A stretch of 64,000 nucleotides of DNA from Liolophura sinensis (taxonomy: Eukaryota; Mollusca; Polyplacophora; Chitonida; Chitonidae), in contig NC_088307.1 in NCBI RefSeq assembly GCF_032854445.1, forward strand, positions 28,550,484 through 28,614,483, written 5' to 3'. How positions within the stretch are numbered: the stretch's first letter is position 1; each line of letters starts with the position of its first letter. A program made the position numbers and the translations under genes. Positions 1 to 64,000 of the stretch are shown here, piece by piece. Below the pieces are notes generated by a model. The model saw only the letters and a list, made by a program, of their open reading frames with translations. It did not search any database and was not told the DNA's origin.

Positions 1-590
1 TTGCAGTTTTACAGCAGTCAGTGTCACAGTGTTACAGCAGTTAGTGTCAATGTTACAGCAGTCAGTGTCGCAGTTTTACAACAGTCAGTGTCACAGTTTT
101 ACAGCAGTCAGTGTCGCAGTTTTACACCGTCATGTCACTGTTTTATAACAGTCAGTGTTGCAGTTTTACAGCAGTTAGTGTCGCTGTTTTACAGCAGTCA
201 GTGTGGCTGTTTTACAGCAGTCAGTGTTGCAGTTTTACAGCAGTCAGTGTCGCTGTTTTACAGCAGTCAGTGTCGCTGTTTGACAGCAGTCAGCTTTGCA
301 GTTTTACAGCAGTTAGTGTCACAGTGTTAAAGCAGTTAGTGTCACAGTGTTACAGCAGTCAGTGTCGCAGTTTTACAGCAGTCACTGTTGCTGTTTTACA
401 GCAGCCAGTGTTGCAGTTTTACAGCAGCCAGTGTCGCTGTTTTACAGCAGTTAGCGTCGCAGTTTTACAGCAGTCAGTGTTGCTGTTTTACAACAGTCAG
501 TGTCACAGTTTTACAGTAGTCAGTGTTGCAGTTTTACAGCAGTCAGTGTCTCTGTTTTACAGCAGTTCGTGTCATAGTTTTACACTGTCA
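1..590. repeat. Minisatellite, 23-bp unit
   Basis: About 25 units of the form TTTTACAGCAGTCAGTGTCG in the Ig-gene intron downstream of exon 1900-2018. It continues off the left edge. Confidence 0.9.
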
Positions 591-689
591 AACTATGACA
601 AGAGTCTGTATCAAAAATTCAAAAATCAGTGCAAAATTTGACAAGTTTGTTTCAAAGTGTTTCAGGGAGACATAGGTCAAAGTTTTAGT

Positions 690-1012
690 GTCAAAGTTTT
701 ACAAGTCTATGTCAAATCATTACTTGCTCTACTGTCAATGTTTTACAAGTCCGTGTCAAATCACTACTTGCACTACTGTCAATGTTTTACAAGTTCATGT
801 CAAATCATTACTTGCTCTACTGTCAATGTTTTACAAGTCCATGTTAAATCATTACTTGCTTTACTGTCAATGTTTTACAAGTTCATGTCAAATCATTACT
901 TGCTCTACTGTCAATGTTTTACAAGTCTGTGTCAAATCATTACTTGCTCTACTGTCAATGTTTTACAAGTCTGTGTCAAATCATTACTTGCTCTACTGTC
1001 AATGTTTTACAA
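690..1012. repeat. Minisatellite, 44-bp unit
   Basis: About seven units containing CAATGTTTTACAAGT and AAATCATTACTTGCTCTACT. Related in part to the neighbouring arrays through TTTTACA and GTGTCAAA blocks. Confidence 0.88.
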
Positions 1013-1862
1013 CTGTCAGTATCAAGGTTTCACAACCATTTGCATCAAAGTATTACAGCAGTCAGTGTTGAAGTCTTACAACCGTTTGCGTCAAAGTATT
1101 ACAGTGTCGCTGTTTTACAACAGTCAGTGTCAGTGTGTTGAAGTTTTACAACCATCTGTGTCAAAGTATTACAGCAGTCAGTGTGGAAGTTTTACAACCA
1201 TTTGTCAAAGTATTACAGCAGTCAGTGTCAAAGTATTACAGCAGTCAGTGTTGAAGTTTAACAACCGTTTGTGTCAAAGTATTACGGGAGTCAGTGTCAA
1301 AGTATTACAGCAGTCAGTGTTGAAGTCTTACAACCGTTTGTATCAAAGTATTACAGCAGTCAGTGTTGAAGTCTTACAACCGTTTGTGTCAAAGTATTAC
1401 AGCAGTCAGTGTTGAAGTCTTACAACCGTTTGTGTCAAAGGATTACAGCAGTCAGTGTTGAAGTTTAACAACCGTTTGTGTCAAAGTATTAAGGGAGTCA
1501 GTGTCAAAGTATTACAGCAGTCAGTGTCAAAGTATTACAGCAGTCAGTGTCAAAGTATTACAGCAGTCAGTGTTGAAGTCTTACAACCGTTTGTGTCAAA
1601 GTATTACAGCAGTCAGTGTTGAAGTCTTACAACCGTTTGTATCAAAGTATTACAGCAGTCAGTGTTGAAGTCTTACAACCGTTTGTGTCAAAGTATTACA
1701 GCAGTCAGTGTTGAAGTCTTACAACCGTTTGTGTCAAAGGATTACAGCAGTCAGTGTCAAAGTATTACAGCAGTCAGTGTTGAAGTCTTACAACCGTTTG
1801 TGTCAAAGGATTACAGCAGTCAGTGTTGAAGTCTTACAACCGTTTGTGTCAAAGTTTTCCAA
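1013..1862. repeat. Minisatellite, 46-bp unit
   Basis: About 18 units alternating TATTACAGCAGTCAGTGT and TTGAAGTCTTACAACCGTTT. The array stops about 35 bp from the donor of exon 1900-2018. Confidence 0.9.
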
Positions 1863-1899
1863 CAGTCTGTGTTAAAGTATCCGCACAGGTGTGACTTAC

Positions 1900-2018
1900 C
1901 CAGAACTGTTACGTAGGCAGATGCTGACACATTGTTGAAGTCTGTGATCACATTACACAGGTATGTCCCCTCATCAGTCTTGATCACGCCACTGATATAC
2001 AGCTCCTGGCCGCCACGC
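1900..2018 (-). CDS. Ig gene exon: Ig domain 5, second half
   Basis: This 119-nt exon follows a CATTGTAG acceptor and ends at a GTAAGT donor in phase 1. It completes domain 5 with LYISGV, TDEGTYLC and an NVS sequon. The donor at 1894-1899 faces directly onto the minisatellite filling 1-1862, so the next exon is beyond the window. Confidence 0.75.
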
Positions 2019-5000
2019 CTACAATGTTAGCAACGTTACCCCCATTACTCTTACTTAGAGATACAGATCAATATTTTCTGTGTTTTACATCATGATTAAG
2101 AATATTTCACTCCTATGAGGGCAGTTAGGTCGATGTGCGAAGCAAACAGATCCACCTCAAACTCCTGAGTAAATGTCTAGGCGAAAGCACAGGGAGCTGG
2201 ATTCACAGCCATATTCAGGTGAGGTTCCTGAGTCTGAACACACTTTGACTCTTTAGCACAATCCTTTCTGTGCAATGAGTTTAACATTATGAATGCAGAT
2301 GAGCAATGTAGATAAACAAAATAGAAATATTCTATATACACCTCCCAGATGGTCTACTTATGACAGCAACACATAATTGTTTGAATTCCTTTGTTTTGCT
2401 CTTTTGCTCATGAACTTGGTCAATTAGTTATGATTTTCAGCAGTATTCAACATAAAATAACATGAAGCTGTTGAACTCTTGACATAAAACCATGATCATT
2501 CAACAGTTCTACATTCAGAGTATTTTCAATTGGTAAAGGTATCACCGGCCAATCATTTCTCAAAATGATAACCAATAATTTCCATGCTCTAAGTGAATTT
2601 TCTTACGCCACTGTTGTTCGGTCAGAAAGTTGTAGAGGTGCTCCATCTTTGTACCATCTGATCACAGGTGAAGGGTTGCCTTTAACCAAACACCGCAGGG
2701 TCAGTAGTTCCCCTTTAATCAGCTCCTGACCAGTAGGGGGCTCTGTAAAAATAGCTCCACCTGGTGGGAGATACCAGTGAAGTTGTAAAATGAATTATCA
2801 TGCAGTATGTACAATTACATTACAGTAAAACCACTACTGATACATTAGCATCCTTGTGGTGAACAGGTGAGGCATTATGACAGGCCTGTGACAGACAGCT
2901 GAGCTATTATCCTGCCTTCTGCCTGGCTTTGTACTGTGAAGTCCACACATTTTGGTTTCTTTTCCAGCTCTAAACACCTGAGCTATTATCTTACCCTCTG
3001 CCTGCCTTTGTACTCTGTAGTCACACAGGGTGCTGGTCCTAACCCAGACTGGGAAACCTGAGCTATTATCTTGCCTTTTGGCCACTGGTTACTGGAGTTT
3101 ACCTTTGAGCTGCCAAGAAACACTGAGGTCCAGGTTCAAACTTGCTGTAATCAGCTGAGTTATCATTACCTTAGCTTTGGGAAACCAATGATCTGTAATC
3201 AGGGGAGTTAATATTACCTTACCTTTGGAAAACCAATGATTTGTAATCAGGTGAGTTAATATTACCTGAGCTTTGGGAAACCAATGATCTGTAATCAGGG
3301 GAGTTAATATTATATTAGCTTTGGAAAACCAATGATCTGTAATCAGATGAGTTATACCTTAGCTTTGGAAACCAATGATCTGTAATCAGGTGAGTTAATA
3401 TTACCTGAGCTTTGGGAAACCAATGATCTGTAAGCGAGTGAGTTAATATTACCTGAGCTTTGGGAAACCAATGATCTGTAATCAGGTGAGTTAATATTAC
3501 CTGAGCTTTGGAAAACCAATGATCTGTAATCAGGTGAGTTATACCTTTGCTTTGGGAAACCAATGATCTGTAATCAGGGGAGTTATACCTGAGCTTTGGG
3601 AAACCAATGATCTGTAATCGAGTGAGTTAATATTACCTGGGCTTTGGGAAACCAATGATCTGTAACCAGGTGAGTTGATATTACCTGAGTTTTGGAAAAC
3701 CAATGATCTGTAATCAGGTGAGGTAATATTACCTGAGCTTTGGAAAACCAATGATCTGTAATCAGGTGAGTTAATATTAGCTGAGCTTTGGGAAACCAAT
3801 GATTTGTAATCAGGTGAGTTATACCTGAGCTTTGGAAAACCAATGATCTGTAATCGAGTGAGTTAATATTACCTGAGCTATGGAAAACCAATGATCTGTA
3901 ATCAGGTGAGTTAATATTACCTGAGCTTTGGAAAATCAATGATCCGTAATCAGGTGAGTTAATATTACCTGAGCTTTGGGAAACCAATGATCCGTAATCA
4001 GGTGAGTTAATATTACCTGAGCTTTGGAAAACCAATGATCTGTAATCAGGTGAGTTAATATTACCTGAGCTATGGAAAACCAATGATCTGTAATCAGGTG
4101 AGTTAATATTACCTGAGCTTTGGAAAACCAATGATCCGTAATCAGGTGAGTTAATATTACCTGAGCTTTGGGAAACCAATGATCCGTAATCAGGGGAGTT
4201 AATATTACCTGAGCTTTGAGAAACCAATGATCTGTAATCAGGTGAGTTAATATTACCTGAGCTTTGGAAAACCAATGATCTGTAATCAGGTGAGTTATAC
4301 CTGAGCTTTGGGAAACCAATGACCTGTAATCAGGTGAATTAATATTACCTGAGCTTTGGGAAACCAATGATCTGTAATCAGGTGAGTTAATATTACCTGA
4401 GCTTTGGAAAACTAATGATTTGTAATCAGGTGAGTTATACCTTTGCTTTGGGAAACCAATGATCTGTAATCAGGTGAGTTAATATTACCTGAGCTTGGGA
4501 AAACCAATGATCTGTAATCAGGTGAGTTAATATTACCTGAGCTTTGGAAAACCAATGATCTGTAATCATGTGAGTTAATATTACCTGAGCTTTGGAAAAC
4601 CAATGATCTGTAATCAGGTGAGTTATACCTTTGCTTTGGGAAACCAATGATCTGTAATCAGGTGAGTTAATATTACCTGAGCTTTGGGAAACCAATGATC
4701 TGTAATCAGGTGAGTTAATATTACCTGAGCTTTGGAAAACCAATGATCTGTAATCAGGGGAGTTATACCTGAGCTTTGGGAAACCAATGACCTGTAATCG
4801 AGTGAGTTAATATTACCTGGGCTTTGGGAAACCAATGATCTATAATCAGGTGAGTTAATATTACCTGAGCTATGGAAAACCAATGATCTGTAATCAGGTG
4901 AGTTAATATTACCTGAGCTTTGGGAAACCAATGATCTGTAATCAGGTGAGTTAATATTACCTGAGCTTTGGAAAACTAATGATTTGTAATCAGGTGAGTT

Positions 5001-8000
5001 ATACCTTTGCTTTGGGAAACCAATGATCTGTAATCAGGTGAGTTAATATTACCTGAGCTTTGGGAAACCAATGATCTGTAATCAGGTGAGTTAATATTAC
5101 CTGAGCTTGGGAAAACCAATGATCTGTAATCAGGTGAGTTAATATTACCTGAGCTTTGGAAAACCAATGATCTGTAATCACGGGAGTTAATATTCCCTGA
5201 GCTTTGGAAAACCAATGATCTGCAATCAGGTGAGTTAATATTACCTGAGCTTTGGAAAACCAATGATCTGTAATCAGGTGAGTTAATATTACCTGAGCTT
5301 GGGAAACCAATGATCTGTAAACGTACCAGTGACAGAGAGACGAGCAACACGCGACGTTCTTGACTGAGGAACTGAGCGGTCATTGATGGCCACACAGATG
5401 TAGTCGTCGGCGTCTTCCTGCTGGACATTCGAGAAGAACAGGTCTTGTCCTCCTGAGAGGGTAAAGATAACAGATACGGCAAACTCCCCGCTACGTATCA
5501 CAACTGGTGATGACCCCTTGTACCAGGTCACCGTCGCTGGAGGGATGCTGTTGGGTGGGGTACAGAGGAGTCGGGCAGTTTGCCCGGCGATGGCGTGAAT
5601 GTCCTGAGGCTGTTGAACAAACTCCAATCCCAATCCTGTAATACAGAAAAAATTCGAATCCCAATACTGTAACACAGAACAAACTCCAATCCCAATCCTG
5701 TAACACAGAACAAGCTCCAATTCCTATCCCATAGCACAGAACAAACTCAAACCCCAATCCTGTAACACAGTACAAACTCCAATCTCAAACCTGCAATGTA
5801 GAACAAACTACAATCCCAATTCTATAACACAGAACAAACCCCAATCTCAATCCTGTAACACAGAACAAACTCCAATTCCAATCCTGTAACACAGAGCAAA
5901 CTACAATCCCAATCCTGTAACACAGAACAAACTACAATCTCAATCCTGTAACACAGAACAAACTCCAATTCCACACCTGTAACACAGAACAAACTCCAAT
6001 CTCAATCCTGCAATGCAGAACAAACTCCAATCTCAATTCTGCAATGCAAAACAAAGTCCAATCTCAATCCTGTAACACAGAACAAACTCCAATTCCAATC
6101 CTGTAACACAGAACAAACTCCAATCTCAATCCTGTAACACAGAACAAACTCCAATCTCAATCTTGCAACGCAGAACAAACTCCAATCTCAATCCTGCAAC
6201 ACAGAACAAACTCCAATCTCAATCCTGTAACACAGAACAAACTCCAATTCCAATTCTGTAACACAGAACAAACTCCAATCTCAATCCTGCAATGCAGAAC
6301 AAACTCCAATCTCAATCCTGTAGCACAGAACAAACTCCAATCTCAATTCTGTACCACAGAACAAAAATTCCAATCCTGTAACACAGAACAAACTACAATC
6401 CCAATCCTGTAACACAGAACAAACTCCAATTCCAATCATGTAACACAGAACAAACTACATTCCCAATCCTGTAACACAACACAAACTCCAATTCCAATCC
6501 TGTAACACAGAGCAAACTACAATCCCAATCCTGCAATGCAGAACATACTCCAATCTCAAACCTGTAACACAGAACAACTACTTCTCATGGCATCTCCATT
6601 TATGTAAAAATCTATTCACTTTCACAAAATACTAAGTATTTTAAAGAGTTTGTCTAAACCTCTGAACAGTTTACTGCACTAAACTGTGGTTCATCTTAAT
6701 AATTTTTATTTTGATACAATATTTGATGAATTTCCCCTGACGTTAAATAAGCTCCCAAAATTAAAACTTCGAGCAGGAGTAAAGATTTTAAAAGTTGCTG
6801 CAGGTACAAATTTGTAAACATAGTGTATTTCTGAAAAATAGTCTGCTTTGTCTGCCCGACCAATATCCTTTCCAGTTGAAAGGAGAAATGAAAGTGAAAG
6901 AGAATATCTGTTGCTTACTTGGGACTTGGAGTGTCATGTATCCACTTGAGATGCTGCCCATGCTGTTTGTACCTTGACACAGGTACAAGCCTCCATCGCC
7001 GAGGGCAACAGACGAGAACTGCAACGTTCCGTTAACAAGGACAGATACTCGTTCCCCATTGGTCACTTCCACGCTGTTGTGCAGCCAGCGTACTCTAGGC
7101 ACGGGGTTACCTTCTACCACACAATCCACAGAAAGCGGTCGGCCTTCTGGGGCGAAAACTAGAGAAGGCGGGGAAATAACAAGGCTGGGTGTGGTATCAG
7201 GAACTGCAACCAATCAAAAATCAGGATTATAAAATCTGTGCATCGTCAGGTTGTTGGCATGTCATCTATGAAAAAATTCACGCAGGACCAACCTAAACGT
7301 TCCTATATAAGCACAGCTAACAGCTTCCTACCTCCAAGACCCCATAACGGTTGGGGATGGGTAATGTCAAAGATCGGTTAGGAAAACTTGGAGTGAAGCA
7401 ACATACTTCATGTTTGGGGGGCCTCCGTGGCTCAGTTGGTTAGCGCGCTAGCGTGGCGTGATGACCCACGAGTCTCTCACCAGTGCGGTCGCTGTGATTT
7501 CAGGTCCAGCTCATGCTGGCTTTCTCTCTGGCCGTATTTGGGAGGGTCTGTCAGCAACCTGCAGATGGTCGTGGGTTTCCCCCGGGCTCTGCCCGGTTTC
7601 CTCCCACCATAATGCTGGTTGCCGTCGTATAAGAGAAATATTCTTAAGTACGGCGTAAAACACCAATCAAATAAATAAATAAATACTTCATGATTTATAT
7701 ATGCATGAAATGTCCCCAATTTCCCTCGCTGATAAAAGTGACATTTCACACAGTTAGATAACACCTTTGCAGTTACACTTTGATATTTCACACACAGATG
7801 CCATGATGTTGAAAAAAAAATTAACACTTTATTTAATGATGTTCCAATACCTGAGCTCAGAGGGATGATGCCATAACACAGGTATGGTCAATTTGTACAT
7901 GCATATAAACATGTATGACCTTCTATATACACATCTGTGTTGGCCTGCAGCTGAAAAACATTTCTTAATTTGTTCTGATACACAAAATCATCATATTGTC

Positions 8001-11000
8001 AAAATATAAGAAATAAATAGACAACTGCGCAGTGAAGGTTGAATATAATGTATATCTGGCTCTGGTGAAAGGTGGAAGAATTTCTTGCTCCAGCAATATT
8101 TATGGTACTGATCCCTCCCTCTACAACATTCTCAGTGTACTGTGTCCCTGGCACAGTTGTTCAATAGTGATAAGATTTAACATCAGATTTAAATTTAAGC
8201 CAAGTTTTCAGTTATGTTTACTTATTCATTTATATGACTGGTGTTTTACGCCATACTCAAGAATATCCTCAGTTTTGTATTTAGCCCCCAAAATAATTAC
8301 AACAGTATATTAAATATGAACTAAACCTGCTGCTTTTATATTTTGACTTCGGGGAACTGTATTTGCTGCTGAGTTTGGCTAAAATTTTACATGTAAAATA
8401 TGACTAGCTAATCCACTTTTCAACAACTGCGCTCAGGCCATCATTCACTTTCTGAAAACATGGGTTTAACTTAACTTTCAAATCAAATTTCTTAACAAGG
8501 TTTATCATCTACTGAGTGTTATTATACAAATAAATTCCCTACCTGTGAGAGACAAGAAAGCTGGTTCACTCCTCTTCACAACACCTGCTAACGTGTTCTC
8601 CAGCACACACCTGTAAACACCTGTTAACGAGTTTTCCACAACGAGCTGTAACCTGAGGGAGAACTGCTTTCCCAGTCTCAGAGGGTCGATGTCACCGTAT
8701 GAGGCATTTTGCTGATCTCCCGCGAGAAACTGGCGGCCGTCTTTTTCCCAGAATGCACTGGGATTGGGTGCGGCACGGCCAGTGATACACGTCAGGATAA
8801 CATTCTCACCTGGGGAAGCCTTAATGGATGATGGTGATGACACAAACTCTTCAGTGTCTGCAAATACATTCATTCATATTTTCTTTTACAAAAATGTTCC
8901 ATGAATATTAATAATGTCTTGAAGCTCAGTCTGCCAAAGACCCCTGACCTTCCACAACTCACAGTATGTACACGGCAAGATCCCGGACCTTCCACAACTC
9001 ACAGTATGTACACGGCAAGATCCCGGACCTTCCACAACTCACAGTATGTACATGGCAAGATCCCGGACCTTCCACAACTCACAGTATGCATCTGTCAAGA
9101 CAAATGACTTTCCACACCTCATAGTATTTACCTGAGAGCACCTGACCTTCCAGTATTTACAGTATGTACCTGACAAGACTCCTGACCTTCACCAACTCAC
9201 AGTATGTACCTGACAAAAACTGACGTTCCATAACTCACAGTATGTAACTGACAAAACCCCTGGCCTTCCACAACTCACAGCATGTACCTGAGAAAACCCC
9301 TGACCTTCCACAACTCACAGCATTTACCTGACAATACCCCTGACCTTCCCCAACTCACAGCCTTAACCTGACAAGACCCCTGACATTCCATAACTCACAG
9401 CATGCATCTGCCAAGACTCCTGATCTTCACCAACTCACAGTATGTAACTGACAAAACCCCTGGCCTTCCACAACTCACAGCATGTACATCTGACCTTCAG
9501 TAACAAATAATCTACAATTTCATCCCAGGCTTTAAGCTGCTCAGATCCTTGGTTCTGAGAGTTGTCTTATTGTTGGAAAGGTGTTTTGGGGTATATTTCG
9601 AAGGTTTAAGGAGGCCCTACTAAGAAGATATGTTGTATAAAGGAGATTATTTCAGCCATTAATTTGCTCTTTTTTGGGTGAAGCTTTCGGGCATGTACTC
9701 GAGAAGGGCATGATTTCGGGGTGCACAAATGAACATAAACACGCTGTCTGACTGATGAGTTCAAAGACTTTTAATCACCCCACAATGATGTTATGTTAAA
9801 CTTACAGGCTTCTATAACTGTAGCTGATCGACCTTCCGACGTTAAAAAGTTGTCACTGGAGACATTACACGTGTACAAGCCCAGGTCTGAGAGCTGCACC
9901 CTGGGAACGAGGAGGGAGTGGTTTGCAAAGACTGACGCAGACGCTCTTACAGGTTCTCCACCAAATGTCCACCTGTACAGCAAGGTACCAGTCACAGCTT
10001 CATCCTGGGCCAAACAGTCCAGGCGAACATCTTGACCAACAACAACGGCAGTATTTTGCGGTGAAGCAGTGAATTCTGAAAAATACATTTGAAACACAAT
10101 CACATGATATACATGGTGAGCCTCTCTGTTGTTCTCCTCTCCTCACTCCCCAAAGAAATCTTTACTGATGACAAAATAACAATTTGAACCATACGGTATA
10201 CACTAAATGATCATACCCTTTGTCCATGACTAACTTGCTTATTTTCCCCGATTCTCAGAATTGTATGCAGCATTTACATGTATGACACCTAACACAGCTC
10301 CCTAACACACGTGCTACAAGTATGGTTAACCTTCAACCACTTTTCAACCACTAAAGAACATGTACCTTTTTTTGTATATTTTTGGCTATGAAAATGATGA
10401 CAATTTGCTTGTGTCATTAAAGAAGCAAGATTCAAAAAACTGTGCAACTTATTTCTCTACCTCCATTAAGTTCTCTCAAAATGTTTCAAAACACTGGCTG
10501 CTGAGGTGGTCTAAATAACTAGGGTCTATGGTGAACTGATTCCTACCCTGACTCTAACAAGCAAAGTGTTCCATTTTATTTATGGAATAAATGAATTTTA
10601 TTTATACCCGGGAATATTTCACTCAAACATATACAACGGCGGCCAGCATCATGATGGGAGGGAAACTGGGGAGAGCCCAGGGGAAAGTCACAACCATCCG
10701 CATCTTCCCATGTTTGGCTGGAGAGAAAGCCAGCAATTCTCTGCGACGGCATTGGTGAGAGGTTCCTGGGTCCATGCACTGCGCTGGGGGGCTAATGCCG
10801 TTGCCATGGAGGCCCCGCAAAGCATTCCAATATGGCTGGATAGCTTAGTCTGTTGAGAAATAGGGCTGTAGACACTCACAGTCATGAGTTTGTGTCCAGC
10901 TAGGAGTTTTTAGTTGGTCTCAATTTATATGAGTTGGAAATTTATTTACCAGATTTTTATCGTGCTAGCACAGTATAATGACCCACGAGTCTCTGTGCGG

Positions 11001-14000
11001 TCGCTGTGAGTTCAAGTCCAGCTCATGCTGGCTTCCTCTCCGGTCATACGTGGGAAGGTCTGTCAGCAACCTGCGGATTGTTGTGGGTTTCCCCCGAGCT
11101 CTGCCCAGTTTCCACCCACCATAATGCTGGCTGCTGTTGTATAAGTGAAATATTCTTGAGTACAGCGTAAAACACCAATCTAATAAATAAATAAATATTA
11201 TATTGACAATTACAAATAAAATGCATTCTACTAAGTAAAGATGAAATAACGATTCACTGCAGCTACAAAAACAACTACATTATATGTGGTGTTCTCTTCT
11301 TACTTACAGTTTTTTTTCTTCTTTAAGCCTATTAATGTACATATATGTATATAGCTAGAACAAAAAATGCTGCCGCATGTAGGGTCATTCATGCATGCAG
11401 ACTAAAAATATTACACGTAACAACCCTGCTTTATGAAAATGTTTTTACAGGTGAATGTACATCAGTAGATTAAGCGCGTCAAACAACACCATGTCAAACA
11501 AAAGTACGTTATGAAATACTCGATCATCTTGACCCGATTCATAGCTAGACATGTGGCCGGTTTTGGCTTGTTTAATCTTCCTTGATCATCTTGATCCGAT
11601 TCATAGCTAGACATGTGGCCGGTTTTAGCTTGTTTAATCTTCCTTGATCATCTTGATCCGATTCATAGCTAGACATGTGGCCGGTTTTAGCTTGTTTAAT
11701 CTTCCTTGATCATCTTGATCCGATTCATAGCTAGACATGTGGCCGGTTTTAGCTTGTTTAATCTTCCTTGAATGGGATGGTTTTAATAATAAGGCATCCG
11801 TTACATGGACACATAGATTCTGAATACTCTGTTTAGCCTGGTTACCCTGTAAAAGTGTACTTTCAGAAAATGATACTGATGCTAGCATTTAAGTATTTCT
11901 GACACGAACATAATCAAACTTAATTTACAAGCGAAATGTGTCACTTGAAATATCTAAAGTACAAGAACTACATTAAGGTGAAATACAATATTTGTGTTTT
12001 AGGTCCAAAAGGTTGTGTCAAGAATGGCCCACTTTTGACATGGCCCGCTTATGACACGGCCCAGCCCGCTTATGACACAGCCCAGCCCGCTTATGACATG
12101 GCCCACTTATGACACGGCCCAGCCCACTTATGACACAGCCCACTTATGACATGACCCACTTATATTTACACCTTTGAATAATGATTGTATTTATTTATCT
12201 GAGCGGTGTTTTGTTGCCACACACAAGAACATCTGATTTTATATATTCGATTTTTATATGGCATCACAGTGGAAACTAAGCAGAACACGGGGAAAACCAT
12301 GCAACGACCATCTGCAGGTTGCTGGCATCCAGGCCTTCCCATGTACAAGCGGGGAGGAAGTCAGACTGAGCTTGTGAGAGGCTCCTGAGTCACTGTCCTG
12401 TGAACAACTGTCAACACTTTTGCAGGTAAACTACATAATCATTCAAATCCAACTTTGATTTCTGGTCCAACTGCAGCTTGAAGTTCGCAGGTTTGTCCGG
12501 TAGGTTTGTCAGGTAGGCATGTCAGGTAAGTTTGTCAGGTAGGCTTGTCAGGTAGGTTTGTCAGGTAAGTTTGTCAGGTAAGTTTGTCAGGTAGGCATGT
12601 CAGGTAAGTTTGTCAGGTAGGCTTGTCAGGTAGCTGAAGGCAGTGATTTACTCTGGGCACGGAAGTATCCTCCATCATCCAGCACTACCTGTACCATAAA
12701 CCACACAGCACTACCTGTACCATAAACCATACAGCACTACCTGTACCATAAACCACACAGCACTTCCTGTACCATAAACCACACAGCCACACAGCACTAC
12801 CTGTACCATAAACCACACAGCCACACAGCACTACCTGTACCATAAACCACACAGCACTACCTGTACCATAAACCACACAGCACTACCTGTACCATAAAGC
12901 ATACAACACTAACCGTACCATAAACCACACAGCACTACCTAAACCATACAGTAGTAGGTGACATATCACAAATGCTCTCGTCATAGCGTTCCTTTGAGAA
13001 CAGGCCCTGGTCTACACTGCCATGTTAGGGTCATACCTGTACAGCTGTTTAGGCAACCTTTTAGGCTTCCCAACTGGTGGGTGGCCAAACTAATGCTGCT
13101 GTATTAAAACTAGCAAGTAAAGTTTTTAAAAACTTGGGTTGTTTACCAATAAAATTTTGCCTGCTAAGGTTGACAAATTTCTTTACATCAGACTTAAAAG
13201 CTTTCAGGGTCAAAGAAAGAAACTTTGTACTATCAGTACTATCAGCCTGGGTTCAAACCTCCGACTTCATCCCCCCAAAGAGGTTAGGATTGAATAGAAG
13301 GCATTAGTATATGTACATGGACAGGGAGTGCGGTCACCCCTCACTACCCCCCCCTTCCCGACCATCCTTCGCCCCTCTATACTGCTTGATGAAAATACTG
13401 CCACATACATGTACTTCATATTATAAATAGACTTCTCCAAACCCAGAATCAATGGATGAAACAGATGACCCTGTGAAACAGTGACACCTTCCCAGGTGAC
13501 TCACACATGTACATCTAATTAACTTTTCCCAATACAGGTGTGCTGGATTATTAATAACCAATTAGATGGTACTTTCACTCAGGTAATGATGTCAGTACTG
13601 CAGAACGTCCCAGTATATGTGCTGTTTTTGTCTGGTTGGGTGTTCCAAAAAATGAGCTTTTGTCAGCATAGATTATAGTTATTCATTCATTTAGTAGATT
13701 GTGTGGAGCCTCTGTGGCTGAGGGGAGGTTAGCACGCCAGCAAGGGGCAATGACCCAGGAGCCTCTCACCAATGTGGTCACCCTGAGTTCAAGTCCAGCT
13801 AATGCAGGTTTCCCTGTCTTGAGGCCGTCATTAGGAAGATGTGCCTTCATATAAGACATCAATCAACTGAATAAATAAATTAGGTTGAAGTTTTATGCTC
13901 TCATGGTCAAATGCAGGTTCTAATTTGTGTCCCCTTTAATTTATTAGATTTGGGCTTAGGAATTTTAAGCATAAAGACATTAAGAAACCAGACAGTAAAT

Positions 14001-17000
14001 GCCTTATACATACCAAATTTTAGTGTTAAAATTGCATCTACTTAAAAACACTGTACAGTCAGTAAAAATGAATATAAAGGATTTTTTAAACATTTAAGTT
14101 GACTTTATCAGGCAATATTCCTTGTACTTTGGAGTTAATCTGTACTCTGTAACTTAGAACTTTGGGGAGGAGGGTATCCTGTAATCTGGGCACCCTTAAA
14201 GGGTATCAAATGCCCTTTCCTGTTGCAACCTGAACTCTACAGGGCATGGGATATCAACTATAACAAGAGAAGCTTTACTTGAACGATCAAAGTCAGCAAA
14301 GGCCATCTCAAAACTACAAATACATCCACAAGAAATTGTAAAGTATTTGTGTCAACGATGTTGTTGATGGGATTGATATCGGTATGTGAAATATCCCTAG
14401 GTGAAGTATCACATATTCACGAGTCCAGAATGTTGCGATAACAGCAAAAAAAAAGAAATAATCCTCTATGTGAATGTACAAGTATATGCAGTGGAGCCCT
14501 ATGTGCAATATTAGTATGCAGTGGACCCCTACGTGTAGTATTAGTATGCAGTCAGCCCCTATGTGTAATATTAGTATGCAGTGGACCCCTATGTGTAATA
14601 TTAGTATGCAGTGGACCCCTACGTGTAGTATTAGTATGCAGTCAGCCCCTATGTGTAATATTAGTATGCAGTGGACCCCTATGTGTAATATTAGTATGCA
14701 GTGGACCCCTATGTGTAATATTAGTATGCAGTGGAACCCTATGTGCAATATTAGTATGCAGTGGAACCCAACGTGTAGTATTAGTATGCAGTCGGCCCCT
14801 ATGTGTAATATTAGTATACAGTGGACCCCTATGTGTAATATTAGTATGCAGTGGAGCCCTATGTGTAATATTAGTATGCAGTGGAGCCCATCGTGTAGTA
14901 TTAGTATGCAGTCGGCCCCTATGTGTAATATTAGTATGCAGCGGAGCCCTATGTGTAATATTAGTATGCAGTGGAACCCAACGTGTAGTATTAGTATGCA
15001 GTCGGCCCCTATGTGTAATATTAGTATGCAATGGACCCCTATGTGTAATATTAGTATGCAGTGGACCCCTATGTGTAATATTAGTATGCAGTGGAACACA
15101 ACGTGTAGTATTAGTATGCAGTGGACCCCTACGTGTAATATTAGTATGCAGTGGACCCCTATGTGTAATATTAGTATGCAGTGGAACACAACGTGTAGTA
15201 TTAGTATGCAGTGGACCCCTACGTGTAATATTAGTATGCAGTGGAGCCCTATGTGTAATATTAGTATGCAGTGGAACCCATCGTGTAGTATTAGTATGCA
15301 GTCGGCCCCTATGTGTAATATTAGTATGCAGTGGACCCCTATGTGTAATATTAGTATGCAGTGGACCCCTATGTGTAATATTAGTATGCAGTGGAACACA
15401 ACGTGTAGTATTAGTATGCAGTCAGCCCCTATGTGTAATATTTGTATGCAGTGGACCCTATGTGTAATATTAGTATCCAGTGGAACACAACGTGTAGTAT
15501 TAGTATGCAGTCGGCCCCTACGTGTAGTATTAGTATGCAGTGGACCCCTATGTGTAATATTAGTATGCAGTGGACCCCTATGTGTAATATTAGTATGCAG
15601 TGGAGCCCTATGTGTAATATTAGTATGCAGTGGAACCCAGCGTGTAGTATTAGTATGCAGTCGGCCCCTATGTGTAATATTAGTATGCAGTCGGCCCCTA
15701 CGTGTAATATTAGTATGCAGTAGAGCCCTATGTGTAATATTAGTATGCAGTGGAACCCAATGTGTAGTATTAGTATGCAGTCGGCCCCTACGTGTAATAT
15801 TAGTATGCAGTGGACCTCTATGTGTAATATTAGTATGCAGTGGACCCCTATGTGTAATATTAGTATGCAGTGGACCCCTATGTGTAATATTAGTATTACT
15901 TTCATCATTAAATGAAATATCACTAATCAGCCCATTTGGCTATGGCAGGCATATTCTATCAGCATATATACATGTCCAGTGCACATGTGGATTAGCAATA
16001 AATAAACTGTCAGACATTTACCTAAAATCAGTTTATTTACATGAGTGTTGTTCAATGCCACATTGTTTGATGTGTATGCTATAATAAAATAGTACTATCA
16101 CTAATTGTGATTGGACATGCTATGTGTAGGAACAATAAAACATTAGTACTATATCCATCCACATCAGTATAGTATTTCTCTTTGGCAAAATAAGAAATAA
16201 GCCTGTTTCCAAAAACCAATAAAAACTTCATGTATATGTATTAACATATTAAAAATTAAAATAAAACATTAGCACATTTACGGTATGCAGCAGGTCATGA
16301 ACCCCAGGATATCACTTAAGTAGGTGTTCTGTCAGACAAGGTGAAACGCTTCACTTCCTGATGTTAATCTCTTCACCATCTTGTTTTCTTATCAGAAATG
16401 TAGATGAGAAACAGAGTAAATGCTGTTACATGTCAGTGATCTAACTCAGCAGTGCAACAACCAGATAAAGTCTCAGTTCATTCTGTACTTGTTAAATCAC
16501 AACAAATTAAATAGATTTTGTCACAGGATTTTCAACATAGGGTAATAATATAATCCAGTATTCAATTTTTAATTCTAAATTCTGCTCCAATTTTGAACTT
16601 TCTTACGTATAGGAATTTTTTATGTACAAGTACATTTAGAAATGTCTCCATGCATAGCTGGCTTATTTCTTTTTTATTTTCCCTTATCAAAAGATTACTG
16701 TATTTGTCCCAAAAATTTGCCCCGAAAAGTGTACTTAAGACGCAAATGAAAGCAAAATTTTTTTAGTTTTGATGCTAAAACTTAGATTTTTCCACAAGGA
16801 TATTATCCTATGCAAACATTTACGTGTACTTTCCAAACAAACCTCAAATAAAACACATACACATTCATTTTCATGATAATACAATTATCAGAATCATGTA
16901 AAATGAGGAGCTCAATTAGCTATCATGGACGGCATTTTTGGAAGTCAATTTTGCCTATTAAACATCAGGCTGCATTAAAGAAGAAACAATGCCAATATTA

Positions 17001-20000
17001 AGTCCTGACAAAGTGCGTGACACATGTACACGTGAGAGACTCCCAAGTCAATCCTCAAGTGCGTGACACATGTACACGTGATCGACGCCCTAGTGAATCC
17101 TCAAGTGCGTGACACATGTACACGTGAGAGACTCCCAAGTCAATCCTCAAGTGCGTGACACATGTACACGTGAGAGACTCCCAAGTCAATCCTCATAGTC
17201 CCCGAGTGGACAATGGAAATCTCGGGCGCGATGTGACTTCAGACGAGTTAATTTGTTGCAGGAGTGATAAGAACAACAACACGGACATGTACTAACATGC
17301 TAACACAGGAAGTGTCAGTCTAATTAGTTACAATGTACATCTTTTATTCATTAGTATATACCTCCATGTTATTGTGCTGTTGTTTTCCTGTTGTTATGTT
17401 TTTTTAAGTACGTAGATGTAATTGGCTTAGGTGCTAAGATGTTTCCTTTTGTTGTCTTTCATCTACTGAAAGCCTTTGAATCTATCAGTAAGGTGCATAC
17501 ACTGAGCTACAGGTATAATAGTATATTAGGGTAAATGCAAATCAGAAAAAGGGAAAACCTATATACAGGTATACCGATGTACACACATGTACCAGAAGTT
17601 ATACCAGTGTTGGGTATATGGGTGTCAGGAATACGGCCTGATACCTGGATGAGGTGATTAGTACAGACCTTTCCTGAATTAATACCAGCCCAACACACGC
17701 TGTGTTTTTCGCGGACACTTTGCTGTCACGCAGCCGAAAACAAACATCATGACTCACGCAGTAGGAGATAAGAGCAGGGGGCCAGGGTCATGACATTGGT
17801 TGCAACTGAGCTGAGGGAAAAATACTTACCTTACATGAACTGTTTGACAGTAAATGTTTGACTCCATTTTATAATGTGCTGTACTAAAGAATATTTCACT
17901 TATACAACGGCGACCAGCATTATGGTGAAGGAAATGTAGTTTCTGCACTTGGAAACTTGTAGCGGCCGAACAAGTACATGTAAAACCACAGAATTTTAAC
18001 AGAACATGTAAATGCACAAGCTGTTAACTGTAATTTGACAGTACATGTAAATGTACAAGCTGTTAACTGTGATTTAACAGTACATGTAAATGTTCAAGCT
18101 GTTAACTGTGATTTAACAGTACATGTAAATGTTCAAGCTGTTAACTGTGATTTAACAGTACATGTAAATGTACAAGCTATTAATTGTGATTTTAACAGTA
18201 CATGTAAATGTACAAGCTGTTAATTGTGATTTTAACAGTACATGTAAATGTACAAGCTGTTAATTGTGATTTTAACAGTACATGTAATTGTACAAGCTGT
18301 TAACTGTGATTTTAACAGTAGATGTAAATGTACAAGCTATTAATTGTGATTTAACAGTACATGTAAATGTACAAGCTGTTAATTGTGATTTTAACACTAC
18401 ATGTAAATGTACAAGCTATTAATTGTGATTTAACAGTACATGTAAATGTTCAAGCTATTAATTGTGATTTTAACAGTACATGTAAATGTACAAGCTGTTA
18501 ATTGTGATTTTAACAGTACATGTAAATGTACAAGCTGTTAATTGTGATTTTAACAGTACATGTAAATGTACAACCTGTTAATTGTGATTTTAACAGTACA
18601 TGTAAATGTTCAAGCTATTGATTGTGATTTTAAGAGTACATGTAAATGTACAAGCTGTTAATTGTGATTTTAACAGTACATGTAAATGTACAACCTGTTA
18701 ATTGTGATTTTAACAGTGCATGTAAATGTACAAGCTGTTAATTGTGATTTTAACAGTACATGTAAATGTACAAGCTGTTAACTGTAATTTGAACTACACT
18801 ATATGCACACTTTTTGCAAATGTATATCGTATTTACATTTCAGACAATTTCAATGTCCCATTGTCTGCTAGTTTAAACATGCCCTCATCACAATACTTCT
18901 GCAGTATTGCCAAAGTGGCGTTAACTAAACACATATTATTCATTTATTCTTCATTCACTCCCACAGAGAGGGTGTCTGTATAGGCCTATGGACAGCCTGG
19001 GCGTGACTTGATGCATTACAAATGAGAAAACGTTACACCATTGATTTCCTATAATTTCCCTGATATTCTGTCCTCCAGTGTTTAAATATTCAGCTATGTA
19101 TTGATGGCATAGACCAGCTGTTCCTTGAGTACATGTACATACTCCTCAATCTACCCAACAGTATTGGACATCCAAGGCTGGAGATGTTACACTGTCTACA
19201 TATGTCGGGGAAGTCAACTACCTGTACATTTATAGAATTTATAGAATTTGTCATGTTAAGATGATTACTCTTTCATATGAAAGTACTAACTCACACATTT
19301 GATTGATTGATTGATTGATTGATTTATTTGATTGGTGTTTTAAACCATACTCAAGAATATTTTACTTACACAACTGATCACTAATATTAAGAAGGGAGGA
19401 AACCAGGCAGAGCATGGAGGAAACCGGGCAGAGCATGGCAGAAACTGGGCAGAGCATGGAGAACACCCACGCCCATCTCCAGCTTGCAGACAGACCTGAA
19501 TCTCATTCCAGCACTGAAGAGGATGCCAGCATGAGATGGGCTTGAACTCAGTGACAGTGCTGGCAAGAGGATTGTGTGTCATTGCGCTGCTCTAGCACAC
19601 TAGTCACATGATTGATTTATTACGAGGACAAACTGCATAGATGCATGCAGGGTAAAATATGGTTTTAAGTCTGGACTTAACTGTGGAGTGTAAAATGTGG
19701 TTTTAAGTCTGGACTTAACTGTGGAGTGTAAAATATGGTTTAAAGTCTGGACTTAACTGTGGAGTGTAAAATGTGGTTTTAAGTCTGGACTTAACTGTGG
19801 AGTGTAAAATGTGGTCTTAAGTCAGGATTTAAAAATGTGTTGACTCTCACACAAGCTTTCATGTAACCTTCCTTGGGCTGGGATTTAATATTTCTTGTAC
19901 TGGCATCTAACTGTTCTTGCACTGCCATATATATAGCCTTTCTTGTACTGGCATACAATGTTTTTGTAATGGCATCTGACCTTTCTTGTACTGGCATCTG

Positions 20001-21916
20001 ACCTTCCTTGCACTGGCATAAATAGCCTTTCTTGTACTGGCATATATAACATTTTTTACTGGCATTTAACATTTCTTGTAGGGCATCTAATCTTCTTGTA
20101 CTGGCACACAACCTTACTTGTCCTGATATCTCACTTTTTTGTAATAGTACATAACCTTTTTTGTACTGTCATGCACATAACCTTTCATGTACTGACATCT
20201 TACCTTTCCTGTACTGGCATACAACCTTACTTGTCCTGATATCTAACCTTTTTTGTACTGTCTGGCACATAACCTTTCATGTACTGACATCCAACCTTTC
20301 CTGTACTGGCATACAGCCTTACTTGTCCCGATATCTCATCTTTTTGTACTGGTACATAACCTTTTTTGTACTGTCTGGCACATACCCTTTCATGTACTGA
20401 CAACTAACCTTTCATGTACTGGCATCTAACCTTTCCTATACTGGCATCTAAGCTTTCCTGTACTGGCATCAGCTACTTTAGAACTGCAGCCCACTTAAAT
20501 GTATGCATATTATCTTTGGTTGGTGTTTTATGCAGTACAACAAAGTTTAATGCAAGAAACCACCACTGCACCTACATACTTATGCATATACATGTACATG
20601 TACCTGACAATCCCCATATTTATTTACTGATTTCATTGGGGAGTTTTACTCCGTACTCAAGAATATTTCATTTATACAACAGCTGCCAGCATAATGATGG
20701 GAGGAAACCGGGCAGAGCCCTGGGGAAACCCATGGCCCCCATCAAACTAATTGTAGCAAGAGTAAGGGAGCAGCCCCACAAACCGATTCCATGCTTCAGG
20801 AAACTTTCTAAAGAAACCACTTTAAAAGCTTATACATGCGTACACCAGTGGCAAGATATCTGTGTCATAAAAACAAGGCAAATAGGATACAGATGGAGAT
20901 AATCTGTATAGCTTTCGGAAGCTGTACAAAAATTACGGTGTATTAAACTCGTTATTGTATGTTTTGGATGATAATACAGAAACAAAATCCTGCCCTTCCC
21001 ACATTTGCCTGGTGTGATGTCACACGAGCACATAAACTCACCAATCTAAGCCACAGATGATATACTTCCAAACATCTTACCATCTTACCACCATCATTTC
21101 TATCCTCAACATCATCCCCGTAAATGTACCTACCTGATGCTATGTCATCTAGAATTTTATCACATCATACCAGAAAATTTTTATGAAAATTGCCTACGAT
21201 TTTGATTTTGAAGACTCTTTAGTTACAGCGGTTAAAGTGGTGCTCACAGTGGTGCTTGTGAGGCTATTTGTAGTGGTGCTTGTAGTGGTGCTTGTGGTGG
21301 TACTTGTAGTGCTTCTTGTAGTGTTGCTTGTAGTGGCATTAGTAGTGGTGTTTGTAGTGCTACTTGTAGTGCTATTTGTAGTGCTACTTGTCGTGTTACT
21401 TTAGTATTTGTAGAGCTACTTGTAGTGCTATTTATAGTGCTACTTGTAGTGCTATTTGTAGTGGTGCTTGTAGTGGTATTTATCGTAACACCCTGTGGGC
21501 CATGGTTTTAGCTTGATCTGTTTCATTGGATTTGCATCATGTTTCAATATTTATATCCAGTTTCACTTGGAATTGGATTAGCACTTTAAGCCCACTAAGC
21601 TCGCAATGGCTATTGAACTCCTTCCGATGAAATAGTGCCTTTTTATTAACCTTTACAATTACCATAGTTAGCACAGGGAAAAAAGCAAAGAGCAAAAAAA
21701 AAACAAAACAGAAATTGTAAAATTGCAAAATTCACATGTATGAAGTACATCTACACTTTCAACCATTTTCACAGCAAAAGATTTTTGTAGTTAATATAAA
21801 AAATCAACAAACAACATGCAAGGTAGAGCATGTAAAACACCTAATATCTCACCTATGGCAGCATATACTGTGGTCATCAGCAGAGCAAAGAGGTGGAGGG
21901 TTAAACCTGTCTCCAT
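1900..21916 (-). CDS. Immunoglobulin-superfamily protein, N-terminal part (signal peptide plus 5 Ig domains)
   Basis: Seven coding exons on the minus strand: 21853-21916, 9806-10075, 8543-8857, 6919-7203, 5327-5635, 2607-2742 and 1900-2018. They encode about 499 residues: a 21-residue signal sequence and five Ig domains, each with the usual Cys, Trp and D-x-G/A-x-Y-x-C pattern. Every domain boundary is a phase-1 intron, and exon lengths 270, 315, 285 and 309 (and 136+119) are multiples of three, so all exons join in frame. The product should enter the secretory pathway and act in adhesion or recognition at the cell surface. The last exon ends in a good donor (GTAAGT), so the gene continues past base 1. 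Domains like these occur in sidekick, Dscam, protogenin and PTK7-type proteins. I cannot choose among them because the C-terminal part (FnIII, kinase-like or other) lies outside the window. Confidence 0.8.
2607..2742 (-). CDS. Ig gene exon: Ig domain 5, first half
   Basis: This 136-nt exon starts in phase 1 and ends in phase 2. It encodes the start of an Ig domain with LTLRC and VIRWYKDG. Acceptor TTTTTACAG, donor GTAAGA. The domain is completed by exon 1900-2018 after a 588-nt intron. Confidence 0.75.
2885..3075. repeat. Degenerate repeat, ~85-90 bp, about 2-3 copies
   Basis: Three copies of GAGCTATTATC near 2901, 2980 and 3060 with flanking CTGCCTTTGTACT blocks. Lies in the intron between exons 2607-2742 and 5327-5635. 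Confidence 0.6.
3130..5320. repeat. Minisatellite, 48-bp unit, abutting the Ig4 splice donor
   Basis: About 45 units, e.g. CCAATGATCTGTAATCAGG then TGAGTTAATATTACC. Short units lacking ~10 bp occur. On the gene strand each unit holds CAG|GTAATA (donor-like) and TGATTACAG (acceptor-like). The first unit starts six bases after the real donor at 5321-5326. Confidence 0.93.
5327..5635 (-). CDS. Ig gene exon: Ig domain 4, flanked on both sides by minisatellites
   Basis: This 309-nt phase 1-1 exon encodes an Ig domain with ARLLC, VTWYKG and DADDYIC. The acceptor TTACAG|GATTGGGATTGG is the last of about 30 near-identical copies forming the 31-bp array at 5636-6580. The donor GTACGT lies six bases from the 48-bp array at 3130-5320. 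The exon start was chosen because it keeps phase 1 with the upstream exon; several copies upstream would look equally good to a gene finder. Confidence 0.75.
5636..6580. repeat. Minisatellite, 31-bp unit, made of the Ig4 exon head and its acceptor
   Basis: About 30 units. On the minus strand each reads TGTGTTACAG then GATTGAGATTGGAGTTTGTT, i.e. the 3' splice site and first ~21 nt of exon 5327-5635. Confidence 0.92.
6919..7203 (-). CDS. Ig gene exon: Ig domain 3
   Basis: This 285-nt phase 1-1 exon has a GGTTGCAG acceptor and a GTAAGC donor. It encodes a C2/I-set domain with LSVDC, VRWLHN, an NGT sequon and DGGLYLC. Confidence 0.82.
7413..7682 (+). mobile_element. tRNA-derived SINE, full length with target-site duplication
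   Basis: Head GCCTCCGTGGCTCAGTTGGT has a pol III box A (7428-7439); a box B-like GTGATTTCAGGTCC is near 7493. The body ends GTACGGCGTAAAACACCAAT and an AAATAAAT tail. Flanking ATACTTCATG is duplicated (7403-7412, 7683-7692). This is the reference copy for the family here. Confidence 0.9.
8218..8276 (-). mobile_element. SINE fragment (tail end)
   Basis: TGACTGGTGTTTTACGCCAT and ACTCAAGAATAT match the SINE 3' end in reverse. Confidence 0.75.
8543..8857 (-). CDS. Ig gene exon: Ig domain 2
   Basis: This 315-nt phase 1-1 exon runs from a TTTGCAG acceptor to a GTAGGG donor. It encodes an Ig domain with VILTC, a core Trp in SAFWEKDG and TGVYRC. The middle is longer than usual, with a charged insert and an NAS sequon. 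Confidence 0.8.
8935..9490. repeat. Minisatellite, ~40-bp unit, decaying to the right
   Basis: Units with GACCTTCCACAACTCACAGT and ATGTACACGGCAAGATCCC. The first four are almost identical and later ones diverge. In the intron between Ig1 and Ig2 exons. Confidence 0.88.
9806..10075 (-). CDS. Ig gene exon: Ig domain 1
   Basis: This 270-nt phase 1-1 exon lies between a TTTTTCAG acceptor and a GTAAGT donor. It encodes one Ig domain with VRLDC (first Cys), YRW (core Trp) and SDLGLYTC (second Cys). Asn-x-Ser/Thr sequons occur at NHS and NVS. The N-terminal residues follow directly from the signal peptide, so this is the first mature domain. Confidence 0.8.
10572..10818 (-). mobile_element. SINE, nearly full length, diverged
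   Basis: Reverse copy from AATATTTCACTCAAACATAT through GGAAACTGGGGAGAGCCC to GCCATGGAGGCCCC. Confidence 0.85.
10963..11197 (+). mobile_element. SINE, 5'-truncated
   Basis: Runs from CGTGCTAGCACAG through GTTTCCCCCGAGCTCTGCCC to AACACCAATCTAATAAATAA. It lies 145 bp from the opposite-strand copy at 10572-10818. Confidence 0.88.
11520..11770. repeat. Tandem repeat, 62-bp unit, 4 copies
   Basis: Four near-identical units with GATCATCTTGATCCGATTCA and GACATGTGGCCGGTTTTAGC. Confidence 0.93.
12025..12165. repeat. Short tandem array of TTATGACACGGCCCA-type units
   Basis: Irregular 15-25 bp units with CCCGCTTATGACAC and CCCACTTATGACA. Confidence 0.8.
12186..12410 (-). mobile_element. SINE, old degenerate copy
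   Basis: Recognisable by GACCATCTGCAGGTTGCTGG and GTGAGAGGCTCCTGAGTCA; the tail half is diverged. Confidence 0.75.
12490..12635. repeat. 13-bp tandem array GTCAGGTAAGTTT
   Basis: About 12 units of TTTGTCAGGTAGG/TTTGTCAGGTAAG. Several contain CAGGTAAG, a consensus splice donor on the plus strand; the host gene here is on the minus strand, so these would be antisense. Confidence 0.85.
12690..12950. repeat. Minisatellite, ~24-bp unit
   Basis: About 10 units of CACAGCACTACCTGTACCAT with some insertions of CCACACAG. Confidence 0.88.
13703..13882 (+). mobile_element. SINE, internally deleted
   Basis: Head GAGCCTCTGTGGCTGAGG, middle GAGTTCAAGTCCAGCTAATG, then a jump to the tail AATAAATAAATT; the GTTTCCCCCGGGC region is missing. 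Confidence 0.75.
14465..15898. repeat. Minisatellite, 30-bp unit, ~48 copies
   Basis: Units CCCCTATGTGTAATATTAGT plus ATGCAGTGGA. Variant units (ACGTGTAGTA, GTCGGC, GAACCCAACG) recur in set orders, showing higher-order repeats. The unit is 10 codons, so ORFs of several hundred codons exist on both strands; these are by-products. In Ig-gene intron 1. Confidence 0.95.
16995..17200. repeat. Tandem repeat, ~47-bp unit, 4 copies, with ACATGTACACGTG
   Basis: Four units with AAGTGCGTGACACATGTACA and CGTGAGAGACTCCCAAGTCA. Confidence 0.9.
17875..17940 (-). mobile_element. SINE fragment
   Basis: AGAATATTTCACTTATACAA and CGACCAGCATTATGG match the SINE body. Confidence 0.7.
18000..18795. repeat. Minisatellite, 40-bp unit, ~20 copies, with inner palindrome
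   Basis: Units AACAGTACATGTAAATGTAC then AAGCTGTTAATTGTGATTTT. The core GTACATGTAAATGTAC is close to a palindrome and CTGTTA/TAACAG also pair, so single strands could fold. Confidence 0.93.
19318..19605 (-). mobile_element. SINE with internal triplication
   Basis: A reverse copy in which GAGGAAACCGGGCAGAGCAT is repeated three to four times (19395-19460), preceded by (GATT)n. Confidence 0.8.
19640..19835. repeat. Tandem repeat, 38-bp unit, ~5 copies
   Basis: Units AAAATGTGGTTTTAAGTCTG and GACTTAACTGTGGAGTGT. Confidence 0.9.
19865..20475. repeat. Degenerate minisatellite, ~23-bp unit
   Basis: Irregular units around TTCTTGTACTGGCATCTAAC. Larger ~120-bp blocks also recur at about 20160, 20255 and 20365. 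Confidence 0.8.
20618..20740 (-). mobile_element. SINE fragment (3' half)
   Basis: TACTCAAGAATATTTCATTT through GAAACCGGGCAGAGCCCTGG. Confidence 0.8.
21225..21485. repeat. Short tandem repeat, GTAGTGGTGCTTGTA-type
   Basis: About 17 degenerate 15-bp units of GTAGTGCTACTTGTA. In Ig-gene intron 1. Confidence 0.88.
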
Positions 21917-21937
21917 GGTAACTCATACGTTACAGTC
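21853..21937 (-). CDS. Ig gene exon: start codon and signal peptide
   Basis: The exon starts after a CTTTCAG acceptor (5' edge 21937). ATG is at 21914-21916. Translation is METGLTLHLFALLMTTVYAA then I, a short polar start and a hydrophobic stretch typical of a signal peptide. It ends with one base of a split codon before GTGAGA, so it joins the Ig1 exon in phase 1. The 21 bases before ATG are 5' UTR. There is an 11.8-kb intron before the next coding exon, filled with SINEs and minisatellites. Confidence 0.75.
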
Positions 21938-22443
21938 TGAAAGGAAAGAGAAATTTTTTATATTAAAACTGCACGGTATGATGACCATAATTCTGTTACT
22001 AAATGTAACACTCACAAGTTTGACACACGAGTGCACTGACTGAGCGGCCTGACAAAGTGTGTGTTAATCTTGGGTTTGATGACTGTACAGTCTTGACAGT
22101 AGAATCCACGTCGCATCACATGTATATGCACTGACACGCATGTAGTGCTGCCTCACTGGAATGCCATTTCAAAGACACCGTGATGCCACACCCAAACACA
22201 AATTAAATTTACATTACTCTCATTCTGGGACAAATGCATGCATAGAAACAGCCTTTCGATTACCACAAAGAAAACAAACCAGACAACAATATGCAGGTCA
22301 ATATGGGAAGTTTATAGAGAGGACTTAATTATAAACACTAATTCTTGAAACCTTATCAACCTAATGAATCTACTCTGTCTCCAAAACGAAATTAAAAAAT
22401 AATGTGAATAAATTGCACTGAAAGTTGCTCTTTCATATTTGAA

Positions 22444-22637
22444 AAGGCTGAGCATTACTATGGTGGTAGGAAACCAGGCAGAACCCCAGGGAAACCCACG
22501 ACCATCCACAGGTTGCTGACAGACTTTCCTAAATACTGCCTGAGAAGAAGCCAGCATGAAATGGACTTGAACTCACAGCGACCTCCTTGGTGGGAGGCTC
22601 TTGGGTCAATGGTCCAAGCCAGCCAAAGAGGCCCCTG
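22444..22637 (-). mobile_element. SINE, tail-truncated
   Basis: GAAACCAGGCAGAACCCCAG through GACTTGAACTCACAGCGACC to AAAGAGGCCCCTG. Confidence 0.85.
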
Positions 22638-22639
22638 TA

Positions 22640-25199
22640 ATATCAAATTCACATCCATACAAGTACATGTGTTCATCTGAACAGTTCTCAAAAATGTTAT
22701 AAAGCAATAAATAAATAAATAAAAAGACACTAAGTTGAGCAGTAGCCTGCAGCACTCGTATGTTATGGAAGTGTTATGACAGCACCTGCCCTCAACCCTT
22801 TTCCCCCCGCCATGCCTACCCATGCAGGCCTCACGAAGCTTCAGTCACTAAGCAGCTAATTCAACAAAGTAAATATTATGACCCATATGACCTTTGAACT
22901 CAATGTAAAACTGACGAGTGATATACAGGAGCAAAAACATAACAGAGAGAACAGACTGCTGGCACTATGGCATACAGTACATGTGCACACATTTATAGTT
23001 CAGTCAGATCTGAGACCAAGTCTTCACTGGCTGTGGTATCAATTAAAATCACTTGTGTAACAGAGGGGTACGGTGCTGCACCTCATTAACTGATTACTCA
23101 AACTCATTAACAGAGAGAAAGATTTAAATAATTATACAACAATCATTACAAGCAGAATGCACCACACAAAAACTGACTCTACACTAGGAAAAGGGCTGTG
23201 AGTGAGTGGCAGACTTTAAATCACTAGAACACACAAGGTGCAGACTGTTCAAAACCAGCCTTGGGCATTGAATTTGCACATTACACTGTCTTCGTTGTTT
23301 GGTGACAAATGGTTAACAATACTTGAGTTTGAGCACATGGAGTGCAAATGCAGGCCTCTGTCAAATGTGAAAAAGTTTCTCCTTAACTTCCCCAAGGTTG
23401 ATGGTTTGGCATGGCCATCCCCAGTTCCTCTTACCAAAAAACTGATTACTACTGTCAGTGAGAGAAATTCTGGAGTATGGCCTCAAAAACAACAAATAAT
23501 TCAATAAAAGTAAGTATACTTACACCCATATATAATTACCCTGGCAAAAACGATAACTCTGACATCACACTACTGAGTGAAATGGGCATGGATTATTCTT
23601 CATGAATCCACACTTTGAAGATAGCCTTTGATGAAGTGCAATACAAGCCATTTGTATGGGAGTTTAATTTATTATGAGTGTGGACGGTAAAACAGCATCT
23701 GTACTACATGTACATGGGTCTGATTCCATGAACAGCAGATATAAAAGTCCTTTGTTTATCAGATGTTGCTATCCAGGCTGATAAAAACCACGACCATCCG
23801 CAGGTTGATGCCAGGCCTTCCCACGTAAAGCCGGAGAGGAAGCCAGCGTGAGATGGACTTGAACTCACAGCGACCACATTGGTGAGAGGCTCCTGGGTCA
23901 TTACACTGCACTAGCGCGCTAATCAACCAGGAGATTTAAAGTTCTTTGTTTATCAGACTTTCCTATCCAGGTTGGTGATACATGTGCTTGTTTTTAAGAG
24001 ACTACATGTAAAATTATGTTTGTTATGAACACATAATCACCAGTCTATATTCAGTTACACATGGTAACAAAGTGCAAGAACAAGCCAGTACATCCAGTAT
24101 AAGCAGTCCTTGTGTACATGTCATTCTTCACACATCTGGGCATGATCACCAATTTTAAAACAAATCAGTTTACCTGGACTTAACAAAACTGTAATAAGTT
24201 TACCTATTTTCAAGATACACATCAATCTGATTTTATTATGACCAGGTCCAATCTAGTCGCAGATTCGATACTTTCCAAACTTTGTCCTGAAGGCTGACGG
24301 GATCCATGTCCTAACTAGCTACATGTACTTGGCTTTACTCAAGCATCAAATTTATTAAATGGTAATTTGGGAGATATCCGCAGCACATGGGGATGTTATA
24401 GATCAGAATGTCATTTACACCCAGCAACAATAGACCACGACATATGGCTCTGTGTCATGCAGGGCAGAACTATAAAACATGGGAGTCATATTATACAAGA
24501 TTCTGAATATTTCATACACGCATATTAAAATCATCATAAAGCTATACCCACACCCCTTAATCAATAAGCTGATGACTTGTACAAATATAACTGGAATCTG
24601 ATTTTCTAAAAATTTCCTCACATAAAATAACTACATAAAATCCATTTATAAAGATATGTTTTATACCATCGTCTAAGAATGATTCTGAAGTAGCGGTGAA
24701 ATAAATGTTAGCAAACTTCTACCCACTGTCCATACCTACAGCATAAATTTCACCAAGACCTATGAGAGCAGAAATAGCTGCGCTAAACCTGTGTCATACA
24801 CCTGTGTAATATAGACTGTGCATGTAGCTATACACGTTAACTTGAAAAAGGTGAAACACAGACGCCTGCCTTTGAGTGATTCACATTTCAATAAGCCCGT
24901 TCAGGACAACACGACATTTTACGCAAAAAGTTCGTTACGCTGCGCTGATTTCAATCTTAACTCACGACACACGCATCGTATGCACCGAGAATTAATTAGT
25001 TTTATAGCTGAACGAATTGTGTGTGTAGGTGAACAGATACCTTGACATAACGTACGGTTGAAATCTCGCGTTTTCGGTCAGAGACTACCTGACATTTAGT
25101 ACTAAACGAAATGCACCGTCACCCAAAACTTCTCATACTTTGTGACAACAGGATTCACTCCTAATTTTACTCACCTGAAGATTACATGACACCTTTTCA
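22640..25199. other. AT-rich upstream region or Ig-gene 5' intron
   Basis: Only SINE pieces were recognised here. No coding exon, RNA gene or array could be supported in the rest. Short ORFs lack splice or family support. Confidence 0.5.
23775..23930 (-). mobile_element. SINE, head half
   Basis: ACCACGACCATCCGCAGGTT through GGCTCCTGGGTCATTACACT to CTAGCGCGCTAATC. Confidence 0.82.
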
Positions 25200-25214
25200 G
25201 GCTATGAGATTTAC

Positions 25215-25300
25215 CTGCTCGTAAAATCGCCTGGCTTCCTCAGCGCTACACGGGCATCTGACAGCGTGCGCGGAAAAATCGAACACCGCCCCCTAGGAGC
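25215..25300 (-). other. Possible untranslated first exon of the Ig gene
   Basis: On the minus strand, GC-rich sequence upstream of a GAGCAG|GTAAAT donor (exon edge 25215) lies 3.3 kb upstream of the signal-peptide exon. The 5' limit is a guess. Only the donor, base composition and head-to-head position with OSTC support it. Confidence 0.35.
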
Positions 25301-25532
25301 TGACGTCACAGGGTCGTGAATATTCATGAGTGTGACATAACGTCGCGAAAGTTACTTTCGCTTTCTAAAGATGCGGCTTTTGTTTTCAATGTTTCTCGAT
25401 ACCCTTGAAATAATTAACGCAGTATTCCTGGATAATAGGGTAGAAGGCATTGAACTGGTAGAACACAGAGGTCTATGACAACATAAATGTAAAATGAATA
25501 CCGGAATGCAATTTTCATTTTCTTAATCAGGC

Positions 25533-25586
25533 TAGCCCTGGATGACCATTCTTGCGAACGCCAGCAAGAATAGTCATCCAGGGCTA
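25533..25586. repeat. Near-perfect hairpin (23-bp arms, 8-nt loop)
   Basis: Arms at 25533-25555 and 25564-25586 are reverse complements with a single mismatch. The left arm begins TAGCCCTGGATGAC and the loop is GAACGCCA. It lies in the OSTC upstream region and is not part of a tandem array or of the SINE family. Confidence 0.85.
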
Positions 25587-25987
25587 AACTACACCATGCG
25601 TTCACATTTTATATATCCCTTTAAACGAAAATTTATCTCAAACAACATTCAGTTCACACATACTCCTTACCATCCTTTAACAAAAATATTTTTATTGGTT
25701 TGTTGTTATTAATTTATGTTTTTTTACTTATTATTTTCTTTTTATTTTATGTCTAAAAATACTTGGAACAGAAGAACTTTTTGTAGCGTTAGCGACCCGG
25801 TAAATCAGCTTAAATGCATGGGGTGAACAATTACATAACGCGTGACTATTTATTTTGACAAACCATCGATCGTGCTTGGGAAGCGCAGGGCGACAGTTCA
25901 ACTCGGTGACGTGTCAATGGGGACAGAGTTAGGTCCCTTGGTGTAGCTCTCGCTCTTTCGGCAACGTAGACAAACTCCACAGCGAAA

Positions 25988-26126
25988 ATGGAAGCTATAT
26001 ACAGTGTGCCTTTCACGGTCTTAGAGTGTCCAAACTTGAAGCTTAAACGGCCATCATGGTTTAAAATGCCTGGAGCTATGGCAATGTATGCCATTGTCCT
26101 TATGTCGTACTTTTTAGTCACTGGAG
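25988..26126 (+). CDS. OSTC: OSTC exon 1
   Basis: ATG at 25988 (context GAAA ATG G). It encodes the cytosolic N-terminus and first membrane segment, ending SYFLVTGG with the last Gly codon split before GTATGT (phase 1). Confidence 0.95.
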
Positions 26127-29100
26127 GTATGTATGAAATAGCACGCTGACTTTACCCTGCAAAAGTTGCAACAACAACATACCATTATGATCTCTCTGAC
26201 TTCATGCAGTATATCACCCAGTTCCGCTGAGCCTCCAAACGGTTGTAACTCACTGTTGACTATAATAATCTGGGACAACATTTATTCTACAATCTAGTCC
26301 GCGATTGCTCTGACGTTAGGCTTGGAAAAATTTGGTTCGGCCAAGGCTAACCCCAAACCGAATCTTGGCGCATGCTAGTTCAATTAAATTAAACTTTGAG
26401 GTCTATTTTCAACAATTTGAACAAGAAGTCGGCGTGTTGTGCTGCGGGTTTGGAGTGGATTTAGTGGGCAAGTTCGCTCCATAAAGTGCCTTGTGGAATT
26501 AACCCACCAGGTTTTTTTATTTCAATGATTAAACGTTGAGGCAGGTAAATATGAGAAATTGTTGAAAATAGACCACGTTTAATTTAATTGAACTAAGCGC
26601 ACTCCATTTAAAAAAGTGAAGTACAGGCTCTTAATTTTGATAATTTATTCTCAGATAGTAAGAATCTGTAACTTATACCTTGTATATCAAATTATTGTGT
26701 TGAAATTACTTATAAACCTTTATCAAATCAGACAGTATTTCAGATAATTTCGATAAGGTATGCCATAATTTGGACATCTGCAAACAGTGTGAAAATTTCC
26801 ATAAATTTGATCCTGGTAATATTGTTTCCAGTAAATGTTGCTTACATGACAGAATTACAGTTCAGAATATTGACAGTATGCCATTTAACTTAAGTGACAT
26901 CAAAATACGTATGTGTCAACAACATTTATATTTACAGAATCAGTAGTTATGATTGCAAACTCGTATTTAGCCTCATGCTTGCATATATTTTGTATTGTAC
27001 TTCAAGTGTTTTGACCATAAATCTGTGACAATAGCGCAAATTTTCATAAACAGGCATAACACTTCCCTAGTACCATGATAACGTATGTGACAGTTGAATC
27101 ACTGATCAGGATATTTTCAACATTTTCAGTGTTCAAATGTGTGTTTACTTCTACATGGCATTTTCACCCAGAGCTTATTGGGTGCTTCTACCATAGATTA
27201 ATTGAACAGCTTCAGTAGCCTAACATTTAAGAGTGTCCTTCTGAAGTTAAGAGATCAAACCCAGGTTAGGTCTTGCGGAAGACATGAAAAATGATACGTT
27301 GCTGACTCGCTTTGTGCTGTGCAGAGGTTAGAGCAAGGAAACAGGACTAGTTGGCCCAGCCTCAATATAATGTGTCTTGGTGAGGTGTAATGTCTGGTGT
27401 CTTTGGCATGATACTTCAGTGGCAGCAGCACTTTAATGGCATGGACTTACCTGAATCAGTGGGATTACAGCTACACTAGAATAGATAGCCATATTTTGAC
27501 GTTAACAATTATGCTTGTTTTACTTAGAAAAATTTAAATTCACCTCTGTACATCTTCAGGAATCATCTATGATGTCATCATGGAACCTCCAAGTATTGGA
27601 TCAACGACAGATGAAAGGGGGAATTCTAAACCAGTAAGTGCGAGTATTGTTGGTTATGTAAGCCTAGGCTCTGTTTGTTAGATTACACATACCTTTTTTA
27701 TTAGATTACAGGTACCTTTTTTGTCAAAGTAGTAAGCAGTTTTCTTCTTGGGATAAAAGTTGATGTTTTGGGCCATGACATTGTGTCAGTTCGCCTGTAG
27801 GTTGTGGAATATGGTATAAATATTAGATGGGTCTAATTGTCATTGATATGGTAAGTTACTACAGTCAAGGTGTTCCCTGCTTTTATTAGTTTTAAAACAT
27901 CAAATTTTACCTTGGTCGCTTGGAACCTATTGGGTATGATTGATTTCACGATCATGCATTTTTGCTTGAAGTGTTTTCTGTGCCTTTAAACAATTTCAAG
28001 ACTGGTCATAAAGGACTTTAGACAGGAGAATCCGTGTACAGTTAAGAATTCTTTCCCTTAGACAGCATCATAAATGTCTTGTATTCCTTCCTTCCAAGGT
28101 CACGTTAGCGTCCAGTGGTGTAACTTAATTATTTTTTTTTGTGCCTGCCATCAGGGCAGCCTGTATCTCAAATAGCCCTGCCCTCACTGGAAAGGGCCTG
28201 CCATCAGGGCAGGTAATAGCTTTCATCTACCTGCCCACAGCTAATGTTTGACAGAGCCAAACATTACTGACCAAAGCACCGTCCACGGAGTGGATGACAC
28301 ATTGAATCCCAAGCATAACACACAGTATATTTTCTTGTTTTTGTAATACAGCCTATTACGATAAGATGACAGTGTAGCTTTATCTTTGTTTGGATTTTTC
28401 GGAGCAAGGTTCTTTAGAAAGCGGAACATCATCACAAAAATAGCGGAACATCACCACAAAAAAAGCGGGACATCACCACAAAAATAGCGGAACATCACCA
28501 CAAAAAAGCGGAACATCACCACAAAAAAGCGGAACATCACCACACAAAAAAGTGGAACATCACCACAAATTGAGGGCTTCTCGTAAGCAACAGATTTAAC
28601 ATGCCCGGCTTCTCAAACTGGATGTATGCATTATGGTTACTGTTCCACAAGGAACCGAGTCACAGAGAACACCGCACCGATTGACTGAACTGTGGCAGAG
28701 GCATGTTTTGTCGAGCTAACAACAACAGAAGAGTGAAAGGGGAACGCATGACACACATCAGACATTATCAGTTGAATTCTGTCCGAAAAGGAGAAATTCA
28801 TTTTCGAGAAATAGTGGCTGCCAAATCCAGCAGGCTATGCGAGCCTGTAACATGCCTGCCTGCAACTGGCATGCAGGCAGGCCTTAAGTTACACCACTGG
28901 CGTCATGCAGTTGTTAACAGAGAGCCTCTTTCATTTTCTCCCTCTAATTGAGGCATCTTGTATGGAATAAATCTCTCTGTAATCGTAATAATCTAACCCC
29001 TTAAATCATTCTGATATTTCAGGTTGCCTTCATGCCATACCGCGTGAACGGCCAGTACATCATGGAAGGGCTGGCCTCCAGTTTTTTGTTCACACTCGGA

Positions 29101-29808
29101 GGGTTGGGCTTTGTCATCCTGGATCAGACTAACAAACCCTTAGTCCCCAAACTTAATCGGATTTTGTTGCTCAGTGTCGGGTTCATCGCCATCATAGTCT
29201 CCTTCTTCATGTGCAGGGTTTTCATGAGGATGAAATTACCGTAAGTGTCCATATATCATGGTGAAGTTACCAAAAGTGTTTTGTCATGAGGATGAAATTA
29301 CCGCAAGTGTTCATATATCATGGTGAAGTCACCAGAAGTGTTTTATCATGAGGAAGAAATTACCGTAAGTGTTCATATATCATGAAGTCACCAGAAGTGT
29401 TTTGTCATGAGGATCAAATTACCGTAAGTGCTCATATATCATGGTGAAGTCACCAGAAGTGTTACATCTTGAGGATTGAGTTACCTAAGTGTGACACCTT
29501 GAGGATTAAGTTACTGAAGTGTTACATCCCGAGGATTAAGTTACTGGAGTGTTAAACCTAAAGGATGAAGTTGCCATTAGTGGTTTTGATATGTGATGAA
29601 AATAATTTTACTATGAATCTATTTTCATGAGGATGAAGTTACTGAAGTGTTTGCCTCTTGAGCATATTAATGTTCTGGAAGTGTAGTCATGAGGATGAAG
29701 TTATCATGTCTTTTATCAATAGAATGAAGTTATCTTGTGAATTTCTGTCACCTGAAGTACCATGTATATATTTTTCTTTCTACTTTCAGGGGTTACCTCA
29801 TGGCATAG
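25988..29808 (+). CDS. OSTC: OSTC, oligosaccharyltransferase complex subunit (complete, 4 exons)
   Basis: Exons 25988-26126, 27560-27633, 29023-29240 and 29790-29808 join to 150 codons (149 aa), the same length as human OSTC (DC2). Family sequences are plain throughout: [14 protein letters not shown] at the N-terminus, [12 protein letters not shown] in exon 2, [16 protein letters not shown] and FMRMKLP in exon 3, and PGYLMA before the stop. OSTC is a small ER membrane protein that links the STT3A form of oligosaccharyltransferase to the Sec61 translocon for co-translational N-glycosylation. Membrane segments are visible near residues 31-50, 83-105 and 115-138. The start fits conserved family length. 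Intron 2 holds a hAT-like transposon; intron 3 begins with tandem copies of the exon 3 end and its donor. Confidence 0.96.
26127..27559 (+). other. OSTC: OSTC intron 1
   Basis: Unremarkable AT-rich intron. A GAGGTCTATTTTCAACAATT block (26399) is mirrored by its near complement at about 26556-26575, an imperfect inverted repeat about 150 bp apart. A tRNA-like AGATCAAACCCAGGTTAGG (27251) may be a SINE remnant. Confidence 0.55.
27560..27633 (+). CDS. OSTC: OSTC exon 2
   Basis: This 74-nt exon lies after a CATCTTCAG acceptor and encodes [20 protein letters not shown] and a few more residues of the lumenal loop. It ends in phase 0 at GTAAGT. Confidence 0.93.
28113..28899. mobile_element. Non-autonomous DNA transposon (hAT-like) in OSTC intron 2
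   Basis: Perfect 16-bp terminal inverted repeats CAGTGGTGTAACTTAA (28113-28128) and its reverse complement (28884-28899) bound a 787-bp element. It is flanked by a direct GCGTC duplication (28108-28112 and 28900-28904). CAGTG-type ends are typical of hAT elements, and a 5-bp target duplication is known in the hAT5 group. No transposase is present. Inside are subterminal copies of a CCTGCCATCAGGGCA motif and the 21-bp repeat at 28425-28570. Confidence 0.8.
28425..28570. repeat. Short tandem array, ~21-bp unit, about 7 copies
   Basis: Units of the form AGCGGAACATCACCACAAAA, internal to the hAT-like element at 28113-28899. Confidence 0.8.
29023..29240 (+). CDS. OSTC: OSTC exon 3
   Basis: This 218-nt exon after a GATATTTCAG acceptor carries the conserved lumenal loop and the second and third membrane segments. 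It ends FMRMKL then CC|GTAAGT (phase 2). The last ~19 nt plus the donor are repeated downstream. Confidence 0.95.
29222..29560 (+). repeat. Tandem copies of the OSTC exon 3 end and splice donor
   Basis: About four good copies and several decayed ones of a ~60-bp unit. The unit starts in the last 19 nt of exon 3 (GAGGATGAAATTACC) and runs through the donor GTAAGTG into intron. Copies near 29284 (donor changed to GCAAGT), 29347 and 29406 follow the real exon end at 29240. Confidence 0.85.
29790..29808 (+). CDS. OSTC: OSTC exon 4 (last 6 codons and stop)
   Basis: The acceptor TACTTTCAG precedes G|GGTTACCTCATGGCATAG, giving PGYLMA and stop, the conserved C-terminus. A start inside the intron would not give this ending. 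Confidence 0.9.
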
Positions 29809-29867
29809 TGTCGCAGAGCGGAACAAAATTTGAAACGTACTCCATCATTTAAGTGTAATTTTTATGG

Positions 29868-29873
29868 ATTAAA
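29868..29873 (+). terminator. OSTC: OSTC polyadenylation signal ATTAAA
   Basis: ATTAAA lies 60 nt after the OSTC stop and is the first canonical variant downstream. Confidence 0.55.
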
Positions 29874-30104
29874 AAGTATGTTATTGTATACATTTGAGCG
29901 TTGTTTGAAACCGTTCTGACGCCCAGACTTGGAAACAAACTCTCTAACCATTAGGCTATCGAAGCAGTCTGATTTTGTTGAAACCAGACGCTCGCCCAGT
30001 CGTATGGATATATGCCACCACTCATTGGCAATTACTGATGAACTTTTCCAAGGATGTGAGGATGAGGAGCAGCTTCCACAAAACTGGCAAAGACCACTTT
30101 AAAA

Positions 30105-30535
30105 TGAAGTATACATCAGATAAAAGACCATAAAAAACTGTCTAGGAAAATAGATGGATTTCATTTTTGGGAGGAATTTTTCTAACCAAGTAAAATTGTG
30201 TTAAAAGATCAGATTCTACAGTGGTCTGTTGTGACCCAGAGGGCATCAGTTACGTCACATCTATACTTTTTGCCTGAAATAACTTGTTTCAAGGTAAAAT
30301 CAGGGAATGCATTTATAGATCTATATGTATATGCACTTTGAATGATGAAATTCAACAGTCCAATATGTGTTTAAAAAGCCTTATGTGACGTAACTTGTAG
30401 CATTGTGGCCAGAAAAAGGTCACCATAGAATAAAATAGTCAAATGCATCTTACTAGGTTAAAGAAATGGGAAAAAAAATAATTGCACCTACTTTCCTGGA
30501 CAGTTTTTTGATAGGTTTTCATCTGATACTTCACT
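30105..30535. mobile_element. Palindromic MITE-like element, copy 1
   Basis: The two halves are inverted repeats of each other. For example, AAAAAACTGTCTAGGAAA near 30135 pairs with the complement of a similar block near 30510, and CAGTTACGTCACAT near 30248 pairs with ATGTGACGTAACT near 30385. A second full-length copy is at about 54530-54910 in the opposite orientation, and a fragment is at about 56135-56330. It has no coding capacity. Exact ends and target duplication were not resolved. Confidence 0.75.
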
Positions 30536-30612
30536 TAGGGTTACAGAGCCTGTTATTGCTGATTGTAACACTGAAGCTAACATTAACAGTGCTACATCTG
30601 TCTACAACCCTA

Positions 30613-31500
30613 TCCTTGTAAAGATTAGATCATATTTTCCAGACCTTTTCTCTGATAAGTTAGGAAAAATAAAGGCTTTACTCACCATTTGAAAACTTAT
30701 GCAAATGTTGGTTGCCATACTCCTTGTGCCATGTTTCCACAGAGTTAAAGTGCTTAGGTTTATTTACTTATTTAATTGATTGGTGTTTTACGCCGTACTC
30801 AAGAATATTTCACTTACACGACGGGGGCCAGCATTATGGTGGGAGGAAACCGGGCAGAGCCCAGGGAAAACCCACAACCATCCACAGGTTGCTGGATGAC
30901 CTTCCCACGTACGGCCAGAGAGGAAGCCAGCATGAGCTGGAGTTGAACTCAAAGCCACCGCATTGGTGAGAGATTCCTTGGTCATTATGCTGCGCTAGCG
31001 CACTAACCGAGCCACAGAGGCCCATAAAGCGCTTAGAAGATGCTGGTATAATGAAGCAAACCAAGGCATCTGAAAGGGTTTCTCGCATTGTTGTTGCGAA
31101 AAAGAACAACAACAAAATTTGTGTATGTGTTGACCTGAGGACGCCTAATCAGGCAATTGTCTGACAAATTCCGTTTTCTTACAGTGGAAGATCTGCTTAG
31201 TGAAATGCAAGGGGCAACCCATTTTTCAGGGTTAGATTTGACATCAGCTTATCACCAACTCGAACTTCATCGCGACAGCCTTGACCTTACCTGTTTTATA
31301 ACCCATGAACGGGGGTACATTCCGTTTCCACCACGTTTGTTTTGGCTTGTCAAGTGCTCCTACTTGCTTTCAGAAAATGATGCCAGTTAATTTGTCTGAC
31401 ATTCCTAGCTCAGTGTGCTTCACTGACAACATTTACATATTTAGCTGCAACAAAAAGTCCCATGACAAAGCCCTCTATGCAGTATTACATAGACTAGTAT
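30613..31500 (+). pseudogene. Decayed Ty3/gypsy retrotransposon reverse transcriptase, interrupted by a SINE
   Basis: Pieces of a gypsy-type RT occur in order but in shifting frames: a FPDLFSDKLGKIK linker (~30635), LEDAGIMKQTKASE (split by the SINE), a VDLR-PN box (~31130), GATHFSGLDLTSAYHQLELH with FITHERG (31196-31310), then CFGLSSAP and a degraded active-site box FTDN where YxDD is expected (31425-31440). It has at least three frameshifts and an in-frame stop, so it is non-functional. No LTRs were found. It is probably an old 5'-truncated or deleted copy. Confidence 0.85.
30756..31023 (-). mobile_element. tRNA-derived SINE, full length, inserted in the gypsy RT
   Basis: It contains the whole family body in reverse orientation, from the A-rich tail (TTTATTTACTTATTTAATTG) to the tRNA-like head (GAGCCACAGAGGCCC). 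It is flanked by an imperfect duplication TAAAGTGCTTAG (30744-30755) and TAAAGCGCTTAG (31026-31037). Removing it restores the RT reading LELKCLEDAG across the junction, so it inserted after the retrotransposon. Confidence 0.88.
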
Positions 31501-31998
31501 TAACTTGTACAGCTGCCTCCCACTTAATTACTTCATATCTAACTTATGGAAATACCATATATAAGACGTGCTTAGACCACATTTTCGGAAAATGTATATC
31601 TTGAAAGAGCGCCTGTCACCTGTATAAACAGAGCCACATTTCAAACGATCGGCCAAAAAAATAAATAAATAAATAAATAAAATGAAATAAAACAAAATTT
31701 GGCATCTATAAAAACACGAAAAAAGAATTTGGGTCGAGGCTTTTGGAAGGGTTGGTCGCATAACATCAAACATACAATATTCTAATTTTGGCCCACTGAG
31801 TTGAAGACTCGCTGTTTTTCGTCATACAAAATTTGCTAATACTGTTTTATCCAAATCCTGAAAGCTGTTTTGTGGACAAAAAGAATGTATTTATCAACAT
31901 TATATTTCAGACATACATGTACACAAATACAAGTGAGCTGACTTCAATGCCAAACCAAAAATAAAAATACGGTCGTTTTAAGGTTTGAGGTTTCTATC

Positions 31999-32004
31999 TT
32001 TATT
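31999..32004 (-). terminator. ZZZ3: Candidate ZZZ3 polyadenylation signal AATAAA
   Basis: TTTATT on the plus strand is AATAAA on the minus strand, about 25 bp beyond the end of the 99-bp array. If used, the whole array is transcribed as 3' UTR. Confidence 0.5.
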
Positions 32005-32029
32005 ATGCCATGGGATTATGTTAGTCCCT

Positions 32030-34463
32030 AATGGTCTATGTACTGTATCTTCATGTAGCAACCATTGGATCCCCAGGTAGTTGCACAGTCACACAGGGAT
32101 CACATGTCCTCTGTCACAGTCCCAAGTGGTCTATGTACTGTATCTTCATGTAGCAACCATGTAGCGGGGATCACCAGATAGTTGTACAGTCACACAGGGA
32201 TCACATGTCCTGTGTCACAGTCCCAAATGGTCTATGTACAGTATGTTCATGTAACAGGCATATAGTTGGTATCCAGACAGTTGTACAGTCACACAGGGAT
32301 CACATGCCCTGTGTCACAGTCCCAAATGGTCTATGTACTGTATCTTCATGTAACTGGTATGTATTTGGTATCCAGACAGTTGTAGAGCCACACAGAGATG
32401 ACATGTCCTGTGTCACAGTCCCTAATGGCCTACATACTGTATCTTCATGTAGCTGGCATATAGTTGGGATCCAGACAGTTGTACAGTCACACAGAGATGA
32501 CATGTCCTATGTGACAGCCTCTAATGGCCCATGTACTGTATCTTCATGTAGCTGGCATATAGTTGGTATCCAGACAGTTCTACACTTACACAGAGATGAC
32601 ATGTCCTATGTGACAGCCTCTAATGGCCTATGTACTGTATCTTCATGTAACTGGCATATAGTTGGGATCCAGGTAGTTGTACAGTCACACAGAGATGACA
32701 TGTCCTGTGTCACAGTCCCAAATGGTCTATGTACTGTATCTTTATGTAACTGGCATATAGTTGGGATCCAGGTAGTTGTACAGTCACACACAGATGACAT
32801 GTCCTATGTCACAGTCTCTAATGGCCCATGTACTGTATCTTCATGTAGCTGGCATATAGTTGGGATCCAGACAGTTGTACAGTCACACACAGATGACATG
32901 TCCTATGTCACAGTCTCTAATGGCCCATGTACTGTATCTTCATGTAACTGGCATATAGTTGGTATCCAGACAGTTGCACAGTCACACACAGATGACATGT
33001 CCTATGTCACAGTCTCTAATGGCCTACCCATTGTATCTTCATGTAACTGGCATATAGCTGGTATCCAGACAGCTCTATAGTCACACAGAGATGACATGTC
33101 CTATGTCACAGTCTCTCATGGCCTACCCACTGTATCTTCATGTAACTGGCATATAGTTGGTATCCAGACAGTTCTATAGTCACACAGAGATGACATGTCC
33201 TATGTCACAGTCTCTAATGGCCTACCCACTGCATCTTCATGTAACTGGTATGTATTTGGTATCCAGACAGTTGTAGAGCCACACAGAGATGACATGTCCT
33301 GTGTCACAGTCCCTAATGGCCTACATACTGTATCTTCATGTAGCTGGCATATAGTTGGGATCCAGACAGTTGTACAGTCACACAGAGATGACATGTCCTA
33401 TGTGACAGCCTCTAATGGCCCATGTACTGTATCTTCATGTAGCTGGCATATAGTTGGTATCCAGACAGTTCTACACTTACACAGAGATGACATGTCCTAT
33501 GTGACAGCCTCTAATGGCCTATGTACTGTATCTTCATGTAACTGGCATATAGTTGGGATCCAGGTAGTTGTACAGTCACACAGAGATGACATGTCCTGTG
33601 TCACAGTCCCAAATGGTCTATGTACTGTATCTTTATGTAACTGGCATATAGTTGGGATCCAGGTAGTTGTACAGTCACACAGAGATGACATGTCCTATGT
33701 CACAGTCCCTAATGGCCTACATACTGCATCTTCATCTAGCTGGCATATAGTTGGGATCCAGACAGTTGTACAGTCACACAGAGATGACATGTCCTATGTC
33801 ACAGTCCCTAATGGCCTACATACTGCATCTTCATCTAGTTGGCATATAGTTGGGATCCAGGTAGTTGTACAGTCACACAGAGATGACATGCCCTATGTCA
33901 CAGTCCCTAATGGCCTACATACTGTATCTTCATCTAGCTGGCATATAGTTGGGATCCAGGTAGTTGTACAGTCACACAGAGAAGACATGTCCTATGTCAC
34001 AGTCCCTAATGGCCTACATACTGTATCTTCATCTAGCTGGTATAAAGTTGGGATCCAGGTAGTTGTACAGTCACACAGAGATGACATGTCCTATGTCACA
34101 GTCCCTAATGGCCTACATACTGTATCTTCATGTAACTGGTATGTATTTGGTATCCAGACAGTTGTACAGTCACACAGAGATGACATGTCCTATGTCACAG
34201 TCCCTAATGGCCTACATACTGCATCTTCATCTAGCTGGCATATAGTTGGGATCCAGACAGTTGTACAGTCACACAGAGATGACATGTCCTATGTCACAGT
34301 CCCTAATGGCCTACATACTGTATCTTCATCTAGCTGGCATATAGTTGGGATCCTGACAGTTGTACAGTCACACAGAGATGACATGTCCTATGTCACAGTC
34401 CCTAATGGCCTACATACTGTATCTTCATGTAGCTGGCATATAGTTGGGATCCAGGTAGTTGTA
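32030..34463 (-). repeat. 99-bp tandem array copying the ZZZ3 coding end, in its 3' UTR
   Basis: About 24 units of 99 bp. Read on the minus strand, each unit starts with the codons for [12 protein letters not shown], the TGA and about 57 nt of 3' UTR, then begins again. The real gene end (34425-34463) is the first unit. Larger blocks are also repeated: the run of variants near 32344-32800 recurs near 33234-33690, about nine units away. Antisense ORFs of 291 and 443 codons on the plus strand arise because 99 is a multiple of three; they are not genes. Confidence 0.92.
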
Positions 34464-34572
34464 GTGCCCCTGAGCAAATCGCGTGTAATCTTGATCAATA
34501 TGATTTTGTTGACCAGCTTCTTTTAAAGCCTCCAAACGATGACTGGAGTTGTGCATACCAACATCAAAAGTA
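34425..34572 (-). CDS. ZZZ3: ZZZ3 last coding exon
   Basis: This exon starts after a TCTCTTACAG acceptor and completes a split codon. It encodes [15 protein letters not shown] and [12 protein letters not shown], then TGA (plus-strand 34425-34427). The end matches the conserved ZZZ3 C-terminus. The last ~39 nt of coding sequence and the stop are the template of the 99-bp array that follows as 3' UTR. Confidence 0.92.
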
Positions 34573-37500
34573 CTGTAAGAGATAAAAACAGGGAACTGTT
34601 AACAAGTATACATACATGTATTTGAAAGTAACAGTTCTACAGGCTACAGCAAACTAGCATCGATCAAAGTGCATCAATATATCTACAGATAACAAGTAAC
34701 CTTTCAAACCAAAATTCTGCCAGTTTTCGCTCTAGACATTCCCTCACTGAGGGACAATACCAGGGATGGGAGCTGATGATTAGAAAAAATGTCTGAAGTT
34801 TCTTACATCTGAAAATACCTTACCTTACCTCAAAAATACATTTAATAGCGATGAGCTATTCTGATGAAGTCAGTAGCATTTTTTTGCAGCAGCAGCAGCG
34901 CAATTATCCAGAAGCCTCTCATCAGTGTAATCACTGTTAGCTCATGCTGACTTCTTCTAAAGCTGTAGGTGGGAAGGAAAACCATGACCATCTGCAGATT
35001 ACTGGCAGACTTTCCCATCTACGACCAGGGAGGAAGCCAGTCTGAGTTTCACAAACTTGTAAAACTCACAGCAACTGTGCTGTACTAGCTTGCTAGGCAA
35101 TAAAGGCTCTCTGGTTAGAACATAGTTTAAGCCCAACACAATGTGAAAAACAAATATGACTGGTTCTTTTCTTTTCGTTCACAATCTTTACACATTCCTA
35201 GTAGTAATCGAAAATCATAAATATGCTTTGAATGACTCCGTTTTAAAGGGAATCTAGTTTAGCACTACACCTACATGGTACATCTGGAATTGTACATTGG
35301 CAAACAGTCTAGTAACATATAAATCCAATATGAGAGTTTCAGGTTCAGACTCTTTTGCCACTGAAGGTAAAAAAATCATTCTGTATCAAGAGGCAAATAT
35401 TAGGCTACCTCTGTTGACAATATTCACCCATCACCTTTATCTCACCTCTTTCCTTCAATTCAAAACCTTCCGTAGCTCTTCAATTTTCTCCATTGTTAGT
35501 CTAATCAGAACAGACTGTGAAACCTTTCTCAGATGCCCATGTTAAAACTGATGTCAGATGTTTAACATTTTTCACAGGTCACATGGATGCCAGTGATAGA
35601 ACTTTTTCTACCTTCAGTGATAAAACCGTTCAAACCGGAAGTTCACCTCTTTAAACAAATAATATTTACAACATAAAAGTGATCCACAAAAAATCCAGTC
35701 AGACTGATTTCTTGGCATAAAACATACCTATCCACACAGTCCTCGCAAAAATCCACAGAGCTTTCCGAGGGACAGTCTAAACAATGCCAGCGAATGCCCA
35801 CAATCGGGTCACAACCACACTTGTCACACTGAAACAGGGGAAGCAACCACTACAGGTACATGTGGCTGACCTAAAATGATGTTACCTGATTCTGAGAGTA
35901 CATGTACCTTAAGAAGTGATTTCAGACTTGATACAACTGGGATGATATCTTACCTAAAAATGTAAGTTTCAGCACCAAAAGTAACATTTTATGACCGTAT
36001 ATGTGTCTAAAAATGCAATTTTTGGGACAATTTTTAGTGCAGATTATTATCTGATTGTATTGGGTCAAGAATGAAATCAGCCACCTTTCCTGCTTTAAAC
36101 TTCAAGAACACTAAACAAGTTCAACTGTCACATGAAAGAATCCATATCGGAATGGCGGAATGGCAAGAGTAATAAATCAAGAATATGTTCTCCATGAATA
36201 ACTCGCTGACCTTTTTGACCAGCTGTGTGCCAGACTGTGAAATTTGCCACTTTTACTTGGTCGAATGGTTGACAACTTAAAACGGTGCCCCAATGGTGGG
36301 GTGGGTGATTGTTTTCTTGCCTCGACCCATGACTAGACAAACATCGCCACAGGAGTGCGATGCACATGCTTGGCGAGATGAAAGTAGTCCAGTGGGTAAA
36401 GGCTTGAAGAATTCCACACAACATATATATTTTTATCGACAAATTATAATAAAGAAAGTATCAAGCCATAGTCGTTTACAAACCTGTAAATTCCAAAACT
36501 GTCCCAAAGTATGTTCTTCTCAAACTGGCAAGCTTATGATCAGTGAATGCATTATGCCGGGAACTGTGTTTTCTGTTCATAGTCCCATACATACATGCAA
36601 CAAATTAGCCTGCCAATGTATTTCAGCGATAAAGACCTGACTGACAAGTATCTGTTAAGCTCCTGTAAAATACAGCGTGAAGTTTTCCAAGCCTCACAAA
36701 CATCCGATGTTAGAAGTGTTCCTATTTTCCCGCCATTTCATTTCGGAAACTGTCAGTTATATACTGAGGTGTCCTAAACTAACACAGGTTCAAACTGCGT
36801 TCTCGCATTATTGTGACAGCCCACTGCCATGTCTGTACATCAGTACATTTGCATTGAGCCTGTATAGGTAGACGAGAACAGTCTCCAGACTTTCCCCATT
36901 TCACAAAATGGCAATCATAAACTCAACACGTGGATTTTAATTTGGACTATAAGGTTTGATTTTGTCACTAAACCATTTCAGCAAAGCCATCATAAAGTCA
37001 TGTGCCGGTATATGTTTTACTTACAAAGGTATTCACAAAACTTATATGTAATATATTTACCACGAGAATTCCAAACAATTACCACAACAACAGGTGGTCA
37101 AGTGGGGTCTCTGCTGTGATTGACAGGTCCTACGCTCAATGTTGGAACTCTAAAGGCTTTACTCAGAGTTGGGCGTCTCCACAGGTAAGGTGTGAAGACG
37201 TACATATCTTTTGATGCAAACAAAGTGGGTGAAAATAGATTTTCTTGTGAGAAGACACATGTAATGCCAAGTCTAATTTCTGTATTTAATGGTGGAGCAG
37301 CGCAGTGGCTCATTTTTAACGATGGCAAAAACGCTCGAGTTTGACTGATTGTGGCGGGATGATAGGATTACACGCAACAGACAACTAATTTCACCTCACG
37401 TTGTACGGTTCACATGTGATTGAGAACGACCAAGGTCTGAGTAGAAATTTAATGTCTCACTGACATGTTCACTGTACCCTGCACATGTGTTGTCGGTTTA

Positions 37501-40500
37501 CTGTACAAACTCTTGCAGATGAGCCTATATAATAAATGCAGTTGTGTAATAAGCTAATTAACAGTTGGGCGTCCATCATTGCCCTTAGTGACCAAATGAT
37601 ACACAAAGACGATGTGGCTTGGGAAATCACCTAAGCGAAGAGACCTACATTTTTGCCATGCGTGTTGTCCCAGACCCATCATAAGTTGACTCAGACTGTG
37701 GAGCCTCTCAGTGTCTGTTAAGTCATGTTCACACAATGCGATTTGTCATATTCACACGATGCAATTTGGGGAGTGCTACAACTGTTTAAAATCGTGTTTC
37801 ATATCCTGTTTTTATTTGAATAGTCCAAGTTGGTGGGATTACTTGACAGAGACAGCGTAAACGGGTCAGCAAAGCCGTACCTTGAAGCCTGTGTGCTTTG
37901 TGTTACACATCCCTGACGTCTTCAGTTTCTGCTGCCTTATTTGCTTGAGCCTTATCAGCTCCTGATACTCGTCTGTGTCCCTCAGGGACTCTGGGACCAA
38001 CTCCTCATCCTGCAACACAAATCAACAGCAGGTAATCAAAGTGAATGATTCATGGATTCATTTATTTCATGTGATTTTTGTTTAACGTTATTCTCCAGAA
38101 TTTACCACTTTCAAGGCCATCATCAAAACTGTTTGCTGTGGTCAACCTCACCGACCCATTAAAATCTGCCCTCCTCCACAGTTCTTATCAGCTTTTCATG
38201 TAAGTTACTTCTTAGTCTTCCTCTCAATGTTCATTTCTTTAACTATCCCTATTCCTTTCATTAGCGAGAATAAAACAAACGAATTCTCTGCCAACAAATC
38301 CTATTTCTTTTTATAAGGTTGTGTTACCTCAAACAAAGAATTCTTTAATCAAGGCCTCGCTGGCAATTTCATGTGAGTATCTCACAATTTGTTGCCACAC
38401 TACTTTGTGACAGCCATGACAGCTGCACAGGACAGCACAGCAGTTGCACCGGACAGCACAGCAGCTGCACCGGACAGTACAGCAGCTACAAATTTCTCTG
38501 GGTAGTTTCAGTCATAGTTCAAAGTGGCCTTTCCGTTTCTGTTTTCCAGTTCATGACAAATTTGGTGAAAAGAATCTTTCCCTTCAAAATCAGTTCAAAT
38601 TTCTTCCTTTAGCTGAGGCTCATTAGCCAACAAAGTAGTTTTGGGCACACTGATCAAAGATTAGACACTTCAAAATCAGCTAATCTGCTGAAAATTCTCA
38701 GTTAAAAGGGAGTTAATAACTCACTGAGACGTCCATGTCCCCTGCCTGTGAGATGAAGTCGGTGTCTACGCTGTTTTCTCCATAGCTGAGGGATGAATCA
38801 TCGTCAGACATGTACACTGGAGGCTCATGGGAACTCATGAAGGTCGACGGCTGGTAGTAGAACTTCTGGAAGCGATGGTGCCGATGGGATGCCTAGCAAA
38901 TTCATATTCATGAAGGTCTGAAAAGTGACGACTCAAACAAAAACAAGTTTGAAGTCCTTCTGTTTTCTCGGTTTACAAAATGTTCAGAAATGTAGAGAAC
39001 AGATCTAAGTCTAGTGGATGCAACAGGTTTTGACTGCCACTATGTAATTTATTAAGATTTTCCATTATCACACTGCATTAGCTAAAAGCAAAATTAATGC
39101 AATGTTGATATTGCATCAACACCAGAGAAAAAGTCAAACAAAATTGAATAAATCTACCCCGAACTTCCTGTCAGTTACAAATGGCAGAAAGGCTGGGGCA
39201 GATTAGGGGCAATTTAAAAGTAATATCTTTATTTGTTTTCAAGAAATTGCACCTATAATGTGAATGAGATGCACAAAAACATGTGACTTCTCAGCCCCAC
39301 TTCCACTTGACTTCCTTCAGAAGCATTTAGGCGCCAGCTGATATCAAGAAAACATGCACATGTACATATCAACAAATACAGGAGTCGTTATCCACATATT
39401 ATCCATGTGTTCCCCTCCAGGATCCAAGGCACTCCTAACACCTGAGATGAAAACACTGCATGCTGTACGGGATGTATTTCAGACAGTGATTTTTTAGTCA
39501 CTCACATAGTCTGTGAGTAAAACCTGTTGCTGAGTCAGCAGGACACAAACCTTTCTGTTATACGCGGACAGGTGAGGCACCTTCCCAGGGATAGGTAACC
39601 CTGCTTTGGCCAGCTTAATGAAGTACTTCTGTACACGGCTTGCCACCTGAAAGTCAAAACACACACCGTTAACCAAAACCAACGGGTGCGACTGCTCAAT
39701 GCTGCCCAATAGTTGCCCTGTGTAAAAAGACAACACTCTCTGGTGTTAGTTTTTTTACCCTGCAGTTCGTATGAACTTCCACGTTTGCTTAATGAAGGAA
39801 TGAATGCTTGGGGATTAACATTGTACTTATCAATTCTTAAGTCATATGACGAGGACAAGCCACTAGGTGTGTGTACATGAAATGTGTCTTCTTGTGGCAG
39901 GGTGAGTCCATGCCACCAAAGTGCTGCCACCACTGAATTATCATGCCGCACTAGGCATGACACCCCATCCAGTCACATTATACTGAAACTGGACCAACCA
40001 GTCCTGTTTCTTTGCTTTAACCTCTGAGCGCCAAGTGAGCCAGCAACAAGTACCAATTTTAGTCTTTGGTACGACCTGAAATGTCAGCTTTTGAACACAA
40101 AATGCATCAATTTAAATTCAAATCGCATCATATCTGAATATAAATGTTACACAGTCTTAAAATTTCTTTACAATTTTGGACATAAACTTTTCATCTACGA
40201 TTAAGTTGCTCATTTCACAGAATTCTAAGAGCTCTATTGACCTTAGAAAGGTGCTTTGATATTTGTTCGAAAATTAGGATACCTTACAGGTAAAAAGCAC
40301 ATCTAACATCAAGTCACACCTCACAAGCTGTCTCACCTGCTGTAATGTTCTGTTACCCAGGGCTGTAGCTATTTTCTGCCAGCGCTTGGCCTCAACTTCC
40401 TCCGGTGGGTACTGGATTAACAAGCTCTCTAGCCTTTTTTGTTCCTCCACAGACCACAGCTGGTTGAACGTGGATGACCGCTTGTCATCTTTGACCCTCC

Positions 40501-41782
40501 CTCGCACCACTGTGAGACCAGATCGAGGGTCGCTGTTGGTTAACTGATCAGCTAATGAGAATGACTGGAAGGAGCCGTAACCGCTGTCTGCAATGTGAAC
40601 AACTGAATACTATCAGACATGCCTTGGAACCAAAACATTTGTTCTCCCCATCCCCTCCACTTGGCATCCAAATGTCAACCAGTACTTAAGGCTTCAAAAG
40701 AGATGATCAGACCAGTGGACACATGAATTAACAGATATACGTGTACAGCCAAGCCCTTTAGGTAACATGAAACAAACAGGGTTACTGATGCCTAAGTCAA
40801 TGTCCAAATAAAGATGAACAGACAAACCAACAGACAAGCAAAGCAAGTTTAGGTGAAGATCAGTTGATGGGGTCTGCAGATATCATGTGGAAATGGTCAT
40901 GGTGCACGAGGACATTTAGTATGTAAGCAAATCATTTTCTATTTAGAGACTATGTAATGATACTACTCATTAGTACATGGTTGCTCAGTGATAGTTAGGA
41001 CATGGAATCATATGGTTTGAACCAGTCTACTACTGGGATTACAAAGGTTACTGACACCATACATTTCAGTATCCTCACAGCCGACCAAAGTGATATAACC
41101 TGACACACGTGACACTGGCTGTTGGATACAGGAATACACACATTCAACACATGGCGATTGCTGGGTAATGAAAACTGGATCATGTTGTCTGATGCAGGAC
41201 AATTCATCATTCATGTACATGAACTACCCAATTATTCAACATACTTTAAGTCACACCTGCGTGTTGTCTGCCTGTACAGCCTGATATTACGTCCAGAAGA
41301 TCAATATTTTCACATGCCCAAACGGCACATGTACACGTACCTCCACAACTGCTTCCATCTGATGTCGTTGTCTTCTTCTGTCGTGTCATGTGTTTGTGAA
41401 TCGTAGAATTGACCAGGTTAGTACTGGACGTGTATTTCTCCCACCTAATGTCGGGTAGCTCCGCCACTAGCTGAGGTCTGGGGAAATTCATCTGCTGGCC
41501 TCTCTGCAATTGCTCTACAAAGCCTATTGGTTCACTCAAGGCTGTGTTCTGCATCTCGTGTAATTTGTCCAAGTCCTTGATGGCCGACATTCTCTGCGAC
41601 TCCAGCATGACAATGGTTTTCAGCAGCTGGCTGTAGTCCTGGTTTCCCTTCAAAGCCAGGTGATCAGATTCAAAATAATACACATCCTCAGCCTCATCGA
41701 GAACTGTGCTGTCTGCAGGATGGATTGGGGAAGACTGACCAGGCATGCCGGTGTCAGACATTTCCTGCAGCAGTCTCTCTGG
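34425..41782 (-). CDS. ZZZ3: ZZZ3, SANT and ZZ-type zinc-finger protein (7 exons)
   Basis: Exons 41341-41782, 40337-40587, 39551-39646, 38725-38892, 37881-38009, 35728-35828 and 34425-34572 join in one frame. They match the C-terminal half of animal ZZZ3, a histone-reading subunit of the ATAC acetyltransferase complex that acts in the nucleus. In order: [12 protein letters not shown] and a coiled segment, a SANT/Myb domain ([30 protein letters not shown]), [30 protein letters not shown], a ZZ finger ([16 protein letters not shown]) and the conserved ending [12 protein letters not shown]-stop. From the first Met (41759-41761) the protein is 437 aa, against roughly 900 aa in human. The reading frame stays open to the acceptor at 41782, so further upstream exons are likely. 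Confidence 0.93.
34893..35115. mobile_element. Chimeric SINE: plus head joined to minus half
   Basis: 34896-34972 is the SINE head and middle in plus orientation (CAGAAGCCTCTCATCAGTGT). From about 34975 the same middle region continues in minus orientation (AAAACCATGACCATCTGCAG to CTAGCTTGCTAGGCAAT). In the last ZZZ3 intron. Confidence 0.7.
35728..35828 (-). CDS. ZZZ3: ZZZ3 exon f (ZZ zinc finger)
   Basis: This 101-nt exon encodes [20 protein letters not shown] and then FCEDCVD, with the Cys pairs and RWHC of a ZZ finger. Acceptor CTGTTTCAG; donor GTATGT in phase 2. Confidence 0.92.
35829..37880 (-). other. ZZZ3 intron between exons e and f
   Basis: About 2 kb without recognisable repeats or exons. 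Confidence 0.6.
37881..38009 (-). CDS. ZZZ3: ZZZ3 exon e
   Basis: This 129-nt exon, phase 0-0, encodes a charged helix ([16 protein letters not shown]) and ends HTGFK directly before the ZZ finger. Acceptor GTGTTGCAG, donor GTACGG. Confidence 0.88.
38405..38490. repeat. Short tandem repeat, ~21 bp, 4 copies
   Basis: Units CAGCTGCACCGGACAGCACAG in the ZZZ3 intron between exons e and d. Confidence 0.8.
38725..38892 (-). CDS. ZZZ3: ZZZ3 exon d
   Basis: This 168-nt exon, phase 0-0, encodes [20 protein letters not shown] and an acidic, serine-rich tail ending GDMDVS before GTGAGT. The [12 protein letters not shown] motif is diagnostic of ZZZ3. Confidence 0.92.
39551..39646 (-). CDS. ZZZ3: ZZZ3 exon c (end of SANT domain)
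   Basis: This 96-nt exon, phase 0-0, encodes [20 protein letters not shown] and a short tail ending AYNRK before GTTTGT. It directly continues NRTLQQ of the previous exon. Confidence 0.92.
40337..40587 (-). CDS. ZZZ3: ZZZ3 exon b (SANT/Myb domain)
   Basis: This 251-nt exon has a CATTGCAG acceptor and GTGAGA donor. It encodes [14 protein letters not shown] and [17 protein letters not shown], the Trp-spaced helices of a SANT domain. Confidence 0.93.
41341..41782 (-). CDS. ZZZ3: ZZZ3 exon a (first recognisable coding exon)
   Basis: This 442-nt exon lies between a CCCTACAG acceptor and a GTACGT donor. It holds PERLLQE before the first Met, then [30 protein letters not shown] and PDIRWEKYT, all positions conserved in ZZZ3. 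If 41761 is not the true start, an upstream exon supplies it. None could be named with confidence between 41783 and 43606. Confidence 0.9.
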
Positions 41783-41967
41783 CTGTAGGGATGTAACAAA
41801 CAGATCAGCTTCGCTATTTCAAGCCCAAAAGGTGCCAGCCTGGAAAAAATTCAAGTCATCCAATATGATTCAAAGATGTGTCAGGAATGTTTTATGCTCC
41901 ATTTAGAACATTGCAAAACAACACACATGTATATGTGGATGAAATACAACAAACAATCATCATAAAT

Positions 41968-42345
41968 ATTTCTTATTTATTTATTTGATCGTACTCAAAA
42001 ATATTTCACTTACACTAAATCTTTAACATTTTCGACCTCTAAAGCACTTTTTCCACTGGAATTTATGCATACAATTATTAGAAAATGATGCCAAAGAAAA
42101 ATATCACTAAAGATGCAAGCTTCATAAAATTGTGCAAATTATTTCAATGTACCCCATAGTGCTTTCTGAACGTTACAAAATATTTGCCAAAGGGGTGGCT
42201 GAAAAGGTTGAAGAATTAGGGTATACAACAGCGACCAGCATTATGGTGGGAGGGGGGAAATCCTTGACCATGCACAGGTTGCTGTCAGAAATTTCCACGT
42301 AAGGCTGGACTAGCCAGAGAGTTAGCCAGCATGAGCTCGGCTATT
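41968..42345 (-). mobile_element. SINE split by an insertion
   Basis: The tail part is 41968-42016 and the body part 42222-42342. Between them are about 205 bp resembling 10350-10540 (shared blocks GTGCAA-TTATTTC and ACTAGGGT-like ends), possibly another dispersed element. Confidence 0.65.
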
Positions 42346-42868
42346 ATCTTTCAGCTCATATCACTGAATGAGTGACCAAACATTTTGATCCCTGATGCAG
42401 AAAAACAGATCTATAGTGCACAACTGCTTTTTTAAATTAATTTGATGGACAACTGACTGAATGAATTTATCAATCCCCTGTAAACATAAAAGCAAATCAA
42501 TAAAAACATGCGCCACCTGGATGTTGTCTGAGGGTGAACTCAGTGGAATAATTCAATGAACTAGATGGGCTAGTGTTGATTGTTTCCCATTGTATTCATG
42601 ACATTTTATGAATAGATGTGTCATAACCATGAAAGCTTCCACTGCACACTCTTCTTGGTGGATGCCACCATCTTGCCACTGCTCCACGGTGTTGCAGGTC
42701 CAAGGATTGCTTATATTTACTTATACACGCAGACCACTGCCAGCTAGACCTTACCCAATAATAAAAATTCACTGCCGATTTCTTGGCTATGACCAACCTA
42801 ACGTCAGAATAATCTCGGACTATTTTGAATAAAATATTCAATTTTAAACTTTATTTAAATGTTTAATG

Positions 42869-42895
42869 AGGGTCCTAAATATTATTTAGGACCCT
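42869..42895. repeat. Perfect palindrome, 12-bp arms, 3-nt loop
   Basis: AGGGTCCTAAAT (42869-42880) and its exact complement (42884-42895) around ATT. It lies between ZZZ3 and the divergent GATA-like gene. Confidence 0.85.
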
Positions 42896-43606
42896 AAGCA
42901 TAAGGTCTTACTGGACAGGCAGAGAGAAGTTAGCAATCAACTGTTTTCAGAAATCTTACTAAGTATCCTACAGGAATGAACTGAACGAACATCATCATCA
43001 AGACTTCGACACACTACCAGGCGTTGTTGTTGTATCATCATGCCCACACACATCTCGTGTCATCATGACGCCTGATATGGCCATTCTAGGTGTTAAGGCG
43101 TCTTATTTAGACGTTATCCATCAAGTTAAAGAGAAAATCTTACCCTTTTATGAATAACCCCTTTATGAATATTTAAAAGAAACACCGAAAAATCACTTCA
43201 GCCGAAAACTGATTTTGTAGCAGACATCTTTTTGAATCACCCGGATGAGACGTGTGTGAGAACTGAAAATGTAAACCATTTTATATGTGGAAAAAGAATA
43301 GTCTTAATAAAAACACTGCGCAAATAAAACTTTTATAAGTTTAAAAATGTTAAATTTAATTCTGATTATAGTAAATAAATGATAAAGCTTGAACCATAAA
43401 AAGCAATGCCATCACAAACAAATTGTTAAACTTCCGATCTCAGTCAGAGTTTTAATTTTTAATTAAGCCCTGCCATCGACAGCTTTAACACATAGCGAAG
43501 CGAGGAGAAACAGGCCAAAACAACACTGATGATTATGTGCTGTACTAACAGTTTATTGCTGAATTGTTGTCACAGGCATGTAACTTGAGATCTTGGAAGA
43601 AGGGCC

Positions 43607-43661
43607 ATGGCATGCCAGTCTGTAAAAACGCCTGCAGGGGATGAGTCGCAAGATCAGCTTG
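43607..43661 (+). CDS. GATA-like gene exon 1 (start codon)
   Basis: ATG at 43607 in a good context (GGGCC ATGG) encodes MACQSVKTPAGDESQDQL, then a split Gly codon before GTATGA. Chosen because its phase fits exon 2. Alternative starts (for example ATG 45741) would lose about 47 residues. Confidence 0.55.
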
Positions 43662-46600
43662 GTATGATTATGAGAGAGTTTCTCCCAACTCGCATTTTTC
43701 TCCCAAACTGATGACGCTGTGGAGAGATTTCCAGTCGTTCATCTCAACAGAAGAAATGCTACTGGGCTGAAGTCACTCTGGTTCCTAAACAAGATAAATC
43801 AGTTGGAAAGAAGCCTATATGTGAAATGGAAATTCTAATGGACTGATATTTTTTTTATCTTAGATCAACATATTTATTTGATTTTGATTGGTGTTTTACG
43901 CCATATATTCAAGAAAATTTCATTAATATGACGTATCAGATGGGAGAAAACAAGATCTTGCCGTGAGAAACAACCAACCAACCTACTGTAATGCTATTGA
44001 ACTCGTGCAAGTTCAGAAATCAGTTTAAAGTAATAATTAAAGCTTCAAGTTGGTGTCACTTATCTGAACAGTGTAGATGAAAACCGTGAGATAAACTGAA
44101 AAACATTTATGCCACACTCTAACACCCCACTCTTAATAGGTGTCAGTTGAAAATAATTGGATCATACAGCACTATATCTGACAGGTTCACTGTGTAAATC
44201 ACACGCTCTATTTCGTATAATATTAGGTCCCGTACATTCAGTATGCAGCTAAGAAAAATTAGCATGTAAAAATGGAAGAGTTGTAGGCCTAATGTTCTCG
44301 ATTTGTCTATAATTTGCATACTCGTACACAGTTCGTAATTTTTCGAATACTGGACACTGGATGCCATTTGGTTTGTCAACAATAAACCAGTCTTTTGTGA
44401 TGAATGGTTCTGGATAAACTTGAAGAACAGACCTTCGTACATTTTTCAAATTATACTGTACGGTACTTTGTATCTACATTTCTCTGGGTCATGTTTTTGG
44501 TGTTTCAGGAGATATATCGAGTGTGTGGGGAGATAACTCTGGACTGATATGGAAAACAGCAACAGAAGACAAAGACCAGGAAGATGAAACTGAGGTCAGG
44601 GGTTACACTTTTACTCTCCAGTTTTATGCAGTATGAAAGTTTTTGAAATTTGAAGTTACAACATCATGGTGACCACTTCGGTGAACCATCTAATGGTTAG
44701 ATCGTCTGCCTCGCAGTCGGTATAGACCTGGGATCAAACCTGGGACGAGTCATACAAAAGACTTGTGATCGTTGCTACTTTGTACTGTGACGTTGTTGTC
44801 TCCTATTGGCACAGGAAGCTAATCAGTGCATATTTATTGTATATGCCTGCCCGTGTTAATATAAATGTAAATATTGTTTACATTTAATGACTTCATTCGC
44901 TGAAATATTTAGTTTAGATGTTAGAGACATCCCTGTTATATGATGTCTCCATTAATTAGATAAATACTCTTATTTGGGGTTTTTTTAGGCTACTGTTCTT
45001 GCTCAGATTATTTCTCTCTGACAACTTTTTTTTTTTTTTTTATTGATTTGGTTTTGTGAGAAAACCTTACGTCACAGCTGTTAACTTTCTTCACATTTTC
45101 ATTATCAAATCGCTCTGGCGACCTGTTGGAGTATAAAACTTCACCAACCTGTGACAAAACTTTTCAGCCATATTGGAGCAGTATGGAAATGTAAAAAATC
45201 TTGTTCTCCAGAACCGCTAAGCCAGTTGCATTGAAAATTGATGTGGGTGTACAAGACTACTGGGAGTATCAGGATAGACGTAAAACAAGTTCAAATCCAG
45301 AAGATTCTTTTTCTTCAGTTAGCATGAAATTATTAGCACCAGACTACCAGTCCTAGCAGGCTTGGGTTTAAATCCAATCTTCTCCTCACCATTTTTACCA
45401 AATTCATTTCAGATTAAAGTATGGACACTATGGTTCAATTGTTGGAGATCATGATGCCCAGGATGGCTAAAATAGTTTTGTTTTCATGGAAAATATGAGA
45501 TATGGTTTACACAAGGTACATGAAATTCACTTGCTCTGAGAGTTTGTTGTGTAATATGGATTAGGTCTAGTGTTTTGCTCGTATTAGACAAACCTGGGTC
45601 TTTTCAGAAGAACATAGAACAAATAGATTGGTACGGTCTGTGTGGGAGAAAGTGGGAGGTTTTAGAAAGTGGACACTAAAAGTTGTGAGTACAGACTGTT
45701 TGGAAGCCTTATAACTGCATGCAGTTCTATATTTTCATAGATGGAAGAAATCATGGATGAGCAAGGTGACAGACGTCGAAAGAGCAGCAGACGACGGATG
45801 AAGAGGCGACCTTTCTCTCCAGATAAAACCGGCCAGGATCGAGTGAAGACGAGGACTGGAGTACCGTGTACTACCAAAAGGAAGCGGAAGGCCGGCAAGC
45901 CCCAACCAGAGGCAGCACATGACAGGCCATGTGATAGGTTAGCTAACGGTAAGCGGAAAGAGTTAAGAGTTTCTTACTCATTTTGTGTCATTATTTCTCT
46001 TTTTTTTTTCAAGTTAACAATACATGTGGTTTACAATGATACTGTAATTCTTAAACCTAACGTGTCCTTTTTGTGAAGCCCTGAAATTGGCTAACCCCAC
46101 CAATGTAGTTTTGTCTACATTGAAACGAAGGCCACATTTGAATCGTAGGATTCAAGCATACAAACTCATTGGTATATTGTCTGGTTGTCACAATAAGACA
46201 ACGCATGTGACATTGACATTTATATAGGGCATCTGAAGTGAAATCATGCCCCACCCAGCCTCAGTGTACTCACCTGACACCCCATCCAGCCTCAGTGTAC
46301 TCACCTGACACCCCACCCAGCCTCAGTGTACTCACCTGAGACCACATATGACACCTGACCCATCCTCAGTGTACTCACCTGACACCCCACCCAGCCTCAG
46401 TGTACTCACCTGGCAACCCACCCAGCCTCTGTGTACTCACCTGACACCCCACCCAGCCTCAATGTATTCACCAGATACCCTACCCAGCCTCAGTGTACTC
46501 ACCTGACACCCCACCCAGCCTCAGTGCACTCACCTGGCAACCCACCCAGCCACAGTGTACTCACCTGGCAACCCACCCAGCCACAGTGTACTCACCTGAT

Positions 46601-49600
46601 AACCCACCCAGCCTCTGTGTACTCACCTGATTCCAAACATGACGCCCAACTCAGCCTCAGTATACTCACCTGATTCCATACATGACACCCCACCCAGCCT
46701 CTGCATACTCATCTGACACCACATGACACCTTACCCAGCCTCATTTTGCTTACCTGATGCCACACAACACTTTACCCAGCCTCTCTATGCTCATTTAATG
46801 CCAACATGACAACCAGCCAGCCTCATTATACTCATCTGATTCTGACATGACACCCAGCCTTGGTATACTCATCTTACATCAAACATTACACACCACAGTA
46901 TACTGCCACCAGACATCACGCCCCTTCCAGCCTCAGTGTACTCACACCAGACATTACACCCACCCAGACTCAGTATAGTCACACTAGACATGACACCCAC
47001 CCAGCCTCAGTGTACTTACACTAGACATTACACCAACCCAGCCTCAGTATACTCACACTAGACATTACACCCCTTCCAGCTTCAGTGTACTCACACCAGA
47101 CATTACACCCACCCAGACTCAGTATAGTCACACTAGACATGACACCCACCCAGCCTCAGTGTACTTACACTAGACATTACACCAACCCAGCCTCAGTATA
47201 CTCACACTAGGCATTACACCCTTTCCAGCTTCAGTGTACTCACACCAGACTCAGTGGACTAATCGCTAGACAGTGATGAATTTACCATTACCTTGAAAAA
47301 ATATTATTTGACTATTGTGACACAGTCTCTTATTTTTATCCTTCAGGAACTCCCTTCTGCTGTGATTTGTGTAAATCACCACATGTGTGTAACCGTAGCA
47401 ACAAGCCAGGCAAATCCTCCAAGCCGACAAAGTACACGCCCAGTCCACGTCACAAGGTGGACCCCCTGACAGGACGAATGCTGCGGCTGTGTAACGCTTG
47501 TGGTGAGAAACAAAACTGTTACTGTAATTATCAGGTGAAACAAAGTTGTGTCATGTTACCTGTATTCATCGGGTGAAACGAAGTTGTGTAATGTCACTTG
47601 TAATCATCAGGTGAAACAAAGTTGTGTCATGTTACCTGTAATCATCAGGTGAAACAAAGTTGTGTTGTGTTACCTGTATTCATCGGGTGAAACAAAGTTG
47701 TGTAATGTCACTTGTAATCATCAGGTGAAACAAAGTTGTGTCATGTTACCTGTAATCATAAGGTGAAACAAAGTTGTGTCATGTTGCCTGTATTCATCGG
47801 GTGAAACAAAGTTGTGTAATGTCACCTGTAATCATCAGGTGAAGCAAATTTGTGTCCTGTCACCTGTAATCAGCAAGTGAAACAAAGCTGTGTTATGTTA
47901 CCTGTTTATAATCTTCAGGTGAATCAGTGGTGTGTCATGTTACCTGTTCATAATTATCAGGTGGAACAATGGTACCTCAAGTTATCTGTTCATAATCTTT
48001 TGGCGAATCAGTGGTGTGTCATGTTATCTGTTCATAATCATCTGGTGAATGAATGGTGTGTCATGTTACCTGTTCACAGTCATCAGGTGAATCAATGGTG
48101 TGTCATGTTACCTGTTCATAATCTTCAGGTGAAACAATGGTGTGTCGTGTTACCTGTTCATAATCATCAGGTGAATCAATGGTGTGTCATGTTACCTGTT
48201 CATAATCTTCAGGTGAATCAGTGGTGTGTCATGTTACCTGTTCATAATCTTCAGGTGAATCAATGGTGTGTCATGTTTCCTGTTCATAATCTTCAGGTGA
48301 ATCAATGGTGTGTCATGTTACCTGTTCATAATTGTCAGGTGAATCAATGGTGTATCATGTTACCTGTTCATAATCATCAGATGAATCAGTGGTGTGTCAT
48401 GTTACCTGTTCATAATCTTCAGGTGAATCAATGGTGTGCCATGTTACCTGTTCATAATCTTCAGGTGAATCAATGGTGTGTCATGTTACCTGTTCATAAT
48501 CTTCAGGTGAATCAATGGTGTGTCACGTTACCTGTTCATAATCTTCAGGTGAATCAGTGGTGTGTCATGTTACCTGTTCATAATCTTCAGGTGAATCAGT
48601 GGTGTGTCATGTTACCTGTTCATAATCATCAGGTGAATCAATGGTGTGCCATGTTACCTGTTCATAATCTTCAGGTGAATCAATGGTGTGTCATGTTACC
48701 TGTTCATAATCTTCAGGTGAATCAATGGTGTGTCACGTTACCTGTTCATAATCTTCAGGTGAATCAGTGGTGTGTCATGTTACCTGTTCATAATCTTCAG
48801 GTGAATCAGTGGTGTGTCATGTTACCTGTTCATAATCATCAGGTGAATCAGTGGTGTGTCATGTTACCTGTTCATAATCTTCAGGTGAATCAATGGTGTG
48901 CCATGTTACCTGTTCATAATCTTCAGGTGAATCAATGGTGTGTCATGTTACCTGTTCATAATCTTCAGGTGAATCAATGGTGTGTCACGTTACCTGTTCA
49001 TAATCTTCAGGTGAATCAGTGGTGTGTCATCTTACCTTTTCATAATCATCTGGTGAATCAATGGTGTGTCATGTTACCTGTTCAAAGTCATCAGGTGAAT
49101 CAATGGTGTGTCATGTTACCTGTTCATAATTATCAGGTGAATCAGTGGTGTGTCATGTTACCTGTTCATCATCATCAGGTGAATCAGTGGTGTGTCATGT
49201 TACCTGTTCACAAAAATCATCAGGTGAATCAATGGTGTGTCATGTTACCTGTTCATAATTATCAGGTGAATCAGTGGTGTGTCACGTTACCTGTACATAA
49301 TTGTCAGGTGAATCAGTGGTGTGTCATGTTACCTGTTCATAATCATCAGTTGAAACAGTGATGTGTCATGTTACCTGCTCATAATCATCAGGTGAAACAA
49401 TGGTGTGTCATGTTACCTGTTCATAATCATCAGGTGAATCAGTGGTGTGTCATGTTACCTGTTCATAGTCATCAGGTGAATCAATGGTGTGTCATGTTAC
49501 CTGTTCATAATCTTCAGGCGAATCAGTGGTGTGTCATGTTACCTGTACACAATCATCCGGTGAATGAATGGTGTGTCATGTTACCTGTTCATAATCATCA

Positions 49601-52600
49601 GGTGAATCAGTGGTGTGTCATGTTACCTGTTCATAATTATCAGGTGAATCAGTGGTGTGTCATGTTACCTGTTCATAATTATCAGGTGAATCAATGGTGT
49701 GTTATGTTACCAGCTCATAATTATTAGGTCATACAAAATTGTCACATTTTACGTGTTTATCATCACCAGGTGAAACAGATCTGTGTCATGTTGACATATT
49801 GTCTGTTTCATTCGCAGGCCTCGCATTTGACCGCTCTGACCGTCCAAGGAAGGCTCGTGTCCTCCCGCCCCCAGAGGACAAAGAGAAGTACCTGGACGAG
49901 GCTAAGCAGTTTGGTCAACGACTCAGTGTGGAGCTGAATGACCCTGATGGTAAGTCCCCTAACTCATCGCATGGACCAGGCTAAGCAGACAGGTCAGGGG
50001 ACTCAGTGTGGAGCTGAATGACCCTGATGGTAAGTCCCCTAGCTCATCGCATGGACCAGGCTAAGCAGACAGGTCAGGGGACTCAGAGTGGAGCTGAACG
50101 ACCCTGATGGTAAGTCCCCTAACTCATCGCATGGACCAGGCTAAGCAGACTGGTCAGGGGACTCAGTGTGGAGCTGAATGACCCTGATGGTAAGTTCCCT
50201 AACTCATCGCATGGACCAGGCTAAGCAGACAGGTCAGGGGACTCAGTGTGGAGCTGAACGACCCTGATGGTAAGTCCCCTGGCTCATCACATGGACCAGG
50301 CTAAGCTGACTGGTCAGGGGACTCAGAGTGGAGCTGAATGACACTGATGGTAAGTCCCCTAGCTCATCTCATGGACGAGACTAAGCAGACAGGTCAGGGG
50401 ACTCAGTGTGGAGCTCAACAACCCTGATGGTAAGTCCCCTAACTTATCACATGGACGAGACTAAGCAGACAGGTCAGGGGACTCAGAGTGGAGCTGAATG
50501 ACCCTGATGGTAAGTCCCCTAACTCATCAAATGGACCAGGCTAAGCAGACAGGTCAGGGGATTCAGAGTGGAGCTGAATGACCCTGATGGTAAGTCCCCT
50601 AACTCATCAAATGGACCAGGCTAAGCAGACAGGTCAGGGGACTCAGTGTGGAGCTGAACGACCCTGATGGTAAGTCCCCTAACTCATCACATGGACGAGA
50701 CTAAGCAGACAGGTCAGGGGACACAGTGTGGAGCTCAACAACCCTGATGGTAAGTCCCCTAACTCATCGCATGGACCAGGCTAAGCAGACAGGTCAGGGG
50801 ACTCAGTGTGGAGCTGAACGACCCTAATTGTAAGTCCCCTAACTCATCTCATGAACCAGACTAAGCAGACAGGTCAGGGGACTCAGAGTGGAGCTGAATG
50901 ACCCTGATGGTAAGTCCCCTAACTCATCACATGGACCAGGCTAAGCAGACAGGTCAGGGGACACAGTGTGGAGCTAAATGACCCTGATGGTAAGTCCCAT
51001 AGCTCATCACATGGACTAGACTAAGTAGACAGGTCAGAAGACTAAGTGTGGAGCTGAACGACCCTGATGGTAAGTCCCCTAACTCATCAAATAGACGAGA
51101 CTAAGCAGACAGGTCAGGGGACTCAGTGTGGAGCTGAATGACCCTGATGGTAAGTCCCCTAACTCATCAAATGGACCATGCTAAGCAGACTGGTCAGGGG
51201 ACTCAGAGTGGAGCTGAATGATCCTGATGGTAAGTCCCCTAGCTCATCTCATGGACCAGGCTAAGCAGAATGGTTAGGGGACTCAGTGTGGAGCTGAATG
51301 ACCCTGATGGTAAGTCCCCTAACTCATCGCATGGACCAGGCTAAGCAGACAGGTCAGGGGACTCAGTGTGGAGCTGAACGACCCTGATGGTAAGTCCCCT
51401 AGCTCATCACATGGACCAGGCTAAGCAGACTGGTCAGGGGACTCAGAGTGGAGCTGAACGACCGTGATGGTAAGTCCCCTAACTCATCACATGGACCAGG
51501 CTATGCAGACTGGTCAGGGGACTCAGAGTGGAGCTGAACGACCCTGATGGTAAGTCCCCTAACTTATCGCATGGACCAGGCTAAGCAGAATGGTCAGGGG
51601 ACTCAGAGTGGAGCTGAACGACCCTGATGGTAATTCCCCCAGCTCATCAAATGGACGAGACTAAGCAGACAGGTCAGGGGACTCAGTGTGGAGCTGAATG
51701 ACCCTGAGGGTAAGTCCCCTAACTCATCACATGGACCAGGCTAAGCAGACAGGTCAGGGAACTCAGTGTGGAGCTGAACGATCCTGATGGTAAGTCCCCT
51801 AACTCATCACATGGACCAGGCTAAGCAGACTGGTCAGGGGACTTAGTGTGGAGCTGAATGACCCTGATGGTAAGTCCCCTAACTCATCACATGGACCAGG
51901 CTAAGCAGACAGGTCAGGGGACTCAGTGTGGAGCTGAATGACCCTGATGGTAAGTCCCCTAACTCATCACATGGACCAGGCTAAGCAGACAGGTCAGGGG
52001 ACTCAGTGTGGAGCTGAACGACCCTGATGGTAAGTCCCCTAACTCATCACATGGACCAGGCTAAGCAGACAGGTTAGGGGACTCAGAGTGGAGCTGAATG
52101 ACCCTGATGGTAAGTCCCCTAACTCATCACATGGACCAGGCTAAGCAGACAGGTCAGGGGACTCAGAGTGGAGCTGAATAACCCCGATGGTAAGTCCCCT
52201 AGCTCATCACATGGACCAGGCTAAGCAGACGTGTCAGGGGACTCAGAGTGGAGCTGAATGACCCTGATGGTAAGTCCCCTAGCTCATCACATGGACTAGA
52301 CTAAGTAGACAGGTCAGGGGACTCAGAGTGGAGCTGAATGACCCTGAGGGTAAGTCCCCTAACTCATCACATGGACCAGGCTAAGCAGACAGGTCAGGGG
52401 ACTAAGAGTGGAGCTGAACAACCCTGATGTTCTTTAAGCCAGCCGAGAGGAGGTAGGTGTGTCACTTTCGCATCACTGAGACGAGGTAGGTGTGTAACTT
52501 CCGCATCACCAAGTTGAGGTAGGTGTGTCACTTCCGCATCACCGAGACGAGGTAGGTGTGTCATTTCCGCATCATCGAGATGAGGTAGGTGTGTCATTTC

Positions 52601-55600
52601 CGCATCATCGAGATGAGGTAGGTGTGTTTTTTGGGTTAACACTAAAATGCAAAATGGAAGAAAAAGTAAATTGCCTTTGTGTGTTTTGTCTGATCATGAT
52701 GTTTTTTACAAATTTCCTGTTTTACGTGGCTTTCTACTAATGTCATGCTGTTTAACATGTTTACAATGTATACAACTTCATCAGTGCCTAGGGTTTGAAA
52801 TGCCATGGTTCTTTACAAGAGTGAAATGTTTAATTGCATTCCTGCTGACCGACTTTGTTTTATCTTTCTCTGGACTACAGCAGAGAGACTCTACTGCCCT
52901 CAGTTTAAGTTCAAAGCCTGCGGCTGTCTACAGAGCTACATTCTCTTTGAAGGTAAGACACTGTTTAACATGCCCTGTCTACATCATCATACATTCTTAT
53001 CAGTGACTCTGAGGTCACAGGTTCAAATCCTGCTCTGGTTCGTTTGGCCCTGGTTTTAAATCAGGAAGTCTGTCAGATGAAACTGTCCACCCATGGCAGA
53101 GCTGAATAAAAAAAATGACTGGCTACTGTGTTAAACAGCAAAGAAATGACCTTGTAAGGATTCAGATAACGACACCGTCTTGTAATGGTGAAATTAGTAA
53201 GACAAATAAAACTGTAATCAAATTAATGAATAAACAGCAAGACAAATTTCAGACAAGAAAGTACATGTGATAATTAAAACAAATTGATCCGGTGACACTG
53301 TTTTGTAACGGTGATCCGGTGACACTGTTTTGTAACGGTGATCCGGTGACACTGTTTTGTAACGGAGAAACAAACCACAAAAAAGCTCTTGAAATGCAGT
53401 GCAGTATGGGTTAATTGTTGCTGTTGTCTTGTCAGGTGATCAGGAACATTCCAGCCAGAGAGCGGAGAAACTGCTGAAGCTGGTGAAGGAAGCCAAACAG
53501 CTGCGAACCCTCAAGTATTACTCCCAGGATGAAGTGAAGAAACCTCAGCGGTGAGTGACAAGAAAACAGTACAGAATCTTCAGCACCATGACAACGGCAC
53601 CCATATTCCTGGCCCTGAGAGTCCATTGATCACTCGTCCTTATATTCCGGCCTGTGGATCATGAAGCTGCCTTAGACTTCAGGCTTACTCTTAACTTGTA
53701 GTATTATTCCTGAACTAAGATTTGACCTTCAGTTAGTCATGTCGATTATTCCTGAACTATGATTTGACCTTCAATTAGTCATGTTGTATTATTCCTGAAC
53801 TATGATTTGACCTTCAGTTAGTCATGTTGTATTATTCCTGAGCTAAGATTTGACCTTCAATTAGTCATGTTGTATTATTCCTGAACTGAGATTTGACCAT
53901 CAGTTAGTCATGCTGTACTATTTTTGAACTGAGATTTGACCATCAGTTAGGCATGTTGTATTATTCCTGAACTGAGATTTGACCATCAGTTAGTCATGTT
54001 GTATTATTCCTGAACTGAGATTTGACCTTCAGTTAGTCATGTTGTATTATTCCTGAACTATGATTTGACCTTCAATTAGTCATGTTGTATTATTCCTGAA
54101 CTGAGATTTGACCATCAGGTAGGCATGTTGTATTATTCCTGAACTGAGATTTGACCATCAGTTAGTCATGTTGTATTATTCCTGAACTGAGATTTGACCT
54201 TCAGTTAGTCATGAAGATCTATGACGCAGACTCTCAGAATTAAAGTCAAAATCCTTGTGGTAGGTCAGTTTTGAAGTTTAGTCTACGTCTGACAGCTTCC
54301 TGATCCTGAGGCCTGGTTGAAAGTCAAATTTTGGATAGTGATCTGTTGCTCATTGTAAAATAGCTTATTTGTGTGCCAGTACATCAAAACCTTGATTTAC
54401 AGCTTGCCTAAAACGGCTGTAAAGATAGCTGTAAACTCTAAAACAGCTGTAAAGATAGCTGTACACTATTTGCCAGTTACGTCTGTTTTCTCACAGCCAA
54501 GCCTGATACTGGTGGGATATTACAGGCAAAAAAAACACTAAAATAAACTATATTTGAGATAAAAGACCATTGAACACTCTCCATACAATGGTTCAGTTAA
54601 TTTTATTTTTTTTTTTTAGAAATTTTTGAAATCTGGTGACCTTTTTTGATAATACTGGAACCATTGACATCACATCAGGTTTTTGACACTTATCACCCAT
54701 AAAAAATGCATAGACATATAAATTTATGAATGTATTCGCCAAATAAACCTTGAAACTAACTATTTCAGGCAAACATTGTGGATTCCACATCACTGATGCC
54801 TTCTGGTTTACTACAAACCACTGGAGAATCTCGTGTTTCAAAACCAATTTACTTGGTTGAAAAACTTTTAAAAAAAGGAATCAAACTATTTTTCTGCATA
54901 GGGTTCATTTGTCTGATATATAATTCCTTTTAGTGCATTCTTTGCCTTTATAGTCTATCGGTGCATAAGGGGCTGGTTTTGGCTGAGTAGTTGCTTGTCT
55001 CTCAGTCACGTCCGGTTCTGGTTCAATCCCGGCCATGGACAGGGAGTTTATAGATTCTCCCTGATCTCTCTGTTTGTGGGGCCTCACTGACATCATGCCG
55101 TTAATGATGCTCATGTGACAGCTTACACAGTCTAATTAGTGTTTGTTGAAGATCACCCATGTTCATGTGACAGCTTACACAGTCTAATTAGTGTTTGTTG
55201 AAGATCACCCATGTTCATGTGACAGCTTACACAGTCTAATTAGTCTTTGTTAAAGACCACCTATGTTCCACCATACAATATGGTGTGTATATGTGCATCA
55301 TATGTGAGAAACCTTGTCACGAACTTGCCAAAGGCTAGTGGTTTGTTCCATCCTTTTCTGAGCTCCACCAATCATAAAGCTGACCTCCATAATACACATT
55401 ATGTAGGCGAAAAATCCTTGAAGATGGCGGTAGACAACAATCAATCAGAACTTCTAGTCACCGAACAACCATCATCCGTGGGGAGCCTGAGCAGAATGAT
55501 AGTGGGATCAAGCAACCTTCACGTGATGCAAGCGAACAAAAATGGGACAACGCCTCTTCTTTATGTCACACATGATGTGCCAAATACTTGTACCACAGGT

Positions 55601-58600
55601 TATATGAAAAACAGTATCCAATTTGTTGATACAACAAATGGCACCATGTAAACAGGTCCTACAACAAATGGCACCTTGTAAACAGGTCCTACAACAAATA
55701 GCACCTTGTAAACAGGTGCTACGACAAATGGCACCCTGTAAACAGGTCCTACGACAATTGGTACCTTGTAAACAGGTCCTACGACAATTGGCACCTTGTA
55801 AACAGGTCCTAGAACAAATGGCACCTTGTAAACAGGTCCTAGAACAAATGGCACCTTGTAAACAGGCCCTTCGACAATTGGCACCATGTAAACAGGTCCT
55901 ACGACAAATGGCACCTTGTAAACAGGTCCTTCGACAAATGGCACCTTGTAAACAGGCCCTACGACAAATGGCACCATGTAAACAGGTCCTAGAACAAATG
56001 GCACCTTGTAAACAGGTCCTAGAACAAATGGCACCTTGTAAACAGGTCCTTCGACAAATGGCACCTTGTAAACAGGTCCGACGACAAATGGCACCTTGTA
56101 AACAGGTCCTAAGACCCCCCAAAATACACCACTAACATGAAGTATATTTCACATGGAAGGCTGTTAAAAAACTATTCCTAGAAATAGTTCATTTTATTTT
56201 TGTCACAATTTTTTCAACCTAATAAAATCCATTTGAAAGTTTGGATTCTACAGTGGCCCTTTCTGACAACACTGGAACCAGCGAGGCCACATCAGGATTT
56301 TGTCACTTAAGATGCATAGAGTAATATACGATTTCTCTTTTGCCTGTCAAGTACAGGTCCCGTAACATTGGCCTAGGGAATGGGATGAAGAAGTCCAAGC
56401 TGTTTGAGGAGTTTGTGATGGAGAAGAGACATTATCTAAAGGAGACACTGAAGCTTTGTGAGCGAGCTGTGCAGAAGATACTGATCTACTCCAACAACTT
56501 CATACACAAGAAACTCAAATCTGAGGACGTAAGTGACTTCACACACAAGAAACTCAGATCTGAGGGGGTAAGTGACTTCATACACAAGAAACTAAAATCT
56601 GAGGAAGTAAGTGACTTCATACACAAGAAACTCAAATCTGAGGATGTAATTGACTCCACACACAAGAAACTCAAATCTGAGGACGTAAGTGACTTCACAC
56701 ACAAGAAACTCAAATCTGAGGGCGTAAGTGACTTCATACACAAGAAACTAAAATCTGAGGACCTAAGTGACTTCATACACAAAAAACTCAAATCTGAGGA
56801 TGTAACTGACTCCACACACAAGAAACTCAAATCTGAGAACGTAAGTGACTTCACACACAAGAAACTCATATCTGAGGGCATAAGTGACTTCACACACAAG
56901 AAATTCAAATCTGAGGACGTAAGTGACTTTATACACAAGAAACTCAAATCTGAGGATGTAAGTGACTTCATACATAAGAAACTCAAATCTGAGGATGTAA
57001 AGTGCCTTTATACAAAAGAACCACAAATCTGAGGATGTGATTGACTTCACATACAAGAAACTCAAATCTGAGGACATAAGTGACTTCATACACAAGAAAC
57101 TCAAATCTGAGGACGTAAGTGACTTCCCACACAAGAAACTCACATCTGAGGACCAAGTGACTTCATACATAAGAAACTCAAATCTGAGGATGCAAGTGAC
57201 TTCAAACACAGGAAACTCAAATCTGAGGATGCAATTGACTTCATACACAAGAAACTCAAATCTGAGGACGTAAGTGACTTCATACCTAAGAAACTCACAT
57301 CTGGGGATTTATGTGACTTCATACATAAGCAACTCAAATCTGTGGATGCAGGTGACTTTACACACAAGAAACTAAAATCTAGGGATGTAAGTGACTTCAT
57401 ATATAAGAAACTCAAATCTGAGGATGTAAAGTGCCTTTATACAAAAGAACTACAAATCTGAGGATGTGATTGACTTCACACACAAGAAACACAAATTTGA
57501 GGGGGTAAGTGACTTCATACCCAAGAAACTCAAATCTGAGGATGCAAGTGAAATCATACACAAGAAACTCAAATCTTAGGATGTAAGTGACTTCATACCT
57601 AAGAAACTCACATCTGGGGATTTATGTGACTTCATACATAAGCAACTCAAATCTGTGGATGCAGGTGACTTTACACACAAGAAACTAAAATCTAGGGATG
57701 TAAGTGACTTCATACACAAGAAACTCAAATCTGAGGACGTAAGTGACTTCATTCACAAGAAACTCAAATCTGAGGACGTAAGTGAAATGATACAAAACAA
57801 ACTCAAATCTGAGGGGGTAAGTGACTTCATACACTAGAAACTCAAACCTGAGGATGTAACTGACTCCAAACACAAAAAAACTCAAATCTGAGGATGTAAG
57901 TGACTTCATACACAAGAAACTCAAATCTGAGGACATAAGTGACTTCATACACAAGAAACTCAAATCTGAGGACATAAGTGACTTCATACACAAGAAACTC
58001 AAATCTGAGGACGTAAGTGACTTCCCACACAAGAAACTCACATCTGGGGATTTATGTGACTTCATACATAAGCAACTCACATCTGAGGACCAAGTGACTT
58101 CATACATAAGAAACTCAAATCTGAGAATGCAAATGACTTCCCTCACGAGAAACTCAAATCTGAGGACGTAAGTGAAATCATACACAAGAAACTCAAATCT
58201 GAGGACATAAGTGACTTCATACACAAGAAACTCAAATCTGAGGATGTAAAGTGCCTTCATACAAAAGAACCACAAATCTGAGGATGTAATTGACTTCACA
58301 CACAAGGAACTCAAATCTGAGGATGTAAGTGACTTCATACCCAAGAAACTCAAATCTGGGGATGCAAGTGACTTCATACACAAGAAACTCAAATCTGAGG
58401 ATGTAAATGACTTCCCACACAAGAAACTCAGATCTGAGGACATAAGTGACTTCATACACAAGAAACTCACATCTGAGGACCAAGTGATTTTATACACAAG
58501 AAACTCAAATCTGAGGATGCAAGTGAAATCATGCACAAGAAACTCAAATCTGAGGATGTAAGTGACTTCCCATACAAGAAGCTCACATTTGAGGACCAAG

Positions 58601-61600
58601 TGATTTCCTACATAAGAAACTTAAATCTGAGGATGCAAGTGAAATCATACACAAGAAACTCAAATCTGGGGATGTAGTGACTTCATACACAAGAAACTCA
58701 CATCTGAGGACCAAGTGATTTCATATGTAAGAAACTCAGATCTGAAGATGCAAGTGACTTCCCACACAAGAAACTCAAATCTGAGGATGTAAGTGCCTTC
58801 ATACAAAAGAACCACAAGTCTGAGGATGTAGTGACTTCATACACAAACTCAAATCTGAGAACGTCAGTGACCTCATACACAAGACACACAAATCTGAGGA
58901 CGTAAGTGACTTTATACACAAAAAACTCACATTTTGGGACGTAAGTGACGTCATACACAAAAAACTCACATCTGGGGACGTAAGTGACTTCATACACAAG
59001 AAACTCGCATCTGGGGACGTAAGTCACTTCACATACAAGAAACTCAGATTCAGGACTCAAACCAGGGTATTTATGAAGTTCAAGAACTAAATTCCAAAAC
59101 TGAAGATGTAAGTTTCAATTACTTGATTCCCATATCTCCGCTCACATAAAAGTCTGATGACATAATTTAGCTGTAATCTGAAGAAATAGTTTTAACACTT
59201 TAACATTCCAATAACTTGATCATGCTCAAAACACATGAGTTCTGAATATGTAAACTTTAACCCGTTTGTTCCCGTAACTTGATCATGATCAAAACACATA
59301 AATTCTAAAGAAAATGTATACGTTAACCCTTCAGTAATAGACACATTGCTTGTCTGCATACACACATTTTTATTACATCTTTTCAGAGCAACTGTCGTGC
59401 CCGCCGAGTGATTGGTAAAGCTGCCTTAGGGTTATTACCGCCCTTGTCAGAACTGGATAAGAAGAAATGCTGCATCGACAAGTGTGTGATGGTAAGACAG
59501 AAACTTGTGGTACAGTTATTGAACCAGTATTCCAATAGCACTTGTGAGAACAGCATTTTAGGGGAATCGCTGCCTTGTTCAGGCAATTGCTGCCTTGACC
59601 CACTGAGGCAATTGCTACTTTGACTCACAGAGGCAATTGCAGCCTTGACTCACTGAGGCAATTGTTGCTTTGATTTACTGAGGCAATTGCTACCTTGACT
59701 CATTGAGGCAGTAGCTGCTTTGACTCACTGAACTCCAGAAAAAAACATGATTTTGCTTTGTGTGTCACACCCAAATTAGATAATTAGGGCACTACTGAGT
59801 TTAGGCCTTGACTAGTGAGGTCGCTGACTTTTATCTGTCCACTCAGGATGACTTTTACACCTGGGTGAGTATTACCGGTACATAATTTCTTATCCTGATC
59901 TAAGTTCTTTTCTCACTGATGGCATTTTTGTTTAGCGGATATTTGCTGATACAGAATATTTGAAAATCATATCAAGTTGTTACTTTCTGGGATAGAAATG
60001 ATTGTAAACATTTGTAAAGAAGTGATTCATTTATTTATTTCATTGGTGTTTTATGCCATACTCAAAAATATTTCACTTATTCGACGATGACCAGCATTAT
60101 GGTGGGAGGAAACCTGGCAGAGGCCGGGGAAACCCAGGACCATCTGCAGGTTGTAAAGAATTGAACACCAAGCAATCAGATGACACCAAAGTTTGTACCC
60201 TGCTCCCGTGACAGGTAGCAGTGACTCACAGCCGTCTTCTACAGGAATGGAGAGACAGGGCCACCCAGGGCCAGGCAGAAGCGAGGCGGGTGCTGGCAGA
60301 GATGCTTACTCCCTCAGGTATGCAACATTGGGGGGAGGGGGTAGGGATTAGAGCCTCGAGTATTGACTGAGAAGCGGGGTGTCGATCATTTGTTTTACCT
60401 TGAAGTGAGTGTTGCTCTTATGCTTCATCTAGTGTAGTGTTGCTGGAGCCAGTGCGGTATTGCTTGAGCCAATGCAGTGTTGCTTGAGCCAATGTAGTAT
60501 TACTTGAGCCAATGTAGTGTTGCTTTAGCCAGTGCAGTATTGCTTGATCCAGTGCAGTGTTGCTTGATCCAGTGCAGTATTACTTGATCCAGTGCAGTAT
60601 TACTTGATCCAGTGCAGTATTGCTTGATCCAGTGCAGTGTTGCTTGATCCAATGCAGTATTACTTGATCCAGTGCAGTGTTGCTTGATCCAATGCAGTAT
60701 TACTTGATCCAGTGCAGTGTTGCTTGATCCAATGCAGTATTACTTGATCCAGTGCAGTATTACTTGATCCAGTGCAGTATTGCTTGATCCAGTGCAGTGT
60801 TGCTTGATCCAATGCAGTATTACTTGATCCAGTGCAGTGTTGCTTGATCCAATGCAGTATTACTTGATCCAGTGCAGTATTACTTGATCCAGTGCAGTAT
60901 TACTTGAGCCAGTGCAGTGTTGCTTGATCCAGTGCAGTATTACTTGAGCCAATGTAGTGTTGCTGGAGCCAGTGCAGTATTGCTTGATACAGTGCAGTAT
61001 TGCTTGATCCAGTGCAGTGTTGCTTGATCCAGTGCAGTATTACTCGATCCAGTGCAGTATTACTTGATCCAGTGCAGTATTACTTGGGCCAGTGCAGCAT
61101 TGCTTGATCCAGTGCAGTATTACTTGATCCAGTGCAGTGTTGCTTGATCCAGTGCAGTATTACTTGAGCCAATGTAGTGTTGCTGGAGCCAGTGCAGTAT
61201 TGCTTGATCCAGTGCAGTGTTGTTTGATCCAGTGCAGTGTTGCTTGATCCAGTGCAGTATTACTTGATCCAGTGCAGTATTACTTGATCCAGTGCAGTAT
61301 TACTTGGGCCAGTGCAGCATTGCTTGATCCAGTGCAGTATTACTTGATCCAGTGCAGTGTTGCTTGATCCAGTGCAGTATTACTTGAGCCAATGTAGTGT
61401 TGCTGGAGCCAGTGCAGTATTGCTTGATCCAGTGCAGTGTTGTTTGATCCAGTGCAGTGTTGCTTGATCCAATGCAGTATTACTTGATCCAGTGCAGTAT
61501 TACTTGATCCAGTGCAGTGTTGCTTGAGCCAGTGCAGTGTTGCTTGAGCCAGTGCAGTGTTGCTTGATCCAGTGCAGTATTACTTGAGCCAATGTAGTGT

Positions 61601-63622
61601 TGCTGGAGCCAGTGCAGTATTGCTTGATCCAGTGCAGTGTTGCTTGATCCAGTGCAGTGTTGCTTGATCCAATGCAGTATTACTTGATCCAGTGCAGTAT
61701 TACTTGATCCAGTGCAGTATTACTTGGGCCAGTGCAGTATTGCTTGATCCAGTGCAGTATTACTTGAGCCAATATAGTGTTGCTGGAGCCAGTGCAGTAT
61801 TGCTTAATCCAGTGCAGTGTTGCTTGATCCAGTGCAGTATTACTTGATCCAGTGCAGTATTACTTGATCCATTGCAGTATTACTTGAGCCAATGTAGTGT
61901 TGCTGGAACCAGTGCAGTATTGTTTGATCCAGTCAGTATTGCTTGATCCAGTGCAGTGTTGCTTGATCCAGTGCAGTATTGCTTGATCCAGTGCAGTGTT
62001 GCTTGATCCAGTGCAGTATTACTTGATCCAGTGCAGTATTACTTGAGCCAATGTAGTGTTGCTGGAGCCAATGCAGTGTTGCTTGATCCAGTGCAGTATT
62101 ACTTGAGCCAATGTAGTGTTGCTGGAGCCAGTGCAGTATTGCTTGATCCAGTGCAGTGTTGCTTGATCCAGTGCAGTGTTGCTTGATCCAATGCAGTATT
62201 ACTTGATCCAGTGCAGTATTACTTGATCCAGTGCAGTGTTGCTGGAGCCAATGTAGTGTTGCTGGAGCCAGTGCAGTATTGCTTGAGCCAATGTAGTGTT
62301 GCTGGAGCCAGTGCAGTATTGCTTGATCCAGTGCAGTATTACTTGATCCAGTGCAGTGTTGCTGGAGCCAATGTAGTGTTGCTGGAGCCAGTGCAGTATT
62401 ACTTGAGCCAATGTAGTGTTGCTGGAGCCAGTGCAGTATTACTTGATCCAGTGCAGTATTACTTGAGCCAATGTAGTGTTGCTTGAGCCAGTGTAGTATT
62501 ACTTGAGCCAATGTAGTGTTGCTGGAGCCAGTGCAGTATTACTTGATCCAGTGCAGTATAACTTGATCCAGTGCAGTATTACTTGAGCCAATGCAGTGTT
62601 GCTGGAGCCAATGTAGTGTTGCTGGAGCCAATGTAGTGTTGCTGGAGCCAGTGTAGTATTACTTGAGCCAATGTAGTGTTGCTGGAGCCAGTGCAGTATA
62701 GCTTGAGCCAGTTCAGTATTACTTGAGCCAGTGCAGTATTGCTTCAGCCAATGTAGTATTGCTTCAGCCAGTGTAGTATTGCTCTTATCTTTGGGCTAAC
62801 ACGTGTGGATTATTGCTATTATGGCTGGGTCAGTGTAGTATTTCTTTCATCGCAACATTCCCACAGGTCCATGAAAACCTGGAAAGTACTTGAATTTGTT
62901 TTGAAATGCCAGGCCTTGAAATGCTTGAAAATGAGTGTTTTTAAGTAAAATTCCTTGAAAGTGCTTGAATTTCAGGAGGTTTAGTGAAGTGAATGTCACA
63001 GATGCGAAAGAGTAAAACAGTATAAAACCATGCACGTTTTATCATATTTGTGCCTTGCTTACTGTCCAAGCTATTTTCAGTGTCCGCTACAGACCTCAAT
63101 CTGGTTGACTCCTATCTTGCAGCATCTTAGTGGTACTGTTCCAGGGCTGCATATATAACTCAAGTTTGTGGCCCTGGATCATGGATACTTATAGTATAGC
63201 CACACGCATTGGCATAGTGGCTGATACTTCTACCACCCCGGCTGTGTATAATACAGGATTATTTTGACTATTTCTTTTTGGTCGGGTACATGGAAAAATT
63301 ATATGTAAGTTTTACATGGAGTGGCCAATAGTTTAAAGATTTAATGATTGGTTGAAGAGGGGCACAGATAAACACACCGCATACCTTAAGAATTAGAATT
63401 AGCCCATTCAGTATATATGGGATAGGGGAGGTAATTCTTGACAAACAGCCCAACTCGCCAGGGTCAAAATGGCAGAAGCAAACATAATCTTTCATTGCAG
63501 GAAGTTATGGGATGACGGTGAGCAACACACCAACTGTTAGGTATTGTACACAAACTGGGTTTAGAGTTGCTGGCATGGAAAGAGGGGCTTTCAGACATGG
63601 TGAGGGGCAACAGTGTCCGTGA
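43607..63622 (+). CDS. Unrecognised nuclear-type protein with GATA-like zinc-binding motif (11 exons)
   Basis: Exons 43607-43661, 44509-44594, 45741-45948, 47347-47502, 49818-49949, 52881-52952, 53436-53550, 56357-56528, 59387-59491, 60245-60317 and 63501-63622 join to 432 codons with matching phases and no internal stop. Features in order: a very basic stretch near residues 52-66 (RRRKSSRRRMKRR, likely nuclear signal), a Cys cluster CCDLC then after 38 residues CNACG (residues ~119-169) like a GATA finger with a long loop, an acidic/basic linker, CPQFKFKACGC, a Lys-rich helix, YSNNFIHKKLKSED, and CCIDKC. A nuclear DNA-binding role is inferred from these. I do not recognise the family. It is head-to-head with ZZZ3. 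Most introns hold large minisatellites. Confidence 0.75.
43868..43985 (-). mobile_element. SINE fragment (3' part)
   Basis: GATTGGTGTTTTACGCCATA then CAAGAAAATTTCATTAAT. In intron 1 of the GATA-like gene. Confidence 0.75.
44509..44594 (+). CDS. GATA-like gene exon 2
   Basis: This 86-nt exon after a GGTGTTTCAG acceptor encodes DISSVWGDNSGLIWKTATED and an acidic tail. It ends GAG|GTCAGG in phase 0. The donor is weak (GTCAGG), which lowers confidence. Confidence 0.5.
44675..44875 (+). mobile_element. Possible second SINE family, tRNA-like head
   Basis: CTAATGGTTAGATCGTCTGC resembles a box A region and GACCTGGGATCAAACCTGGG a box B region. Followed by unrelated body sequence. Similar tRNA-like pieces are near 54983-55042 (GGTTCTGGTTCAATCCCGGC) and 53008-53100. 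Confidence 0.45.
45741..45948 (+). CDS. GATA-like gene exon 3 (basic region)
   Basis: This 208-nt exon after TTTTCATAG starts with MEEIMDEQGD and holds RRRKSSRRRMKRR and KRKRKAGK, two likely nuclear localisation clusters. It ends GCTAACG|GTAAGC in phase 1. Confidence 0.75.
46225..46770. repeat. Minisatellite, 31-bp unit, in intron 3 of the GATA-like gene
   Basis: Units CCTCAGTGTACTCACCTGAC plus ACCCCACCCAG, about 15, becoming irregular after 46650. CTCACCTG is the complement of the donor consensus CAGGTGAG. Confidence 0.9.
46771..47260. repeat. Related degenerate repeat, ~36-bp unit
   Basis: Units with CCAGCCTCAGTGTACTCACA and CAGACATTACACCC. A ~125-bp block at about 46925-47045 recurs at about 47080-47200. 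Clearly derived from the 31-bp array to its left. Confidence 0.85.
47347..47502 (+). CDS. GATA-like gene exon 4 (zinc-binding motif)
   Basis: This 156-nt exon, phase 1-1, encodes FCCDLCKSPHVC, a basic loop, and LTGRMLRLCNACG. CDLC and CNAC resemble the two Cys pairs of a GATA finger, but the loop is 38 residues instead of 17-18. The donor TGTG|GTGAGA opens directly into the 42-bp array. Confidence 0.85.
47510..49735 (+). repeat. Minisatellite, 42-bp unit, starting at the exon 4 donor
   Basis: About 52 units of TTCATAATCTTCAGGTGAAT plus CAATGGTGTGTCATGTTACC (early units read CAGGTGAAACAAAGTTGTG). The first, diverged copy overlaps the real donor: GGTGAGAAACAAAACTGT. Each unit contains CAGGTGAA, a donor-like site. 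The 14-codon unit gives a 503-codon ORF that has no exon context. Blocks of 5-6 units are themselves repeated. Confidence 0.93.
49818..49949 (+). CDS. GATA-like gene exon 5
   Basis: This 132-nt exon, phase 1-1, after CATTCGCAG continues the finger with GLAFDRSDRPRKARVLPPP and a charged helix ending VELNDPD. The last ~60 nt and the donor GTAAGT are tandemly repeated for the next 2.5 kb. Confidence 0.85.
49950..52440 (+). repeat. Minisatellite, 80-bp unit, copying the exon 5 tail and donor
   Basis: About 31 units. Each holds GGACCAGGCTAAGCAG, CTCAGTGTGGAGCTGAATGA and CCCTGATG|GTAAGTCCCC. About 57 bp of each unit is exon 5 sequence (49888-49949) and the rest is the first intron bases. 80 is not a multiple of three. 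Confidence 0.95.
52440..52630. repeat. Short tandem array, ~36-bp unit, ~5 copies
   Basis: Units GAGGTAGGTGTGTCACTTCC plus GCATCACCGAGAC. Directly joins the end of the 80-bp array. Confidence 0.88.
52881..52952 (+). CDS. GATA-like gene exon 6
   Basis: This 72-nt exon, phase 1-1, after GGACTACAG encodes AERLYCPQFKFKACGCLQSY and ILFE. Three Cys in the order C-x7-C-x-C suggest another metal site. Confidence 0.8.
53283..53368. repeat. Tandem repeat, 30-bp unit, 3 copies
   Basis: Three identical copies of GATCCGGTGACACTGTTTTG plus TAACGGT. Confidence 0.92.
53436..53550 (+). CDS. GATA-like gene exon 7
   Basis: This 115-nt exon after CTTGTCAG encodes a Lys/Glu-rich amphipathic helix (AEKLLKLVKEAKQLRTLKYY) and ends CAGCG|GTGAGT in phase 2. 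Confidence 0.8.
53690..54215. repeat. Minisatellite, ~43-bp unit, ~12 copies
   Basis: Units GTTGTATTATTCCTGAACTG plus AGATTTGACCTTCAGTTAGT. In intron 7 of the GATA-like gene, ~140 bp after exon 7. Confidence 0.92.
54530..54910. mobile_element. Palindromic MITE-like element, copy 2
   Basis: The reverse complement of this stretch aligns by eye along its length with 30105-30535. Shared blocks include CAACCAAGTAAA, GCCTGAAATA and GTTTCAAGG in the same order. It lies in intron 7 of the GATA-like gene. Confidence 0.7.
55105..55260. repeat. Tandem repeat, ~52-bp unit, 3 copies
   Basis: Units CATGTGACAGCTTACACAGT plus CTAATTAGTGTTTGTTGAAG. Confidence 0.9.
55636..56112. repeat. Minisatellite, 30-bp unit, 16 copies
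   Basis: Units ACAAATGGCACCTTGTAAAC plus AGGTCCTACG, very uniform. 30 bp equals 10 codons, so several frames are open on both strands. In intron 7. Confidence 0.95.
56135..56330. mobile_element. Palindromic MITE-like element, partial copy 3
   Basis: Shares ATTCTACAGTGG and flanking blocks with copy 1, and CACTGGAACCA plus CACATCAGG blocks with copy 2. It is truncated and lies directly upstream of exon 8 of the GATA-like gene. Confidence 0.65.
56357..56528 (+). CDS. GATA-like gene exon 8 (donor repeated downstream)
   Basis: This 172-nt exon after GTACAG encodes SRNIGLGNGMKKSKLFEEF, then KETLKLCERAVQKIL and YSNNFIHKKLKSED, ending in phase 0 at GTAAGT. The final 30 nt plus donor are the unit of the 39-bp array that follows. 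Reading through the first donor stays open to 57032 and adds about 13 copies of a 13-residue repeat. Confidence 0.82.
56502..59060 (+). repeat. Minisatellite, 39-bp unit, copying the exon 8 end and donor
   Basis: About 64 units of TTCATACACAAGAAACTCAA plus ATCTGAGGACGTAAGTGAC. The first is the real end of exon 8. Most units keep GAGGAC|GTAAGT or GAGGATGTAAGT. 39 bp is 13 codons (FIHKKLKSEDVSD). Larger blocks recur, e.g. the ATCTGGGGATTTATGTGACT block at about 57300 and 57610. Confidence 0.95.
59387..59491 (+). CDS. GATA-like gene exon 9
   Basis: This 105-nt exon, phase 0-0, after CTTTTCAG encodes SNCRARRVIGKAALGLLPPL then KKKCCIDKCVM before GTAAGA. Confidence 0.8.
59565..59735. repeat. Short tandem array, ~30-bp unit
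   Basis: About six units of GAGGCAATTGCTGCCTTGAC plus TCACT. Starts ~75 bp after the exon 9 donor. Confidence 0.85.
60027..60158 (-). mobile_element. SINE fragment (3' half)
   Basis: CATTGGTGTTTTATGCCATA through GGAGGAAACCTGGCAGAGGC to CCATCTGCAGGTTG. In intron 9 of the GATA-like gene. Confidence 0.82.
60245..60317 (+). CDS. GATA-like gene exon 10
   Basis: This 73-nt exon after TTCTACAG encodes EWRDRATQGQAEARRVLAEM and LTPS, ending in phase 1 at GTATGC. It is likely an alpha-helix. Confidence 0.75.
60430..62785. repeat. Minisatellite, 20-bp unit, ~115 copies
   Basis: Units TGCTTGATCCAGTGCAGTAT with variants TTACTTGAGCCAATGTAGTG. A ~240-bp block beginning near 61140 recurs near 61380 and 61560-61600, showing higher-order repeats. 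In the last intron of the GATA-like gene, ~115 bp after exon 10. Confidence 0.95.
63501..63622 (+). CDS. GATA-like gene exon 11 (probable last exon)
   Basis: The acceptor CATTGCAG at 63493-63500 is followed by an open stretch in the required phase: GSYGMTVSNTPTVRYC, GFRVAGMERGAFRHG and stop TGA at 63620-63622. No donor or AATAAA signal was identified to exclude a longer or different end. An alternative is a 19-nt mini-exon ending at GTGAGC (63519). Confidence 0.5.
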
Positions 63623-63774
63623 CATACATGTTTATGGATGGAGATTACACCATGTTCGACTGGGGGGGTGGGGTGGGGTGCCTGTGTGTGAGTGCGACAT
63701 ACACCATATATTGATTCGATTTTGAATTCTGGTAGGTGCTTGAATTTAGTCTTTTGGGTCTTGTGTTGGCACAT

Positions 63775-64000
63775 GTAGACTACATGTATTCCTATTTTAG
63801 CTGGGCCAGTGTAGTATTGCCCTTATCTGAGGTTTGGCACATGTAGATTACTTGTATTGCTATTATGGCTGGACGAGTGTAGTATTGCCCTTAGCAGTGG
63901 GTTGCCATATGTAAACTACATGTATTGCTATTATGGCCGGGCCAGTGTAGTATTGCCCTTATCAGTGGGTAGGCACAAGTAGATTACATGTATTGCTATT
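63775..64000. repeat. Tandem repeat, ~68-bp unit, at least 3 copies, leaving the window
   Basis: Units CTATTATGGCTGGGCCAGTG plus TAGTATTGCCCTTATC and CACATGTAGATTACATGTAT. It follows the probable last exon. Confidence 0.85.

Follow-up and report, generated by a model that had tools for sequence, protein, structure and literature searches.

Tandem arrays that copy splice junctions, probable mirages, in introns of a chiton genome

Genes and tandem arrays at the locus

The window, which is the whole stretch of DNA analysed here (64,000 nucleotides, positions 28550484-28614483 of contig NC_088307.1, forward strand), comes from a chiton, a mollusc. The genome assembly comprises 609,464,459 bp in 632 contigs. 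In the portion consulted, the genome paper of Liolophura japonica gives 632 scaffolds with a total of 609,495,693, as well as HiFi reads with a mean of 8,347 bp at 14x, and this read mean exceeds the length of the arrays described below (PMC11068029). TRF returned 72 rows for the window, corresponding to 41 once merged. Tandem arrays covered 39% of the window, as compared with 7.0% in a set of 20 windows of 10 kb from elsewhere in the genome. The coverage of five stretches of myosin genes was 21%.

Exon positions were derived from tblastn searches with six homologs combined with reading-frame phase, from Pfam Ig domains and, in the case of ZZZ3, from PDB entry 2yum. The genes and arrays are listed in Table 1. 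The six homologs, three of which are named (sturgeon, sea cucumber and tick), located exons 2-8 of the GATA-like zinc-finger gene in the window, exons 3 and 5 being weakly placed. Exon 9 was found at ~64264, just beyond the window, and exon 1 was assigned from open reading frame and phase alone. A Pfam scan of the GATA-like protein gave no match above the cut-off.

Table 1. Genes, exons and tandem arrays of the window (window coordinates)
Feature	Position	Strand	Description	Evidence
Ig-domain gene		-	four exons within the window, four more in the flank	Pfam (window); by reading (flank)
48-bp array	3145..5320	.	starts 6 bp past the donor of Ig exon 5327-5635; unit not exon-derived	TRF
Ig-domain exon	5327..5635	-	phase 1-1, acceptor TTACAG|GATTGGG	Pfam Ig_3 5.8e-11
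Probable acceptor-side mirage, Ig exon 5327-5635	5615..6577	-	31-bp unit, ~31 copies	TRF
ZZZ3 gene		-		PDB 2yum match, 4.4e-19
Uncharacterised conserved animal protein gene	45741..60317	+	GATA-like zinc finger and conserved C-terminal region; runs on into the L009 flank	
31/62-bp and related arrays	46249..47250	.	GATA-like intron 1	TRF
42-bp array	47525..49792	.	GATA-like intron 2; not exon-derived	TRF
Exon 3, GATA-like gene	49818..49949	+		tblastn, homologs P0003-P0006, E 0.066 to 3e-4
Probable donor-side mirage, GATA-like exon 3	49893..52429	+	80-bp unit, ~32 copies	TRF
33-bp array	52443..52627	.	donor-like GAG|GTAGGT units	TRF
30-bp array	55630..56115	.	beside an ORF without Pfam match, GATA-like intron 5	TRF
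Exon 6, GATA-like gene	56357..56528	+		tblastn, all six homologs, E 6e-8 to 2e-19
Probable donor-side mirage, GATA-like exon 6	56497..59046	+	39-bp unit, ~65 copies	TRF

A dispersed repeat was noted at ~30086-30400 of the window, with at least 51 matches in the genome when 40 of 1126 candidates were scored. A translated stretch like GGRKPGRAQGKPTTIRRLLADLPTYGRRGSQHELDLNSQRPHW recurs at -8597..-8388 (L010) and in several open reading frames of the window; it is probably part of a dispersed element. In the L009 flank, a 78-bp array of ~39 copies was observed at window coordinates 66430-69496, its unit containing an exact CAG|GTAAGTGG.

Arrays that copy exon-intron junctions

Copies of splice junctions were searched for with a junction probe of 30 nt, for which at least 23 matches within 1.5 kb on either side were required. 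Exon 3 of the GATA-like gene joins exon 2 in phase as LCNACG|LAF and ends in the donor junction GACCCTGATG|GTAAGT, which is the source of the array at 49893-52429. The repeated unit consists of the last ~57 nt of the exon, GTAAGT and the first intron bases. The probe found 18 further copies, all of them towards the intron, and the GT was kept in 30 of the 30 traced copies. A similar arrangement was observed at exon 6. The conserved donor junction ...SNNFIHKKLKSED|GTAAGT gave rise to the array at 56497-59046, with a unit formed by the last 32 nt of the exon and GTAAGTG. Here 35 further copies were detected on the intron side, none on the exon side; of the 58 copies traced, 38 retain the GT. The frame of exon 6 stays open for ~167 codons beyond its donor, through the 39-bp array (window 56358-57030; VSDFIHKKLKSED-like repeats), and the inner donors, if used, would add in-frame peptide repeats.

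On the opposite strand, the unit of the array at 5615-6577 was found to be TGTGTTACAG plus the first 21 nt of the Ig exon, the array being located upstream of the real acceptor. The probe revealed 29 further copies on the intron side but none towards the exon; of the 30 copies traced, 27 retain the AG. A fourth junction-copying array lies outside the window at -3344..-1612; its units repeat the donor of a different exon of the Ig gene, MEVIG|GTACGC. All four arrays of the locus thus share one layout, in which the 1.5 kb searched towards the intron contain 18-35 junction copies and the exon side has none. In the ZZZ3 gene, the probe detected no junction copies at the five splice sites probed.

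The direction of copying could be assessed from the exons themselves. The end of exon 6, YSNNFIHKKLKSE, is invariant or near-invariant among the homologs of the GATA-like gene. For exon 3, conservation is clearest in the sea cucumber homolog, which has the same exon end, ELNDPD, and the myosin exon ends described below fall inside the Pfam domain. Since the copied exon ends are conserved, the exon is taken as the source of the copies at exon 6, exon 3 and in the myosin cases. The same conservation speaks against an array that came first and from which the exons recruited their junctions. Such a reversed order is conceivable for exon ends that lack conservation, the Ig exons being the candidate, and is very improbable overall.

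The sequence-only reading had counted five arrays copying exon sequence: three donor-side, one acceptor-side and one at a coding end. Two donor copies (exons 3 and 6) and the acceptor copy stood, and the other two were not supported. For the third donor copy, given without coordinates, the best candidate seen was the array at 52443-52627 (GAG|GTAGGT), but homology places the next exon at 52881. An alternative in which this array is the mirage of a 10-14-nt exon 4, joined as 'ASREE', was likewise discarded, as the homologs put exon 4 at 52881-52952; the array is apparently not derived from an exon. The coding-end copy is probably the array at 55630-56115, and its adjoining open reading frame, located within GATA-like intron 5, gave no Pfam match at E 0.1. 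Two further arrays said to start within about 35 bp of a donor were recovered at 22 bp (47525-49792, which follows the donor of exon 2 and ends 25 bp before the acceptor of exon 3) and 6 bp (3145-5320). The arrays do occur on both strands, as had been proposed, and their hosts are two genes (Ig-type on the minus strand, GATA-like on the plus strand) instead of four unrelated ones.

Recurrence in other genes

Within the discovery locus of 84 kb, defined as the window plus 10 kb on each side, the junction probe was positive at 3 of 19 donors and 1 of 17 acceptors. A second set of sites was taken from myosin genes. A whole-genome Pfam search located myosin-head exons at 81 places (for kinesin, 132 exon places were found in the genome), and five 10-kb stretches were picked by exon density, before arrays there were looked at. 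Of the 27 exon cores listed, 26 were used, the core at L035 1745-2110 being left out as it has stops inside. Among the resulting 51 sites, 3 of 25 donors and 1 of 26 acceptors were positive, namely the donors of L031 exon 3460 and of L032 exons 6415 and 8930, and the acceptor of L034 exon 3002. None of the junctions probed in the L033 myosin stretch was positive.

The four myosin positives compare with ~0.84 expected from the frequency of a one-sided array edge at random positions (1.64%, n 10,000), with P 0.011. The corresponding frequencies were 2.1% in the 84-kb locus, 1.6% in the myosin stretches and 0.7% (0.72%) in random windows. In these random windows, a single donor out of 13 was positive (L011) and no acceptor out of 13; the 26 sites were hand-read in 4 of 20 windows with exons taken from a coding-score list, likely exons in the other windows were unused, and the array beside the L011 exon had already been seen when that exon was chosen. 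Taken together, the sites outside the discovery locus (myosin and random) gave 5 positives out of 77, with 1.02 expected (P 0.004).

Some cases were kept out of the counts. A donor copy at L035 4391-5434 (exon ...KNYHYIKQGGDHK|GTGAGTA) and an acceptor copy at L028 6232-6911 were both found via their arrays. At the donor of L035 exon 304, an array that begins 59 bp away contains an exact repeat of 16 nt of the junction; this donor fails the strict probe and was not counted. The L031 4594 donor and one L027 acceptor were left out, as their anchors were not found.

Over all sets, 9 of 113 junctions were positive, corresponding to 7 of 57 donors and 2 of 56 acceptors. This contrast between donors and acceptors is not significant (Fisher P 0.16). 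The unit lengths of the positive cases ranged from 31 to 80 bp, and no exon-side copies were present in any of the nine. The growth of arrays from exon-intron junctions, as put forward from the window, is real there and recurs in unrelated chiton genes, such as myosin.

Apart from the arrays, near-identical coding stretches were observed 8 kb apart in L027 (393-713 and 8512-8832), which are presumably EF-hand exons. Near-identical coding stretches were also present 4.6 kb apart in L015 (4198-5958 and 8808-9998); these resemble intermediate-filament genes.

Overlap of arrays with donors and acceptors

The overlap between arrays and splice sites was evaluated from 8 TRF junction overlaps among the 113 sites, which are small numbers. 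In a random null, the arrays were collapsed to one unit and placed anywhere over the loci. The pooled donor overlaps (6) exceeded the 1.00 expected (P 0.0008), and the acceptor overlaps (2) compared with 0.95 expected (P 0.24). The 84-kb locus alone showed 4 overlaps versus 0.97 expected (P 0.017). In a strict null, the seeds of the collapsed arrays (35 arrays) were kept within the 44 known introns, some of which may hide unlisted exons, as listed cores alone were annotated. Donor overlaps were again in excess, with 6 versus 1.92 when seeds stayed in their own intron (P 0.010) and versus 1.12 when any intron was allowed (P 0.001). For the acceptors, 2 overlaps were observed versus 1.90 (own intron) or 1.13 (any intron). 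The 84-kb locus was not significant under this null (4 versus 2.80, P 0.29, or versus 2.01, P 0.13). In the introns outside the discovery locus, 3 donor overlaps were found versus 0.49 expected (P 0.009). Because the locus does not reach significance under the strict null, the window that prompted the study is by itself not strong evidence; the other sample is strong but small.

Three sub-readings of how such arrays are seeded can be weighed against these values. According to the first, tandem duplications occur uniformly, those internal to exons are removed and those straddling a junction survive, with no process directed at donors. In introns as crowded with arrays as these, some arrays would have to touch a junction. 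The value for the 84-kb locus (4 versus 2.8, P 0.29) is in agreement with this, as is the acceptor overlap, which lies at expectation (2 versus 0.95-1.9). Acceptor copies need no special process. The donor overlap outside the discovery locus (P 0.009) is at odds with uniform seeding, and selection against exon overlap should lower the donor overlap below expectation, yet the overlap exceeds it. All in all, chance combined with tolerance by the gene comes close to an even bet.

The second sub-reading is that transcription-linked damage, R-loops or the sequence at 5' splice sites raises the rate of short tandem duplication. It would account for the pooled donor overlap (6 versus 1.0-1.9), and it is weakened by the small counts and by the non-significant contrast between donors and acceptors. 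We infer, as a weaker result, that donors receive more seeds than chance would give. A process acting at exon boundaries in general, as had been suggested, was not borne out, given that acceptor overlaps are at chance and donors alone exceed it. The lower number of acceptors could also arise without any donor process, if copied upstream acceptors were more often used by the spliceosome and so purged by selection. Such purging would explain fewer acceptors and not donors above chance.

Donor-like motif in array units

The array units were also searched for the donor consensus. MAG|GTRAGT was present as an exact match in 7 of 92 units, versus 0.30 expected from flanking sequence. When one mismatch at most was allowed in this 9-mer, 15 of the 92 units were positive versus 3.2 expected, and the reversed motif gave 3 versus 3.0. 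None of 25 permuted motifs reached the ratio of the donor 9-mer. Outside the 84-kb locus, the 9-mer was found in 8 of 52 units versus 1.85 expected (reversed motif, 3 versus 1.92). The 20 random windows alone showed no contrast, with 3 of 38 units versus 1.2 for the donor 9-mer and 3 versus 1.3 for the reversed one.

At the genome scale, tandem triples of CAGGTRAGT gave 906 hits versus 232 for the reversed motif (hits and not arrays), with flank counts of 8 and 5. Tandem triples of GGTAAGT showed no donor excess, with 1619 hits versus 2369 reversed and flank counts of 44 and 41. In the first 4.12 Mb of C1, 9 donor-motif and 7 reversed-motif arrays of GGTAAGT were present among the matches listed. 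Whether donor-like sequence is enriched in arrays thus depends on the measure, and most of it is untied to a known exon.

The 15 units with the donor 9-mer were divided into 5 that belong to exon-copying arrays and 10 that are not known exon copies; 3 of the 15 are antisense to the nearest gene. For this reason, the motif excess is not mainly exon-derived. In a third sub-reading, CAGGTRAGT-like sequence is prone to tandem duplication anywhere and exon donors are just a subset. The 10 unattributed units point in this direction, including the antisense arrays at 3145-5320 and 46249-46840, in which CAGGTGAGT runs against the direction of the Ig gene and of the GATA-like gene, respectively, and so does the excess of CAGGTRAGT triples (906 versus 232). 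Such arrays are few, unannotated exons could account for some of them, and the GGTAAGT core shows no excess. A motif-driven origin seems unlikely.

The same counts bear on the other two sub-readings. The excess of the 9-mer in the pooled units and genome-wide speaks against chance and tolerance, to which the absent GGTAAGT excess lends support. Seeding that favours donors gains from the pooled units, in which the 9-mer exceeds its reversed and permuted versions; the 7-mer GGTAAGT count goes against it, and the random windows alone lack a motif contrast. This donor-favouring process is possible and unproven, and its odds fall short of even. Its broadest form, in which minisatellites of the chiton are seeded preferentially at 5' splice sites genome-wide and donor-directed duplication continually feeds intron growth and supplies spare splice sites, is put forward tentatively, being a little more doubtful still.

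Fate of the copies and proposed mechanism

Selection that keeps the splice sites of the copies had been offered as one explanation of the pattern. The preservation of splice columns was compared with that of the other columns in nine arrays. The values (splice/other) were 0.993/0.948 for the exon 3 array, 0.855/0.896 for the exon 6 array, 0.900/0.909 and 0.933/0.950 for the Ig acceptor and donor arrays, 0.960/0.946 for L031, 0.824/0.943 and 1.000/0.934 for the two arrays of L032, 0.982/0.961 for L034 and 0.853/0.875 for L011. Splice columns were better kept in 4 of the 9 arrays and worse kept in 5, so the copies look unselected, which lends no support to that explanation.

Whatever the seeding, it is quite probable that the arrays are mirages, that is, tandem duplications straddling a junction, followed by multiplication of the copies inside the intron and tolerated by the gene. 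In this scheme, a stretch of ~30-80 bp across the splice junction would be tandemly duplicated. The copies may then multiply within the intron through slippage or unequal exchange. The copy proximal to the exon would still supply the junction, and splicing would tolerate the array; as long as this copy works, the gene can tolerate the rest.

Comparison with known systems

The pattern had been regarded as having no standard name. Junction-spanning tandem arrays are in fact called mirages in lancelets, and related cases are known in human. The lancelet papers, in the portions consulted, describe mirages as tandem repeats spanning the exon-intron boundaries of Adh3, troponin C, the globins BflGb6 and BflGb9, and PGBD5. 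They occur on the donor or acceptor side of unrelated genes with a unit of about 10-160 bp, regular splicing is undisturbed, and the copy number varies between haplotypes and somatically (PMC3087553, PMC3902484). The chiton arrays resemble them in that the units span the exon-intron junction (9 of 113 by probe), with copies on the intron side only, in that both 5' (7/57) and 3' (2/56) boundaries are affected, and in the unit length of 31-80 bp, which falls within the lancelet range. Unlike BflGb6, for which 3-6 units are given in the text consulted, the chiton arrays reach up to ~65 units. The lancelet work, as far as its consulted portions go, relied on RT-PCR and haplotypes, whereas the chiton arrays are known from one assembly alone.

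In human segmental duplications, minisatellite expansion at exon-intron boundaries alters gene structure, according to the part of the study consulted (PMC2812944). The chiton minisatellites, expanded at such boundaries, are similar to these internal tandem repeats. The human repeats, in the same part of that source, differ between recent paralogs and have transcript support, whereas the chiton arrays lie in different gene families and are known from DNA. In the openly licensed literature searched, mirages were found for lancelets alone and none for molluscs, which is not proof of absence. Outside the discovery locus, 5 of 77 chiton splice sites carry them. This suggests that they are neither a lancelet oddity nor limited to a few genes, and it allows this oddity of gene structure to be tested in a mollusc genome. 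As gene models and transcriptomes of the chiton genome have been published, the donor preference of tandem duplication can be tested with them, and they can show how splicing passes dozens of copied donors.

A third parallel is the model of Rogers, in which introns are gained by tandem duplication of an AGGT segment and for which the consulted portion names fission yeast, ATP2A1 and potato (PMC4974935). The chiton arrays share with it the tandem duplication of splice-signal sequence. AG|GT is present in the duplicated segment at several donors, among them CACAG|GTGAGT and ATCAG|GTATGT, and absent at others (GATG|GT, GAC|GT). Unlike that model, which in the portion consulted yields a new intron, the chiton intron appears enlarged, and the same chiton resources can show whether mirage arrays make new introns or in-frame repeats.
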